Shown piece by piece: positions 1-64,000 of a stretch of DNA of 64,000 bases; the stretch's first letter is position 1; every line of letters begins with the position of its first letter. The notes under the pieces were generated by a model. The model saw only the letters and a list, made by a program, of their open reading frames with translations. It was not told the DNA's origin and ran no database searches. The stretch covers positions 64,104,774-64,168,773 of the forward strand of contig NC_089272.1 in NCBI RefSeq assembly GCF_963678975.1. Direction: 5' to 3'. The translations under genes were made by a program, and so were the position numbers. The stretch comes from Dysidea avara. Its lineage: Eukaryota; Porifera; Demospongiae; Dictyoceratida; Dysideidae.

Positions 1-49
1 TCGACGGAATTTTCTACTGACAGTAAGTAACTGACTGACTGACTGATGC

Positions 50-298
50 CTACCGCAGTACGTACAATGCATTCTTCATGGACTTACCAGTGGCCTTCTT
101 TGTGTCCAATTCATCTTTGCTGACAGCGAAAGGCATTGATTTGGCGGTAGCACATGATAGCTTCGCTTCATAATGGAAATCGTCCGTATTTTCATAGTAG
201 CTATTTTGATTGTAGAGGTGCTTTTCAAACAGTTCTTGATTGTACTGCTGTGTAATGGGTTGAACATAGCCGACAGTGAAGCGTAATGGATATTTCAC
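50..298 (-). CDS. Possible orphan exon or repeat-derived ORF, 82 aa
   Basis: An open frame of 82 codons whose translation looks protein-like (mixed polar and aromatic composition, no low complexity). I do not recognise a family. A good splice donor (CTG followed by GTAAGT) lies inside it near residue 70, so it could be an internal exon of a minus-strand gene. Its first third is duplicated at about 366-480, where the frame is shifted. That makes a decayed repeat the more likely reading. Confidence 0.2.
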   Translation of the reverse strand: MKYPLRFTVGYVQPITQQYNQELFEKHLYNQNSYYENTDDFHYEAKLSCATAKSMPFAVSKDELDTKKATGKSMKNALYVLR

Positions 299-480
299 TT
301 TTCAGACGATAATTAATATAATCGGGGCGCGTGGCACTATTAATTTCTTTTGGTATGCATGGAATGTAGAGGTGCTTTACGAACAGTTCTTGGTTCGAAT
401 GCTATGTAACGGGTTGAACATACGTAGCTGACAACGAAGCGTAATGGATACTTCACTTTTCAGACGATAATTTATATAGC
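211..480. repeat. Two-copy tandem duplication, about 155-bp period
   Basis: A segment beginning TGTAGAGGTGCTTT at about 211 recurs at about 366 with scattered substitutions and small indels. Both copies end in the same stretch, which includes ACTTTTCAGACGATAAT. Confidence 0.6.
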
Positions 481-1657
481 TGAGGCACGCGGTGCCATTT
501 CAGATGTGGGTTCACCAGTCATAATAAAATTATTTACAAAAAAAGTTAACAAACAAGTACACAAAAAAATTTGCTACGCTAGTTGAAAATTCTAAATTTT
601 TTTCGTGTACTTGTTAACCCTTAAACACGCATAACCCTATATATATATATAGGCAAGTACGCATGGCTGTAAACAAAGTTCTATAACTTTCGAAGCATAC
701 CTCCTATGGCTAAGCAATTTACTTCATTCTACTCATAATGTAGAAAGTGTTACAACGATACCTAAGGCTTTCCCCTTTGTGCTAAAGCACGATGCCAGAA
801 CTTGCAGTGTAATCAACTTTTCATTTAATAAACACACAAAACCTTTACATATCTTTACAAAATGATCCATAACTTGGTGGCGTTTGTTCCAATCGACGTC
901 TAATAAGATTTGTTCACTTCAGCATTAAATTTCGCATTAGGCCATACAAAGCTCACGTGATTAAGCCCACAATTGAAGTTAAACACGTGGTGAGAAGCTT
1001 GGTTGATGGATAACACTAGTCACCATTGTTCTTCGCTTCATAACAAGTAAGTCTCCACTGTTAGGCCATGAAAAGTTAACTGTATGTTTCTGGTTCCCTT
1101 CCTGGTAATTATTTTTTTTTTTTGCTGAATGAATTGCACAATCATCATACAATAATTTATAATATTATATATCTGTTGAAAGTTTTCATGTCTTGTAAAC
1201 ACTTTTTTCTTATAAAGATGCACTAACTTTACACATCAACTTCGTTTCCCCTGTAACCTGCTAAGTCCATGTACTGCTGTAGTGTACCACATCAAAAAAA
1301 AAAAGAAAAAAAAAGAAGCTTAGTCACCTGGTAAATTTTGGGGAATTGGTAGTACCAGAAACATATAATTAACAAGGTGTTTATTTAACCTTCCCCAAGT
1401 AGCCCAGTAAATAGACTTTTGATCAACGTGTAGTTTTAGGCTAAGTGAGTTGAGCTACTCCACCTAATGTCACCATGAATGTGTGAAATGTGTAAACATG
1501 CATTCCCTAAAAGTTTCATGTGGGTTTAAGGGTTAAAGGTTAATTGGTTTAATTACAACACAAACCATGTAATTTGGCACGCCTACTATTAGAAACACTA
1601 ATGAAGTTAAACACGTATTGTAGTATGGCGAACTGTGATTATCGCTGTATTAATTAC
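481..1657. other. Non-coding stretch with no recognised gene
   Basis: AT-rich sequence with short A/T homopolymers (about 1110-1122 and 1292-1316) and a short AT-alternating run near 640. I found no exon-like open frame with splice sites here. Confidence 0.5.
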
Positions 1658-1827
1658 CAGACATGGGGCCAAGTACATTTGAAAGTACTTAAGTAAAGTA
1701 CAAGTACTTTTGAATTTTCCAAGTACAAGTACTCTGGCGACAATCAAGAGAGTACTTAAGTAAAGTACAAGTGCATGCTGGAAGTACTCAAGTAAAGTAT
1801 AAGTACATTTTGTTGTAGCAAAATATA

Positions 1828-2150
1828 TCTAATCAAAAACAGCCAAGCTGTAAAAAAAGGTGCGGCCCCCAAAAAGGCCATGGTGAAAAAAGATGTGAAA
1901 TCCAAGGTGGCGGCCAAGAAATGGCTGTGATGGTAGGTTAATGGTTACATTTTAATAACAACAATTCAGGTGAATTTGGTGCCAAGACCAAGCGGCACAA
2001 AATTTACCTGAATTGTCGTTATTAAAATGTAACCATTAACCTACCATCACAGCCATTTCTTGGCCGCCACCTTGGATTTCACATCTTTTTTCACCATGGC
2101 CTTTTTGGGGGCCGCACCTTTTTTTACAGCTTGGCTGTTTTTGATTAGAT
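1828..2150. repeat. Large inverted repeat (hairpin) inside the hAT-like element
   Basis: The segment at about 1828-1975 returns as its reverse complement at about 2005-2150, with near identity and a loop of roughly 30 bp. The arms contain GGTGCGGCCCCCAAAAAGG and its complement. It may be a foldback nested in the larger element or part of its original structure. A degenerate single arm lies at about 36950-37050. Confidence 0.85.
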
Positions 2151-2344
2151 ATCACTTTTTTTTGTATTTGTATACTGCAAAGCCGGCCTATGGCTGGCTT
2201 TGGGGCTTTTTAAACCAATGTGTTTTTTTCTTTACTACAGGAAGAAGAAAAGAACTTAAAGAAGAATTTTAGTACTTCAATTATTTTTGATTTTATTAGT
2301 AATTATACAAATTATATACATATATTTATTAAATGCCCATTATT

Positions 2345-4990
2345 CCCCACAGGATATTTTTTTGCAGCTGATCTCTCTACTGGGTGACTTGAAATATAGC
2401 TGAACTATATACAGGATGGTTTCTTTGTAGCTGAACTCTCTACAAGGTAACCTCTTCTAGCTGGTCTCTCTACAGGGTATTTTGTTTCTAGCTGAACTCT
2501 CTACAGGTGATTTGTTTGCAGCTAAACTCTCTACATGGTGGTGTCTTTGTAGCCGAACTCTCTACATGATGGTTTCTTTGTAGCTGAACTCTCTATAAGG
2601 TGACTTCGTCTAGCTGAACTCTCTACAGGGTGATTTTTTGTAGCTGAACTCTCTGTAGGGTGATTTGTTTGCAGCTGAACTCTCTACATGATGGTTTCTT
2701 TGTAGCTGAACTCTCTACAAGGTAACCTCTTCTAGCTGGTCTCTCTACAGGGTATTTTGTTTCTAGCTGAACTCTCTACATGTGATTTGTTTGCAGCTAA
2801 ACTCTCTACATGGTGGTGTCTTTGTAGCCGAACTCTCTACATGATGGTTTCTTTGTAGCTGAACTCTCTATAAGGTGACTTCGTCTAGCTGAACTCTCTA
2901 CAGGGTGATTTTTTGTAGCTGAACTCTCTGTAGGGTGATTTGTTTGCAGCTGAACTCTCTACATGATGGTTTCTTTGTAGCTGAACTCTCTACAAGGTGA
3001 CTTCGTCCAGCTGATCTCTCTACGGGGTGATTTGTTTCTAGCTGAACTCTCTACAGGTGATTTGTTTGCAGCTAAACTCTCTACTAGGTGGTTTCTTTGT
3101 AGCTGAACTGTCTACATGATGGTTTCTTTGTAGCTGAACTCTCTACAAAGTAACTTCTTCTCTACAGGGTGATTTGTTGTAGTTGAATTCTCTACAAGGT
3201 AGTTTGTATGGGGCTGAACTCTCTACATGGCGGTTTCTTTGTAGCTGAACTCTTTACAGAGTGATTTGTTTGCAGCTGAACTCTCTACATGATGGTTTCT
3301 TTGTAACTGAACACTCTACAAGGTGACTTCTTCTAGCTGATCTTTCTACAGGGTGAATTGTTGTAGCTGAACTATCTACAAGGTAACTTCTTCTAGCTGA
3401 TCTCTATAAAGGGTAATTTGTTTGTAGTTGAATTCTGTACAGGTGGTTTCTTTGTAGCTGAACTCTGTACATGATGGTTTCTTTGTAGCTGAACTCTTTA
3501 CAAGGTGATTTCTTCCAGCTGAACTCTCTACGGGGTAATTTCTTTGTAGCTGAACTCTCTATATGATGGTTTCTTTGTAACTGAACTCTCTACAAGGTAA
3601 CTTCTTCTAGCTGATCTTTCTACTGGGTGATTTGTTTGCAGCTGAACTCTCTACATGGTGGTTTCTTTGTTGCTGATCTCTCTACAGGGTGATTTGTTTG
3701 TAACTGAACTCTGTACAAGTGCGTTTTTGTGGGTGATCTCACTGCAGGTTGATTTGTTTGTAGCTGAACTCACTAAAGGGTGATTTTGCTTGTAGCTGAA
3801 CTCCTTGCATTGTATCTAGTTTCTAGCTGATCTCTCTACAGGGTGATTTGTTTGTAGCTGATCTCTCTACAAGTTGATTTGTGTGTAGCTGATCTCTCTG
3901 CAGGTTGATTAATTTGCAGCCGATCTCTCTACAAGGTAATTTGTTTGTAGCTGAACTGTCTGTAAAGTGATTTATTTGTAGCTGATCTCTCTGCAGGTTG
4001 ATTTGTTTTAGCTGAACTCTCTACAGGGTGATTTACTTGTAGCTGAACTCCTTACATTGTGTCTGGTTTCTAGATGATCTTTCTACAGGGTGATTTGTTT
4101 GTAGCTGATCTCTCTACAAGTTGATTTGTGTGTAGCTGATCTTTCTACTGGTTGATTTGTTTGTAGCCGATCTCTCTACAGGTAATCTGTTTGTAGCTGA
4201 ACTCTCTATAAGGTGATTTGTTTGTAGCTGATCTCTCTGCAGGTTGATTTGTTTTAGCTGAACTCTCTACAGGTTGATTGCTTGTAGCTGAACTCCTTAC
4301 ATTGTGTGTAGTTTCTAGCTGATCTCTCTACAGGGTGATTTGTGGGTAGCTGATCTCTCTGCAGGTTGATTTGTTTGTAGCCGATCTATCTACAGGTAAT
4401 CTGTTTGTAGCTGAACTCTCTATAAGGTGATTTGTTTGTAGCTGATCTCTCTGCAGGTTGATTTATTTTAGCTGAACTCTCTACAGGTTGATTGCTTGTA
4501 GTTGAACTCCTTACATTGTGTCTAGTTTCTAGCTGATGTCTCTACAGGGTGATTTGTTTGTAGCTGAACTCTCTTCAGGGTGATTTGTTTCTAGCTGATC
4601 TCTCTACAGGTAGATTTGTGTTGATTTGTTCATTGCTGATCGCTCTAAAGGTTGATTTGTTGCAGCTGAACACCCTGCAAAGTGTTTTGTTTGTAGCTGA
4701 TCACTCTAAAGGGTAATTTGTTTGTAGCTGAACTCTCTCCACAGTGACTTGTGTGTAGCTGAATTCTGTGTAACTGAATTCTCTAGAGAGTGACTTAATT
4801 GTAGCTGAATTCTCTACACAGTGCATGACTTGTTTATAGCTGAACTTTCTTCAGTGTGACTTGTAATGTTCTGAATCTCTATAGTGATATATTTGCTTAA
4901 CTCTCCACATGGTGACTGTCTTCTTGCTGAACTGTCTATAAGATTAACTGTTTGCAGCTGAACTCCCTACAGAATAACTTGTGATGTAAT
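2345..4990. repeat. Satellite array, about 30-bp unit, with higher-order 275-bp period
   Basis: Roughly 85 degenerate copies of a unit built on GTAGCTGAACTCTCTACA followed by a variable GGTGATTTGTTT-like tail. In the left part a 275-bp higher-order unit is visible: the block around GGTAACCTCTTCTAGCTGG recurs at about 2446 and 2721, with a diverged third block near 2996. A different, less regular higher-order period of about 220-250 bp appears between about 3990 and 4560. Divergence increases towards the right edge. Confidence 0.9.
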
Positions 4991-5035
4991 AAAATTCTAT
5001 AATGGAGTAAATAAATTAGCCGAATGCTCTATTAG

Positions 5036-5820
5036 GGTGACTGTTCTATTAGAGTATCTCGATCTCGCATTTGCTACACGGAGTTGGCTTTCGAATCATA
5101 ACTCAGTGGTTTGTAATCCGATTCTTCTGTACTACTGCAAGGACTTTCTATGAAGATTATTCCAGCTATACACCGATTTTCAGCTCATTGCTCTAAGCGG
5201 TTTGCCTAGTAGGCGTGAAAACTAATACTTTTTATTCATAAAAATCGATCGCGTAATTGTGACACAGGTTGGGTTTTGTGTCATATCTCCGTGGTCTTTA
5301 TCTCGATTCCTTTCAAACCACCAAAAGGCACTCCTATGATGGTTACTCCATCTACATAGCAATTTTTAACTCATTCCATGAAGCGGTTTACCCTGTAGGC
5401 GTGACAACAAATCGATCTTGTTTTACGCGAATAATCGGTCATAACTCCTGAACCATTCATCGGATTTGTACCAAATTTGATGCTAGGATTTGCCTTTGGA
5501 CTCCCTTTCTGTGTGCCAAATGTCAAGGCGATCGGAGTACGCGTTTGCTTGTTATAGCAATTTTTGCAAGTGTGCGAAAAGACGAAGAAGAAAAAAAAAA
5601 CGAAGAAAAAAAACGAAACTTTGGCAGCTCGTATCTCGGAAATGGCTGTAGCGATTTCCTTCAAATTTGGAATGTAGACTCCCTTGGCTGGCGGGCAACT
5701 GTGTAGCAAATTTGGTTCCAATCAGATAAGTGATCACCGAGATACAAAGGTGTGAAAATGACGTTTTCGTTCTTCCTGTCAATATACTCACGGTGTGGCG
5801 CGCCGGATTCTTGGGCCGCA
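5036..5820. repeat. Divergent repeat block with two related about 180-bp units
   Basis: It starts with the reverse complement of the dispersed motif GATACTCTAATAGAGCAGTC. Two related units follow around AAGCGGTTTGCCTAGTAGGCG (about 5197) and AAGCGGTTTACCCTGTAGGCG (about 5382), each preceded by similar upstream sequence. A more diverged relative lies near 32765-32810. No convincing protein is encoded. Confidence 0.55.
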
Positions 5821-6287
5821 CGACACACTATCGTGTGTCTTGATACTGTTTTCAGTGTATGTATGTAAGTGTATACCTAGTGGGGTTGGTACTTTCAGGT
5901 TTTTGTCAACCATTCACTCTCTTAAACTCTTATAATACACTAACTTAAGCAGCAACATTGTTTTTGTTTGCCACAATGCTATGACATTAATCATGGCTAC
6001 ATGACACATAGTAAGGTTAGGGAAGGCACTAGAAGAATTGTACACTGCACCTTCATGCAATTTTGTTACGTACCCACTGTGTACAAACTACGTACAATGT
6101 TTGCAGTACTGACAAATACTTAAGTACTCAAGTACATACAAGTACTTAGCAAAGTACTTGAGTATAAGTACAAGTATATTGGGGAAATTAAGAAAGTATT
6201 TAAGTAAAGTACAAGTACTTTCAAATCTGTACTTAAGTGTACTTAAGTATAAGTACTCATGTACTTGGCCCCATGTCTGTTAATTAC

Positions 6288-6594
6288 TAAAAACTATGAA
6301 AAAAATTCAGAATTTTTTGAAGACAACAATGTTTTTAATAGTGAAACTTTGCCTGGTCTACAGAGTTTTAATAACTTTATCTAATTGGTTTTTGTAATTC
6401 TAATTGTAACTGGATTTGCAACATACATAATAGCACAAATCTTAAATGTTACAGTGCAAAGCATTTATTACAATGTGTAAAATTTTAATTCATGTGCATT
6501 ATTAAAAGATTTGTTTTCACATGCAAAAAGGCTACCTGGATACTATCCTATTAATTTAAAACTGTCATTTTGCTGCAGTAGACTACTAAATAAT
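6288..6594. other. AT-rich flank without recognised feature
   Basis: Sequence right of the hAT-like target duplication. I see no exon, repeat array or RNA gene. Confidence 0.4.
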
Positions 6595-6687
6595 AGTTAG
6601 ACGTCAAGAACCAGGGTTCGAGGGCGCTACTAAGGGCCTGAGGGTTTTCTAAATCCCATAGAACCGAGTGGTTCTTGACGTCTAACT
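6595..6687. mobile_element. Small foldback MITE
   Basis: The ends are inverted repeats: AGTTAGACGTCAAGAACCA at the left and TGGTTCTTGACGTCTAACT at the right. The core contains GAGGGCGCTACTAAGGGCCT, which reappears in reverse complement in the element at 9089-9228. Confidence 0.7.
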
Positions 6688-6689
6688 TA

Positions 6690-7080
6690 TTTAGACTACA
6701 ACTCGTTATTGTACCTTGAGTTGACAGCTGCTTGTAAACGAGAACTGTATGGCTAATTACAGGAAACAAGCCCTTTACGCGGTGGGATCTCAGCTCAGCA
6801 TGGCTGTTGCTACCTGTTTAAATGCCCATGCGTTGCCAATGTTACAGGCGCGTTCTATGTCGGACTCGAGCGACTGGACTACAACTCATTGTCACTGTTG
6901 TTGTGCCTTGACAGCTGCTTGTAAACAAGTAATTTAATGTAGTGTTGATTAGTACAAACAAGCCCACTACACCTCCCTCTAATTCAGTACGGCTGTGAGC
7001 TGTGAGTGCTGTGAGTGCGAGTACGGCTGTTACTAGCCATTTAAACGCCTGTGCGTTGCCAATGTTACAGGCACGTAATT
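6690..7080. repeat. Two-copy direct duplication, about 200-bp period
   Basis: The sequence around TTGACAGCTGCTTGTAAAC (about 6720 and 6909) and TGCGTTGCCAATGTTACAGG (about 6831 and 7055) occurs twice in the same order and orientation. It looks like a diverged tandem duplication. Short open frames here are products of the repeat. Confidence 0.6.
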
Positions 7081-7351
7081 ATCCGTGTTTCGTATCGCCT
7101 CAGAGCGTGGTCTCTATTGGACATGAGCGTGGCACTACGAGATTTAGAAACCACATTTTCAGCCACTCAAATTTCAGTATCAAACTTGTTGAGTCAAAGG
7201 AAATGTAAACGTTTGTTTACGTCACATTGAAAAGTTAGTGTGCCATTGATCTTCACTAGATACTATACTGCTAGAATATCTAATACATTGACATATGTGT
7301 CAACATCCCTAAAGATTCAGCAACAAAATATGCATTAGATAAAGTACTCAC

Positions 7352-7678
7352 CAAACACAGAAATATTAAATGACACAGCACTCAATACAAGAGCAGTTCC
7401 TGTAACAAAATCTCGCACTGAACATGTAAATTCTCCAGCATTAGCTTCTTTCACTTCATCAATGAACAAAGTATGACGACGATCAATATTAGTAATAGGA
7501 GTTGAAGTTGGTCCTCTCATGTTGGTATCTAGATCTTGAAATCCAGCTCTACTATAAAAATAGTCTAACCTAGTGATATCATTAGCAATAGCCAGACAAA
7601 CAAGTTCTGCATCAGACCCAATCTGTAACATTATATTCTCTAGTGTGTTATAGATGGTGAGGTTTTCACTGTAACGTT
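7352..7678 (-). CDS. Gene A exon 4: Ig-like domain 3
   Basis: 327 nt (109 codons), phase 1 on both sides. The acceptor is a pyrimidine-rich tract ending TTTAG and the donor is G|GTGAGT. The frame includes LVCLAIAND for the first Ig cysteine and EANAGEFTCSV for the second. It is about 85-90% similar to 31556-31880 in gene B, which carries a 2-nt deletion at the second cysteine. Confidence 0.75.
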
Positions 7679-10600
7679 CTAAACAACAAACAACACCCAT
7701 TAAACAAGTAAATCACAACTACACACACAACTTACCAACTTGTCTTAGTTGATAAGAATAAGGACTATCAATAGTCTCAAAGATCAATCTGTTTACTACA
7801 TGACATCGATACATATCACCAATATCATCCTCATCAACATTTCCAACAATCAGATCACCAGATGGTAACACCTTGTACTTGTCAGTAGTAGAAATGTCTA
7901 TTGGTGATGAATCACGTGTCCACTCTACCATTGGAGTTGGGTTGGCGCTTGGAGGGTTACATGGTAACAAAATGTAAGAACCAAGTGTGACATCAACCAT
8001 GGTGGTGTTTGAGGCAACACCATTCCAGTCATTGCCAAATGCTACAAACAAAAATCAAACACAAACTAACAATGAATATAGCTAACACACAATTGTAGAG
8101 TGTGTCACATGTACACTAAGTTTACTTAAATACTATTGAAGAATTATATACTGAAACAAATGACCAAAACATTATCAACTAAAGTTTTAACATGGGCATG
8201 AGTCATTTGCCTGATACATACGCACAGGCATGAGTACCACAACTCACCTGCAAGCACCTTAAGCGCCGTTAAAATGAATTATGTAAACCCTTGTTTTTCA
8301 GCATCAGCTAAATGTGCGGACGATGTAACAAAGCGTGGCATCATTGTTTTACTTACAATAAACATACCTGGTTAGTGCTAAACTCACTACGCACGAAATA
8401 GTGTTTCATTGGATTTTGCCTAGAAAACTAAGCGTTTTTACGAAACTAATTACATCACCTTAATCCTTACACAAAGCATGATCTAAAAATCTAGTTAACC
8501 CCACTGAACCCCACCATTTGCTGGTTTTGTGTTGAGACTATTGAGGTTCACGTGATATTTTGAACAGAACTATGCAATTAAGGTAATAGTTTTTAAGTAG
8601 CGTCTAAAGCGCTTCCGCCCTCTTCTGGCTACACGGTGTTTAATGCTTGGTGTCTGTTTCCGGCATTAAAATGTTTATAGTCCTGTACATAGGGCAGGTA
8701 CCAAATGCTAAACTAGCATTCCATGCTCTATTTGCAGGACTGTCTCCACATTAAATGTTTTAATGCCCGAAACAGAGACCAAGCATTAGATTCTATTTAG
8801 GCTGTTTTGGGTGGGTAATAAATCTCATATACTCCACCTTGTTTTCAAATATACTCCATGCCTTCAGGCACAATATAACATATGCTCAAAATCTAGGTTT
8901 GTCCAATCGCTATGCGTTGTTCACGTGCAGTGATTTAACGAGCGCGATTATTTTGTCACGTGAGGATGCATAGTTGCCATGGCGCTAGTATTATCGCAAA
9001 AAAACCAGTCGCTTTTGCTGAGCCTACAGCAGAAACAGCCGTGGATGAGGTAAGCAATCTGAGTGTAATGTGAAATAGAGTCTAAAGCAGTTACACGGGC
9101 ACAATGTGGAGTCCATGAAGTTTATAAACCCTCAGGCCCTTAGTAGCGCCCTCGCTTCACTCGTGCGCTACAGCCCGGGCCTTCGGGTTTATAAATTTCA
9201 TAGACTCCACATTGTGTCCGTATAACTATTATTTAATCATCATGTAGCTTTGTAGCTGATTATGCATGGTGATTACTTTTTAAAAAAAGTGAGATTTTCT
9301 TATACCATACTGCAAGTATACTGAAGCGAATAATGCAAAACACCAAATTTGTTTGTCAATCAAGATGTCTTTAGAATGATTTTTAAAGGCAGCATTTTAA
9401 GCATCGCAATGTTGTAGTGACACATAGCTATACCTGTTGCTATACAAAACCCCATGCAGGTGTTTAAACATTATCGTTAATTTTAAATGTCTTATCATTA
9501 AGGTAATGTATGACCCTTTAAGCAGTGAAAGGATAAGCAGGATTAGTGAAATAGTTGTGCCAGGTCAACCAATTACACACACAGTTCCTCAGTGTAAACT
9601 ACAGTATCTGTATGGTGCCAGTAATATTGTCATTTTTCAGATGCACAGTAGTACCTGTCCAATCATGCAATTAAGTTGCTTATTTTCTACAGCAGCTACA
9701 CCCTTGCACTAAATGCGCTGTAAACGACAAACGACAGCAGCTAGAAGCTTCATTTAAATGATAGCTTATTCCTAGATGAGTGCTTTGTTAGGTGCCAAAA
9801 CCACTTCGATATGTGCAGCAAATGGCAAGAAGAATGCGTGAACTCAAATGGAATGCAAACAGACAGCTTTACATATACCCAAAAGTTGTTAATTTAAAAA
9901 TGAAGTAGGGATCTATGCAATTAAAAATAGTAAAACAAGAGATGAATGATGGTATTACAGCATAGCTCGATGGGAAGTCCCTACTTTGGCACTGAACAAA
10001 ATAATAATAATAACTAATGTGCCAAAGTAGGGACTTTCCCACTGGGCTATGCTGTAATACCATCATTCATCTCTTGTTTCACTACTTTTTATTGCATAGA
10101 TCCCTACTTCATTTTTAAATAACAATTTAAAAAAAAATGCTAGTTTGTTTACAAATGGGTAGATGTTTATAAGTGATGGTATCTGCCTCCTCATACCTAC
10201 AGATATGGAAATATACAAGTGGACTAATACAAGTTACATTGTAGCTAGTTGTGCCACAACAAAAAACTGGAAGTGGAGTTCCCCATATTCTGTGGTTATG
10301 GGCTGGCTTTGCTGTTGTTTGGAGTTGATTGGAGTTCTCCTTACTGCGCTCTTCAACAATGTGCATCAGGAGATCGTGTTCTAGATCCAAGCATCCCTGT
10401 GTGCCTCCAGCTGTCGACCTTGCTGTTGCTGAGGGGTACCAGTCTCCTTTAGAACAATAATGTTTTTATATTGTGCTTGCTTCTTTTTCTTATAAAAATA
10501 TGTCTACCAGAACAATGTAACTTGTAACTGTTCTATCATACATGAATTAGAGTGACTGTTGTATTAGAGTATATCTCGGGTCAGCCAAGGAGTTTGCAGC

Positions 10601-13600
10601 TAGCTAGACCAATAAGGGGTGAGGTGATCTTGTGTATAGCTAGATTGTTAAGAGGTGGGGTCTCCGTAATCTATCACTATTAGTCCACCTACATCTTTAT
10701 TTGAGGGGCATGGTCCGAACCTATCACGAACGAGATCCCAATCGTTAAGTTGCAGATATCTAACAAGTGTACTCTTATAGTAGCGCTGGGACTGAAGCGT
10801 TTCTGAAATCCACCTCTGACATAATTCTGTGGCATTTAAATATGCAGCTGAAATAAAGTGTTGATACAGAAAATTAATGCCTTGATATGGTTTCGTTGGA
10901 TGAAGAAGACAAGCAGCCTGATTGAAGGTAAAAGAAAAGACAAGGCGCAGAGGACATACACTCATAAAATGGTGACCTTGTGCTGCTTCGTTTGGCCTCT
11001 AGCCTTGCGATTGTGATCAGGCAGGCAGTGAGTCTAAAATTCAAGTTTTAGCAATTTTTTTTAAATTCTGTATCCGGCCACCTGTAAGTGATTTGTTATG
11101 TTTAATGTATATTATATGGACTAGTACTATTCCGTAAAGGTGACTTTTGGTGCGTAAAATGTCTCTAGGATGATTATTAAAGGTGGAATTTTTGGTGGCG
11201 TGCAAAATTTTCACCACGATCCCTACTTAAACAGTACTACTGTACCGTTTGATGCATGCATGTTTACCATACTAAATGGCTAGTGCCATGCCCTGTTATG
11301 TGTGACTAACCTGTGACATTCTTCATTCAATAAAACTATTTTTATTCCCATACCTTAAAGGGACACTTTGTCAGTGTTTACATCATCAAGCCGTTTAAGT
11401 TTATAATGCAATATTACTTATCGATGACATAAAATCAATTAAGTAATGGGCAAAGGTTTCGACAACATGCTGTAGTATTGTGCTACTACTTCTGTGAAAG
11501 GATAGTGAGTTACAGGTGTATGTAATGAACAGTACACAACAACTTTAGTTACGTATCACAACCAGGTGGATTGTTAGAACATGACCATCTTGGTTATCAA
11601 AGCATTACAAAGCAATTACTAACAGGCGCCTGCTTAATCGTCTGCCAAACTGTTGTGCAGCTAAGAAAACATTTTATACTACATTCCATCAGCCTAAATA
11701 TCAATGTACATACAAGCCCATATCCTGCCATTTCTTTTCCACTTGCCATAAAATTGCGTATAAATTCTAGCAAGAGTACATAATATTTATATATGTACCA
11801 CTCTGCGTAGGCAGTTCAAAGGCACCGCCAGTGCCATAATTTGTATATTGCACTGCTGCAGACCACAGCGAGTGCATTATAACTTATAATGCACTGGTTG
11901 CGGTTTTGTAGACCGCAACGAGTGCATTATAAGTTATAATGCACTGACCGCAGTGCAATATACAGATATTGCACAGGCTGTGGTTTCGTGCAGCATAGCA
12001 CAAGTGCCGGTGGCCAAGACCACTACAACACCTCACCTAATAGGTGGAAAGACACTTCACAGATCTCTAGAATTCTTTTATAGCCTGACATGTAAAGGTT
12101 GATTGTGGGCCATAACGTCACCAACACGTATAATGTTTACAAGCAGCCAATGGCGATCGCAAAAAGCCAACGCGGTGGCCACGACTCTAGTCTACATAAT
12201 ATAAACGTACCTATACACCTTACTAGTCTGGTGCCATCTTAGCCCAGATTAAACTGTAGTCCACTTCGACAATGACTCAATAAAACTAATATATTCTCAC
12301 CTTTACGTTCGATTGTGGTAATCAGTTTTGTCATGCCACCAGATTCAAGTTTAACCTGTGTGAATAGTAAGAATTAGACTAGTATCGTTTAGTAGTTAGG
12401 TTTTGTTTACTTAAACCGTCTATTTAGCTGCTTTTTTTTTGCTCAAGAGAATCACTATGGCGATTAGTCTGGCGCTTAGTCTATATGGCGATTGAGTGAT
12501 CACGCTGGCATGCTGAGCACTACATGATGAGAGCGAATGCAGGTTAGTGATATAATCCATAGCGTACTAGCTTTCAATATCTCAGGTGGCTGCAGTACTG
12601 CAGAGGGAACATCATCGCAACGTCCGCCTTGGTTACCCACAATCAATGTTAGAAACCTGGCCTTTATAAGTGTTACAGCTGTCTTGTGAGACTCTCCCCA
12701 CCTATTAGGTGAGTGGTACATAACAATTATACAACGTGCACTAGTGCTCTGCCTGTATAAATGCACTTGCCTTCGGCCCTCAGGCTCGTGCGTTTATATC
12801 AGGCAGAGCACTCGTGGCCGTTGTGTAACTATATAATGTACTCTTTCATATCACAGTACAAGTATGATATCGCAGTTACTACACAGAGTTCGAGGCGAAG
12901 CCAAGGATGAGTGTTAATAACTATGATATTATACAAGTAAATGTGATATAACTGGCTTGTACCATCAAAGAAACTAAAATTAACACATTTCACTGAAGCC
13001 ACACAACTAGTTTAAGTCCAGTAAGGTCGAATAGACAGTTGGAGATTATAAACGATTTGGATGCCCTCGATTTTGCCTTGGAATGTCTGAGGTGGAATCC
13101 CTATTCATACATGTAAGCTCATGTATGGAGAATAGGCTGGCATGCAGCAGAGTACTACATGCTCTAGAAATCCAATGTAAAATTATATACTCATAGAGAT
13201 TTAGTTGGTACGTATGTCCTAGATTAGTCTTGTAGGCCAGATCCAGGAACTCAAGACTTTCAGTATTAGGCGAAGGTGCTTGTCTCTAAGGCCTGGCCTG
13301 CGAGATTAAGTTGAAGCATGCCAGCTGAGTCTCTATGACTTTGCATTAGATTTCTAGTTAAAGTATATGCTCTGTAGTACTCAGTAGCATGTTAACTCAT
13401 CATTCGCACATACGTTTATAATGGATAAACACTATGCAAAGTCAATGTCTGGATCTGGGAGTGAAGACTGCTGCACAGAACAGCATTAGGTATGAAAAAT
13501 TAACTGTAAAAATCCAGTGTACCAATGTCTGGATCCGAATCTGACCATATCTGACCTTTCCAACTACCCCTTTATACATAGTCAGTAACTTGTATAATAT

Positions 13601-15221
13601 GTGCATGTAGCAAAGAAAGACATACAACTACATAACTTACAGGCTAGTTGTATCAGAGCTGGTCTACTCCTAATACTACCCACTTCATTAGATAACACAC
13701 AGTGATATATCACTCCATCTGTAGTAGCATCAACATTCATTACAATGGCAGTAACCTCCAGTGTACCATTATCATGTATAATATGACTAGTGTCTTCTGA
13801 TACTAGCATATCATTACGATACCATGTCACTGTGATGTTTTGACCATCAAAACTACATGGAAACCTCTCTATGACATTCACATTGTTCCTTTGAGCTACC
13901 ACCACTCTATCTTCTGGCTCTGTGGTGAATCGTGGAGCTGTACCTGGTACAAGACAGTGAATAATTACATTTTGAAATAAGTCTCCAGAGGTACAATAGG
14001 TAATTGATACTACCACTATAACCTTTGTTTATAACCAACCTATATTTGCAAATACTTTAAGGTGGAAAAGTTTCTCAGAATTTGCTGAGACTGTCAGGAA
14101 ACCGCAAAACCTTTACCACTAGTCAATGCCCATGGATTTAAAACAAAAGGGTTTTCTGGTGAAATAAACACTGCATCGACTAAATCTTTCCACCTTGAAC
14201 AACTTGCAGTATATCATATTATCCACAACCACCCTACATACACGAATCAGTGGAAATACTTAGGCCACTCCAAACAAAATAATTCTCTGATTCCCGTCCC
14301 GGACTCAGTCATATTTGCATGTGGGCAGGCAATCCATTTCATTATTCCATTATAAGATTGCCTGGTACAACCATAAAAAGCTAAAAGCATATTTAAGCTT
14401 GTACCTTCCTTTCAAAAATAACACAAACGTGAATTTGTGCTAACTTAATAGCACACTGACATGTGAGCTGACACTATTACAAGATCTGGGCCGGTATAAA
14501 ATGTAAGAATAAATAGAATATAGAATATTAAGAGCTGAGAGGAACCAGATGAGGGCAGTGGACGGGAAACAAAGAATTAATTAGGAGTGACCTTACATCA
14601 GTACATTGTTAACCTATAGCTAGTCCAACACAATCTTTATCTATATTGAACAATCTGATGACTTAGTCACTAATGCTATACTGAACTTAACGGATCTTAT
14701 ACAATAGCTAATAGTGTAGCTGCATATGATTGCCATCAACAATACACAAAACTTTGTAGTATGCTCATTCTAAACATTATTACTAAACTAATCCCTCCCG
14801 ACCAGATGGAAGAGATGCCATGCAAAGCCACAAGAATTCTTTTCTATGGCTTCCCATGAACTCATTTGTCTCAAGTGATTACTATCAGCTCATCTGATCG
14901 CGGCGAGTATCTGAACAACATGTACTACACACCACAGGCCGGTCACATTACAACAACTAATCCTAAACAAACAGCCACTAGCACAAACCGCAACCATACC
15001 GCTATCCAGCCCGCATCCCACAGCCTACGTATCCCACTTCATACCCCACAAAACATTTAAAATTCATTCTCAGCCATTCAGCAGTCGTCATGACCCACAA
15101 CATTAACACTCCAGCAACATCAATACTAGTGTTGATCGCGCCGCCTACCTGGAGGTACTCCACAAATGAGGGAAGCGCAACACAGCACTAGTAGCAAGGT
15201 CGCGGCCACCGCCTGCTTCAT
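7352..15221 (-). CDS. Gene A: Ig-domain protein with signal peptide (5' part, four exons)
   Basis: Exons in transcript order are 15149-15221, 13641-13943, 7736-8041 and 7352-7678. Every junction has an AG acceptor and GT donor, and every intron is phase 1, so exons join without breaking frame (336 codons plus one base). The product starts with a hydrophobic signal peptide and continues with three Ig-like domains, so it is predicted to be secreted or on the cell surface. The second Ig domain has the LPCNPP...W...LPSGDL...Y.C pattern of cell-adhesion Ig proteins of the L1/contactin/DSCAM type (family resemblance only). The last exon ends at a good donor, so the gene continues. No downstream exon is recognisable before the hAT-like insertion at 6279. 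The intron between the second and third exons is 5.6 kb against 2.4 kb in the paralogue, the difference being largely foldback elements. Confidence 0.75.
7736..8041 (-). CDS. Gene A exon 3: Ig-like domain 2
   Basis: 306 nt (102 codons), phase 1-1, acceptor TTTGTAG and donor G|GTAAGT. Landmarks are ILLPCNPP (first Cys), VEWTRD (core Trp), KVLPSGDLIVGNV and GDMYRCHV (second Cys). It is nearly identical to 31938-32243. Confidence 0.85.
8042..9088 (-). other. Intron sequence of gene A
   Basis: Part of the 5.6-kb second intron. It contains a stretch around 8640-8790 where AATGCTTGGTGTCTGTTTCC and a later inverted version (GAAACAGAGACCAAGCATT) face each other, another probable foldback. I see no exon. 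Confidence 0.45.
8635..8788. mobile_element. Probable foldback MITE
   Basis: The left arm, starting near TTTAATGCTTGGTGTCTGTT, is complementary to the right arm ending near AGAGACCAAGCATTAGA. Internal arms also pair (TTTATAGTCCTG with CAGGACTGTCTCC, imperfectly). Confidence 0.5.
9089..9228. mobile_element. Foldback MITE, 140 bp
   Basis: The terminal repeats are AGTTACACGGGCACAATGTG at the left and its near reverse complement at the right (CACATTGTGTCCGTATAACT). The arms continue through GGAGTCCATGAAGTTTATAA. The core contains CCTCAGGCCCTTAGTAGCGC, shared in reverse complement with the element at 6595-6687. Confidence 0.75.
9229..9886 (-). other. Intron sequence of gene A
   Basis: AT-rich sequence with no supported exon. 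A short open frame at 9437-9712 lacks convincing splice context or domain signal. Confidence 0.4.
9887..10124. mobile_element. Foldback element with 106-bp arms
   Basis: The left arm 9887-9992 and right arm 10019-10124 are near-perfect reverse complements around a 26-bp AT-rich spacer that includes ATAATAATAATAAC. The arms include AAATGAAGTAGGGATCTATG and AAGTCCCTACTTTGGCAC. Confidence 0.85.
10125..11819 (-). other. Intron sequence of gene A with one motif copy and a possible exon-like ORF
   Basis: It holds an inverted copy of the dispersed motif GATACTCTAATAGAGCAGTC at 10552-10579 and a 105-codon minus-strand open frame at 10648-10965. The open frame reads protein-like but matches no family I know and may belong to a decayed element. 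I see nothing else supportable. Confidence 0.4.
11820..12015. mobile_element. Nested palindromic element
   Basis: Two 26-bp palindromic blocks based on GTGCATTATAACTTATAATG and GTGCATTATAAGTTATAATG flank a short GGTTGCGG...CCGCAAC hairpin. Outer arms around CAGTGCCATAA and CACAAGTGCCGGTGG are also partly complementary. It reads as a compound hairpin MITE. Confidence 0.65.
12727..12830. mobile_element. Foldback MITE
   Basis: Arms TTATACAACGTGCACTAGTG and GCACTCGTGGCCGTTGTGTA are inverted and continue through AGTGCTCTGCCTGTATAAA. The centre has CTTCGGCCCTCAGGCTCGTG, similar in style to the cores at 6595 and 9089. Confidence 0.7.
12857..12942. mobile_element. Small foldback MITE
   Basis: Arms TACAAGTATGATATCGCAGT and ACTATGATATTATACAAGTA are approximate reverse complements. 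The centre is TTCGAGGCGAAGCC. It lies 27 bp from the preceding element. Confidence 0.55.
13641..13943 (-). CDS. Gene A exon 2: Ig-like domain 1
   Basis: 303 nt (101 codons), phase 1-1. The acceptor is TTGTACCAG and the donor T|GTAAGT. Landmarks are ERFPCSFDG (first Cys), VTWYRND (core Trp) and VIYHCVLSNEVGS (second Cys). The paralogue is 34680-34982. Confidence 0.85.
14059..14196. mobile_element. MITE-like inverted repeat in intron 1 of gene A
   Basis: The ends are AAGGTGGAAA and TTTCCACCTT, in inverted orientation. A diverged copy sits at the equivalent place in gene B (35139-35299), so this insertion predates the gene duplication. Confidence 0.6.
14260..14596. mobile_element. MITE with TAGGCCACTCC ends in intron 1 of gene A
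   Basis: The left end is TTAGGCCACTCCAAA followed by TTCCCGTCC. The right end has GGACGGGAAAC and GGAGTGACCTTA, in inverted orientation. The same family is found at 35881-36229 in gene B but at a different place relative to flanking intron sequence. Confidence 0.65.
15149..15221 (-). CDS. Gene A exon 1: signal peptide
   Basis: 73 nt (24 codons plus one base). It begins ATG and encodes MKQAVAATLLLVLCCASLIC then GVPP, a clear hydrophobic leader. The donor is CCAG|GTAGGC. The paralogous exon in gene B is at 36390-36459, and conservation of the ATG, leader and donor supports this start. Confidence 0.8.
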
Positions 15222-15470
15222 ATCGTTTCGGTAGCTATAACTTGTAGATAACTGGATGATCAGAGCTATCCGCCAATATTCAACAGCTTCTCCCGCAATG
15301 TGTTTAACTATGCCAATGAAAAATTCAACCAGTTTTCTTTGCTGTTACTATCACGTTTAAACTACTACTCGTCAATCACTTCCAGTGGTGACTCCCACTA
15401 CTATAGGTAGAAACAATTTCGTTTGTGTATTTTGAAATTTTGAAAACACTATTAGGTAATTACAGGTCTC
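15222..15470 (-). promoter_or_regulatory. Probable 5' UTR/promoter of gene A
   Basis: Sequence upstream of the start is recognisably conserved with 36460-36700 upstream of gene B. Shared blocks include GCCAATATTCAACAG, CAATGTGTTTAACTAT and ACTATCACGTTTAAACTAC. Such conservation outside coding sequence could reflect shared regulation or just the age of the duplication. I see no clear TATA box. Confidence 0.4.
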
Positions 15471-15980
15471 CACCCACGAATGACTGACAATAATGGAGGT
15501 ATTGATGAGCCTTGGGGCATGACGAAGTAAGATGAGAACACAGTGGAGGTATATAGCTACCTGTTTTCGTTAACAATGTTGAATGTTCGTAGCTATGTCA
15601 TCAACACTTGAAAATCGTAACCGGCTAATGTATGACACTTTTCATTTCATAGACCCTCCAGTGTCTAGCTAATTGGTAAAGTAGATAATAACAATAGACG
15701 AGGTTGTCAATGGGTGGCCGCTATCCTGATACAGCTAGTAAGATAAATAAGAAACATGAGGCAGTTAGTGTTTTGTTATTAAATTCTGACTGAGCATTCA
15801 GCCATGCTGGTGTGCTCAGAATTAAAAAAAATTTTTTTTTTTTTTTAAATTTAGATAGCTACTAGGCAATTTCCTGGTGTTGATGTACTACTATATATTT
15901 TTCATGTTTTCCTGAACTATAGATGAACTTCCTTGGCACCTGGCTGCCAAGTGTTGGACACGTAGAAAAACTGGTGCCAG
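15471..15980. other. Intergenic sequence
   Basis: AT-rich, with a poly-A then poly-T run at about 15825-15847. No gene seen. Confidence 0.4.
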
Positions 15981-16355
15981 AATAGACGATATGCACACTC
16001 TATTACTCGAACGAAAATTGATCAATTAAGCGTAGACGGCGCAAAACTCGACGGTGACTTAAAAGCGGAAGTCCCATACAAAAGTATGGGAAGCAAATGC
16101 GGCTCGAGCAATAACTCACCACTCGAGCTAAGGACAGGCCATCTCGCTTGCCATACACTTCTTTCCGTGCAAAAGAAGTGTATGGCGAGCGAGATGGCCT
16201 GTCCTTAGCTCGAGTGGTGAGTTATTGCTCGAGCCGCATTTGCTTCCCATACTTTTGTATGGGACTTCCGCTTTTAAGTCACCGTCGAGTTTTGCGCCGT
16301 CTACGCTTAATTGATCAATTTTCGTTCGAGTAATAGAGTGTGCATATCGTCTATT
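15981..16355. mobile_element. Near-perfect palindrome, 184-bp arms
   Basis: The left arm 15981-16164 and right arm 16172-16355 are reverse complements with a 7-nt loop. I find a single mismatch (CTTGCC against CTCGCC near the loop). Identity this high means very recent insertion, ongoing arm conversion or an assembly foldback artefact. No clear target duplication flanks it. The 61-codon open frame within it is a by-product. Confidence 0.9.
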
Positions 16356-19300
16356 GAGGCTACCTTCAGAGTACTACAGTTAAATGGTATGGAATACTGA
16401 GTGAGTCAATGACTGTAACAGATCACAGCAACAAACGCACAATCGAAGCCATGCAGTACAGCAAACATACCTGTACCAGCTATAGTTTCCTCACCTAACA
16501 AATATCTGGCTAACTTCTTTAACTAAATCCGATGTGATGGTGTTTAATATTGTTAGACTAAAATGTTCATCAGTTAGCTATATCAATACTAAATCTGATT
16601 TGAATTCCTAAGTTGATCCACAGGACACCCTGAATGCTGTTCATATTAAGGGATTAAATCTATCTGAGGATAAAATGTGTTATACTATAAAGAGAACCTT
16701 TGAGAAGCACCAATGCATTAATTTATTCACTTAAGGTGGCTGAAAGTGGGTGATGAAGAGTGAGTCAACATCCAGAGTTGAACTCTTGTCAACATGTGGG
16801 TAGTTGCATTAAGCTTTAAACGTGTACTTGCTGTATAGTAAAGTTGCAGTATGCATCATACACTCTCAACACATCTACACTTGTTGATCATTACGTACGT
16901 TTGCAGGTTTGTCCTTCTTACGACCTTGTCATTTTGACAAAATTGATAATAATAATAATCATTCACATTTAGCTATTGATCATTCACATTTAGCCATGCG
17001 TCAAAATTTGAATATATTGTGCATTAATAAGAACAGGTCAAATGAGTCGGCAATATAGTGATGTACTTTAAATTAAACTACTGTAAACTGGATCCTGCAC
17101 TGGTGCACTCCTAAAAGTACCCGTTGGTTATGTTGTAAGAGCCAGAAAGCAAATTACTAGAATCAACTGCTTGCTGATATCCATGCTACATACATTGATA
17201 CCATGTGTTGTTGTAAACTTGTGATAGTCACACTGCATTGATCTATATTACTAAATTAGTGTTGTGAATGCGAAACCCTATTTATGCTATATGAGGGGCC
17301 ACACACTACATGGCTGGCAGTTGCTTTACCCTAACAATTCAAAACATAGTCACCATCAATCACTAGATAGGAAATAAGTGATAAAAGTATAAGAAGGGTA
17401 CACTCCTGCTAAATTGTATAATTACACATTATTCACAAACTTTATACTGAAGGATTTTCACTTGATAGGCTATAATGATATATACCTTGTATGGACTCTA
17501 CCGTCTGTGTTCACCCTCCAGTGCCTAACTGGTTAAAATAATAGGTGAGAAAGTGTGATCCCAGAATAGTATTCTTATTATTTTTGTGTTTAACCCCCTC
17601 ATTATAAGAAAGAAACAATGTATTTAAACAATTAAGAGTTAGAACTCTAGGTTAAAGGGCTAGACTTCCTTGGAATAGACATTTAGAATGTTGTACTAAA
17701 TGATCACGATTCTCACACTATATAGCTAAACTTGATAAGTGTGGATAATGAATCAGTGTCTATTACATGTGATGTACATGTGTGTGAAGAGAGAGCTACT
17801 ACATACCCATGTACGTGTACACACATGACAATGTACAGACATCTCTGTGTTTGTATGTATGGACATACTAGCTACCAAGCCACGCCTCCGATGATTTCAT
17901 ATTATGTTGATAGTTCAGAGGTGATGAAGGTTCATCATAGTTTACTTGTGCCACCATATGTCATTTGTGATGTGTGGTTGACAGTTAAGCTGGTTCAGTC
18001 AAGTTGCCACATCAGCAGTTATCTCATTAATAATAGACAACCACAGTTGACATCATGGCAATAGGGTGTTAACTATATGGTTGTTTGTGTACAAAGTGTG
18101 ATCAAATATAGTAATCACATTTGTTCATTTAAACCACATGTTGGAGTGATTGGGATTCACTAAGTTTACACATGTTAGATGTGTAGTGTGACAGTATGTA
18201 TTGTGGCAACCTGGTGGATATTGAACACTGTTACATTATGAGGTAGTGTACAATTTGCTGTGGTCTACTATGTTACACATTGTAAACTTCATAACTGTGA
18301 ACACCAAACTGGTAGGAGGTTCTGGTGTAACATGACATTTAGATGTATGGGCTTTGTAGTGGTAAGGGAGGTTTCAGCCTATCTGTACTCACAAGGAAAG
18401 ATGAAACCTAGGTAGATGTTATCATATCCAACAGTGTACACTATCATAATTCCATAATATACTAATGGACAAATCATGTAGCTACAAGTTGTGCAAGTTC
18501 AATGTATGACCAGGCACACTGATTTACTTGAGTGTTCTTGGCCGTGTGAAATCATAACACCTGTGTAGCTATCGTTACATCCATTGCTATGCAACACTGC
18601 CAAGAGTTCCTTAACATCATGAACTCTTTTCACCAGGTGAGACCTTCAATGAGAGCATCTTGTCTGCTTCTTTGTTGATGGATTGTGTTACACCAGATAA
18701 GGCATCAACATCTCCCTCCATTATGGTATTTTAATGAGAGAGGAGACTACATGCATGCTATTACTACACTGGCTTCCTGACATAATGATTCATAGAACTG
18801 ACTAGTGCATCTACCCATTGTATTTCATTGGCCAATTAGCTGGTCAAAAGACAAACTAAAATACTTTGCTACTTCACTGGTCTCATCTCATGATCAGAGT
18901 CCAGTTGTCTGGTGGTTTTTGCATATAAGTTAACAAATACTAAGTACTCATGATCATTCCATTACTGATCTAATTCATGGAATGTCATTAGTTAGACTTC
19001 ACTGGATGGAGATCATCTATTGACTGTTGTGATTCAGAGCTCACTAGGGTAGCTGCTGGTAATGGAATGTAATGTAATTAAGTCATGAGTGGGCCATTAT
19101 TATTGTGTTGTATGGATGGTTCAAGGGTAATTTGGTAGTACATTATGTCAGTGATGTGTGTGTAGTATGTTTGTGTATGTAGTGTGTGTGTGTGTGTTTA
19201 ATATAGTGTGCATGTGTATGCGTGCCATCTGCCATACCTGGGTACAGTATAATAAAGTGGGTATCATACACAAGTGTCAAAATAGAAATTATTTGCCCGT

Positions 19301-20813
19301 AAGCTACAAGTAGTACAGGTAGTTTATAAGAAATTTCCAGGAAATCATTGTGCCCTAAAAAGAGTGTCAGTGAATTCACTAAGTTAGTCATCATGTTACC
19401 AAATAGTTTGACTAATACAGATCATCTAAACACCAAATATGGTGTGGTAAGATGGACAAGTGATACACTTTATATGTACACCATCAATACCACATAATGC
19501 CTTATAAGGACATCACTATTTACTAATAACATCATATCTGCACATCACCAGTCAAGTGATATCCCATAACTGTGTGGCTAAAATAATATGTTTATACTTA
19601 ATAGGACAATGTTTACACTAGCTAAGATCACACATGTAAACATGGTGATATACTGATGGTAAACAATTCACATGTAGAGTGTTATTAAAGTTACTATACT
19701 GAAATAGATAATATGTATAGATTAACTAATTAGCCATTAACTGCAGTATAATTTGTTATCGTAAGTACCATAGTCTATGCCTCGTCCAGTGTTTGTGTAA
19801 CAGCAGTAATATACATAGCTATCCACATGTGTAACATATGATGAAATTAATATCATTCTAGCTATCAATGCAATAATTCCCAGTGTAGTAAACACTGGCC
19901 TGGTGTATTTTATCACTAACTATAAACATACATACCACCAGAATAGCTATTTGTGATGACAAACTGCACCAACTGATAAGCAATACTGATGCATACATTA
20001 TGCGTTCATGTCACAGTTGAAGCCAAGCTAGCAGCTACTATGCATATCCCATTGGATTATGATCTGCTACTATCTAATGTTTGTCATAACACACACCGTG
20101 ATAATGCAGTCATGTGGTGAATCACTCTTAGGCCATGCTGTATTGTAACATGTAAGTTTAAGCAATGAAACATAGTATAATATAATAGAGTGTGTAGTTT
20201 TTAGTACTAGATGATGAAAGGAGGTAAAAATTGAGCCTCTTTGATACCAAGAATTTAAAATGTAGACACATCCACATTTATTGGTATATATGGTATATGT
20301 GTAGCTATAGGACATTGAGTACATACATAGTGAATCATGTACTTCATGCATGATCACATTTGAAAATCACATGTGATTATTGATGTCACATGGCAACAAT
20401 TGTTTGCCAGTCATCATAGTACTGGTCCTATTGATAAGGTGTATTATTTAGTCTCACATGACCAGACCACTATACCCAATGAAGAGTCTGGCTAGGTGTT
20501 ACTATGGGTGCATAGTTAATGTGGCAAATGTGTGCAAGGAAGATCCTTACTCAGTCAATTAATATGTTCAATACTAAGATAAGGTGCACAATTCCTATAG
20601 TATGCAAGTTGCTTTCTGGTTGGAGTGTAGATTCTAAGACACTCATTGTAGCTATTTGTTTCTTAAGCTTCCATGTACCTCTTAGAAGCTAACTAGTCAT
20701 CATTTACCCTTGAGTGAGATATGCATGCATTAGAATTCTAGGGTACAATTATTTTAAGACTGCCAAAATAGTTGATGTTGCTCACATGTAGTCCAGTCCC
20801 CTTAGGTCCATTA
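16356..20813. other. Long gene-free stretch
   Basis: About 4.5 kb of AT-rich sequence with scattered short TG/CA-rich tracts (for example about 19150-19200). Open frames here are short, start and stop at random, and lack splice context. I see no supportable gene. Confidence 0.45.
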
Positions 20814-22409
20814 GATTTTGATTGAGGGGGTACACTAACACGGTATTATTGGTTTTGATTGAGGGGGTACACTAGCACGGTATTATTGATTTTGATTGAG
20901 GGGGTACACTAGCACGGTATTATTGGTTTTGATTGAGGGGGTACACTAGCACGGTATTATTGGTTTTGATTGAGGGGGTACACTAGCACGGTATTATTGG
21001 TTTTGATTGAGGGGGTACACTAGCACGGTATTATTGGTTTTGATTGAGGGGGTACACTAGCACGGTATTATTGATTTTGATTGAGGGGGTACACTAGCAC
21101 GGTATTATTGATTTTGATTGAGGGGGTACACTAGCACGGTATTATTGGTTTTGATTGAGGGGGTACACTAGCACGGTATTATTGATTTTGATTGAGGGGG
21201 TACACTAGCACGGTATTATTGGTTTTGATTGAGGGGGTACACTAGCACGGTATTATTGGTTTTGATTGAGGGGGTACACTAGCACGGTATTATTGGTTTT
21301 GATTGAGGGGGTACACTAGCACGGTATTATTGGTTTTGATTGAGGGGGTACACTAGCACGGTATTATTGGTTTTGATTGAGGGGGTACACTAGCACGGTA
21401 TTATTGGTTTTGATTGAGGGGGTACACTAGCACGGTATTATTGGTTTTGATTGAGGGGGTACACTAGCACGGTATTATTGGTTTTGATTGAGGGGGTACA
21501 CTAGCACGGTATTATTGGTTTTGATTGAGGGGGTACACTAGCACGGTATTATTGGTTTTGATTGAGGGGGTACACTAGCACGGTATTATTGGTTTTGATT
21601 GAGGGGGTACACTAGCACGGTATTATTGGTTTTGATTGAGGGGGTACACTAGCACGGTATTATTGGTTTTGATTGAGGGGGTACACTAGCACGGTATTAT
21701 TGATTTTGATTGAGGGGGTACACTAGCACGGTATTATTGGTTTTGATTGAGGGGGTACACTAGCACGGTATTATTGATTTTGATTGAGGGGGTACACTAG
21801 CACGGTATTATTGGTTTTGATTGAGGGGGTACACTAGCACGGTATTATTGGTTTTGATTGAGGGGGTACACTAGCACGGTATTATTGATTTTGATTGAGG
21901 GGGTACACTAACACGGTATTATTGGTTTTGATTGAGGGGGTACACTAGCACGGTATTATTGGTTTTGATTGAGGGGGTACACTAGCACGATATTATTGGT
22001 TTTGATTGAGGGGGTACACTAACACGGTATTATTGGTTTTGATTGAGGGGGTACACTAGCACGATATTATTGGTTTTGATTGAGGGGGTACACTAACACG
22101 GTATTATTGGTTTTGATTGAGGGGGTACACTAGCACGATATTATTGGTTTTGATTGAGGGGGTACACTAGCACGATATTATTGGTTTTGATTGAGGGGGT
22201 ACACTAACACGGTATTATTGGTTTTGATTGAGGGGGTACACTAACACGGTATTATTGATTTTGATTGAGGGGGTACACTAACACGGTATTATTGATTTTG
22301 ATTGAGGGGGTACACTAGCACGGTATTATTGATTTTGATTGAGGGAGTACACTAACACGGTATTATTGGTTTTGATTGAGGGGGTACACTAACACGGTAT
22401 TATTGGTTT
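20814..22409. repeat. 37-bp minisatellite, about 43 copies
   Basis: Very homogeneous tandem repeat; the unit contains TTTTGATTGAGGGGGTAC and then ACTAGCACGGTATTATTGG. Variation is confined to a few positions: AGCACGG or AACACGG, ATTGG or ATTGA before TTTTG, and CGGTATT or CGATATT. Left copies are nearly uniform, while the AACACGG and CGATATT variants cluster right of about 21900. There are no spacers. Confidence 0.95.
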
Positions 22410-24290
22410 TCAATTTAACTGAACATACAACAAACAACATGTAGACTATATACATGTGATTTGTAGTATCACATGTGGCTAGTTCTGTATGCGTAACTAA
22501 TAACAACACATTATACAATCTTTGTTGTTTTCAGTATCTCAGATGTCCACCTTTACTCTCAGCTTCTAGCTACTTCTATGAGGACACATTTATTTGTATT
22601 ACTTTGTTGCAACTATGTACAGTTATCAACCTCTAGCACTCCTGAGCACGTCTCTGAGGTTGGTTGGTGCACAAACAGACAGTATCATACTGTATATCCA
22701 TACAATACAATACATGGGGATCATACTTGATTCATTTGTTTCCCATCCTACCTGAATGCATCAACATTTTATGTGTTGGGTAGTACTGAATAGTCAGGCA
22801 CAAAGGCTGTGCAGGATGCAATAGAGTGAACAACGTACAGCCACTCCTACATGTGGCTAATGCCAACTTGTCTATAGTAAGTGATATATACATGACTCAT
22901 TGGCGAACCCTGGAAGCCATTACACAAGTTGTCACTACTATATAGTATTATGCCATTATTTGATCCCAATCTATCAACATGAAACAACTAACTGTACACT
23001 AGTTGCAATTGAACTTTGTGCAGCCCTTGAATTGTAGTTTATTGCTCTCTCAATTTGTGATATCAAAATATTCTAATAAAGCAGCCAATTTTTCAACAGA
23101 ATTAAATCAGTCTATTTAACTGCCACCTGAATTTTTATAGTGTATGGATCCTGTCAAATAGATACCCATTTCATTTTAGCATACAGCAACAAACTTGGGC
23201 CTGACAAATATCCACCGATCAACCATAAGCCAACAACCAATAGTTCCATGATACTGAGACCAGTTATAGCATGCACATCTCTATAATATAGTGATGTCCT
23301 GATTTTGAGGTCCGAAATTTCTACATTTAATACAAAATGTTTGAGAACCTTCTGAATGTCATGAGATCACAGTAATCACAAGGTCCTCTATACTGAGCAA
23401 TATGATTAGTGTGCAAGAGACCACTTGTATATTGCACAGTTAAATTAGCTGATGGTCACACTACATCAGCTATATAGAAATTATTAACTGAGACCTTGCT
23501 GCTGGATATAGCCTATTTACAAGTAGGTGAGTGAGTGGTCCATTATTTAAGGAACTTTAAGCTACTCATAATCACATGTACACTAGCTAGATTGCATAAA
23601 CACAAGCTTTGTTATATAAGTAAGTTTGTCTTAATTACAATTCCTGGAATAACAATTTGTGATGATGTATAATGCACACTGACACATTTACAAGTGTTGT
23701 TTTGCTACACCATCAACATGTGCACTCCACAACTAAACATTCAGTGGTATATATCTACACTATACTCAGTAAAAAGCAATTTTACAGTACAAATTTAAAT
23801 TGAGATAAAAGCCAACTACAGTAAAGCTTGGGTGTTGATTATTGATTCCAAAGAAATTTGATTTTCATCTCCTTCATAATTCCGTACATCCAAATATTGT
23901 GATGAATGCACCATGTAAGCCATCATGAACTGGCTTTCATTTGAGCTTCTGATTCAACACCATATATAGATTGTGTACTAACTTATTCACCAAGCTCTAG
24001 CATAATATCTATGCAGTTAAAACCACCTATTGTGTTTGAGCAGATACATTCATAACATTCAGTTCGCTGCCATGTTTCCTTTACACAGACTGAGACATTT
24101 TGCTAGAACAGTCTCCCTAAGAATTTGATAATGGCACAGTGAATTTGATAATTATATATATACCAAGCCCATAAGGACTTCAGAGTGACTCCAAACCCTT
24201 CAAAGAAGTTTCTATGAAATTAATATTTAACTGAAGTTTTTGCTAACTAGTTGCCTGAGTGATGCCTCCAGCCAAGCATTACTTGACTAT
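22410..24290. other. Gene-free stretch
   Basis: AT-rich sequence after the minisatellite, with no array, exon or RNA gene recognised. Confidence 0.4.
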
Positions 24291-24299
24291 GGATAAGAA

Positions 24300-25275
24300 G
24301 ACTATGTTCACTGTTTGACATCGTTTTAGCCCTTTTATCCAGCTACAATACATGTATAACTTACAGCATGGCTTCAGCGCTTTACTTTCCATAGTGTGGC
24401 TGGATTGATTGACAGAGGTGCTCCTTGTACTGTTCTTAATTTGTAATATCTGGAACTGTATCAAAATTGCTGCTTCACAATTGATAGCTGGGGCGTTACA
24501 AATGAAGAACAAGTGTAAGAATAATTTAGAAACTATATATTTTAGTGGTAATCGTAGATAAAAAAACAACAAAAACAATGAAACAAGGGAGGTAATCTAT
24601 ACCTGGTGATTTAGTCATCTATAGAGTATAGCCATGACTGAAAGTAGAGATAAAATGTCCACTACAGGTGTGCTGATGTAGATGACCTCCATTGATTCAT
24701 TGCTGCTTTTTTTTTATCTGTGATCCCTACTCAGATATAAAATTTCCTTACATTTGTTTATTAAAACTTTATGACTGGTAAACCAACACATACCACATCA
24801 AAGGAAGAATGGTGCTGGCCAGACATAATGCATGCCCTGACTTTCAGATGCTGGAAACCATTTTGCTTCGTTTTCAGCTTTGGCTATCCATTATACGGTG
24901 TTACAAATGAAGAACAGTACAAGAAGCACATTCAGAATTCAGATTGGGATAAAACACACCTGATTATCAATTGCTGGGAAGCAAAGGACCATTCCACTTT
25001 GTTTTCAGGTGTTATACAGTGTTACAAACAAAGAAGCACCTCTGTAATCATTCCACTCACTACAGAAATTGTGAACAATTCTTGTGACAGCCAGGTTGCA
25101 CTGAAGCCACCACCATGTTACCAAGAATCAACACCTATGTGGCAGCGGTGGAGAAAGAAATGGGACACAAAGGAGGACAAATGTAAGTCCATGAATCATA
25201 CACTGTAGCTGCTGCAGTTGGCAAAAAAGCCATATCTTGGGTCGAAGCGATGTCAAACAGTGAAGAAAATCAGCC
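24300..25275. repeat. Pair of diverged inverted repeats
   Basis: The minus strand of about 24300-24480 resembles the plus strand of about 25016-25270. Both read GAGCACCTCTGT or GAAGCACCTCTGT, then CACTGAAGCC or GCGCTGAAGCC, then CGATGTCAAACAGTGAA. A further direct copy of the leading part (TTACAAATGAAGAACAGTAC) is at about 24901. The 145-codon plus-strand open frame 24771-25208 runs through the right copy and is probably not a gene. Confidence 0.55.
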
Positions 25276-25517
25276 CACAGTGTTAACCATAGTCTGGCTA
25301 AAAGCATCAGTTAGTCAACTAGTTAGTAGAAATTAAACTTGTTGGAAGGGTTTAATGTTGGGTCTGAGGGCATTTTTTGGGTTTGGCTATGCCTAACCAA
25401 TAACGTTAAGCCGTGACTGGTTTTCGGAGTGATATTTTTGGTAAGAAAGCCCAACCCTACTATACAGTACTACTGTACTGTATGAGAAAAGAAAGGAAAA
25501 CTAGCAGACATCTCTAC

Positions 25518-25861
25518 TAGAGCTGAGCAATAGTTGCAATCTATCAATTATCGTTATAGTGAGTAACAACTGTTATTATGATGGTATGTTATCATACTAT
25601 CATGATAAATTATACATATCTGTGCTTAGTCAAAAAAGAAGTAAACATGATATTGTTAAAGTAAGGTAACTGTGAAAGTCCAGTAGAGCATGCACTATTA
25701 AGATTACAACTGTAATACATAACAATATAGTGTTAGAAAAGCAGACATGTGGTGTGTAATTGGATTATTCATGGTGAGGTTGAGTGTCTTTGATAACATT
25801 ATCGTGTTGAAAAGTTACTATCAGTTGTGAATAGTGATAGTTGCACTATCGCTCAGCTCTA
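25518..25861. mobile_element. hAT-type MITE, 344 bp
   Basis: The left end is TAGAGCTGAGCAATAGTTGC and the right end GTTGCACTATCGCTCAGCTC followed by TA, inverted relative to each other. The flanks ATCTCTAC (25510-25517) and ATCTTTAC (25862-25869) match at 7 of 8 bases, an 8-bp target duplication. Ends of the AGAGCTGGGC-type are common in animal hAT elements (established knowledge). Confidence 0.78.
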
Positions 25862-25961
25862 ATCTTTACCTGAAAATAGGAAAAGATGTTGTTAAAATGT
25901 ATATGTATATTATGTACGTACCTGAATCAATGTCAGTTTTGATGCAGTCAGTTTAAACATT

Positions 25962-26276
25962 TTATCCTCTTGCATACAACTCTGTTTCTACACAATGTGC
26001 TTCAGAACAAGCTTTAAATTTGTATCCTATCTTTGCTGAAAAAGAGTTACAATAAAATACTATATTTGCTAATCTGGTTTTTTGTTTAGAATCAAGCCAT
26101 TCCTTGAGATTGAGCTTTTCTCCATCTTTTCTTCTCAACTGGTATTGGAAATGAAAGTAATATAGCTGTACATATTGTAATGTGTTTGAAGAACCTGTGG
26201 TAGCTTGCAATGAGTGCGTTGGGAGATAGAGCCGGAAATAACTTATCGGTGAATCATTCTTCAAAACTGGTGGCAT
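25962..26276 (-). CDS. Unrecognised ORF, 104 aa
   Basis: A protein-like open frame; its middle (QLRRKDGEKLNLKEW, then YKFKACSEAH) is vaguely reminiscent of half an FN3 domain, but not enough to call one. It lies downstream of gene B on the same strand, so it could be a 3' exon of that gene, but no matching phase 1 acceptor is clear. It could equally be transposon debris. Confidence 0.2.
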   Translation of the reverse strand: MPPVLKNDSPISYFRLYLPTHSLQATTGSSNTLQYVQLYYFHFQYQLRRKDGEKLNLKEWLDSKQKTRLANIVFYCNSFSAKIGYKFKACSEAHCVETELYARG

Positions 26277-26390
26277 TCATTTCTTCATGGTAGTCCTTGA
26301 TTTAAAGACCCAGTCATATTCTGTGTGAACATACATTCAATGTATGCTTTATGTAGTTTTCCAGCACCATCTAACCATCCAATGGATGGT

Positions 26391-26629
26391 TGAGAGCTAA
26401 TGAAGGGAATGGTATTTAGATGATGTGATGTTCATGCCATCCATTTTTGCATTTACATGTGATATGATAAAACACAAATATGTTCACACCTATGTAAAAA
26501 CAGTCATGCTTAACAAACCCTGCATTTTTTTCCATATAGGATCAGGCTCTACCCAATTCATAAGCTATCCATCATGAGCATCACATCATCTAAATACCAC
26601 TGGTTGTCATTCCCTTCATTAGCTCTCAT
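26391..26629. repeat. Inverted repeat with about 50-bp arms
   Basis: GAGAGCTAATGAAGGGAATG and TTTAGATGATGTGATG at the left are mirrored at the right by GCATCACATCATCTAAATAC and CATTCCCTTCATTAGCTCTC. The spacer is about 140 bp. Confidence 0.65.
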
Positions 26630-27036
26630 TTTCCTCAATGGGCATGACATTGCTGGACAATATGTGCTTATTCATAATAATTATGCCCTAAATAAATGCT
26701 AAATTTGATGTACTACAACTATGTATGTTACCTTAGTTTTGTTGTTCACTCATTTGTATCTGAACCCATGTCGCATAATTATGGTAAAGCAACTATCTAT
26801 TTCTTAATTCATCCTTTAGATGATCCTGTTAAAGCAACAATTGATGTGATGTAAAAATTGCCAACCAGAATTTTCATCAAAGTAACTACCTCTTTTCTAG
26901 AGTTAAACCTTCCCTTATCAAACAGCTCAGCTTGAGCCTTTTAAACATAGCACTGAGAAATACATACCTGTTGTATTCATCATTTAGTGAACCTCATATC
27001 CTTATGTATAGCATATTACAATACTTACTTCTGATA

Positions 27037-27162
27037 TCCTTTTAGCAATATTAGAAGGTCTCTTGTTCTTCTTTTCTTCTCTATCAGACTTCTGATGTTT
27101 CTTTAGCGATGTCAAAAGGTCTCTTGTTCTTCTTCTCTTCTCTATCAGCTTGAAATATTCTC
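27037..27162. repeat. Two-copy tandem duplication, about 66 bp
   Basis: AAGGTCTCTTGTTCTTCTT followed by TCTTCTCTATCAG occurs twice (about 27055 and 27117). Confidence 0.6.
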
Positions 27163-28517
27163 TACAACTTCATACTTTGTTTTGTTCGCCCCTCCTAGTG
27201 AAATTCTACATACAAGGTTGTTTTTGTCCCCTGAATGGCATACTAAAACTTGAAGATGACATTATGACTTGATATAAAGCGCAACTAAGTACAATTTGCT
27301 CACATAATTACACACACTTTGGATATAATTCAGTCATAAATAGCCAATTTATTATTATTATTATTATTATTAATAGAGTTTTGAGCTACAAGGCTTCTGA
27401 AGGGTTTCTTACATGACGTTTCAAGTATCTAGTAAACACAAATATACTATAAATGATAATGGAAATAGTTAATGGGTTTATAGTGTGATTATTATGCAAT
27501 TGAAATTTAGTAGTCAATATCTCTAATAGAGCAGTCAAGTTGATTCAAAACTGCTCTTGCATTTCACTCCTTTTGTATTCTTCTCAAGCAAACAGCTTGA
27601 GGATATACACTTTCGTCACCCTGTTAAGCACAATTTTTATTGTACATGATCCAATGCAAATCCATCTGCATTTTATTAGACCCTAGACTAAACGTTAGCC
27701 AGAAGATTTGACCTATCTTCACCCTTCAATCCCAGCCTTATCATAGTCCAAAGACTAGAGGCTTACAATACATATATCATGTTTTGGCATAATATAAGTT
27801 CATGTATGGCAAGTGCTTTTTTGGTTCCAACAAATATCCATTCATATCTTGGCATTTTCTTCATGTGAGGAAAACTTATACCTGAACAGTTTTGTATTGA
27901 CACTAGATATTATATAATTCCACAATAACTACTTGGAGTGCTCACTCTATTATAAAAAGAAGTTGATAACTGCACTTGTAATGATCAGTTTTCTAAGCAA
28001 AGCACAGTGACCATGTTGATACTTTTAAGGTATGCCTCCACTGCAAATTTACTTGATGCAAACTGCAATATTAAGATACTCTAATTAAGCAGTCACCTTA
28101 ATACAATAGTGACATGTAATAAACAGTCCCACAAACATTATAGCTACATGTGTTATCCCATTGAGGGCATAAAAACAAACTATTTGGATTGGTTGAACAT
28201 TTGTGACCACCTATTAGTAGGTGAAAAGCCACCATATGTTTACAAATTCTGTTTCACTATAAACATATTGAAATAGCTACACTAGGTAAAAATGCATGTG
28301 CTATGTACATTAAAAACAGGTACAGCTTAATCACTTCAGTACACAGCAAATACAAACCTTAAATCTATAAACCTATGAACCATCAGATTTTCCTGTTCAA
28401 GTAAAGCAAAAATAATCATGTTATCTACAAAAGTATTATCTTTTGTATTCTATTGTGCAGTACTGTAAAGCTTCTATTACTATTACTATTAAAATTATGA
28501 GCATAGAAGTATCATTA
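27163..28517. other. Gene-free stretch
   Basis: AT-rich sequence with a short ATT run near 27352 and two partial copies of the dispersed motif (27518-27539 and 28073-28096). No exon recognised. Confidence 0.4.
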
Positions 28518-28631
28518 GATATGGAAATCGGTGTATTACGGACACCTAGAGACCAACCAAAGGTTTTCCAGATCAGTTGGACCATACCAGGTACACAGGT
28601 GTCCTCACTTTATTGACAGGTTCCACTATAT
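28518..28631. mobile_element. Fragment of pogo/Tigger-like MITE
   Basis: It contains GGACACCTAGAGACC at the left and AGGTGTCCTCACTTTATTGA then CAGGTTCCACTATA at the right, the latter being the reverse of a TACAGTGGAACCTG-type end. Related ends occur at 46536, 47521, 51797 and 52905. Confidence 0.5.
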
Positions 28632-29354
28632 TAAGCTCTTAAAGATGTCTACAGGAATAGCTTAACACCTATTTTGCATGTTGTAGCTTGCCAATAGTAT
28701 AAGCTACAGGTACCAAATTTACACTGACTCCTTGCTTTCCAGAGCATTCACTGTACAACAGCTACGTTTACTGCCATTTTAGATAGGGTTTAACTTGAGA
28801 GTCAGGCAAGCTTCATTAGGGGTGATGGAAAGGGATAGAGGAGAGGAAAAGAGGCTGTTTACATAACAAAATGAAAGAGGAACACATAGGGATAAATTGG
28901 GCCAAATTGTGGTCTCAAAATTGACTAAAACAATAAGACATTTACAGCACAGGTTTTTATTCAACACCATGTAGCTGTACAGCCTCACATACAGTCATCT
29001 CCAGGCTGGATAGAGCTCCATTAAGGTCCTAGATCACTTGCACGATTTGCCACTGGGCTTGGGAAAATCAGCCAGCAAAAGCAGACCACTTATGCCCAGC
29101 TGATTTTGATTGTGAAATAGTTTATTCATGTACGTAGCTCGTGTTCTTGGTGAAAAATCAAATCTGTTGTCTTAGGTGACAAGACCGGTTTTCCCAGATC
29201 CAGTCGCATATGTGTTTTTAATCAGACGAAGATGTACAGCCAATGCTGAATTAATTATAAAAAATATATTACTTCAGGAGGGATTTAACTCCTATACCAA
29301 AAAATCTTTGTATAATTATATTCATTGTATAGTGTACGTATATGCCTACATAGA

Positions 29355-30022
29355 CAGATCGGGGGGGGGGGGGGGGGGCAAGGGGTGCTGTGCCCCCCTG
29401 GCCCTTCTCTTGCCCCCCTTGGACCTACAGTACTATATTGATACCAGAAACTAGAATCATGCATTCACACTGTATTCAGAAGTATAGAAAGCCAATGGGC
29501 AAATAGAAGACAACAGTTATAAATGTACTTTACAGTTATAGCTAAACTGTACGCTGTAAAGAAAGTGAAGCAAATAAATTTGAATTTTTGTGCCAAGATC
29601 GAGATACTCTAATAGAGCAGTCACTACCCTAACAAAACAGTCGCAATTCTAACGTCATCAATTTACAATTTTTACAAATCATAACAAAACTAGCTATTCC
29701 TTATTTTAATTTAGTATACACTTTACTATCAAACAGGTTTATCTCAGATAGGCTAACCAATCTTGCAAAGCATACACTTTGTTAGCTAAGCACTATCAAA
29801 AATGCTCTCAAATTCAAACCTAGGAGGTCTAATTTTTATAACATTTCTCCAACTACAGTCTTAAAAACTGTATGTCCATCATTCATCCAGCTATATGCTG
29901 AATAAAGTTATGCAAATGAATATAACTTGTGTACTAGAATTCCATTCTTATCCTCTTAGTGGAATAAACACTGCTGTGCATTAAAACTTCTTGGCCCCCC
30001 TTGACAGTGTCTCCTAGATCCG
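29355..30022. mobile_element. MITE-like element with G-rich end and dispersed motif
   Basis: The right end reads CTCCTAGATCCGCCTA; the left has a run of 18 G at 29361-29378 followed by CAAGGGGTGC and C-rich stretches. Inside lies GATACTCTAATAGAGCAGTC (29600-29619). It resembles the better-defined element at 62237-62568, which has GGCGGATCC ends and the same motif. The left boundary and target duplication are unclear. Confidence 0.45.
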
Positions 30023-30183
30023 CCTACGTACCTATATAATTTATTAGTACCTTAGTAAAACATAAAAAACACCATTATTACAAGCAACAAAATATTTTAT
30101 AACACATGAGGTGGGATAAGGATTCATACTTGAGTTTTTACTGTTTCCTTGCAATGTACTACAGAATAAAATTTCAGACTCAC

Positions 30184-30474
30184 CACACACAGAAAATGCA
30201 GTATCAGTTCTTTCCGTTCCATTAACAATGTTAGTAGCAGTACAACCATATCTATCAGCATCACCATTATTGACATTGTTTATTATTAGGATGTTATCCA
30301 TCACTGTGTATTTACTGTCGGTTGTTATAGTTACCCTGTCATCATCACCACCACTCCTAAACCATTGAATAGTTCGTGTAGGTACTCCAGTAACTAAACA
30401 AGTCAAATTGGTATTCTCATTTCTAATGATACAACTACTACTAAAACCTTTCAAATCTATAACTGCAGCTGGTA
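30184..30474 (-). CDS. Gene B exon 8: Ig-like domain 6
   Basis: 291 nt (97 codons), phase 1-1. The acceptor is CCCACAG and the donor G|GTGAGT. Landmarks are TNLTCLVTGVP (first Cys), IQWFRSGGDD (core Trp) and ADRYGCTATN (second Cys), a typical I-set pattern. Confidence 0.8.
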
Positions 30475-33400
30475 CTGTGGGATCACATGATACAAGTGAT
30501 GAGATCATGTGATCTATCTAACCTTCCAAGAGATGAATGAAGGATGGTTGTGTGGTACCAGCTTTGTTGGTAATAACTACACTATACTGACCTGAGTCAT
30601 TTGCAGTAAAATTGATCACTCTGAGTTCTAGTAGGTAAGTGACTGGACATGCTGCAGTATTGTATTGTCTGTATATATGGAGAGCATTAAATGGAATATA
30701 TTATCTGAAAACAGTAATTGTGTTACCTCATTGTAAACATCTGCCTACTTGATGAATCAAAGCTGACACCATTTAGTAGCCAATCAACTGATGGCATAGG
30801 ATCAGCACTAACTTCAATAAAGATATCAAGGTTACCATACTCTGGTACCGTACCATCACCAGACATGTTTTCTATCACTGGTACAGCTATAGGATGATAA
30901 GTGATGTATTGTATTTGTACAACATGTTCATTTACAGGCCTAACTGAGACACACTCACCAGGATCTCTCACAGTTATCGTCCAGGAGGCAGTGACAACAC
31001 CATGAATGTTCTCAACAAAACACTGGTATGCTCCACTATCAGTAACACTAACACTAGTTAACATTCCATCAGTCACTGACAACATGTTGGTGTTTACACG
31101 GTAGGATATTGAAGGAGCAGGTAAGCCAGTAACTACACATGGTATAGCAATGGAGTCACCAGTATACATTGTGATGTCATCAGGAGATGAGGTGATCATC
31201 AGAGGAGCTATAGAGAATAACAATACTTAAATAAGTCTACTGTATTGATTAAATTTTAGGATATTCAGTAGTTAGGATAAGTAATTGTAAACTGACAAAA
31301 ATAGTTTTGAAACCTTAACAGACCCATCCTACTATCATTTCTTTACAAACTGATAAACTGTAAGTATGAAGCTACCTACTGGAAATGACCTGGATATAAT
31401 AAATAAAGCCACTGCTTCATTGCAGGGCTACTAAAGGAAATGTGAGATATGAAGACTTGTTTGTCACATTAAAAACTTGATGTGATTATGTCGCCAGTAT
31501 ACATCACGTATCACTACAAAATGTGTTTTAAAGTGTATTTGATATTCGTACTTACCAAACACTGAAATAGTAAATGGCACTATATCCAGTATAGTGGTAG
31601 ATCCCGAAACAAAATCTCCCACTGAACACACATTCTCCGGCATTATCTTCTCTCACTCCATCAATAAACAAAGTATGACGACGATCAATATTAGTACTAG
31701 TAGTTGACATTGGCGCTCTCATGTTGTAATCTAGATCTTGAAATCCAGCTTTATTATATAAAGACTCTAACCTAGTGATATCATTAGCAATAGCTAGACA
31801 AACAAGTTTTGCATTAGACCCAATCTGTAAAAATATATTCTCTAGTGTGTTATAGATGGCAAGGTTTTCACTGTAACGATCTAAACAACAAACAACAGTC
31901 ATTAAACAAGTAAATCACAACTACACACACAACTTACCAACTTGTCTTAGTTGATAAGAATAAGGACTATCAATAGTCTCAAAGATCAATCTGTTTACTA
32001 CATGACATCGATACATATCACCAATATCATCCTCATTAACATTTCCAACAATGAGATCACCAGATGGTAACACCTTGTACTTGTCAGTAGTAGAAATGTC
32101 TATCGGTGATGAATCAAGTGTCCAAGTAACCATTGAAGCTGGGTTGGCCATTGGAGGGTTACATGGCAACAAAATGTAAGAACCAAGTGTGACATCAACC
32201 ATGGTGGTGTTTGAGGGAACACTATTCCAGTCATTGCCAAAAGCTACAAACAAAATTAAACACAAAAATGACTATGAATGTAGTTAGTATTGCAATTGCC
32301 GAGTGTGTCACATGTATATCACAAACAATTGAAGAATTATATATATATATATATATAAATGACCAAACATTCCTAGCTACATATTACCCACCCCAATGTT
32401 TCATTCCTATGCACTGAGCAAAAACTCAACTGTAGTTGCGTAATTCTGTTTTTTTTGGCATTGAAATAAATACATTGGAAAAATGCATGCTACAAAAGTA
32501 GTTATGTATGTTTAAAAACAATGAAAGAAGAAATACTTCATGAAGCAGTGGATTCGCCTCTTCATGGAGGGTAAATATTTATTATATTTCTGTATCATAA
32601 AGCAAACATGAATTATGTTTGTTCATAATATAATTTTATCAATGCCATTTCTAAGCTTGAACACCCTTCTTGCTAGAAATCGGGCTGCTCAATGTTTAGG
32701 TTCTTATGTGTGAACATGTGAGTTCTTGTCACAATTATTATATTCAACTAGATATCAAATTTATGCCGCCTATTCCAGAAAGCAGTTTCCCTTGTAGGCA
32801 CGACAAATTATTAAACAAGGAGACTATCACCATTTATATGCTTCCTACTTTAGCCAATTAACCACAGTATGCTAAACAGATTGCAACAACAAACTAAGGG
32901 TCAAGTACTGCATATAGGTGATTATTTTGAGGTATTTTCTTTACATCGGTGGCTAGAATAAACAAAAAAAAGGACACTTAATTTAATTAAAGTTATGGGT
33001 TAATTGATTGGCTATTTGATGAAAGATATTGCAAGTGACGTGCACTCTCATTTACTTATGTATAGAGATAATATTGTGCTAATAGCTGATCATATCTTTC
33101 ATAATAATCTTGCAGGCAATGTTGTAAACATTCCAAATGAGTTCCTTAGTCCATAGAGGCCATATAAACACAGTCATAGGTGAATTTCTGTACACGTAGA
33201 GAAGCTACTGGCTAATATTTCCAATTTCTTTGGGATGGATGATGATGCATGTTCCACCTCCTCTAGAACTATTTAAAGACAAAAAACTTCAAAGCAAAAG
33301 GAGTTTTGAAATATTCATATCAGTGATCCTAAAGAGAAGCACAAAGCAACTTGCCCATTGACCCCCTCTAGCCATTATACCATTAGTCTTTTGGTGGGAC

Positions 33401-36400
33401 TAATTCAACATTGACACCTCCTAATAATTGTTCTGAAGAAAAGTTTATATGTCTAAGGGCCCTTACAAGCCTTCTCAGTCTCAGTACAACGTACTACTTT
33501 CCTAGCTGTTAAACAAGCTTTAGCACCTGGAACAACGCTTGGTTGTGTAAATACTACATCGGGATAATATGTGACCAACCACTTTAACAGCTCTAAAATA
33601 ATTTTCACATAATTATTATTATGTATTTTTCTTAATTCCATCACAAAATATAGGCTTGTGCATTAAACATGTAGGGCTCTTTCGGATCCAGTCATTTATT
33701 ATGTATTGATCACTACTTGTTCCATGCAATCATATTTGTTTGTAACTGTATAGCACTATTCTGTTAACATGTTTAATGTGTCTTAGCTAATTTTTATGTG
33801 AGTTTTTATAGTACAACTGACAACCGACATGCAACATGTACTATACTTCTTATAGTGTTCTGATGTGTTCACTTTGTAATCAATTCGCATGCACAGGTTC
33901 AATTTTGTCAAGGTTTCTATCATCACTCCTGATACAATGGAACTTGTCTTGTGACAGTATTTGTAACTATCCCTAGTGTTACAGCTAGATCGCCTTCTAC
34001 CATTCCTTCTTTAATGATAGGCATGATTTACAACTTGAATAACTAATAGTCTTCTTTTGAAATGAAACATTTTCTGTGGTTACTAACTCTTGAGCAATTG
34101 GGTCATTTGAATATTCCAGGCCATTTGGGTCACATTTTATCTGGGTCAAGTGGGTCTTTGGAATATCCAAATCTGATCCATTTGTGATTAATAAACAAGC
34201 TTGATTGTAATTCCATGGCTATTTATTGGGAATGTGTGCAACTGTTTGCAAAAGAACACATAAGGGAACCATATGCAGAAATGTATGCTGCCATCTGTGG
34301 AGCCACACCCATTTACTGATCACTGATTCTGTGCTTCTACAGTACTGTTTAGTTGTTATATAGCTATTTGTTTACCTTTTCTCTAAATTACACCTCTTAG
34401 TATCTATGCCAATATCTAGCTCTTGATGCACATTTCTTTTCATTAAACTACATAAGAGTCAAAATTGGGTTCCATGTATGCACTCAGAGTACTATCTGAA
34501 TCAGTGAGACCTCTGGTCAGTAGTACGTTTCAACCCTGGATCACACGACTGAGGTAGAAATAGCAATGTGCATTACCAAATTATTTAAAAGTCTTGCCTA
34601 ATTGAAATTTCTTCCTGCAAGTTTTATACAGTAACTTGTATGCATGTAGCAAAAAAAGACATACAACTGCATAACTTACAGGCTAGTTGAAACAGAGCTG
34701 GTCTACTCCTAATACTACCCACTTCATTAGACAACACGCAGTGATATCTCACTCCAGCTATAGTAGCATCAACTCCTTCTACAATGGCAGTAACCTCCAG
34801 TGTACCATTATCATGTATAATATGACTGGAGTCTGCTGGTACTACCACATCATTACGATACCATGTCACTGTGATGTTTGAACCATCAAAACTACATGGA
34901 AACCTCTCTATGACATTCACATTGTTCCTTTGAGCAACCACCACTCTATCTTCTGGTTCTATGGTGAATCTTGGAGCTATACCTGGAACAAGATAGTGTA
35001 TCATTGCATTTTTAAATAAGCCTCCAGAGGTACAACAGTGCATGGGTACAAATTCTTACATGTTATTTGACACCAAGTTCCACTACTATCCTTTGTTTTG
35101 AACCATGTACCCTTAAGTTACCGTATATTGCGAATTTTCAAAGTGGAATAGTTTTGTTGATTGTCAGCAAACCGCAAAACTTACCATGAATATAGTCAGT
35201 GCTCGTGGACTTTAAATCAGAAAACCTAAAAACTACAAATTTAAAGTTTTCCAGCAAATTATGGCAGCTTACTGCATCTGCGAAATTTTTCCACCTTGAA
35301 CAATTTGTTACAGTAGCTATACAGTATCCAAAACTACATACATATAATATATACTGATACGAATCTCCTAGCCCAGCAGAAACTGCTTGTTTAACTTACA
35401 CTTAACCTATTCCAGCAAATTCTTTAAATGAAACTGAAAACCTGATGATTAGCTACTACTGAATGGCTAGTTATAGCTGCTGAACATAACAAATTGTTAT
35501 AAAGTATTACCATCAACAGAACACAGCTTTGCAGCTAACATTCTCTATGTGAATGCTATCCCACTAGGGACCTGTGAGAAGGCTAAAGCCTGTGAATTAT
35601 TACACTAAACTAGACTAATCCAGATGCATGTAAAGCTACAAGATATCCTTTTCTGTGGCTTCAGCAGTGATTACTATCAATGTATCTGATTGTGACGAGT
35701 AACTATTTAAGCATCTGAACAACATGTACACACCACAGGCCAGTCACATTGCAACAACAAAACCTAAACAAACAGCCACTAGCACAAACTGCAACACCTA
35801 TACATATCCCTAATCACATCCCACAAATTCTCACTGAGTGCACTGCAGTCGTCATAACCTGCAATACTAACAGACAGACATTAGGCCACTCCAAATAAAT
35901 TCTCTGTTTCCCGTCCTGGACTCAAGCATATTTGCATGCGGGCGGGCGGTCTATTTCCATTATTTCATTATACGATTGGCAGCTTTTCATTTGCCTGGCA
36001 CAACCATAAAAAGCATGCTTAAGCTTGTTAGCACAAACGTGAAGTTTATGCCGACTTGATAGCACTGCTGACACGTGAGCCAACCCTGTTTCAAGATGAC
36101 TTTTACTGAGCCTGTCAGTATGCAAGAATAACCGGAATATAATGGAAGAATACGGAATGATGGAATATTTAGAGCTGACAGTAACTAGATGCGGGCGGTA
36201 GACGGGAAACATATTTGGAGTGGCCTTACAGTAACAAAATGTATGATTTTAATGGGTATAATTGTGTATGATTTGGATGTGAGGCCTTTTGTATTTATCC
36301 AAAAATACAATTAGCTACATTATTGAATTACAAATTAGCTATTAACACTCCAGCAACATCATTACTATAGTGTTGATCATGCCGCCTACCTGGAGGTACT

Positions 36401-36459
36401 CCACAAATCAGGGAAGTGCTACACAGCAGTAGCAAGGTCACGGCCACCGCCTGCTTCAT
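30184..36459 (-). CDS. Gene B: Ig-domain protein, tandem paralogue of gene A, frame-broken
   Basis: Exons in transcript order are 36390-36459, 34680-34982, 31938-32243, 31556-31880, 30959-31207, 30727-30886, 30523-30668 and 30184-30474. All have GT-AG borders. The first four match gene A exon by exon, and the remaining four add three more Ig domains, giving a signal peptide and six Ig domains. Introns are phase 1 except between 30727 and 30668, where one Ig domain is split by a phase 2 intron. Exon 31556-31880 is 325 nt against 327 nt in gene A. The missing 2 nt shift the frame so it no longer agrees with the next exon. Gene B is therefore a pseudogene in this haplotype, a sequencing or assembly error, or is rescued by unseen splicing. 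The last exon ends in GTGAGT, so a 3' part is expected; none was recognised upstream of 30184. Confidence 0.7.
30523..30668 (-). CDS. Gene B exon 7: second half of Ig-like domain 5
   Basis: 146 nt, entered in phase 2 and left in phase 1, with acceptor ATATACAG and donor G|GTTAGA. There is no ATG, so it is invisible to start-codon ORF searches. The translation has LLELRVINFTANDSGQYSVV then ITNKAGT, the F-G region of an Ig domain, but Val sits where the second cysteine should be. Confidence 0.7.
30727..30886 (-). CDS. Gene B exon 6: first half of Ig-like domain 5
   Basis: 160 nt, phase 1 in and phase 2 out, with acceptor CCTATAG and donor AG|GTAACA. The translation includes NLDIFIEVSADPMPSVDWLL. 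The Trp is in place, but the first canonical cysteine is replaced (Ile or Val in IFIEV). Confidence 0.7.
30959..31207 (-). CDS. Gene B exon 5: Ig-like domain 4
   Basis: 249 nt (83 codons), phase 1-1, acceptor CTCTATAG and donor G|GTGAGT. Landmarks are IAIPCVVTGLPAP (first Cys) and DSGAYQCFVENIHG (second Cys). The core Trp is replaced by Tyr (SISYRVN). Confidence 0.8.
31556..31880 (-). pseudogene. Gene B exon 4: Ig-like domain 3 with 2-nt deletion
   Basis: Very similar to gene A 7352-7678, but 325 nt instead of 327. Gene A reads GAATTTACATGTTCAG where gene B reads GAATGTGTGTTCAG, at about 31622-31637 (reverse strand). The loss falls on the second Ig cysteine. The shifted frame stays open to the donor but leaves in phase 2, while the next exon needs phase 1. 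Confidence 0.75.
31938..32243 (-). CDS. Gene B exon 3: Ig-like domain 2
   Basis: 306 nt (102 codons), phase 1-1, donor G|GTAAGT. It has the same LLPCNPP, VTWTLD, LPSGDLIVGNV and MYRCHV landmarks as gene A, with replacements clustered near NPPMANPASM. Confidence 0.85.
32244..34679 (-). other. Intron 2 of gene B
   Basis: 2.4 kb with an AT microsatellite (about 32338-32357) and a diverged relative of the 5190/5380 repeat near 32765-32810. It lacks the foldback cluster found in gene A's corresponding intron. No exon seen. Confidence 0.5.
34680..34982 (-). CDS. Gene B exon 2: Ig-like domain 1
   Basis: 303 nt (101 codons), phase 1-1, acceptor TTGTTCCAG and donor T|GTAAGT. It shares ERFPCSFDG, VTWYRND and YHCVLSNEVGS with gene A exon 2, with substitutions mainly around the residues after WYRND. 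Confidence 0.85.
35139..35299. mobile_element. MITE-like inverted repeat, orthologous to that at 14059
   Basis: The ends CAAAGTGGAA and TTTTTCCACCTTG are inverted. Internal GTCAGCAAACCGCAAAAC matches the gene A copy. Its position relative to exon 2 is the same as in gene A. Confidence 0.55.
35881..36229. mobile_element. MITE with TAGGCCACTCC ends in intron 1 of gene B
   Basis: The left end is TTAGGCCACTCCAAATAAAT with TTTCCCGTCC. The right end has GACGGGAAACATATTTGGAG then TGGCCTTA, inverted. It sits between intron blocks different from those flanking the gene A copy. Confidence 0.7.
36390..36459 (-). CDS. Gene B exon 1: signal peptide
   Basis: 70 nt (23 codons plus one base) encoding MKQAVAVTLLLLCSTSLICG then VPP. 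The donor is CCAG|GTAGGC. It is one codon shorter than gene A. The open frame extends upstream without a stop, but I see no earlier ATG there, so this ATG is preferred. Confidence 0.8.
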
Positions 36460-36700
36460 ATCGTCACAGAGCCACGTATCCTCGTCTGTACTGAGATAAC
36501 TGCTGTCCGCCAATATTCAACAGTTTTTCCTGCAATGTGTTTAACTATTCTAATGAAATGTCCAATCAGTTGCTGGTACTATCACGTTTAAACTACGACT
36601 TTTGATGATTCAGCTATCGGGAAACTCCCACTTATAATTATAATACTTTTCCACTACAGAAACATTTTCGCTTGTGTATTTTGAAAATACCATTAGGCCA
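36460..36700 (-). promoter_or_regulatory. Probable 5' UTR/promoter of gene B
   Basis: Conserved with 15222-15470 upstream of gene A. No clear core promoter motif was seen. Confidence 0.4.
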
Positions 36701-36944
36701 CACCTGGTCCACCGCCCGCATCCTTTTTGGAGAATGTGAAATTTTAGAAGGGATATTTTTTTCACACATACTAGCACAATTCTGCTGTGCACATGCACGA
36801 ACACTCAATTATTGCAGTAGAAATTTCCTCCAGGTATGGGGTTCCTGTAAAAAGTAGTGAACTCTAGACAGTTTCTGCCATTGGTAAAAAAAAAAAAATT
36901 ATCAACACCATCACAATGACATGTATACAGCCATGCATTGGCTG

Positions 36945-37050
36945 CCAGCCCACTTGGATTTTAAACACATCCTTTTCTCTAGTCTAGCCACACCATTTTT
37001 CACAGCTTGGCGGTTTGGGTCTAGGCATTTCTTTTCAGTTGCAAGCAAGG
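36945..37050. repeat. Degenerate single arm of the 1828-2150 hairpin
   Basis: CTTGGATTTTAAACACATCC, then CACCATTTTTCACAGCTTGG, follows the order of the right arm at about 2070-2140 (CTTGGATTTCACATC, then TTTTTACAGCTTGG). This shows the hairpin is a dispersed repeat rather than unique to the large element. Confidence 0.5.
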
Positions 37051-39875
37051 CAATGTTCATCAAGCCTTCTACACATTTATACTATAGTAAATATTATATT
37101 GTTTTACTAAGCCAAAACCATGTGAAGTGTTTACTGCCCCAGAAGTGGTTTTAATGCTCAGAACACATGCAGCGGATCATATTGTTGAGCTTCATAAAGT
37201 GTCTGGTGTTGTACATTACAATGTTTTGCTTTTCAGTGCAGGAGAATATGATTTGAAGCTATTTCTTCACAGCAAACTAAATGTTGATGAAATAGACTAA
37301 CTGGAGACAATTTTGGACCAGCCGGCTAACTATATAGTGACAGAAATTTATATAAAATCTCATTATGCAATGTATACAAAAAGTGCTGCAGGGTTTGTTG
37401 TATGTACAAGATTTATTCTGCCAAACACACTGCATAAAGTACCATGAGATGTAGTAATGCACTACTTGATATGGCATGCACTTAGTGAGGCTTTGTTGTG
37501 TATACAGCTAGTGCTGCTGCTGCAAAAAAAAAAAAAAAAAAAAAAAAAAGTAGGACTGCATATGTATAGGTGATGATTGCCTAGTAGATATAGTTGTATC
37601 GAACTTAATGTCTTTTGTCTAGATCTATTGTTTTGACACACTGTTGCTAACACTGTTCACATACATGAACACACACTAAACATTGGCTACATGCACATTT
37701 ATAGTATGTTCATGTTGAGCTGAATCCTGAAAAACAGCTAAAAAATTAAAAGTGGATTTTTTCTCAACAGAGTTAACATTTCAGCCAACCAGAGGATTAT
37801 TGGTAGTCAACAACAGACACATACAGTTTGGCTCCATTACAAGTCCGGGAAAGGGCACTGTACTTATATGGCTTCCACACAAGAAATGTATTGTGAAATT
37901 TTGATTGGCCGTAAATATTACGTCAAACATTTGAACAACAAGATTTTGAAATATTTTTAGCGGGTCAAGCAGTACTACAAATGAGCCAAATCTCAAGATC
38001 GTGTGTAATTGCATCATCCATGAGTTTAATGTTTTTGAGGATTCAGCTCAACGTGAACATACTATAGCCATGCACCAACTACAAATATGGGCATCTTGTG
38101 AACAGCAGTTCACAATAAAAAGTGGTTCACTATAAATGAGCATCTAACTATGATCTAAGTGCAAAATACCTGTCAGTTATAAACCACATAGCTAGCTAAC
38201 AGTCAGAAAGCAAAATTTATGATTGAGTTTCATTCTACACACTAGATCTAGAGTGATTATAAACATTTTAATACACTATTAAGGTGGTACCACAACACCT
38301 ATATATTTTTCTAAAAACCGAGGGCACCTTCAGAGGTATTATATTCACTTCCATTAGGTGTAATCCCTTGATGGTGTTTCTGTAGCACCATCGTGAGTGA
38401 AATCTTTGGTAGTTAGATTATATAATAACAACATAAACTGTAGAAAGACAAGCAAGTAAGTGTATTTGTATACTCAAGGTTTGTGTCTACATAGTTACTT
38501 AAAATCTACTGTCCAGCTTTTCTGTTGCACTTTGTATGTACGTATTGCTATAGTGTACAAATCTAGTTAAGTGTTCAATATGATAGTACAGTTATCAACA
38601 TCTGTAGGTAGGCAGCATCATGCTGTATAGCATGTGATATACACATGTGCAGGGTACCCAGTTGATTCTTTTGTTTCCCATCGATCCCTACCTGTATGCA
38701 TCAAAGTTCTGACCGTCGTGTTCAATTTGAATTGTGTGAACCCAATAATTGTTTTAGACAAAAGGGAGCACTGAATAGTAAATGTGAATATATATGTGTA
38801 TATAAAAGGTTGAGCAGGATGAATATAACTCATGATTTAGTGAACACTGTATAGCTACATATATTCAATATAGGAAGAACTGCTCCTTGTTGCTAATGCT
38901 AACCAATAACAGTAATATTAATAATGCATGGATACTGCTCTACATTTCACAGCTAAGCTTAACACTGTACGATAGTATGCTGTTACCTCTATCAACAATA
39001 CTATTATATTATTAACTGTAGCTATGTACCTGCAGCCTTTGAATTACAATTTGCTCTTGTGCATGATATCATATAATAAATGCTCTAATGTCATCATGAT
39101 CAGCGAAGTGTAATAAGTAACCATTAGAGACCTGGTGTGGCATCTGATAAAGGCCCCAGGGCACTGCCCTGCCTCCAAGCATTGGACCCCCAATCTGAAT
39201 ATCTGTTGTCACACTTTATACACACTGCTTATATGAATACTATTGGCAAGAACATGTAGAGCGTGGCTGGATCCAGCCAATATTAATTCTTAATTTGTCT
39301 ATTGTAATTATTTATCACTACACCCTTGCAGGCCTTTTTTAGGATCATTGTTGTGGTTGCATTGTACACCCTTCATAAATGATGGCTCTCTCAGTTCCTA
39401 TTATGAACCCAAGATTCACTCTAATAAAACAGTCAATACACTTCTCTACTAGAGAGATCACATTATATGGATTGGTAGTTACTTGGATCATATACATGCT
39501 CAGCATACTGCATCATTGTAGCTATAGCTACCATGCACATCTCTACAACAGTGAATTCCTGATTTTGAGGTCCACATCTAAAACAATGTGTTTGAGAACA
39601 CGAGCTTGTGGGCATTCTGGTCATCATGATTAACAAGAGATTCTTTACTGAGGCACTGAAATAATTATTTTATGCAAAGTAGCTCCATATATGTAGCACT
39701 GTTAACATATTAAACAATGAAAGAGTGTATACACAAGTATGTATCAACCAGCTGCTTCATGGTTAAGATAATAAAAAAAAATCTGTCTTCTGTATAAATG
39801 GTTAAAAAAATTGACTAATAAAACTTACAGCTGTAATAAGTTTGTCCTTTTATCTTCGGATACATGCAGTTGTGC
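37051..39875. other. Gene-free stretch between genes B and C
   Basis: AT-rich sequence with a 25-nt poly-A at about 37525-37549, possibly a retroposed tail, and a partial dispersed motif at 39412-39435. No exon supported. Confidence 0.4.
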
Positions 39876-39982
39876 CTACAGTATAACACAGTATAACACT
39901 GTATAACATAGTATAACACTGTATAACATAGTATAACACTGTATAACACAGTATAACACTGTATAACAGAGTATAACACCAA
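39876..39982. repeat. Short tandem repeat of GTATAACACT/GTATAACATA
   Basis: About ten copies of a 10-bp unit, alternating between AGTATAACAC and TGTATAACA variants. Confidence 0.8.
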
Positions 39983-42414
39983 CACTGTATAGGCATTGTA
40001 AGAGTATTTTAAGTGTATAGCTACGTAACTATGCCAGTCATGTAGTTAAACTATATAACTTACTAGAAATTGTTTTATTCTCCTATACAGATCAGTACTG
40101 ACATAATATGCTCAGTAAATTATTAGAGAACAGTTATATTATTAGTGTAGTTAAATTGGATGGAGCTATAGTGCTGTACATGTGTGATGGTCATGTGCAT
40201 GATTAGCTGATGGTGAAGCCACTCAATAACGTACCGGCTATATGTGACCAGCCAGAATTCATGCAGTCTTTCTGCTCAGCAGGTATATAGTATATAGATA
40301 AGTGCATGGGTGATTCATTATTATTTGGAAGCAGTACCACATGAAATCACAAATTATTAAACTAGCAGATTGTATAAAAGAAGCTTTGTTAGTCTTGTAC
40401 TTTCATCTTGTAATTCCTGGAATAATAGTTTTGTGATAACACATAACACTGATACATTTACAAGAGATATTTTGCTGTACCATCAGCATATGGCTTTGTA
40501 CACCAAATTTACTTAGAAGTGATCCGCAGTCAATTAAGAAACCAAGATTTATGCAATGTTCAGCACATTGATAAATCCCATACCAAGTTTCATTATCTTC
40601 AAAGAAGCTCAGATGCATGATGGAGCAATCATAACTTTAAAATAGAATACTTAATTTCAAGGCTGCATATGGGCAAATGACTTGTATTGATTAGCTAGCT
40701 ACTTGTTTCTAGCTCACAAATCTTGAATTTTACAGGCTGGAGATTATTATTATTGTTGTTCACAGCAACAACATAAAAACTGAACACCAAAATGTCCCAA
40801 TATGGACACCACTGGTGATAAGGGTGGTGTCCAGCGGATACTTCAGTTTTTACAAATTAATCAGTGTTTATGCATGAGTAAGCAAGAATGGCAAAGAATT
40901 GAATAACAAAGATGCCCTTACTGTTCCATATAAATGTGCCTGCCCAAACACATAGCTGGTGATAGGTAGTTTTAATTGCATACTTTAGAGCTGCATGCAT
41001 GCAAGGTGAATAAGTTATATTATATAGCACAATTATGATGCTGAACCAGATGTTCAGTGATGAATAACAGTCTTACAGGGTTGTACATGGAGATACACAT
41101 GACTTTTAGGAGCATGAGATTATGAGGAAGATGAGAAACAAGCCTAATTGACAAATTATAGTATCAATTTTTACCATGCATGAAACTTCTTTTTATACAT
41201 GAGTAGCTATAGCTACTACTAACGGATACTAGCCCTATAGCTACATTTTTCCACTGAATGTTTATACTTGCTCAATACTTCACACTGAGAATACAAGCTG
41301 GCAAAACATGTTGCAGCTAAAAGTAAAGAAAGCTGACCCAGGTTATTATAGTCGTCTACTTCAATTGTGGCATGCACTGCATGGTTTTTTGGAAAATGTA
41401 GCTTTGGGAAATTCCGACAAAAATGGCAGGTTTTTTTTTTTTTTTGCCGGCTCAGGACAGCATGGATGAACAAATCAGTCAGGACAGTGTTGCTATCAGT
41501 CACAGTCACTCAATCAGCTATCATTTGAAAAGTTGCTATTTGACAGTAACTTAACATGTAAAATATGTAATGCCGGAGAAAACACACAAAAATCAATTTT
41601 TGGGAGAACATGTATGCATGCAGATTCAGGCCCTTCATATAGGACAGGGGACTGATATTGACTATAAGCTATATCAAGCCTGACTATATCATTACACTAT
41701 ATCAGTCTATCATCTGTTGTGAACAGTGTAGCTATACAGCATTAAAGGAGAGAAAAACTATCATGAAGAATGATGAAAATGGTACATGTACAAAAATAAA
41801 GAAAGCATGTGAGTCCTCTGACAACATGTGACCACAAATAGGACCATGAATGGAACAATGTGTAGGAAAATAAAATATAAGAACTGATATAAGTAGCTGT
41901 TTAACCTAATTAGTGTTCCAGCTCCTTACATCCTTTGCCAGAAAAATCTGGCAGCATCGTCTAATAAACATTTCTTGATGGAAGACTTCGATGTAGGTAC
42001 TCAACTCAGGATGAGCAAAATTTAACTTAAAAATCAAGTAGACTCTTGATTGTAGAAAGCTGGTAGTGGCCCAGCTGCACTCATCTCAACTGTCCGGCTC
42101 ATAGTAATGGGGGATAGCTATGTTTAGGTGGTCAAATTCAGCCAACAGTAACTGTGTTCCAAAACTCAGTCCAGTAGCTAGCTAACTAATACATATAGAT
42201 GTAAGATCAGCAATCCTATAGCTAGCTCTCCAGCAAACAGGATGGAACTTTAAGTGAGGGCTTCCGCTATTAATTACATATTTACATAGTGACGTAGTTA
42301 CGAATTGTGTTCGTCTAATTAGAGAATCATAGGACAGCGGGTACTCCCACTTTGGCGTATTCCTCTCGTGTAACTGCTACCCTGAACATCTTCGTCGGAG
42401 CACAGTTGTAGGCG
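39983..42414. other. Upstream region of gene C
   Basis: No supported gene. A poly-T tract occurs at about 41431-41445. The last few hundred bases should contain the promoter of gene C, but I could not identify core elements. Confidence 0.4.
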
Positions 42415-42466
42415 ATGAAATTCACAAAGTTGGTCGGCCAACTCTTACTACTCGCCCTACTATCAG
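42415..42466 (+). CDS. Gene C exon 1: signal peptide
   Basis: 52 nt encoding MKFTKLVGQLLLLALLS, then a G that is completed by the next exon. The donor is G|GTAGGA, phase 1. The Lys-containing start and Leu-rich core are typical of a leader. Confidence 0.8.
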
Positions 42467-45400
42467 GTAGGAACACGCTGGGCAGTCATTATGGAGTGAT
42501 TTCCTGGCGTTTTGGCGCTAACTTTATATTTTACTAGTAATATATAGTGTCTGCAAGTGTTGTAAGTGGTTGTGTTAATAGATATTGTGATTGTACATAG
42601 CCTTACCTCCTTATGTCTCCGTATACTGTAGAGAGTGTTCCGGATTTGAGTAAACCTGAGGACATTGTACTCTCTTCTACCGATATTGGTCAGCTCACGT
42701 GCAATGGGAGGATAGTAAGTTGGTACAATAGAAGACCCCCAGTGTAGACACATTGTGGGTGTTAGTGTATAGTAAGGATTTGATGTAACATTTCGGTTGT
42801 ACATAACTGAGAGGCTTTAAATAATTTATTTATTGAGCTACCATGGAGACAGCTCATTATTGTCCATAAATGGTCTTTTTCCAACAACTTTGTAATATTG
42901 CTGTCAATATTTGAAGTGATGGCTAACACCATGTGTGTGTTTTGGTATACAATGGAACCTGTGTAAATTACTCACCGCCATAACCACAGAATGGTGGAAT
43001 TGATTGTAAACTGCTGTCGTATCACTTTATAAACACTCTAATTCTGCCATATGGTGGGTTCACATAAGAATGTGACCGTGACAGGGATAAATGCAGGGAT
43101 ACAAGTGCTCTGTAACTTCTATTGAATGTTTTAGTATATTGTCCTGTAGTGGTCACACCCTAAAGTGAACAGGAACAGGGATAAGTGGTCCCTCGTACAC
43201 TATTGCACTTCACACAATTTTGGAAGGTTGATGTAGATGATCATAGTAGTTGATTATATGCTAATGAAGAGAGACAATAAAGAGTTGGATTATATGTGTG
43301 GTGTGGTGCAACACTGTACATCTCTTATCAGTGGACTCATGTGTATATGTGGTGTGCATACGCACTTGTTCAAATGCCTGAATACTAAACTTGGAGATAG
43401 TCGCTTCAACTGTTGGGGATTTGGTGTGGGGGGTTAATTTTTGCAATTTACAAGTTATATAATGGCTTTGTGGTTATGATTGTGAACAACAACTTGATTA
43501 TCGAATTCTTTGTTAGCGAGTAATTATATAACTTGAACATCCCTCGAGTGAAATATGGAAAAAAAATAGCATGAGGCTGTGGGCAAGAGACTAATATAGC
43601 ACGAGTGTTGTATTACACCAGAGTGCCAATCTTTCATATTGCACAAGCGTGATGGTGCTTTAATTAACTGGTTTAAAGTACTTTCTGGTTGTCTTTGTTT
43701 GGAGCGTTCATTTTGTACACTCAAACCATGTTGCTTTTCACCCATCAGACAATCGGTAAGTGTCTATATAGTACAAGTTTGGTCATAAACAAACGGATTG
43801 CATCATTTTGGTTATTTTTGGTGATTTAAAAAGTTAGACACGTGATCAACAATGCTGTAATTTCCATATGCAGTGCTGTATTTTCCTTTCAGTGTTGTAT
43901 GAAATAATACCACTCTTATTTGTTTGATCTTCGCTCACGTAAATGCTTTAAATAGGTTATATGGTATGGTGGCAGTGAGAGGGATAATATTATTAATGTA
44001 AAATATGGGGCCTTTGAAATTGTGATGTTCTAGACCTAATGGTGATCACCAGTGTGACACTTTGTGGGAGGCTAAACACCTATTGCCTGATAATTAATAG
44101 TTTATTGGTGAGGCGTTAATTGAGCTTAACTGAGGAATGTATTGGCCTTGTATTACCTTAGTGTGTGTGTTACTGAGTATTGTGCTGCTGTGAAGGTCTT
44201 GTAGTTGCTTCTTTCACCTTCTCTAATGCCTGCCTAAAAGTTCTGGTAGACTAGCCAGGGGACACTGAAAGCATCTTGGACAATATTCAGGCCTGGGTTA
44301 TCCTCAATGCTAGTGTTTACATGTAGTGTGCTTGATATGATGGTAGGACATCTGATGTTTGTCTGAGCATGTTCCATTTTGGTTGTTTACAATGATGTCC
44401 AATCATAATATTATTGGTATCACCAGACAAAGTACATATTGACTTGACAGTGTTTCAAGGTAAATTGTTTTGTTTAGTTACTATATCCTAGCTTTTACTT
44501 CAAGCAGTATGTGTGCATGATGCCTTCTTGTTGTTGTTGTTGTTGTTGGCCTGTAATGGGATCCCTTAACTCTTCTGGTCAAGTGGTGTGTTACGATGTG
44601 GCCATGACAAGGATATCCCCCATCATACGCACTGCACACACAATTATTACATCATGTAAATGTCATCAACGAGGTTGATGGGAAACCCATACCCACACAA
44701 AGTAGGTGATTTCCTACTGTTTTGGCAACTGACCACACAAAATTAACCATTACTAAATGGAATGAATACCATAAACAATAGTGTAGTAGTATCCAAGAGT
44801 GTTGAATGGCATGTTAGCTTGTAAGAACATTTATGCATTAATGGTTGCTGTATAACTAAACCAAGTGAAAACACTGGAGCTTGTGTGTACAATAACTGTT
44901 GAATACTGGTTGAATAACATGGAAAACTGGCAAACAATACCTGTTGTCATTTGCGTTTTCAAATGTCATTTTGTATAATTGGATATTTACTGAAATATCT
45001 GTGCTGTTTCGCATAATCATCTATCTTGGGCTATGTAGTGCTCTTGAAACTTACTGCTGGAATGGATTGAGCTAAATTAATTGGGAGTAGAAAGTCGTTC
45101 TTATAGAATTCAGACATACCACACTTTGTGATTTGTGACAGTAAAATACGCACACCTAATTTACTAGACAAGGCTGTCAAGTATAGCTTCCCAGGAGTAA
45201 AATATTGACATAATTATACTGTGTTGTGTGTGTGTAGTATATGTGCGCGCGCGCGCGTGTGTGTAGTGTGTTTGTGTAGTGTGTGTGTAGTGTGTTTGTG
45301 TAGTGTGTGTGTAGTGTGTGTGTAGTGTGTGTGTAGTGTGTGTGTAGTGTGTGTGTGTGTGTGTGTGTGTGTAGTGTTTGCGTGTGTGTAGTGTGTGTAT

Positions 45401-48280
45401 ATAATGTGTGTGTGTGTGTGGGTGCGTGCGTGCGTGCGTGTAGTGTGTGCATTAGTGCTGAAACGAATAGCAATATTTACTATTCGAATAGTTGTGAACA
45501 AAAAAATGACTGAATATTTGATTATTCTTTAATCATGTATTTCTGTTGAATAAGTATTGCTAGGGAGGAAGGTAAAGCCTGAGAGCTATTTCTTCTAAAA
45601 CAGAATCTTTACAGCATCATACATGCCACTTTATTCATACTCCAAAGTTTCAAGACTGGCTTTATCCATCTAATCACAGTGTGCAAAGTGCTAATAAATA
45701 TTCGAATAGTGTCTTAACGAATTGAATAGTGTTATGCTGACCGATTAGTCAAATAACCAAATAATTGTTTCAGCACTAGTAGTATACATGCTGTGTATGT
45801 GTGTGGATTTGGTATGTGATGGTAATAGTAATTCTTCATGTTAATGACATCATCATTGTATACTATTGGCCACATTCCATACAAGTTGTTAATGCTATGT
45901 CAAATAATTGCAGTACATTGTGGTGTTTGTGATAAGATTTTGGGAAGCTGTTTGTATTTCTACCTGTAGTTAAGTGTGTTTCTGTATATATTTTCAATTC
46001 TTCTTGCGAAAAGTAATTCCAGCCAGTGTACTACTGTATATCACATTCAAGTTGTTTACAAACTATTCCATTTCAGCTCTGTATTGACAGACCACACTGT
46101 GACCACACGTAGCAGATATTTGGTGTACATACGCACAAATGAAACTTCCCTACTGAAGGAAGGACGCAATAGAAAAACCTTCATAGTCGTCTCCTTTAGC
46201 TCTAAAGAGGACAACTTTATTGCAGCGATGGTGGGCTTGGTCCTGACATGTCCATTATGAGAGTTCTCCACTAACTGTGTTGGTTTGGCCATAATTGGTC
46301 TACTGGTAGCCTCAAGTTGCCCTCAAAGAGTAACACATCTCCTGTGGTTGTGTGGTTTTGATAGTTTATTGTTGTGGAAGTGGTGAATGGCAATGTTTTT
46401 ATAATGAGGTCATTTCTTGACTTTGTTCCCACACATGACAATGATGTAAGGTTGTGTAATTTTGTGTTAGTGTAGAGAGTGTCTGTGCATGTGACGTAAT
46501 CCTTTTATCTGATGCTTTGAGACCTTAACTAAATGTAGGTGTCCTCAAGTGTCCACATTAACAGGTTACAGTGTAATATGAACACATTGGGACCAGCCAA
46601 TAGTGTCCTGATTATCAAGGTGTCCTGATTATCAAGGTGTCCTGATTATCAAGGTGTCCTGATTATCAAGGTGTCCTGATTATCAAGGTGTCCTGATTAT
46701 CAAGGTGTCCTGTTTATCAAGGTGTCCTGATTATCAAGGTGTCCTGATTATCGAGGTGTCCTGTTTATCTAGGTGTCCTGATTATCAAGGTGTCCTGATT
46801 ATCAAGGTGTCCTGTTTATCAAGGTGTCCTGATTATCAAGGTGTCCTGTTTATCAAGGTGTCCTGATTATCAAGGTGTCCTGATTATCAAGGTGTCCTGT
46901 TTATCTAGGTGTCCTGATTATCAAGGTGTCCTGATTATCAAGGTGTCCTGTTTATCAAGGTGTCCTGATTATCAAGGTGTCCTGATTATCAAGGTGTCCT
47001 GTTTATCAAGGTGTCCTGATTATCAAGGTGTCCTGATTATCAAGGTGTCCTGATTATCAAGGTGTCCTGTTTATCAAGGTGTCCTGATTATCAAGGTGTC
47101 CTGATTATCAAGGTGTCCTGTTTATCAAGGTGTCCTGATTATCAAGGTGTCCTGATTATCAAGGTGTCCTGTTTATCAAGGTGTCCTGATTATCAACGTG
47201 TCCTGTTTATCAAGGTGTCCTGATTATCAAGGTGTCCTGTTTATCAAGGTGTCCTGATTATCAAGGTGTCCTGATTATCAAGGTGTCCTGATTATCAAGG
47301 TGTCCTGATTATCAAGGTGTCCTGATTATCAAGGTGTCCTGATTATCAAGGTGTCCTGATTATCAAGGTGTCCTGATTATCAAGGTGTTCTGATTATCAA
47401 GGTGTCCTGATTATCAAGGTGTTCTTATTATCAAGGTGTTCTGATTATCAAGGTGTTCTGATTATCAAGGTGTCCTGATTTTCCCAGTCAGTTTATGTAC
47501 TATGAGATACTGACCAGAGTAGGTGTCCTCAGGTGTCCACATTAACAGGTTCCATTGTGCCCCTATACAATGGGTCTAACATAGTTGTGTCACAGTATGT
47601 GTTGATTGTATTGTGTTCAACAGAAACCTGCTATGGGTAATAAACAGCATGGCTTCTATTTAGTCTCATGTAGGTCTTCAGTAATAGACACCTGTGGCTT
47701 CTAATTTGATTAAATGCCATACAACAATGCCTTATAGCCATTTGTTTGAAATGTGACATTCCAATTATAATTTATTATAATTTATAAATCATGATCTGTG
47801 CATTAGTGTGTATGTCTTGTTTCCTAGTTGTGGTGGTCAGGTGCTGCTGACAATACAACCACATTAACAGTCAACACAACAGGGTCGTACTACTGTACTG
47901 TAGAGCATAACAACACGTTGCTAAGGACTTGTCCTGCTCATGTTTCATTGGTTGAATTCAAACCTCCTGACAATGCAGCAGAACAAACAATTAAAGTATT
48001 TGAAAAAAGTGATGTTGTATTAACTGCTTGCCAGAATGTGACCTCTGTTCCCCCGGCACAAATATCATGGAGAAAGACTGGTAGTAACGAACTACCCAGA
48101 AAGGCTATAGTGCTGCCGTCAGGCAACCTACGGATATCTGGTGCAGCCTTCTCCGGTAATAAGAACAGAAGACATGATGGGGTGTATATTTGTACTGCTA
48201 CTAATAGTGTATCAGGAGAGAATTGGACTAGTCCACCAGTGACAGTGACTAAGCAAAGTAAGCAGTGTGCGTGTGTGTGT

Positions 48281-48316
<36 letters not shown>

Positions 48317-51300
48317 GTGTGTAGTAGCCAGTAGCCTTTTGAATAATAGAGTCTCTGGACTGGGAAAGGTCTATCTTCTATTAGACTGAGTTTTATGTTG
48401 TTTAACAATGTTTTCACTGTTGTGATTATTACTGACAATTTGCCATGGCTATTGGCTCAGTGGTCAACAGATTTGGCAGATAAAGCTCCTACAAGCTTCA
48501 ATTGTGGCATGTTCAGGAAGCCATAATATTGTTGTATAATACCATTTTCTAACTTATTTAGCATCACATAGCACAGCAGGATTTATACTTTCCCCCAAAA
48601 CATACCACACAATAACTACACTGACCTTTCCTTTCCTTCAAGATGTTGGTTAGGTAGAATTCAGCCCAAAGGCCATCTGACAAGTAGAATTTTAATCAAA
48701 CTACTATCTGACAGCCGATTTTCTTCGAACAAGCATAACTCTACAGACTTGATTTCATTATTTGATGTCACTCAACAGCAGCAACTACAATACATCATAG
48801 AGCTCCAAGTCCTTCTATGTGCCCTTTACTTATTGTTTAAAGTGTGATGATATCGGTTCATATAAATGGCTTCATATGGTGTCTAGTTAGTTACCACTTA
48901 ATGTGTAACCTCATGACTTCAACTATATGGTACTGCTCAAATGCAATGTTGTCTTGCGAGAGTACAAGCAATAAAAAAAACTTACTAAGTAAAGAATGTG
49001 ACATCATTTGAATACTCATGAGCAAAACGGATGCCACACTCTTTAATTAGCAAGTATTTTATAATTGCTCACATTCTTGCGAGATGATGTTGCATTTGAG
49101 TGGTACCATATTAGCAGGAGCACATCAAATCCTATGGACAAGGGAGCATGTAACTCTGTAAACAGCAAAATTCAAACATGGCTGCTGTGTACTATAATAA
49201 GTAGCTTTTAAAATTTCCTAATTAGGATATTTTGCAGAGGCGCATGCTCAAATACATCACGTTTCTGCTGCGACGAAGCGAAGCTAGGGAAATGAAGTTC
49301 AATGGCATGACGGAGAAATAGTAGCACAGGGTTAACAGGACAGTCTTTCTACAGTCACTAATCACGTAAAATCACGCGAGATTATCCCACTTGCCTATTC
49401 CAAGCTCTACCTTCGACTTGATGATCTCCTATCGAAGCAGCTTTACATTATAGTGATAAGACGATGGAGTATCAGCCCATTCAGTGTATCCCTGTTGTGC
49501 GTAGGAATGATGTAACCAATTATGTACATAGTAACACTGGATGCCATGTTTGAATTTTGCCCGTACGGAGTTACTTGCTCCCTTGTCCATAGGATTCGAT
49601 GAGCTCCTGATATTAGTTGCTATGGTAATCACACTGTATGTCACTGTAGCAAATCAGTATAAGAATCTTATGTTAAGTGGTAGTGATGATAAAGGTTTGA
49701 CTACAATGCTCCCTCAATTATGAAACTCCCAATGGTCTTTGACAATGATAATAGTAAAATTGTTCAGATAAGTGATAATTTCAGTTTATAATGGTGTTGT
49801 AATACTCTAATAGAACATACACTAATTGTGATGTAATTCTAACAAATGCTCAATTTATTATTGTGTTAAACAAAGTAAGTGTCTTATGTTTGTCCTAACA
49901 TTAGTGTCTTTCTTGTTGCAGGTGAATCCAGAAGTGGAGAGTTTCAAAGTGACACTCCTGTCAATATCACCGCCACTACAGGGGAAAAAGCTGTGTTGGA
50001 GTGTGTAGTAGATGGTGACAATATACTCTCCATTACCTGGACACCGTTTCCTAATAATAGTACTGTCAATAGAGCAGGGCAAGGTGGTATACTGACAATT
50101 CGTCATGTTACTATTGACCATGAGGGTGTGTACACGTGCTCATTTAACCAGTCATACAATGGTGAAACTGTAACTGGGGAACGTCAGTATTATCTGACTG
50201 TTATAGGTTAGTGTGTGTGTAGGTATGTGTGTGTATGTATGTGTGTACGTTCATGCATGTGTGTGTGTGTGTGTGTGTGCGTGCGTTCATGCTGCTCAGG
50301 TCTGTCTTGAAATGAATCACATGTGACAGTGGTTGTTTGGTGCGGACGGTGATGTATGTGATCCTGTGTTGCTATTGTTTGGTTAACATGTAGCAGCTAC
50401 CATTGTCTTTTGCTCTCTGTGTGTGTGCACGCACACATGTGTAGTGTAGTGGTTTGTGTCATGCATGTGTGTGTTTGTGGTGATTTGCTCTCACATAAAA
50501 TTTTCTATTTCAGATCCTCCCAGAATTACCAACTTCACTTTGGAGCAAACAGATTCCCAGTTAAAAGTTACTTGTGTGGCTTCTGGTAAGCCTACCCCAG
50601 AGATCATGTTAAACACACCTTCAGGGATGTCGTTGACTAATCAGGGAAATACCCTGACAGTAACAGCTGTTACTAGTGGGATATACCAGTGTGTGGTGAT
50701 CAGTGAAGCAGGATGTGCTCGTCATGAACTAGATGTTGATGTTCCAACCCCCTCCAGCACAATAGCCAGCCATGCCCTCCTCTCAACAAGCATGCCAATT
50801 GGTGTAGTCTCTAGTGCAATCAGTCTGAGCAGCCACATCTTCTCAAGTATTTCAACTAGCCACATCCCCTCAATGAGTTCTGTTGCGTTGATTACCAGCC
50901 ACACCCCCTCCAAAAGTTCTGTTGCAGTGATGACCAGCCACACCCCTTCAATGAGTTCTGTTACAGTGATGACCAGCCACACCCCCTCAATGAGTTCATT
51001 AACATCCAGCCTCACCCCTTCAAGTTCTATTTTTCCAAGTAATTCTTTGATGTCCAGCCAAACCAGCTCTGTTGAAGTGATATCCAACCACACCCCTTCA
51101 AGTTCCATTGCTCTAAGTAGTTCTTTGATGTCCAGCCAAACCAGCTCTGTTGAAGTGATATCCAGCCACACCCCTTCAAGTAGCTCTGTTGCATTAACAT
51201 CCAGCCACACCCCTTCAAGTTCCATTGCTCTAAGTAGTTCTTTGATGTCCAGCCAAACCAGCTCTGTTGAAGTGATATCCAGCCACACCCCTTCAAGTAG

Positions 51301-54300
51301 CTCTGTTGCATTAACATCCAGCCACACCCCTTCAAGTTCCATTGCTCTAAGTAGTTCTTTGATGTCCAGCCAAACCAGCTCTGTTGAAGTGATATCCAGC
51401 CACACCCCTTCAAGTAGCTCTGTTGCATTAACATCCAGCCACGCCTCATCAAGTAGCTCTGTTACACAAACATCCAGCCACACCCCTTCAAGTTCCATTG
51501 CTCCTATGATATCAAGTAGCTTTTTGGTGTCCAGCCAAACCAGCTCTGTTGAAATAATCTCCAGTTTTATTCCTGCAAGTAGTTCTGTCGCAAGTATTTA
51601 CAGCCACACCCCTTCAATGGAAGTCTCAACATTGGCTAGTCATGTTTCTACTGTGATCAGTGTGGTGAGCTCTGCTGTCCCTGCAATCTCCAGTCGTGCA
51701 CCTGTAGCCACACCCACCCCACAAGGTTTGTCATTCTGTATAGTAATAAATAAGTAAATGTTTACCATTTTATGTGCACATGATTAACTTGTTATACAGT
51801 GGAACCATTTAGGGACTTGTGGACCATAATAAATTTATCTGTATCATGATTTTCAAGCCAGGGGTCTGTCTAAATGTGTGTACACTAATCAGAGGGAGGA
51901 CATGATGTCACAATAATTGTGTGACATGTGCGTACTGTACATTTTTACCATATGGTATAGTTCTAGTAAATTGTGAAGTTTAGCATTGTCAGAAATAGTA
52001 ATTAACCAGTGTAGAAATCGTTTCATGTGTTGAGCTTCATTGAGCTTGAGTGATTTTACAATAAATTTTGTAATAGGGCATTATTTAGAATACATTGTAA
52101 TCATATTTCAGGTACCTGTGTTAATATTTGCTGTATTCTTAGTCACTGCTAGTAAATACAATCAACTTTGGTGTCTACAATGATGCAAGTAGCTAGTACA
52201 TTAGTTTTTCATCATGTAATTATCATTGGAATTTAATTACATTATGCCAAAAAAAAACTATATGCGTTATGACATCATGTCCTACTAATAATGAGACTAT
52301 GGACAAGTGTCCTGATTATCAAGGTGTCCTTATTAGTGAGGTGTCCTGATTTCAGGGAAATAAATGTGTGTACACTAATACAAATGGGACCATGGACAAG
52401 TATCCCGATTATCAAGTAATCTACATTTCAGGATATCCTAGTAATACAATAGGTTCAGTCATTCTTTTATACCCAAAAGGAGCATGTGTTATATTGACAA
52501 TGTTTATAATATTCTGTCTCCATAGTGACCATCCCTACCAGTGAAGTGGGTGGAGTCAAGCTCACGTGGGTGTCAGGTAACACACTATTAGTAAAATGGG
52601 ATCGTGTCACCACTGATGACATCATCGGCTACAAGATATCCTGGGTGGCTGGTGACGTAATGTCTGGAAAAGTTATCAACACCCTTTCTAGTTTTCATAC
52701 ATTTGTAGACGATCGTTTCTTAACTAGTGGAAATGTGACAGTGTTAATGTGGACATATAACTCTGCTGGTGATGGTCCTATTAGCATGACCAGTAAGTTA
52801 TTTGTTTATCACCTAAAAGGTGATCTATGTATCTTCAAAAATAATTCTGTCCCTATAATATTCCTTAACAAAAATAATTGTATCTCAAGAAGTTTATATT
52901 ACATGTACACTGGAACCTGTTAATGTGGACACTTGAGGACACCTACATAATCCAGACACTCAGTTAAGGTCCCAAAGTATCCCTTAGTACTTAAATTTAC
53001 CTGGAAAATCAGGACATCTTGATAATCAGCTCCATTAGTCCGTCGTAGCAGCTGTTGTTATATTAGTCGTAACTTGTTGTAGCCACTGGACCATCCACTC
53101 AGTTGCCGTCTACCTCCACAATGACAAGCCCTACCCCTTCAAGGAGTTCTCTGATGGGCTCTACTTCTACAGTGACAAGCCACACCCCTTCAAGCGACCC
53201 TCTGATTGGCCCTACCTCCATAATGACAAGCCCCACCCCTTCAAGCAGCTCTTTGATTGGTTCTATTTCCACAATGATGAGCCCTACTCCTTCCAGCAGC
53301 CCTCTGATTGGCTCTACCTCAATAATGACAAGCCCCACCCCTTCAAGCAGCTCTCTGATTGGCTCTACCTCCACAATGGCAAGTCCCAGCCCTTCATCAA
53401 GTCCAGCAGGTTTGTCTATAAAACAAACTGATTGCATTCACCTGAGATCATTATTTCTTTACTCTTATGCTTAAGTATCGTGCTCTTTCTAGTATATCAA
53501 AGTACTTTTTTGATAAGTAATTCAAGGGCTTTCCAGTACTCCTAAACCTTTTGGCATGTGTGAGTGCTCAGGTGAACGCACTTAGATGGTAATGTTGTAC
53601 TATTACCATGATGTCTTGTGTTATTGTAGCAATTACACCTATTACTAAAGTGAGCGGGATCAAGCTCACATGGGTCAAGGACAACTCAGTACTAGTAGAA
53701 TGGGATCGTGTGATCTCTGATGACATCAAGGGCTACAAGTTACACTGGAGTAGTCAGAGTAACGAGTCAATAAATAGACCAATTGCTGCATTGACAGCTG
53801 AAAATGCTACACAACTCTTAATAGACCACTCTAATAAAGAGCTGATGGATGTTATTGAATTATATGTCTATATATGGACGTACAATCTAGCAGGGGATGG
53901 CCCCGATACTTATTCATGTAAGCCTAATATAGTACATGTGTATTGTATGACATAATCAAACCATCTGAAGTGCTCATGCCTGGTACACTGTAATTGTATT
54001 TTATAGACTTTTGAAGGATTTACTGTTTTGCTAGTGAAAATTAGTGTTACACCGATATGATATTTTGCCGACGTTCTTGATATTGGATAATATTTTGAAT
54101 GGCTAATCTGATATAGTACTGCGTATCTAGCTTCCTGCATGGAAATTTGATTATAAAGGACCAGTTTAACTTGATGAAGTGGTAGTAGTGCTCAGTACAT
54201 TAAAGTAGTAGTAACAACACTGACATGACTAAAATGTAATAATCAAATTCGTAGCTAGCTTTTTTTTGCAAATTTGTACCACCAAGTACATCGTATCCTG

Positions 54301-57300
54301 CTTTAGCTTATCAAAACATCGTTACTATTAAGTGTGAATAAAATTAGCAAGTCAGATTATGAAGTACTGTATCTTAAATGCAAGAGCCTACAAGATGTAA
54401 GTAATACTGCTAATGAGGTGGCTATCTCTTGTGTGTGTTTAATATTGTCCATTCATAGGATGATGAGGTTTTAGGTATTAACTCAACATTATCATGTTAT
54501 AGTACTGGTGTGGGTGTTTCATTAATATTGTATGTCCTTGTCATCCCCAGCAATCATCAAGCCATTCACTAATCTACAATGTACTAACCTTTCGTCGTTT
54601 GCTATACGCTACCAGTGGACTAAACATGTTGTAGTGACAAGATACCAGGTTAGTAGAGCAGCATAGCTAGTAAATGGTGCACTTTGTGAAGAAACTATGA
54701 AACTTTACACATACCATATTTGACCAGTTAATAGCCACAGCTGCTATAACTTTCAGGAAGGAAATCCCTGTGGCTACTATACAAAGGGCGGCTACTATCA
54801 GAAGCAGGTACTATGGGCTTGTGTGGTAGCAGTCCGTGGCATTTGTACAGATTCACAAGTGACTAACTTTGTTTAATCATCTATCATTCCTCTCAAAAAT
54901 GCCCTGGCTTAAAACATCTCCTTTGCCCGGTTTCTGCTTCAACATGTCAATGTGTCTTATCAGCACTTACATCAATGTATTCAGATACAAGTCGTGGCTC
55001 TTATCTGAGGGTGGCTCTTATGACAATAATTATAAGCTGTGGAGTGGCTACTGTCCAGGGAGCGGCTATTATACAAGCCACGGCTATTAACTGGTCAATA
55101 CAGTAGTACCTGTCTACCATAAAGTGTATTTTGAGATATAGAGCCATCACAGATCTGAGGTTTGGTGTCCTCTACAGTTCATTTTATGCTTAAAAATAGT
55201 GACCTTTGTCTATATGCCATGCAACACTCAGTTTGTTCAAATCAGGTGCCAAATTGAATCCAAGAAACAAATTGATACCTGTTGTAAGTCCGTAGCATAT
55301 TCCATATCAACTATAAATCCAACTTCCCATGCGATTACACCTTTTCATCTACACTCTTTATCTATTTTTAATATGTTGCTATGCCACTCTTCTAGGTGTC
55401 CTACCATTGTAGTAGAACTGGTAGTGAAGGTCGTGAAGTAGTTACCACTCCTTTCACAGAGAAGACGTTCAATGCACAACCAGATTGTATATATACTGTC
55501 ACTTTGAAAGCTGAAGGACATGATGGATATTTGTTAAACTGTTACACTACTACACCAGGTAAGTTTGTAGTTGTTTGAGGGTGGGTCTCTGTTGTTCTCT
55601 TGATGTTGTTTTCCTATAAACTTGCTGGTCTATTGGCTACAAATGTGTACACACGTGTGGTTATTTAGTAGTTAGTACACATACTGTTAAGTCTTGTCAC
55701 CAAAGATGGTCTTGTACACACTGTAGCCATTAGGGGGAACAGGGACACTAACAGTATTCCTGCCACTTTCATCAGGCCTGAGATACAACTAATTTGGTTA
55801 ATCAATAAACACAGATTGTACATTTATCAGGTGTGAATGTTAATCACATCCACAGCTGTTGTACCATACTCAATACATACAACACTAAACACACATCCAC
55901 TGTAGGCCAGTGTAGGCTTAGCAGCATTTATATGTTGACCAAACGCATACACAGGTAAGCCTTTTCTTCAAGCTTACTTGTACATTTATATGTGGCCTCC
56001 AGGCCTCACAATTCAAAGCTGCTTGTGGACTTTCATCACACATGACCCAAATCCAAGATCCTTTGTAAAATGGATGAGACAGGACAAAATGTAACTCAGT
56101 GGCCTAGATTTAATTCAGATGACCCGACCCCTGATGTGTGTATTGTATGTATGTTACGGTGGCTTGTGTGTTATCATATTTCAAATAGTGCCAAAGATAT
56201 CAGCTGAAATCCCCAAGAATCAATCATTTGATAAAGGCTTCTGGATTTATTGGAAGTTCTACAATATGGATCCCATCCCAGATGACCTCAACATCGTACT
56301 TAAAATACAAGTTGGTGACCAACAGGTGGAAATCAGGGATCCCACCAAGCTATCTGAGTATGTGCAGCTGCCGCTAGCACTAGATGGTGACAGTGTTCAA
56401 GTGAGCATCACCATGTCAGTAGGAAATGACTGGACTGATACTGCTACTATTAATGTGACAGAAGTGGGTAAGTGACTCTGGGGGCTGGAATAAAACATAT
56501 TATGTATTTTAAGATCACATGTGACGTTTGATGTTTGTATAAGGGGCTGGAGGGTAAGGGTAGTCCAGAGAGTATGTAGAATTTGATTTTTAATAGGGTT
56601 AAGCATTTTACATAATTCCATTAGCAATTCACTTGAGCTTGTCGTATCCCCGTGGTGTATCCAGTCCAGTAATCAGTTTAGAGAAGTTGTTTGATTTATA
56701 GATGCACAACAGTTTACTTACATGCGCGCGCACACACACACACGCACACACACACACACACACACTACATCCACATGCATACACGCATGCGCACACATCA
56801 AAGTACATTTTAACAAGTACACGAAAAGTCCAACATTTGCTAGCCAATACCAAAATCCTTAGGAGAACTTGTTTAGCCCTACTTTGTGACTTTCCAAGTT
56901 GCCTATTATAAATTGACGGGTATCATATTTGATCATCATATGGTTTCATTTTGTTTAGGTCTAGTACCACCGGTAAGAGAATCTCAGATTAATGATGATG
57001 ATGATGACGGCATCACATGGATATTCTATGTAGCTGCATTCTGTGCAGTAGTCATAGTGGTGCTATTAGTGATCATCTTGATATTAGCATTAAAACATGT
57101 TCAAATGCGTCGACGAGAAATGGACAAGAGTAAGTAGCTATTATACTCTTAACTTGTTTAGTATTTTGTGTTCCCATAGTTACCAATCATCGAGAAAAGA
57201 TCATGGCAACGTTCAAACATGAAAGGTGGGTATTATTTAGAGTGCGTCGCCTAGTGTGTATCATGTTCCCATAGTAATGGCGTCAACAACCAATCAGAAA

Positions 57301-57326
57301 CTGGTCCAAAGTATATAGTTGTATAA
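42415..57326 (+). CDS. Gene C: Ig/mucin-stalk/FN3 single-pass receptor, complete 14-exon model, 1250 aa
   Basis: Exons: 42415-42466, 42632-42714, 47828-48257, 49922-50206, 50514-51725, 52526-52792, 53083-53409, 53630-53917, 54551-54648, 55396-55558, 56189-56467, 56959-57129, 57180-57225, 57275-57326. All borders are GT-AG, phases agree at every junction, and lengths sum to 3753 nt, exactly divisible by three with a terminal TAA. Approximate residues: signal peptide 1-17; Ig1 18-95; Ig2 96-187; Ig3 189-283; Ig4 284-361; Ser/Thr/Pro-rich stalk 362-687 with 39-residue repeats; FN3 688-776; second stalk 777-885 with 17-residue repeats; FN3 886-981; split FN3 982-1068; FN3-like 1069-1161; acidic stretch then transmembrane helix about 1182-1207; cytoplasmic tail of about 43 residues. 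This is the layout of a type I surface adhesion or recognition receptor. The tail has a basic RRR cluster and ends PKYIVV, a YxxV sequence that could act as an SH2-binding, endocytic or hydrophobic PDZ-binding end. No kinase or phosphatase domain follows. Confidence 0.85.
42632..42714 (+). CDS. Gene C exon 2: N-terminal half of Ig domain 1
   Basis: 83 nt, phase 1 in and phase 0 out, acceptor ACTGTAG and donor ATA|GTAAGT. It encodes SKPEDIVLSSTDIGQLTCNG, ending at the first Ig cysteine. The other half is in the next exon over a 5.1-kb intron. The frame has no ATG. Confidence 0.75.
45220..45450. repeat. TG-rich microsatellite
   Basis: Runs of TG broken by regular TAG interruptions (GTGTGTGTAG units), with GCGC and TGCG sections. 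Its minus-strand translation is a Thr-His repeat and not a real protein. Confidence 0.9.
45452..45780. mobile_element. hAT-like MITE, about 330 bp
   Basis: The left end is TTAGTGCTGAAACGAATAG and the right end AATAATTGTTTCAGCACTAG, inverted. AGTGCTGAAAC ends are common in animal hAT elements. The interior repeats ATTCGAATAG in both orientations. A matching target duplication was not evident, perhaps because the left flank is a microsatellite. Confidence 0.6.
46536..46575 (-). mobile_element. Pogo/Tigger-like MITE end
   Basis: TAGGTGTCCTCAAGTGTCCA, then CATTAACAGGTTACAGTGTA, the reverse of a CAGTGGAACCTG-type terminus. It lies just left of the 17-bp minisatellite, and a near copy (47521-47559) lies just right of it. 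Confidence 0.55.
46603..47480. repeat. 17-bp minisatellite, about 51 copies
   Basis: The unit is GTGTCCTGATTATCAAG, with recurring variants CTGTTTATC, TTATCTAGG and GTGTTCTGA. The same unit occurs once or twice inside pogo-like MITE sequence at 52310-52355 and 53010-53030 in this gene, so the array appears to be an expansion of part of that element. The 70-codon plus-strand open frame in it is a repeat translation. Confidence 0.95.
47828..48257 (+). CDS. Gene C exon 3: rest of Ig domain 1 and Ig domain 2
   Basis: 430 nt, phase 0 in and phase 1 out, acceptor GTTTCCTAG and donor A|GTAAGC. LWWSGAADN supplies the core Trp and TTGSYYCTVEHNN the second Cys of Ig1. Ig2 has VVLTACQNV, ISWRKTG, VLPSGNLRISG and DGVYICTATNSVSG. 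The LPSGNL motif is also in genes A and B, which suggests related Ig2 domains. Confidence 0.85.
48258..48330. repeat. TG microsatellite at the start of intron 3
   Basis: GTGTGTGTGTACGTGTGTGT-type run immediately after the donor site. Confidence 0.85.
48331..49921 (+). other. Intron 3 of gene C
   Basis: AT-rich, with a partial dispersed motif near 49802. A stretch at about 49550-49590 (GCATCAAATCCTATGGACAA at 49123 read in inverse as TTGTCCATAGGATTCGATGA) suggests an inverted-repeat element between about 48930 and 49610. No exon recognised. Confidence 0.45.
49922..50206 (+). CDS. Gene C exon 4: Ig domain 3
   Basis: 285 nt (95 codons), phase 1-1, acceptor CTTGTTGCAG and donor G|GTTAGT. Landmarks are KAVLECVVDGDN (first Cys), ILSITWTPF (Trp), ILTIRHV and EGVYTCSFNQS (second Cys). 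Confidence 0.85.
50514..51725 (+). CDS. Gene C exon 5: Ig domain 4 and Ser/Thr/Pro-rich repeat stalk
   Basis: 1212 nt (404 codons), phase 1-1, acceptor TCTATTTCAG and donor G|GTTTGT. The first 78 residues are an Ig domain (LKVTCVASGKPTPE, SGIYQCVVISEAG) in which the usual Trp after the first Cys is missing (PEIMLNTPSG). The rest is Ser/Thr/Pro-rich with recurring SSHTPSSS, likely O-glycosylated and extended. From about 51121 a 117-bp unit (39 residues) repeats with almost no change, and a 78-bp shortened unit precedes it. Confidence 0.85.
51043..51440 (+). repeat. Coding minisatellite, 117-bp unit
   Basis: TTCTTTGATGTCCAGCC recurs at 51043, 51121, 51238 and 51355. The last two intervals are exactly 117 bp and the first is 78 bp. 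The period is a multiple of three, so copy-number changes keep the reading frame. Open frames on the minus strand here are antisense shadows. Confidence 0.9.
51797..52400. mobile_element. Pogo/Tigger-like MITE remnants in intron 5
   Basis: It begins TACAGTGGAACCATTTAGGG at about 51797, with GTGTGTACACTAAT at 51877 and again at 52367. The 17-bp-like sequence GTGTCCTGATTATCAAGG lies at 52308. Two overlapping or rearranged copies seem present. Confidence 0.5.
52526..52792 (+). CDS. Gene C exon 6: FN3 domain 1
   Basis: 267 nt (89 codons), phase 1-1, acceptor CTCCATAG and donor A|GTAAGT. The translation has VKLTWVSGNTLLVKWDRV, IIGYKISW and TYNSAGDGPIS, which match FN3 strands B, C and the F-G region. 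Confidence 0.85.
52905..53035. mobile_element. Pogo/Tigger-like MITE in intron 6
   Basis: TACACTGGAACCTGTTAATG, then GGACACTTGAGGACACCTAC, at the left; AAAATCAGGACATCTTGATA at the right. The reverse complement of the last part equals the 17-bp unit of the minisatellite at 46603. Confidence 0.6.
53083..53409 (+). CDS. Gene C exon 7: second Ser/Thr/Pro-rich stalk
   Basis: 327 nt (109 codons), phase 1-1, acceptor CTTGTTGTAG and donor G|GTTTGT. It is made of six 51-bp units (17 residues, such as MTSPTPSSSSLIGSTST). A separate exon carrying only a mucin-like linker between two FN3 domains is unusual. Confidence 0.85.
53630..53917 (+). CDS. Gene C exon 8: FN3 domain 2
   Basis: 288 nt (96 codons), phase 1-1, acceptor TTATTGTAG and donor T|GTAAGC. 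IKLTWVKDNSVLVEWDRV, IKGYKLHW and IWTYNLAGDGPD align with exon 6, so the two FN3 exons arose by duplication. Confidence 0.85.
54551..54648 (+). CDS. Gene C exon 9: first half of FN3 domain 3
   Basis: 98 nt, phase 1 in and phase 0 out, acceptor CCCCAG and donor CAG|GTTAGT. It encodes PFTNLQCTNLSSFAIRYQW, then THK-type residues leading into strand C. No ATG in frame; supported by phase. Confidence 0.65.
54719..55100. mobile_element. MITE with GACCAGTTAATAGCC ends in intron 9
   Basis: The left end is TTGACCAGTTAATAGCCACA and the right end GCCACGGCTATTAACTGGTC followed by AA, inverted. The interior has many GGCTACTAT-type motifs in both orientations. Confidence 0.65.
55396..55558 (+). CDS. Gene C exon 10: second half of FN3 domain 3
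   Basis: 163 nt, phase 0 in and phase 1 out, acceptor CTCTTCTAG and donor G|GTAAGT. It encodes VSYHCSRTGSEG and CIYTVTLKAEGHDGYLLNC, an FN3 C-terminal half with extra cysteines that could form disulfides. Confidence 0.75.
56189..56467 (+). CDS. Gene C exon 11: FN3-like membrane-proximal domain
   Basis: 279 nt (93 codons), phase 1-1, acceptor TTTCAAATAG and donor G|GTAAGT. It has FDKGFWIYWKFYNMDP early and ATINVTEVG at the end, a beta-sandwich-like pattern with alternating hydrophobics. Assignment as FN3 is tentative. Confidence 0.7.
56700..56790. repeat. CA microsatellite in intron 11
   Basis: A run of CA with CG and GC interruptions between about 56725 and 56765. Confidence 0.85.
56959..57129 (+). 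CDS. Gene C exon 12: transmembrane segment
   Basis: 171 nt (57 codons), phase 1-1, acceptor TTGTTTAG and donor A|GTAAGT. A five-Asp run (NDDDDDGITW) is followed by about 26 hydrophobic residues (IFYVAAFCAVVIVVLLVIIL and on) and then the basic stretch KHVQMRRREMDK, which fixes the C-terminus inside the cell. Confidence 0.88.
57180..57326 (+). CDS. Gene C exons 13-14: cytoplasmic tail and stop
   Basis: Exon 13 is 57180-57225 (phase 1 in, 2 out) and exon 14 is 57275-57326, ending in TAA. The tail reads ITNHREKIMATFKHER, then SNGVNNQSETGPKYIVV. Both acceptors are the same TTCCCATAG sequence, an indication that the short exon region may itself be duplicated. Confidence 0.7.
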
Positions 57327-60300
57327 TGTGATCACAACTCATCATCTCCTTACCTATGCTACTACTATAATATACTGTATAATATTATGTTTTTTTTATT
57401 ACATTTTTGATTACATGTCTTTGTATACAGTAGCTAGTTATGTTGATGTCATCGATTGTAAGCCATCTAGCCATCCTTGTTACAAGCATGACATATTGTG
57501 TGTATGTAGTTGGCTGTTAATTTATATGTATCAATTGATAAAGTTATTCAACTGTCAACAACTTGGCAAGAGTACATAGTTTGAATGGCACAGTTGGAAT
57601 TGTCAACATGATTTTTAAGTCTGATAGCTTGCTGCTGTAATAGCAGCCATACAAGGCCATCAACTAGTCATCCTGGACTTATATGACTTCTCAGCTAATT
57701 TTGTGGTTACCAGTTAAGTAGTGATGTGTCCACAGAGACAAAACAACTTCGTTATCATTTCATATCTTCCTTGTAACCTGTACATGTCATCAGAAGCTCC
57801 TGATATCATGCTATCTGCTGCCTTCTCCAATTAAAATAGAATAGACTAAATGCAATGTGTGCTTTGCTGTAATGAGTTGATGTCTGCATGTGAATACTCT
57901 GTGACAGGCAGTTAGCTATGACTATATGTAAAGTTATGAGCTTTTTCCATGTTCCATTGTCGCATTGGGTCATGTCACGTATCACTACCAAGTCAACCCT
58001 GAGGTTACAAGTTAGTACAGTCCATTATCATTAAATGTTATCACAAAACTATTGCTATGATAACATTGAACCTACAACAATGTACCCACACCTGTCACCA
58101 GATCCGCCTAGATGAAGCCAACAAGTATTAGCGTTATTCAGTGTTGAAGTAGTTATGTACACTGTCACCACCTCAGTAGTCCGGCTGGTGCATTTTTGTA
58201 TAGCCTATTCCCTCCCAAAGTCTTAAACCGACATTCACCCCCTTACAAAGCAATGCAGTAAACAAGTGCCACAATAGAGACCACATTTTGATAACTACTT
58301 CTAGCTTGCTACAATGAAATAACATATATACTGGATTGTATTATGAGCTGTGTAGACATCTGCAGCTGTGATAGATATCTGCAGTTCTGTGAACAAGTGA
58401 ATAATTGATTAGATCAATTTATGGCTTTGTGCAGTGTCCACTGATCATTATTGTGTTATTCATAGCTGTTATGAATATTAATTCACATGTAACTGTTATT
58501 GCTGGTATGATAGACCTGCTTCACTTTAGTGTGAGGCAGGTGGATAATCACTTTACACGTTAATGACAAATTTAGACAGGTGACCTCCACAAGTACACAG
58601 CAGCAGTCTTGATGTCACTACAGTCTACACTCAACATAAAAATGCTGTTTCAAGATGGACTAAGACAGGACAGTATTGTTAGGTAATGATGGAGTTAGTT
58701 AAGGTCAGTATTAGGAGTGTAATTTGATTATCAACGTGACAGATGAAGCTTTACTAGTGTACATTGTACAGCAGTTCCTGGTGTAATGTACAGTAGGCCA
58801 ATAGTGGTCAGAATCACTTGTCCATCATATCTGTACATTGGCCTCCATTCATCATCATCATAACTATTTCACTATAGGTAAACAGTTGCAATGACTAGCA
58901 ACACAGTCTAACTGATCTGTAATGACAGTGTATAGTGCTATTAGCTATATATAGAACATTACCATATTAGGTAAACTATATCTCACATGAAAAGAGGTGG
59001 TGGCCAGGAAACACTTAATGTTATTAGTGATACTATGGTAACCATTATTCTCTCACACTTGGGCAAATTCAAATATGCTATAAATTTGTCCTTTGTATGA
59101 CTTCACTGAATAATTGAGTACAAGAACAAAGAGCTATTGTTGAAAAGCTATTGTTTGTGTACCTTGTCTGGTGTAGTTGCTTTCGGATTGGCTTTGCCAG
59201 TTACTGCTGTGTTGTCTGAATTGATGCAATTCCACCAAACTTGCTACGTTCTACACAACAATACAGTCAATTTCCATAGCTAACATGGCAAGGTCATTGA
59301 AATAATATAGCCAACTTTTATTTTCAGCTACAATCTGTGATTTTTGTTAAGTTGGGCTAAACAATAATCCGGCCTAGTTGCAGACTCTTCCACTGGGGCA
59401 TATCAATAACAATTATTATCAACATCTACTGGAAAGTCACAGTTGTGCAAGGGTCTACACAATAGGCTCTAGGGTTAGCCGTACTGCACCACCTCACATA
59501 GTTACTAGTGTAGCATATCTGAACACTTCTAATCATGACCAGTGCATATATAATTAGATTACAATACTAATCTTCATTTTGATAAACTTCGTGTCATTGT
59601 CACTTTGGTGTTGATCATCACAGCTGTCATGTTCTACAAAATAGTCAGCAGCTTCCCTTTGTGGTGACCTGCATGCTTAACTCTGCCAGGCATGATAATT
59701 CTTGTTAGCAACACCAGTTTATGGCTTCTTTCCTAAAATTAACTACACATATCAAACACATTCTTTATAAATTATGTTTACATAATAATACAAACAACGT
59801 CCAACGCTTGTTTCTCCCACAGACTGGGCAGAAACTTCCAGATTGCCGTGAGGCATGTAAGTATTCGTGAGGCATGTAAGTATTCCTCGTTGATAGTAAT
59901 CACTTACACAGCATACACAGCTAGTACAGTAACATTCACTGAGTTAATTGTATAAACAATGCTATGATTTGTAATGTGTACACTGTCCAATTAAAGTGCA
60001 GCTGCTCAACAGGTAATCAGTCACAGTTAACAAATTGAATAACAAAGTACCTATTAACCAACAGCATCCCTTGAGGATTATGGCTTCAGTGGAAACTAGA
60101 TTATTATGCCCAGTTTGCTTGTGTTCTGAGACATTACAGTGGATAGATCTACAATACACATCTACTGTATATTAGCTGTTTCCTTGTATGAGCTAGCTAG
60201 GTACCTCACACACCACTAGCAGGTTATAACTAGTAGCTGTAAGTGTATACATAGCTATGAGTGAAGTTCTGCAAGTGTCACCATGAACTGCCCAGAACAA

Positions 60301-60640
60301 GTTTGGCTTATACCTAAACTCAGCCTTCATGTAGGATGTGTAGACCTCATACCAACCCTAGATATTTAAGTAGATAGTTTTGGCTACTTATTTCATTAGT
60401 CATCTAAACCACCAATGATAATCCTTCCCCTGAGCACGTTCATAATGTGTAGGTACTTCAATGACCTTTCATTTTGGTGGAAACTTCTACTTGAAAACTG
60501 CCAGCTAGTCTGCATGATTCAACCATTTTCATGGTTCTATTACAGATATAACTAGTAGTGTATGGAATCCTTTAATAATAAATTTTTGATACAATAGCTA
60601 TTCTAAAGCATCTTGATACAAAAATGTTAGTAGATTGATA
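57327..60640. other. 3' flank of gene C and intergenic region
   Basis: AT-rich, with a two-copy 20-bp duplication near 59850-59885 (GTGAGGCATGTAAGTATTC). I found no clear AATAAA close to the gene C stop and no further exon. Confidence 0.4.
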
Positions 60641-60647
60641 CAAACTG

Positions 60648-60965
60648 TTAGTACAGATATCTCACAACTGATTCTGCTGTTAGTACAGATATCTCACAAC
60701 TGATTCTGTCCCATGCAGTAGCTATAACTAAGTTCAGTTGAGCTGGGCTTGATGTTATTCCTAATATGGAAGTCAACAAATAACTGATAATGGACCACTG
60801 TTTACATAACTCAGCTCTGCTAAGGAGATGAGAACTTGTCCAAGGTGGGACATTCTTATCACTGTTGACAGAGTACAGCTGGAACATGACAGTATAGGTT
60901 GGATTGTTGAAAGTACCTAACAGTAAACAAATTAAGAGTTGACATACCATTATAATTCTGACCAA
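60648..60965 (-). CDS. Unrecognised ORF, 105 aa, with leader-like start
   Basis: It starts MVRIIMVCQLLICLLLG, which looks like a signal peptide, although TTACTGTTAG inside it could instead be a splice acceptor. The 3' end runs through a 29-bp tandem duplication (about 60651-60706). A separate leader-like exon at 61011-61072 (MWLAMVYWTKHLLIVSILLC, donor GTAAGT) lies upstream on the same strand, but the phases do not agree. It is a possible minus-strand gene divergent from gene D. Confidence 0.25.
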   Translation of the reverse strand: MVRIIMVCQLLICLLLGTFNNPTYTVMFQLYSVNSDKNVPPWTSSHLLSRAELCKQWSIISYLLTSILGITSSPAQLNLVIATAWDRISCEISVLTAESVVRYLY

Positions 60966-61560
60966 ACACTTTTAAGTAATGACCGATATGAATATTAGCT
61001 TGCTACTTACCGGCACAGGAGTATAGAGACTATCAGTAGATGCTTTGTCCAATACACCATCGCCAGCCACATAGCTTGACTACGTAATTTCATGCATGCA
61101 CTGAACAAACTCCTTGCCAGTCTGGCTAGCTATGCAGCTAGCTATCTACTGATAGCTATCAGCATTTGACGGCAAACTAAACAGTTTTTCACTCGCTCAA
61201 AAATGCTAGCATCACCTGTATCAGCAAAGATATAGTAGCTAGCTATCTGATAGTTTAATGCTCTGCATAAATGCCGGACTCTGCAGCCTGCAAAACAATC
61301 ATTTTTGATCAATCTAATTATGTAATTCACCGCGTAGCTACTGATAAAAGTATCACTCAGGACAACATAGGTACCTTTTTATTGTCGGATCTACCTAGCG
61401 TTGGGCTTTGAGTACTGAGAGTGCTACATCCTCGCAGTGTGCGGATCTTCCAGCGTTAGAGATTACTGAGGGATTACGGAGTGAATCTAGATAGTTTCCG
61501 GAAACGATGTAGCAAGTATAAAAGTGGTAAACCGAGCAGCTGCTTCAGATAATCACGACA

Positions 61561-63335
61561 ATGTTGTGGATTACGCTAGCTATTATCTTCAGTGTGCAGG
61601 CTATCTTCTTCGGTGCGGCCAGCCGCAGCAGCAGCTGCGAAACTGCAGCTCACCGTACGTGTACATGTCTTGGTGAGTTAACCTGAGCCATGCAGCTAGC
61701 TATACTATTGTGCCAAGTCTGCCGGGCTTGAAGTCTGCACAACTATGCTCAGTGTATACATGCAGTCTATATCATCAGTTTATAAATGTGATAATCTTTA
61801 ATAATATTCTCTTACAGAATCATTGAAGCCTCCTCCCCAGGCATACCTATGCAATGCCTGGAGGAGATGCAATGAAGATTATATTATTGAAGGTAACTGA
61901 ATGTTAAAGACATGTAACACTGCTAGTGTAGGCTGTTTGGTTGCGGAAATAATGTATGTAGCTCCATCTCAGTAACTGTAATGGCTCTCCTGCAATTTTC
62001 ACTTTACCGAGTAGCTAGCTAGCTAGCTACAGGAAGCCAGAAAAATATTGCATATAAACTAAATCCTTAGTTGAGATATGTATAAGGTAATGTACTCAAT
62101 GTCTACAAAATGACAAGGGCTCTTTGTTTAGCAGAATTAGTTCTCAAATGTTGTGGTTCTTATGGCACATGTTGAGCTATACCTATAGCTACAAGTTGTC
62201 AGTATATAAGGCATCACTGTCTTTCTGCCTCTACATCAGGGGCGGATCCAGGGGGGTTCCAAGGGTTCCATGGAACCCCCCTTTTGAAAGAGCCTCTCTT
62301 ACTCGAGATACTCTAATAGAGCAGTCAAATCGATATACTCTGATAAAACAGTCACAGTAGTCTTTTGAGGAGCAGTGTAGCAAGTTATGTATCTAGATAT
62401 AAATAAGGAAATACATTTGGTAAGGGTATCTATGGTGAGGGGCAGCTGTTGTCAGCAAGTAATGACCTTTTTTATTTTTTATTTTTTTTGGTTTTCAACT
62501 TACAGCTAGGCTGAAGTTGCAATTCCAAAAATGGAACTCCCCTTTTTAATAGTCTGGATCCGCCCCTGTACATGGCTATAACTATCTTGTGTTATACTCC
62601 TTTCACAGCTCCCTAGTGGCTAACTAGGATGTGTATTTATGTTTCAATAATAACAATGTATATAGCTACCACTGTAATATATAGCTGAGAATAAGCTATA
62701 CTTTTGTTAAAGGTTTAGTATAATGGCCGAATACTTAAAGTGAATTGTTGCTCATGCAGATTACATTGTAGCTGTAGTGAAGAGGCTGAGTTGATTAGCT
62801 GTATGTGTGTATGTATTATGTGTGTGTGTGTGTGTGTGTGCATCTGCAGTTGTGTGTGTTGTGTGTCAGCACACACAACACATGATCTTTGTTTACCATC
62901 ACATAGGAGGACTGAGAAGGATAGGGTACTATCAGCCTAGTGTACCCTATCTTAATTTCATACCGAAACCATCACCACCGTCACACCAGTGGCATTGCCA
63001 CCTATCAGTAGACTTTACTGAACCGGTGAATGTTACAGTAATTTACAAGCAGTGGCCATTTGGAAACAACGGTAAATAATTATATATGTATGTATATATT
63101 TGTAATGTTTTTACTACATAACATAGAAACAATTATGTGGAGGCAATCTGACACTCTTGGTGGCATAATCTCAGTAAGAGTGCCAGAACTATACAATCAA
63201 TTCTCAATAAAATTGACAATTAGTAGTAAGCATTGCGTATGTCATACGATAAACAGATCTCATTATAATTGTCATAGATGTAGCCAAAGACTTACGATTG
63301 AAGTTAAATTATTTTGTGCTAGCAAACTTTGGTGA
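61561..63335 (+). CDS. Gene D: small protein with signal peptide and extra cysteines, four exons
   Basis: Exons are 61561-61672, 61818-61892, 62907-63071 and 63127-63335, all GT-AG and all phase 1. The ATG is followed by a hydrophobic leader (MLWITLAIIFSVQAIFFGAA). The mature part has paired cysteines: SCETAAHRTCTC, YLCNAWRRCNED, QWHCHL, and a C-terminal group KHCVCH...NCHRCSQ...FCAS. The total is 186 aa if the TGA at 63333-63335 ends the protein; an AATAAA lies about 110 bp downstream. The last codons, TTTGGTGAGT, also form a strong donor, so the gene could instead continue past the window. I do not recognise the family. Confidence 0.65.
62237..62568. mobile_element. DNA-transposon MITE with GGGGCGGATCC ends in intron 2 of gene D
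   Basis: The left end is CAGGGGCGGATCCAG and the right end CTGGATCCGCCCCTG. The flanking direct repeat TACAT occurs at 62232-62236 and 62569-62573. CAGGGGCGGATCC ends are widespread among animal hAT-type elements; a 5-bp duplication would suit a hAT5-like group (inference). It carries GATACTCTAATAGAGCAGTC at 62306-62325. Confidence 0.8.
62815..62845. repeat. TG microsatellite in intron 2 of gene D
   Basis: A TGTGTG run followed by a short palindrome, GTGTGTTGTGTGTC and CACACAACACA. Confidence 0.8.
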
Positions 63336-63439
63336 GTTTATACTATAGATATGTTAATACCATAATTATTTTAGTTGTTGGTATGCATGAGTATTGCTGC
63401 CAGCTAGCAAACACATTGTGTATACATGTTGTTGTGGTT

Positions 63440-63452
63440 TAGCAAATAAATG
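63440..63452 (+). terminator. Possible polyadenylation signal of gene D
   Basis: GCAAATAAATG contains AATAAA about 110 bp after the candidate stop codon. Confidence 0.35.
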
Positions 63453-64000
63453 TTATTGAATTTTGTGCCGGTAATGATGTTGCTCGGTCAAAATAAGTTA
63501 GGGAAAAACACACTTCACAGACAGACAAGGTACAACACATTCATATGAGACACAAGATTTGTAGAGAGCCTGTTTTTAAATTAAAGAGAGACTTAAGATT
63601 TACACAGAGATTAATAGGATTTAAGATATTTAAGATTTACACAGGAATTTGCAATAAGATTTACAAAACTGTTGTCACAAAGCATATTGGTTTCGTTGCT
63701 ATTTTCACAGAAATTTAGTACAATTTTGATATTTAAGATTTATATATTTTCATTACTGTATAATGAGATTTACAACCTCTTGAATTTTATGCTTAAATCA
63801 GTGGTGTGATAAAATCCATTCAACCCTAATTGCGTGAGCTCAATAATTATGCAAATTCAATTGGAGACTTTGTTAAAGGAGATAACACTGGTTGAGAAGT
63901 ATAATTCTGCAATGTCTGTTTAGACATTATCTTTTTGATAATTTAAAACTTCAGCTACTTGTGCTGTAGCTATCTCTTCTGATTTACATGTTGTATTTGG
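63453..64000. other. Sequence after gene D
   Basis: AT-rich, with repeated TTTAAGATTTACA-like phrases (about 63590-63790). No exon recognised. Confidence 0.4.

Follow-up and report, generated by a model that had tools for sequence, protein, structure and literature searches.

Putative exon-block exchange within a compact cluster of immunoglobulin-domain receptor genes in the sponge Dysidea avara

Blocks of exons have probably been exchanged between the loci of a cluster of putative immunoglobulin (Ig)-superfamily surface receptors, which may serve contact recognition or adhesion; we hold this reading with moderate confidence. The window is the whole stretch of 64,000 nt that was analysed, and coordinates are window positions unless prefixed C1, C7 or C11. 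Gene models A to D are exons with splice signals, read from one assembly as transcript-free predictions; at this level the family, its clustering, the exon models of A and C, the exon-limited homology, the mosaic exons and the break in gene B are directly visible. An earlier note had placed Ig genes A and B on the minus strand and gene C on the plus strand, with a gene D next to them, and splice-signal exon models were recovered for all of them: genes A (15221-7352 within the window) and B (36459-30184) on the minus strand, gene C (42415-57326) and what we take as that note's gene D (61561-63331 and onward) on the plus strand. The Ig cluster it described is real but was understated, as six A/B-type genes lie at the locus. 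The A/B family has nine members, six in 0.44 Mb of C1 (64.08-64.52 Mb) and three elsewhere. Ig1, Ig2 and Ig4 each have nine strong copies in the genome, six of them at C1:64.10-64.52 Mb, and in this one assembly all strong matches fall on C1, C7 and C11, at one place each. With Ig domains above the curated cut-off, the cluster consists of predicted Ig-superfamily genes of surface-receptor type, and it encloses genes C and D, apparently a second receptor pair unrelated to A/B. No description of the A/B family was found among the literature matches listed, subscription papers being largely beyond reach. Repeats and fold-back elements are frequent within the window, and a search of Rfam gave no matches.

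Exons of the six cluster genes differ by 10-14% at silent sites (mean dS 0.103-0.143). In 14 of their 15 pairs the flanking introns reach a blastn coverage of 0-22%, the exception being E-F with 89%; a simulated control kept a coverage of 98-100% with 10-20% of sites substituted and of 73% with 30%. Matches between genes stop near exon edges, where identity is lost abruptly, except in E and F, which are a recent duplicate pair. The 50-57-bp intron inside the Ig2-Ig3 block is 88.0-96.5% identical among the six genes, and outside this tiny intron just 4 of the 42 flank comparisons rise above the top shuffled control. At 50 and 100 bp the PHI test gave p = 0.0005 for each of the four gene sets, the lowest value that 2000 shuffles allow; at 200 bp it was weak (p 0.014-0.071). 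Ig2 of gene F is a mosaic, E-like and then G-like (22 sites, p = 0.0002); in the maximum chi-square scan only 7 of 60 trios reached p <= 0.001, with p values uncorrected and trios non-independent. Gene I, 5.7 Mb away, is cluster-like in Ig2-Ig3 and old in Ig1 and Ig4: its dS to the six genes is 0.91-1.30 in Ig1, 0.25-0.37 in Ig2 and 0.22-0.29 in Ig3, and its Ig4 is only 47% identical to that of B. We infer from these patterns that the mechanism is gene conversion. The A/B members would gain diversity in two steps, first duplication and then interlocus conversion of exon blocks. Donor and acceptor match only in exons and in the tiny introns within a block; because the match is so limited, exchange would keep the exons alike and reshuffle small blocks while the long introns diverge.

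Gene A is the sole family member modelled in full. Position 7352 is not its end: the model extends past the left edge of the window by about 25 kb, to C1:64,079,767. Its parts are as follows.

15149..15221, minus strand: exon 1, signal peptide (ATG and donor; signal peptide by eye)
13641..13943, minus strand: exon 2, Ig1, phase 1-1 (exon model, Pfam)
7736..8041, minus strand: exon 3, Ig2 (exon model, Pfam)
7352..7678, minus strand: exon 4, Ig3 (exon model, Pfam)
C1:64,079,767-64,102,960, minus strand: remainder, with Ig4-Ig7, transmembrane (TM) exon and tail, left of the window (exon model)

The predicted product is a membrane receptor with seven Ig domains, a TM segment and a tail. The signal peptide and the TM exon were both read by eye, and the latter was re-found within the cluster: it is present in A, E, F and G (4 of 6 matches, the other two being weak and elsewhere), and none was found for B and H. 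The tail exon is present in A, E and F (3 of 3 matches). Ig1-3 and Ig7 of gene A score above the Pfam cut-off for Ig; by sequence profile only, Ig1-3 pass as I-set (72.2 bits) and stay under the V-set cut-off of 26 (23.8 bits), and Ig7 passes as V-set (31.9 bits) yet scores below I-set. Tails of the Alr receptor family of Hydractinia carry ITIM/ITAM-type motifs. In the gene A tail exon, a provisional model read by eye, there are one YxxL (YESL) and one PPEY, and a canonical ITIM is absent. Between the tail exon and a point some 14 kb further on, the minus strand holds 27 frames of at least 50 aa. Twenty of them, namely the tail and 19 frames behind it, were scanned for kinase and TIR domains, and none matched at E <= 0.1; as far as the scanned frames go, gene A was rejected as a kinase or TIR receptor. 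Intact proteins of the family would most likely stand at the cell surface and act in contact recognition or adhesion, where the distal Ig domains, bearing the reshuffled residues, would bind a partner and the tail would recruit adaptors; both the recognition function and everything said of the tail are what we infer from the models. The sequence does not separate three candidate functions: self/non-self recognition, plain adhesion and the sensing of microbes.

Gene B comprises the following exons.

36390..36459, minus strand: exon 1, signal peptide (by eye)
34680..34982, minus strand: Ig1 (exon model, Pfam)
31938..32243, minus strand: Ig2 (exon model, Pfam)
31556..31880, minus strand: Ig3, frame broken by a change in length (325 nt; 327 nt in A)
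30959..31207, minus strand: Ig4 (exon model, Pfam)
30727..30886, minus strand: Ig5 first half, canonical Cys pair absent (exon model, Pfam)
30523..30668, minus strand: Ig5 second half (exon model, Pfam)
30184..30474, minus strand: Ig6, the last B exon detected (exon model, Pfam)

Its exons are 90-98% identical to those of A (Ig3 compared before the frame break only), and Ig1, Ig2, Ig4, Ig5 and Ig6 lie above the Pfam cut-off for Ig. The frame-breaking change reported earlier is real: the Ig3 exon is open in eight of nine paralogs, gene B being the single broken one. A genome search with the TM and tail exons of the family detected neither for gene B. This gene is probably a decayed, truncated copy, which might nonetheless go on exchanging sequence with the others. 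The Cys-less domain, which had been read as a sign of rapid change, is present (Ig5, 30523-30886), but the canonical pair is missing from Ig5 of both A and B; the trait is therefore inherited, and it was rejected as a sign of fast evolution.

As a recognition-receptor locus, the region keeps the clustered and duplicating Ig family, the broken copy and the signs of sequence exchange between paralogs, but not positive selection within the A/B family: over 15 pairs per domain, dN/dS among the six genes averages 0.60-0.76, and therefore diversifying selection is not demonstrated. Against gene I, dN/dS is 0.23-0.31 in Ig1, 0.28-0.42 in Ig2 and 0.43-0.58 in Ig3. Windows with pN/pS > 1, such as Ig3 alignment codons 31-50 (ratio 4.24), were rejected as proof of selection because pS is tiny there and the genes are mosaic. 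It is quite conceivable, if somewhat short of an even chance, that these are ordinary cell-adhesion Ig genes, tandem duplicates under relaxed purifying selection in which clustering brings about conversion as a neutral side effect and recognition that relies on diversity has no part. The dN/dS means agree with this, as do a family of only nine genes and the PDB sequences that A Ig1-3 match best, namely contactins (contactin-2, E 1.2e-22), Dscam, Robo and DCC. It sits less easily with mosaic exons that carry in-frame variants, for example five residues inserted into Ig2 in both F and G, and with dN/dS within the six that exceeds the values against gene I in Ig1 and Ig2, less clearly in Ig3. Bilaterian IgCAMs (contactin, Dscam, Robo, DCC, sidekick) are likewise strings of Ig domains and provide those PDB matches, whereas no FN3 was found in the A/B models, and the A/B genes are clustered and have mosaic exons.

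It is unlikely that the genes are innate immune or symbiont-sensing receptors, in which exchange would be favoured by microbes and not by conspecifics. The accessible text of one source describes clustering and gene conversion for immune families; it attributes the diversification of KIR, Sp185/333, FREP and similar clusters to duplication, recombination and gene conversion, and notes minisatellites in intron 1 of KIR (PMC5103432). In the available part of another, a count of immune-type domains in sponges has genes with I-set and V-set domains as the most numerous (PMC12909245). The A/B genes share with KIR, Sp185/333 and FREP a clustered family with duplication and sequence exchange between copies, but the proteins are different and gene number is small here. 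Against a sensing role, no enzyme or signalling domain was recognised in the gene A tail or the 19 frames behind it. Geodia cydonium has an Ig-bearing receptor tyrosine kinase and an Ig-bearing adhesion molecule, both surface proteins as far as the accessible portions of the sources go (PMC12018476, PMC11999971), and by description the A/B products resemble them as sponge surface proteins with Ig-like domains; gene A differs from that kinase, and from the sponge Ig-TIR receptor, in having no kinase or TIR match in the frames scanned.

Rather improbable is the explanation that no conversion took place, selection having held the exons while introns turned over fast in a repeat-rich genome. The wealth of repeats and fold-back elements in the window would suit it, and so would genes C and D, since gene C and the D region are also alike in exons only (FN3 dS about 0.29), which was counted against exchange as a possible sign of generally fast intron turnover; splicing, moreover, may place some constraint on the short introns. 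Within blocks, nevertheless, the likeness extends to silent sites and to the tiny intron, sites conflict in the PHI test and the maximum chi-square scan, and the dS of gene I is block-specific. In addition, the introns of E and F are 95.6-95.8% identical, and a segment that recurs in the D region matches at 89% and 76%, so that non-coding DNA can stay alignable here. Exchange of exon blocks by conversion is the reading that we prefer.

That the cluster encodes allorecognition receptors of a sessile or colonial animal, working comparably to the Hydractinia Alr complex, is doubtful. By the accessible text of the sources, the Alr family has 41 members with V-set and I-set domains (PMC11999971), and pseudogenes and duplications occur at the alr loci (PMC5103432). 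By description, the two are alike in that Ig-superfamily receptor genes lie clustered in the genome, accompanied by related pseudogenes or duplications, and exchange between paralogs and one broken copy can be added to this; but average positive selection is absent, and by sequence profile A Ig1-3 pass the I-set and not the V-set cut-off, unlike the V-set-like membrane-distal domain of Alr. In the available part of a graft study, grafting responses of sponges imply a polymorphic genetic system, but no significant enrichment of cell-adhesion genes was seen in Amphimedon, and adhesion and aggregation-factor genes reported earlier were not enriched either (PMC5450542). Sponge recognition genes therefore look unsettled, and a compact Ig receptor cluster with mosaic exons offers a concrete, genotypable candidate for graft recognition. 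More doubtful still is a sponge allorecognition complex built of I-set, not V-set, receptors, with conversion between exon islands and with B and gene I as sequence partners. If exon-block gene conversion of Ig receptors is true here, it would be a case in an early animal branch.

The exons of gene C, enclosed by the cluster, and a repeat in one of its introns are listed below.

42415..42466, plus strand: exon 1, signal peptide (by eye)
42632..42714, plus strand: Ig1 first half (Ig by eye, under Pfam cut-off)
46603..47480, no strand: minisatellite, 17-bp unit repeated 51.6 times, within the intron splitting Ig1 (repeat scan)
47828..48257, plus strand: Ig1 second half and Ig2 (exon model, Pfam)
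49922..50206, plus strand: Ig3 (exon model, Pfam)
50514..51725, plus strand: Ig4 and first Ser/Thr-rich mucin-like repeat (exon model, Pfam, repeats)
52526..52792, plus strand: FN3-like 1 (under Pfam cut-off)
53083..53409, plus strand: second mucin-like repeat, 51-bp units (exon model, repeats)
53630..53917, plus strand: FN3-like 2 (under Pfam cut-off)
54551..54648, plus strand: FN3-like 3 first half (under Pfam cut-off)
55396..55558, plus strand: FN3-like 3 second half (exon model)
56189..56467, plus strand: pre-membrane domain E10 (without Pfam match)
56959..57129, plus strand: TM exon (by eye)
57180..57225, plus strand: tail first part (exon model)
57275..57326, plus strand: tail last part, terminal KYIVV and stop (exon model)

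Gene C is one intact frame of Ig domains, mucin-like repeats, FN3-like domains, a TM segment and a short tail, and its signal peptide and TM segment, read by eye, lie in this single open frame. Ig2, Ig3 and Ig4 are above the Pfam cut-off for Ig, Ig3 passing as V-set (29.5 bits) yet below I-set; Ig1 reaches 14.2 bits against a cut-off of 27 and is therefore Ig by eye only. The FN3-like domains score 20.5, 21.3 and 18.7 bits against a cut-off of 25 (E 0.0003-0.002). Gene D, next to it, has these exons.

61561..61672, plus strand: exon 1, signal peptide (by eye)
61818..61892, plus strand: exon 2 (exon model)
62907..63071, plus strand: exon 3 (one 64% relative, at C7:58,837)
63127..63331, plus strand: exon 4, followed by a 5-kb N run at the window's edge

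Gene D was earlier called secreted-type, but exons resembling the FN3 and TM exons of gene C occur beyond the 5-kb N run, 6-11 kb to the right of exon 4; they are presumably joined to gene D across it, and gene D is perhaps not secreted. Pfam returned no family for the gene D exons or the E10 domain. The coding repeats of gene C proved real, with 39-, 78-, 117- and 51-bp units. Its description as a fast-evolving receptor has found no support so far and is rejected for now: no close relative of its Ig3 was found elsewhere in the genome, and dN/dS against the D region is 0.48 for FN3-2, 0.57 for FN3-3 and 0.29 for E10, which indicates purifying selection. The E10 domain has three copies genome-wide, every one at the present locus.

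The minus-strand Ig genes A and B belong to a nine-member family, which is best explained, with rather better than even probability, as contact receptors whose exon blocks have been exchanged by interlocus gene conversion. The earlier note, which reported a cluster of Ig genes here, was right and even understated it, because six members (A, B, E, F, G and H; hereafter the six) lie within 0.44 Mb, from the A tail exon to H Ig4, with the receptor gene C and gene D between B and E.

Features (exon models for A-D, Ig1 positions for E-H; w, window position; C1, C7 and C11, contigs)
w15221-7352, minus: gene A, signal-peptide exon and three Ig exons
C1, left of the window, minus: gene A, Ig4, Ig5 (two exons), Ig6 and Ig7 (two exons)
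C1:64,086,559-64,086,696, minus: gene A, transmembrane (TM) exon
C1:64,079,767-64,080,015, minus: gene A, tail exon, provisional
w36459-30184, minus: gene B, signal exon and Ig1-Ig6
w42415-57326, plus: gene C, one open frame of 14 exons, ATG to stop
w61561, plus: gene D, start of four in-frame exons, then a 5-kb N run at the window edge
C1:64,297,255, plus: gene E
C1:64,352,101, plus: gene F
C1:64,422,351, plus: gene G
C1:64,490,210, plus: gene H
C1:58.45 Mb: gene I, outside the cluster
C7:8.31-8.36 Mb: gene J, outside the cluster
C11:7.60 Mb: gene K, outside the cluster

Genome-wide searches (550.8 Mb, 108 contigs; C1 is 65.1 Mb long and the window ~1 Mb from its end) gave nine strong copies each of B Ig1 (9 of 45 matches, E<=1), A Ig2 (9 of 23) and B Ig4 (9 of 25; E<=0.01 for the last two), counts that are lower bounds, with the best candidates scored (for Ig4, the best 150 of 263). 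The other matches are weak ones to other Ig genes. Exons were allotted to E-H by order and spacing, H spanning 29 kb, and in E-K the search covered exons other than Ig5-Ig7. Weak Ig matches also pile up at C5:6.77-7.65 Mb and C5:40.18-41.40 Mb, which suggests that this genome holds further Ig gene arrays, perhaps larger ones.

The gene models are transcript-free, derived from splice signals, exon phase and homology. The A tail exon is provisional because its phase and that of the TM exon are mismatched, which calls for either one more small exon or a different exon edge. Both exons belong with the A/B family, because copies recur beside other cluster genes: the TM exon beside E, F and G (80-84% identical; four of six genome-search matches are in the cluster) and the tail exon beside E (88%) and F (83%; all three matches in the cluster). 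Neither exon was detected in H, nor the tail in G. No Ig7, TM or tail exon turned up behind B: the strongest Ig7 match in that stretch, with E 2.0, is what chance would give, and searching the whole genome for the TM and tail exons gave no match there. Eight of nine Ig3 exons in the family are open, the exception being that of B (325 nt vs 327 in A), which loses its frame before the exon end. Because the family's Ig exons are in phase 1-1, B would stay in frame with Ig3 skipped and might give a secreted product; a decayed copy is the simpler reading. A near-perfect fold-back ~0.75 kb upstream of the A start codon (w15976-16360) has two 189-nt arms, 98% complementary and 7 nt apart; others are at w1825-2152 and w9892-10120. 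The long intron of A holds a degenerate minisatellite (w2358-4767, unit ~31 bp). Between A and B lies a 37-bp satellite (w20816-22410; 43 copies, 97% matches, strong GC skew), and at w25965-26276 (minus) an open frame of 104 aa has a very weak Pfam match, far under cut-off (E 0.028).

Gene C encodes four Ig domains, a long Ser/Thr repeat, an FN3-like domain, a second Ser/Thr repeat, two FN3-like domains, a domain before the membrane (E10), a TM segment and a tail of ~44 residues ending in KYIVV. Ig2-4 score above Pfam cut-offs, and Ig1 (14.2 bits vs 27) and the FN3-like domains (20.5, 21.3 and 18.7 bits vs 25) below them. The genome search gave no close relative of Ig3 (one strong match of seven; next E 3.6e-5), and all three E10 matches are at this locus. 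Beyond the N run (the D region), exons resemble FN3-2, FN3-3, E10 (twice) and TM (twice) of C; we take D to be related to C, with a putative link across the run. The D-region TM exon is duplicated with its surroundings at C1:64,178,607-64,188,550, a partial tandem duplication. The sole relative found for D exon 3 (64% identity) is at C7:58,837-58,986, near the contig start. A 17-bp minisatellite at w46603-47480, in the intron that divides C Ig1, recurs as a brief stretch within a later C intron (w52307-52351).

Among PDB sequences, A Ig1-Ig3 match best to contactins, Dscam, Robo and DCC, receptors for adhesion and guidance. In the A tail exon, which gave no match to Pfam, YESL and PPEY can be read by eye; we take them to be of the YxxL and WW-binding types, respectively. 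In the favoured model, the distal Ig domains would recognise a partner by contact and adaptors would signal; the partner could be a cell of the animal itself, one from a different individual or a microbe, options that the sequence does not tell apart. Among narrower functions, whose estimates overlap in part, plain adhesion is a serious possibility short of an even chance, and sensing of microbes is unlikely.

Mean silent distance among the six (15 pairs) is 0.140 in Ig1, 0.103 in Ig2 and 0.143 in Ig3 (B Ig3 counted up to its break). Simulated divergence of 10, 15 and 20% substitutions, with indels added, left all 24 flanks recoverable at 98-100% cover, which fell to 73% at 30% substitutions. 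Because silent distance is low and simulated flanks are recovered, introns of the six are expected to be alignable; in the observed sequences 14 of the 15 pairs have a flank cover of 0-22%, and E-F alone reaches 89%. In most pairs matches run 1 to ~135 bases past the exon block before they stop (G-H: 215), and further patches are scattered; between A and B, intron 1 patches are 68-78% identical and the surroundings of exon 1 82%. For 150-bp flanks outside the block (family genes A-I, 21 pairs, two sides), 38 of 42 identities do not exceed the highest control value from shuffling (83.2, with each pair shuffled once), the four above it being both flanks of E-F, the upstream flank of G-H and the downstream flank of A-B. 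Among the six, the non-coding Ig2-Ig3 intron (50-57 bp) has an identity of 88.0-96.5%; plain freezing of its sequence does not explain this, because identity falls to 78-83% with I, 62-71% with J and 45-53% with K. PHI gave p=0.0005 at 50 and 100 bp in four of four gene sets (the minimum for 2000 shuffles) and p 0.014-0.071 at 200 bp. The first half of F Ig2 resembles E and the second half G (p=0.0002 over 22 sites, of which one is out of order), and the exon carries the five-residue insert of G; in a mosaic scan 7 of 60 trios reached p<=0.001, uncorrected. Gene I, 5.7 Mb away, has silent distances to the six of 0.91-1.30 (Ig1), 0.25-0.37 (Ig2) and 0.22-0.29 (Ig3), and its Ig4 is 47% identical to that of B, vs 89-100% for cluster genes. 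Exon-block gene conversion is the simplest account of this exon and intron pattern.

That exons are instead held by selection while introns turn over fast, with no conversion, is quite improbable. Non-coding DNA can remain alignable at this locus, because the E-F introns (95.6-95.8% identical over 2.0 and 2.9 kb) and the repeated D-region segment (89% then 76% over 788 and 775 columns) still match. In favour of fast introns, C and the D region have exons alone in common (silent distance 0.28-0.30 in FN3, 0.91 in E10); exchange may have occurred there too, or intron turnover may be faster than assumed. Because this comparison and the transcript-free models count against conversion among contact receptors, our rating of that explanation was reduced slightly, to a level still above even, and that of fast intron turnover raised slightly, though it stays low.

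Mean dN/dS among the six is 0.60 in Ig1, 0.61 in Ig2 and 0.76 in Ig3, and against gene I 0.23-0.31, 0.28-0.42 and 0.43-0.58; among the six it is raised, yet not >1. Some 20-codon windows exceed 1 and are discounted as evidence of positive selection. For A-B the ratio is 0.66 over exon 1 and Ig1-Ig6, with zero amino-acid changes in the compared Ig4 codons. Variable columns among the six number 31 in Ig1 (100 residues), 26 in Ig2 (101 residues plus insert) and 42 in Ig3 (108 residues). One of the last 22 residues of Ig1 varies, in contrast to CDR3 in antigen receptors. Between C and the D region, selection is purifying (dN/dS 0.48 in FN3-2, 0.57 in FN3-3, 0.29 in E10). The earlier suggestion of a recognition or immune locus gains somewhat from exon exchange and loses from the lack of positive selection, and would still be a reasonable candidate.

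One source places Hydractinia alr loci amid pseudogenes and duplications and attributes diversification of KIR and other immune families to gene conversion and recombination (PMC5103432); according to another, the Alr family has 41 members, with domains of the V-set and I-set types (PMC11999971). The A/B family is likewise clustered and includes a broken copy; unlike Alr, V-set is under cut-off in A Ig1-3. V-set is above cut-off in A Ig7 and C Ig3, scoring below I-set in both. The family is not filed as Alr because of the Ig1-3 scores and because the analysis covers a single genome, and allorecognition is the least likely function considered. A count of 637 I-set genes is given for D. avara in PMC12909245; if the present genome is similar, Ig genes are plentiful and the cluster in itself is no surprise.
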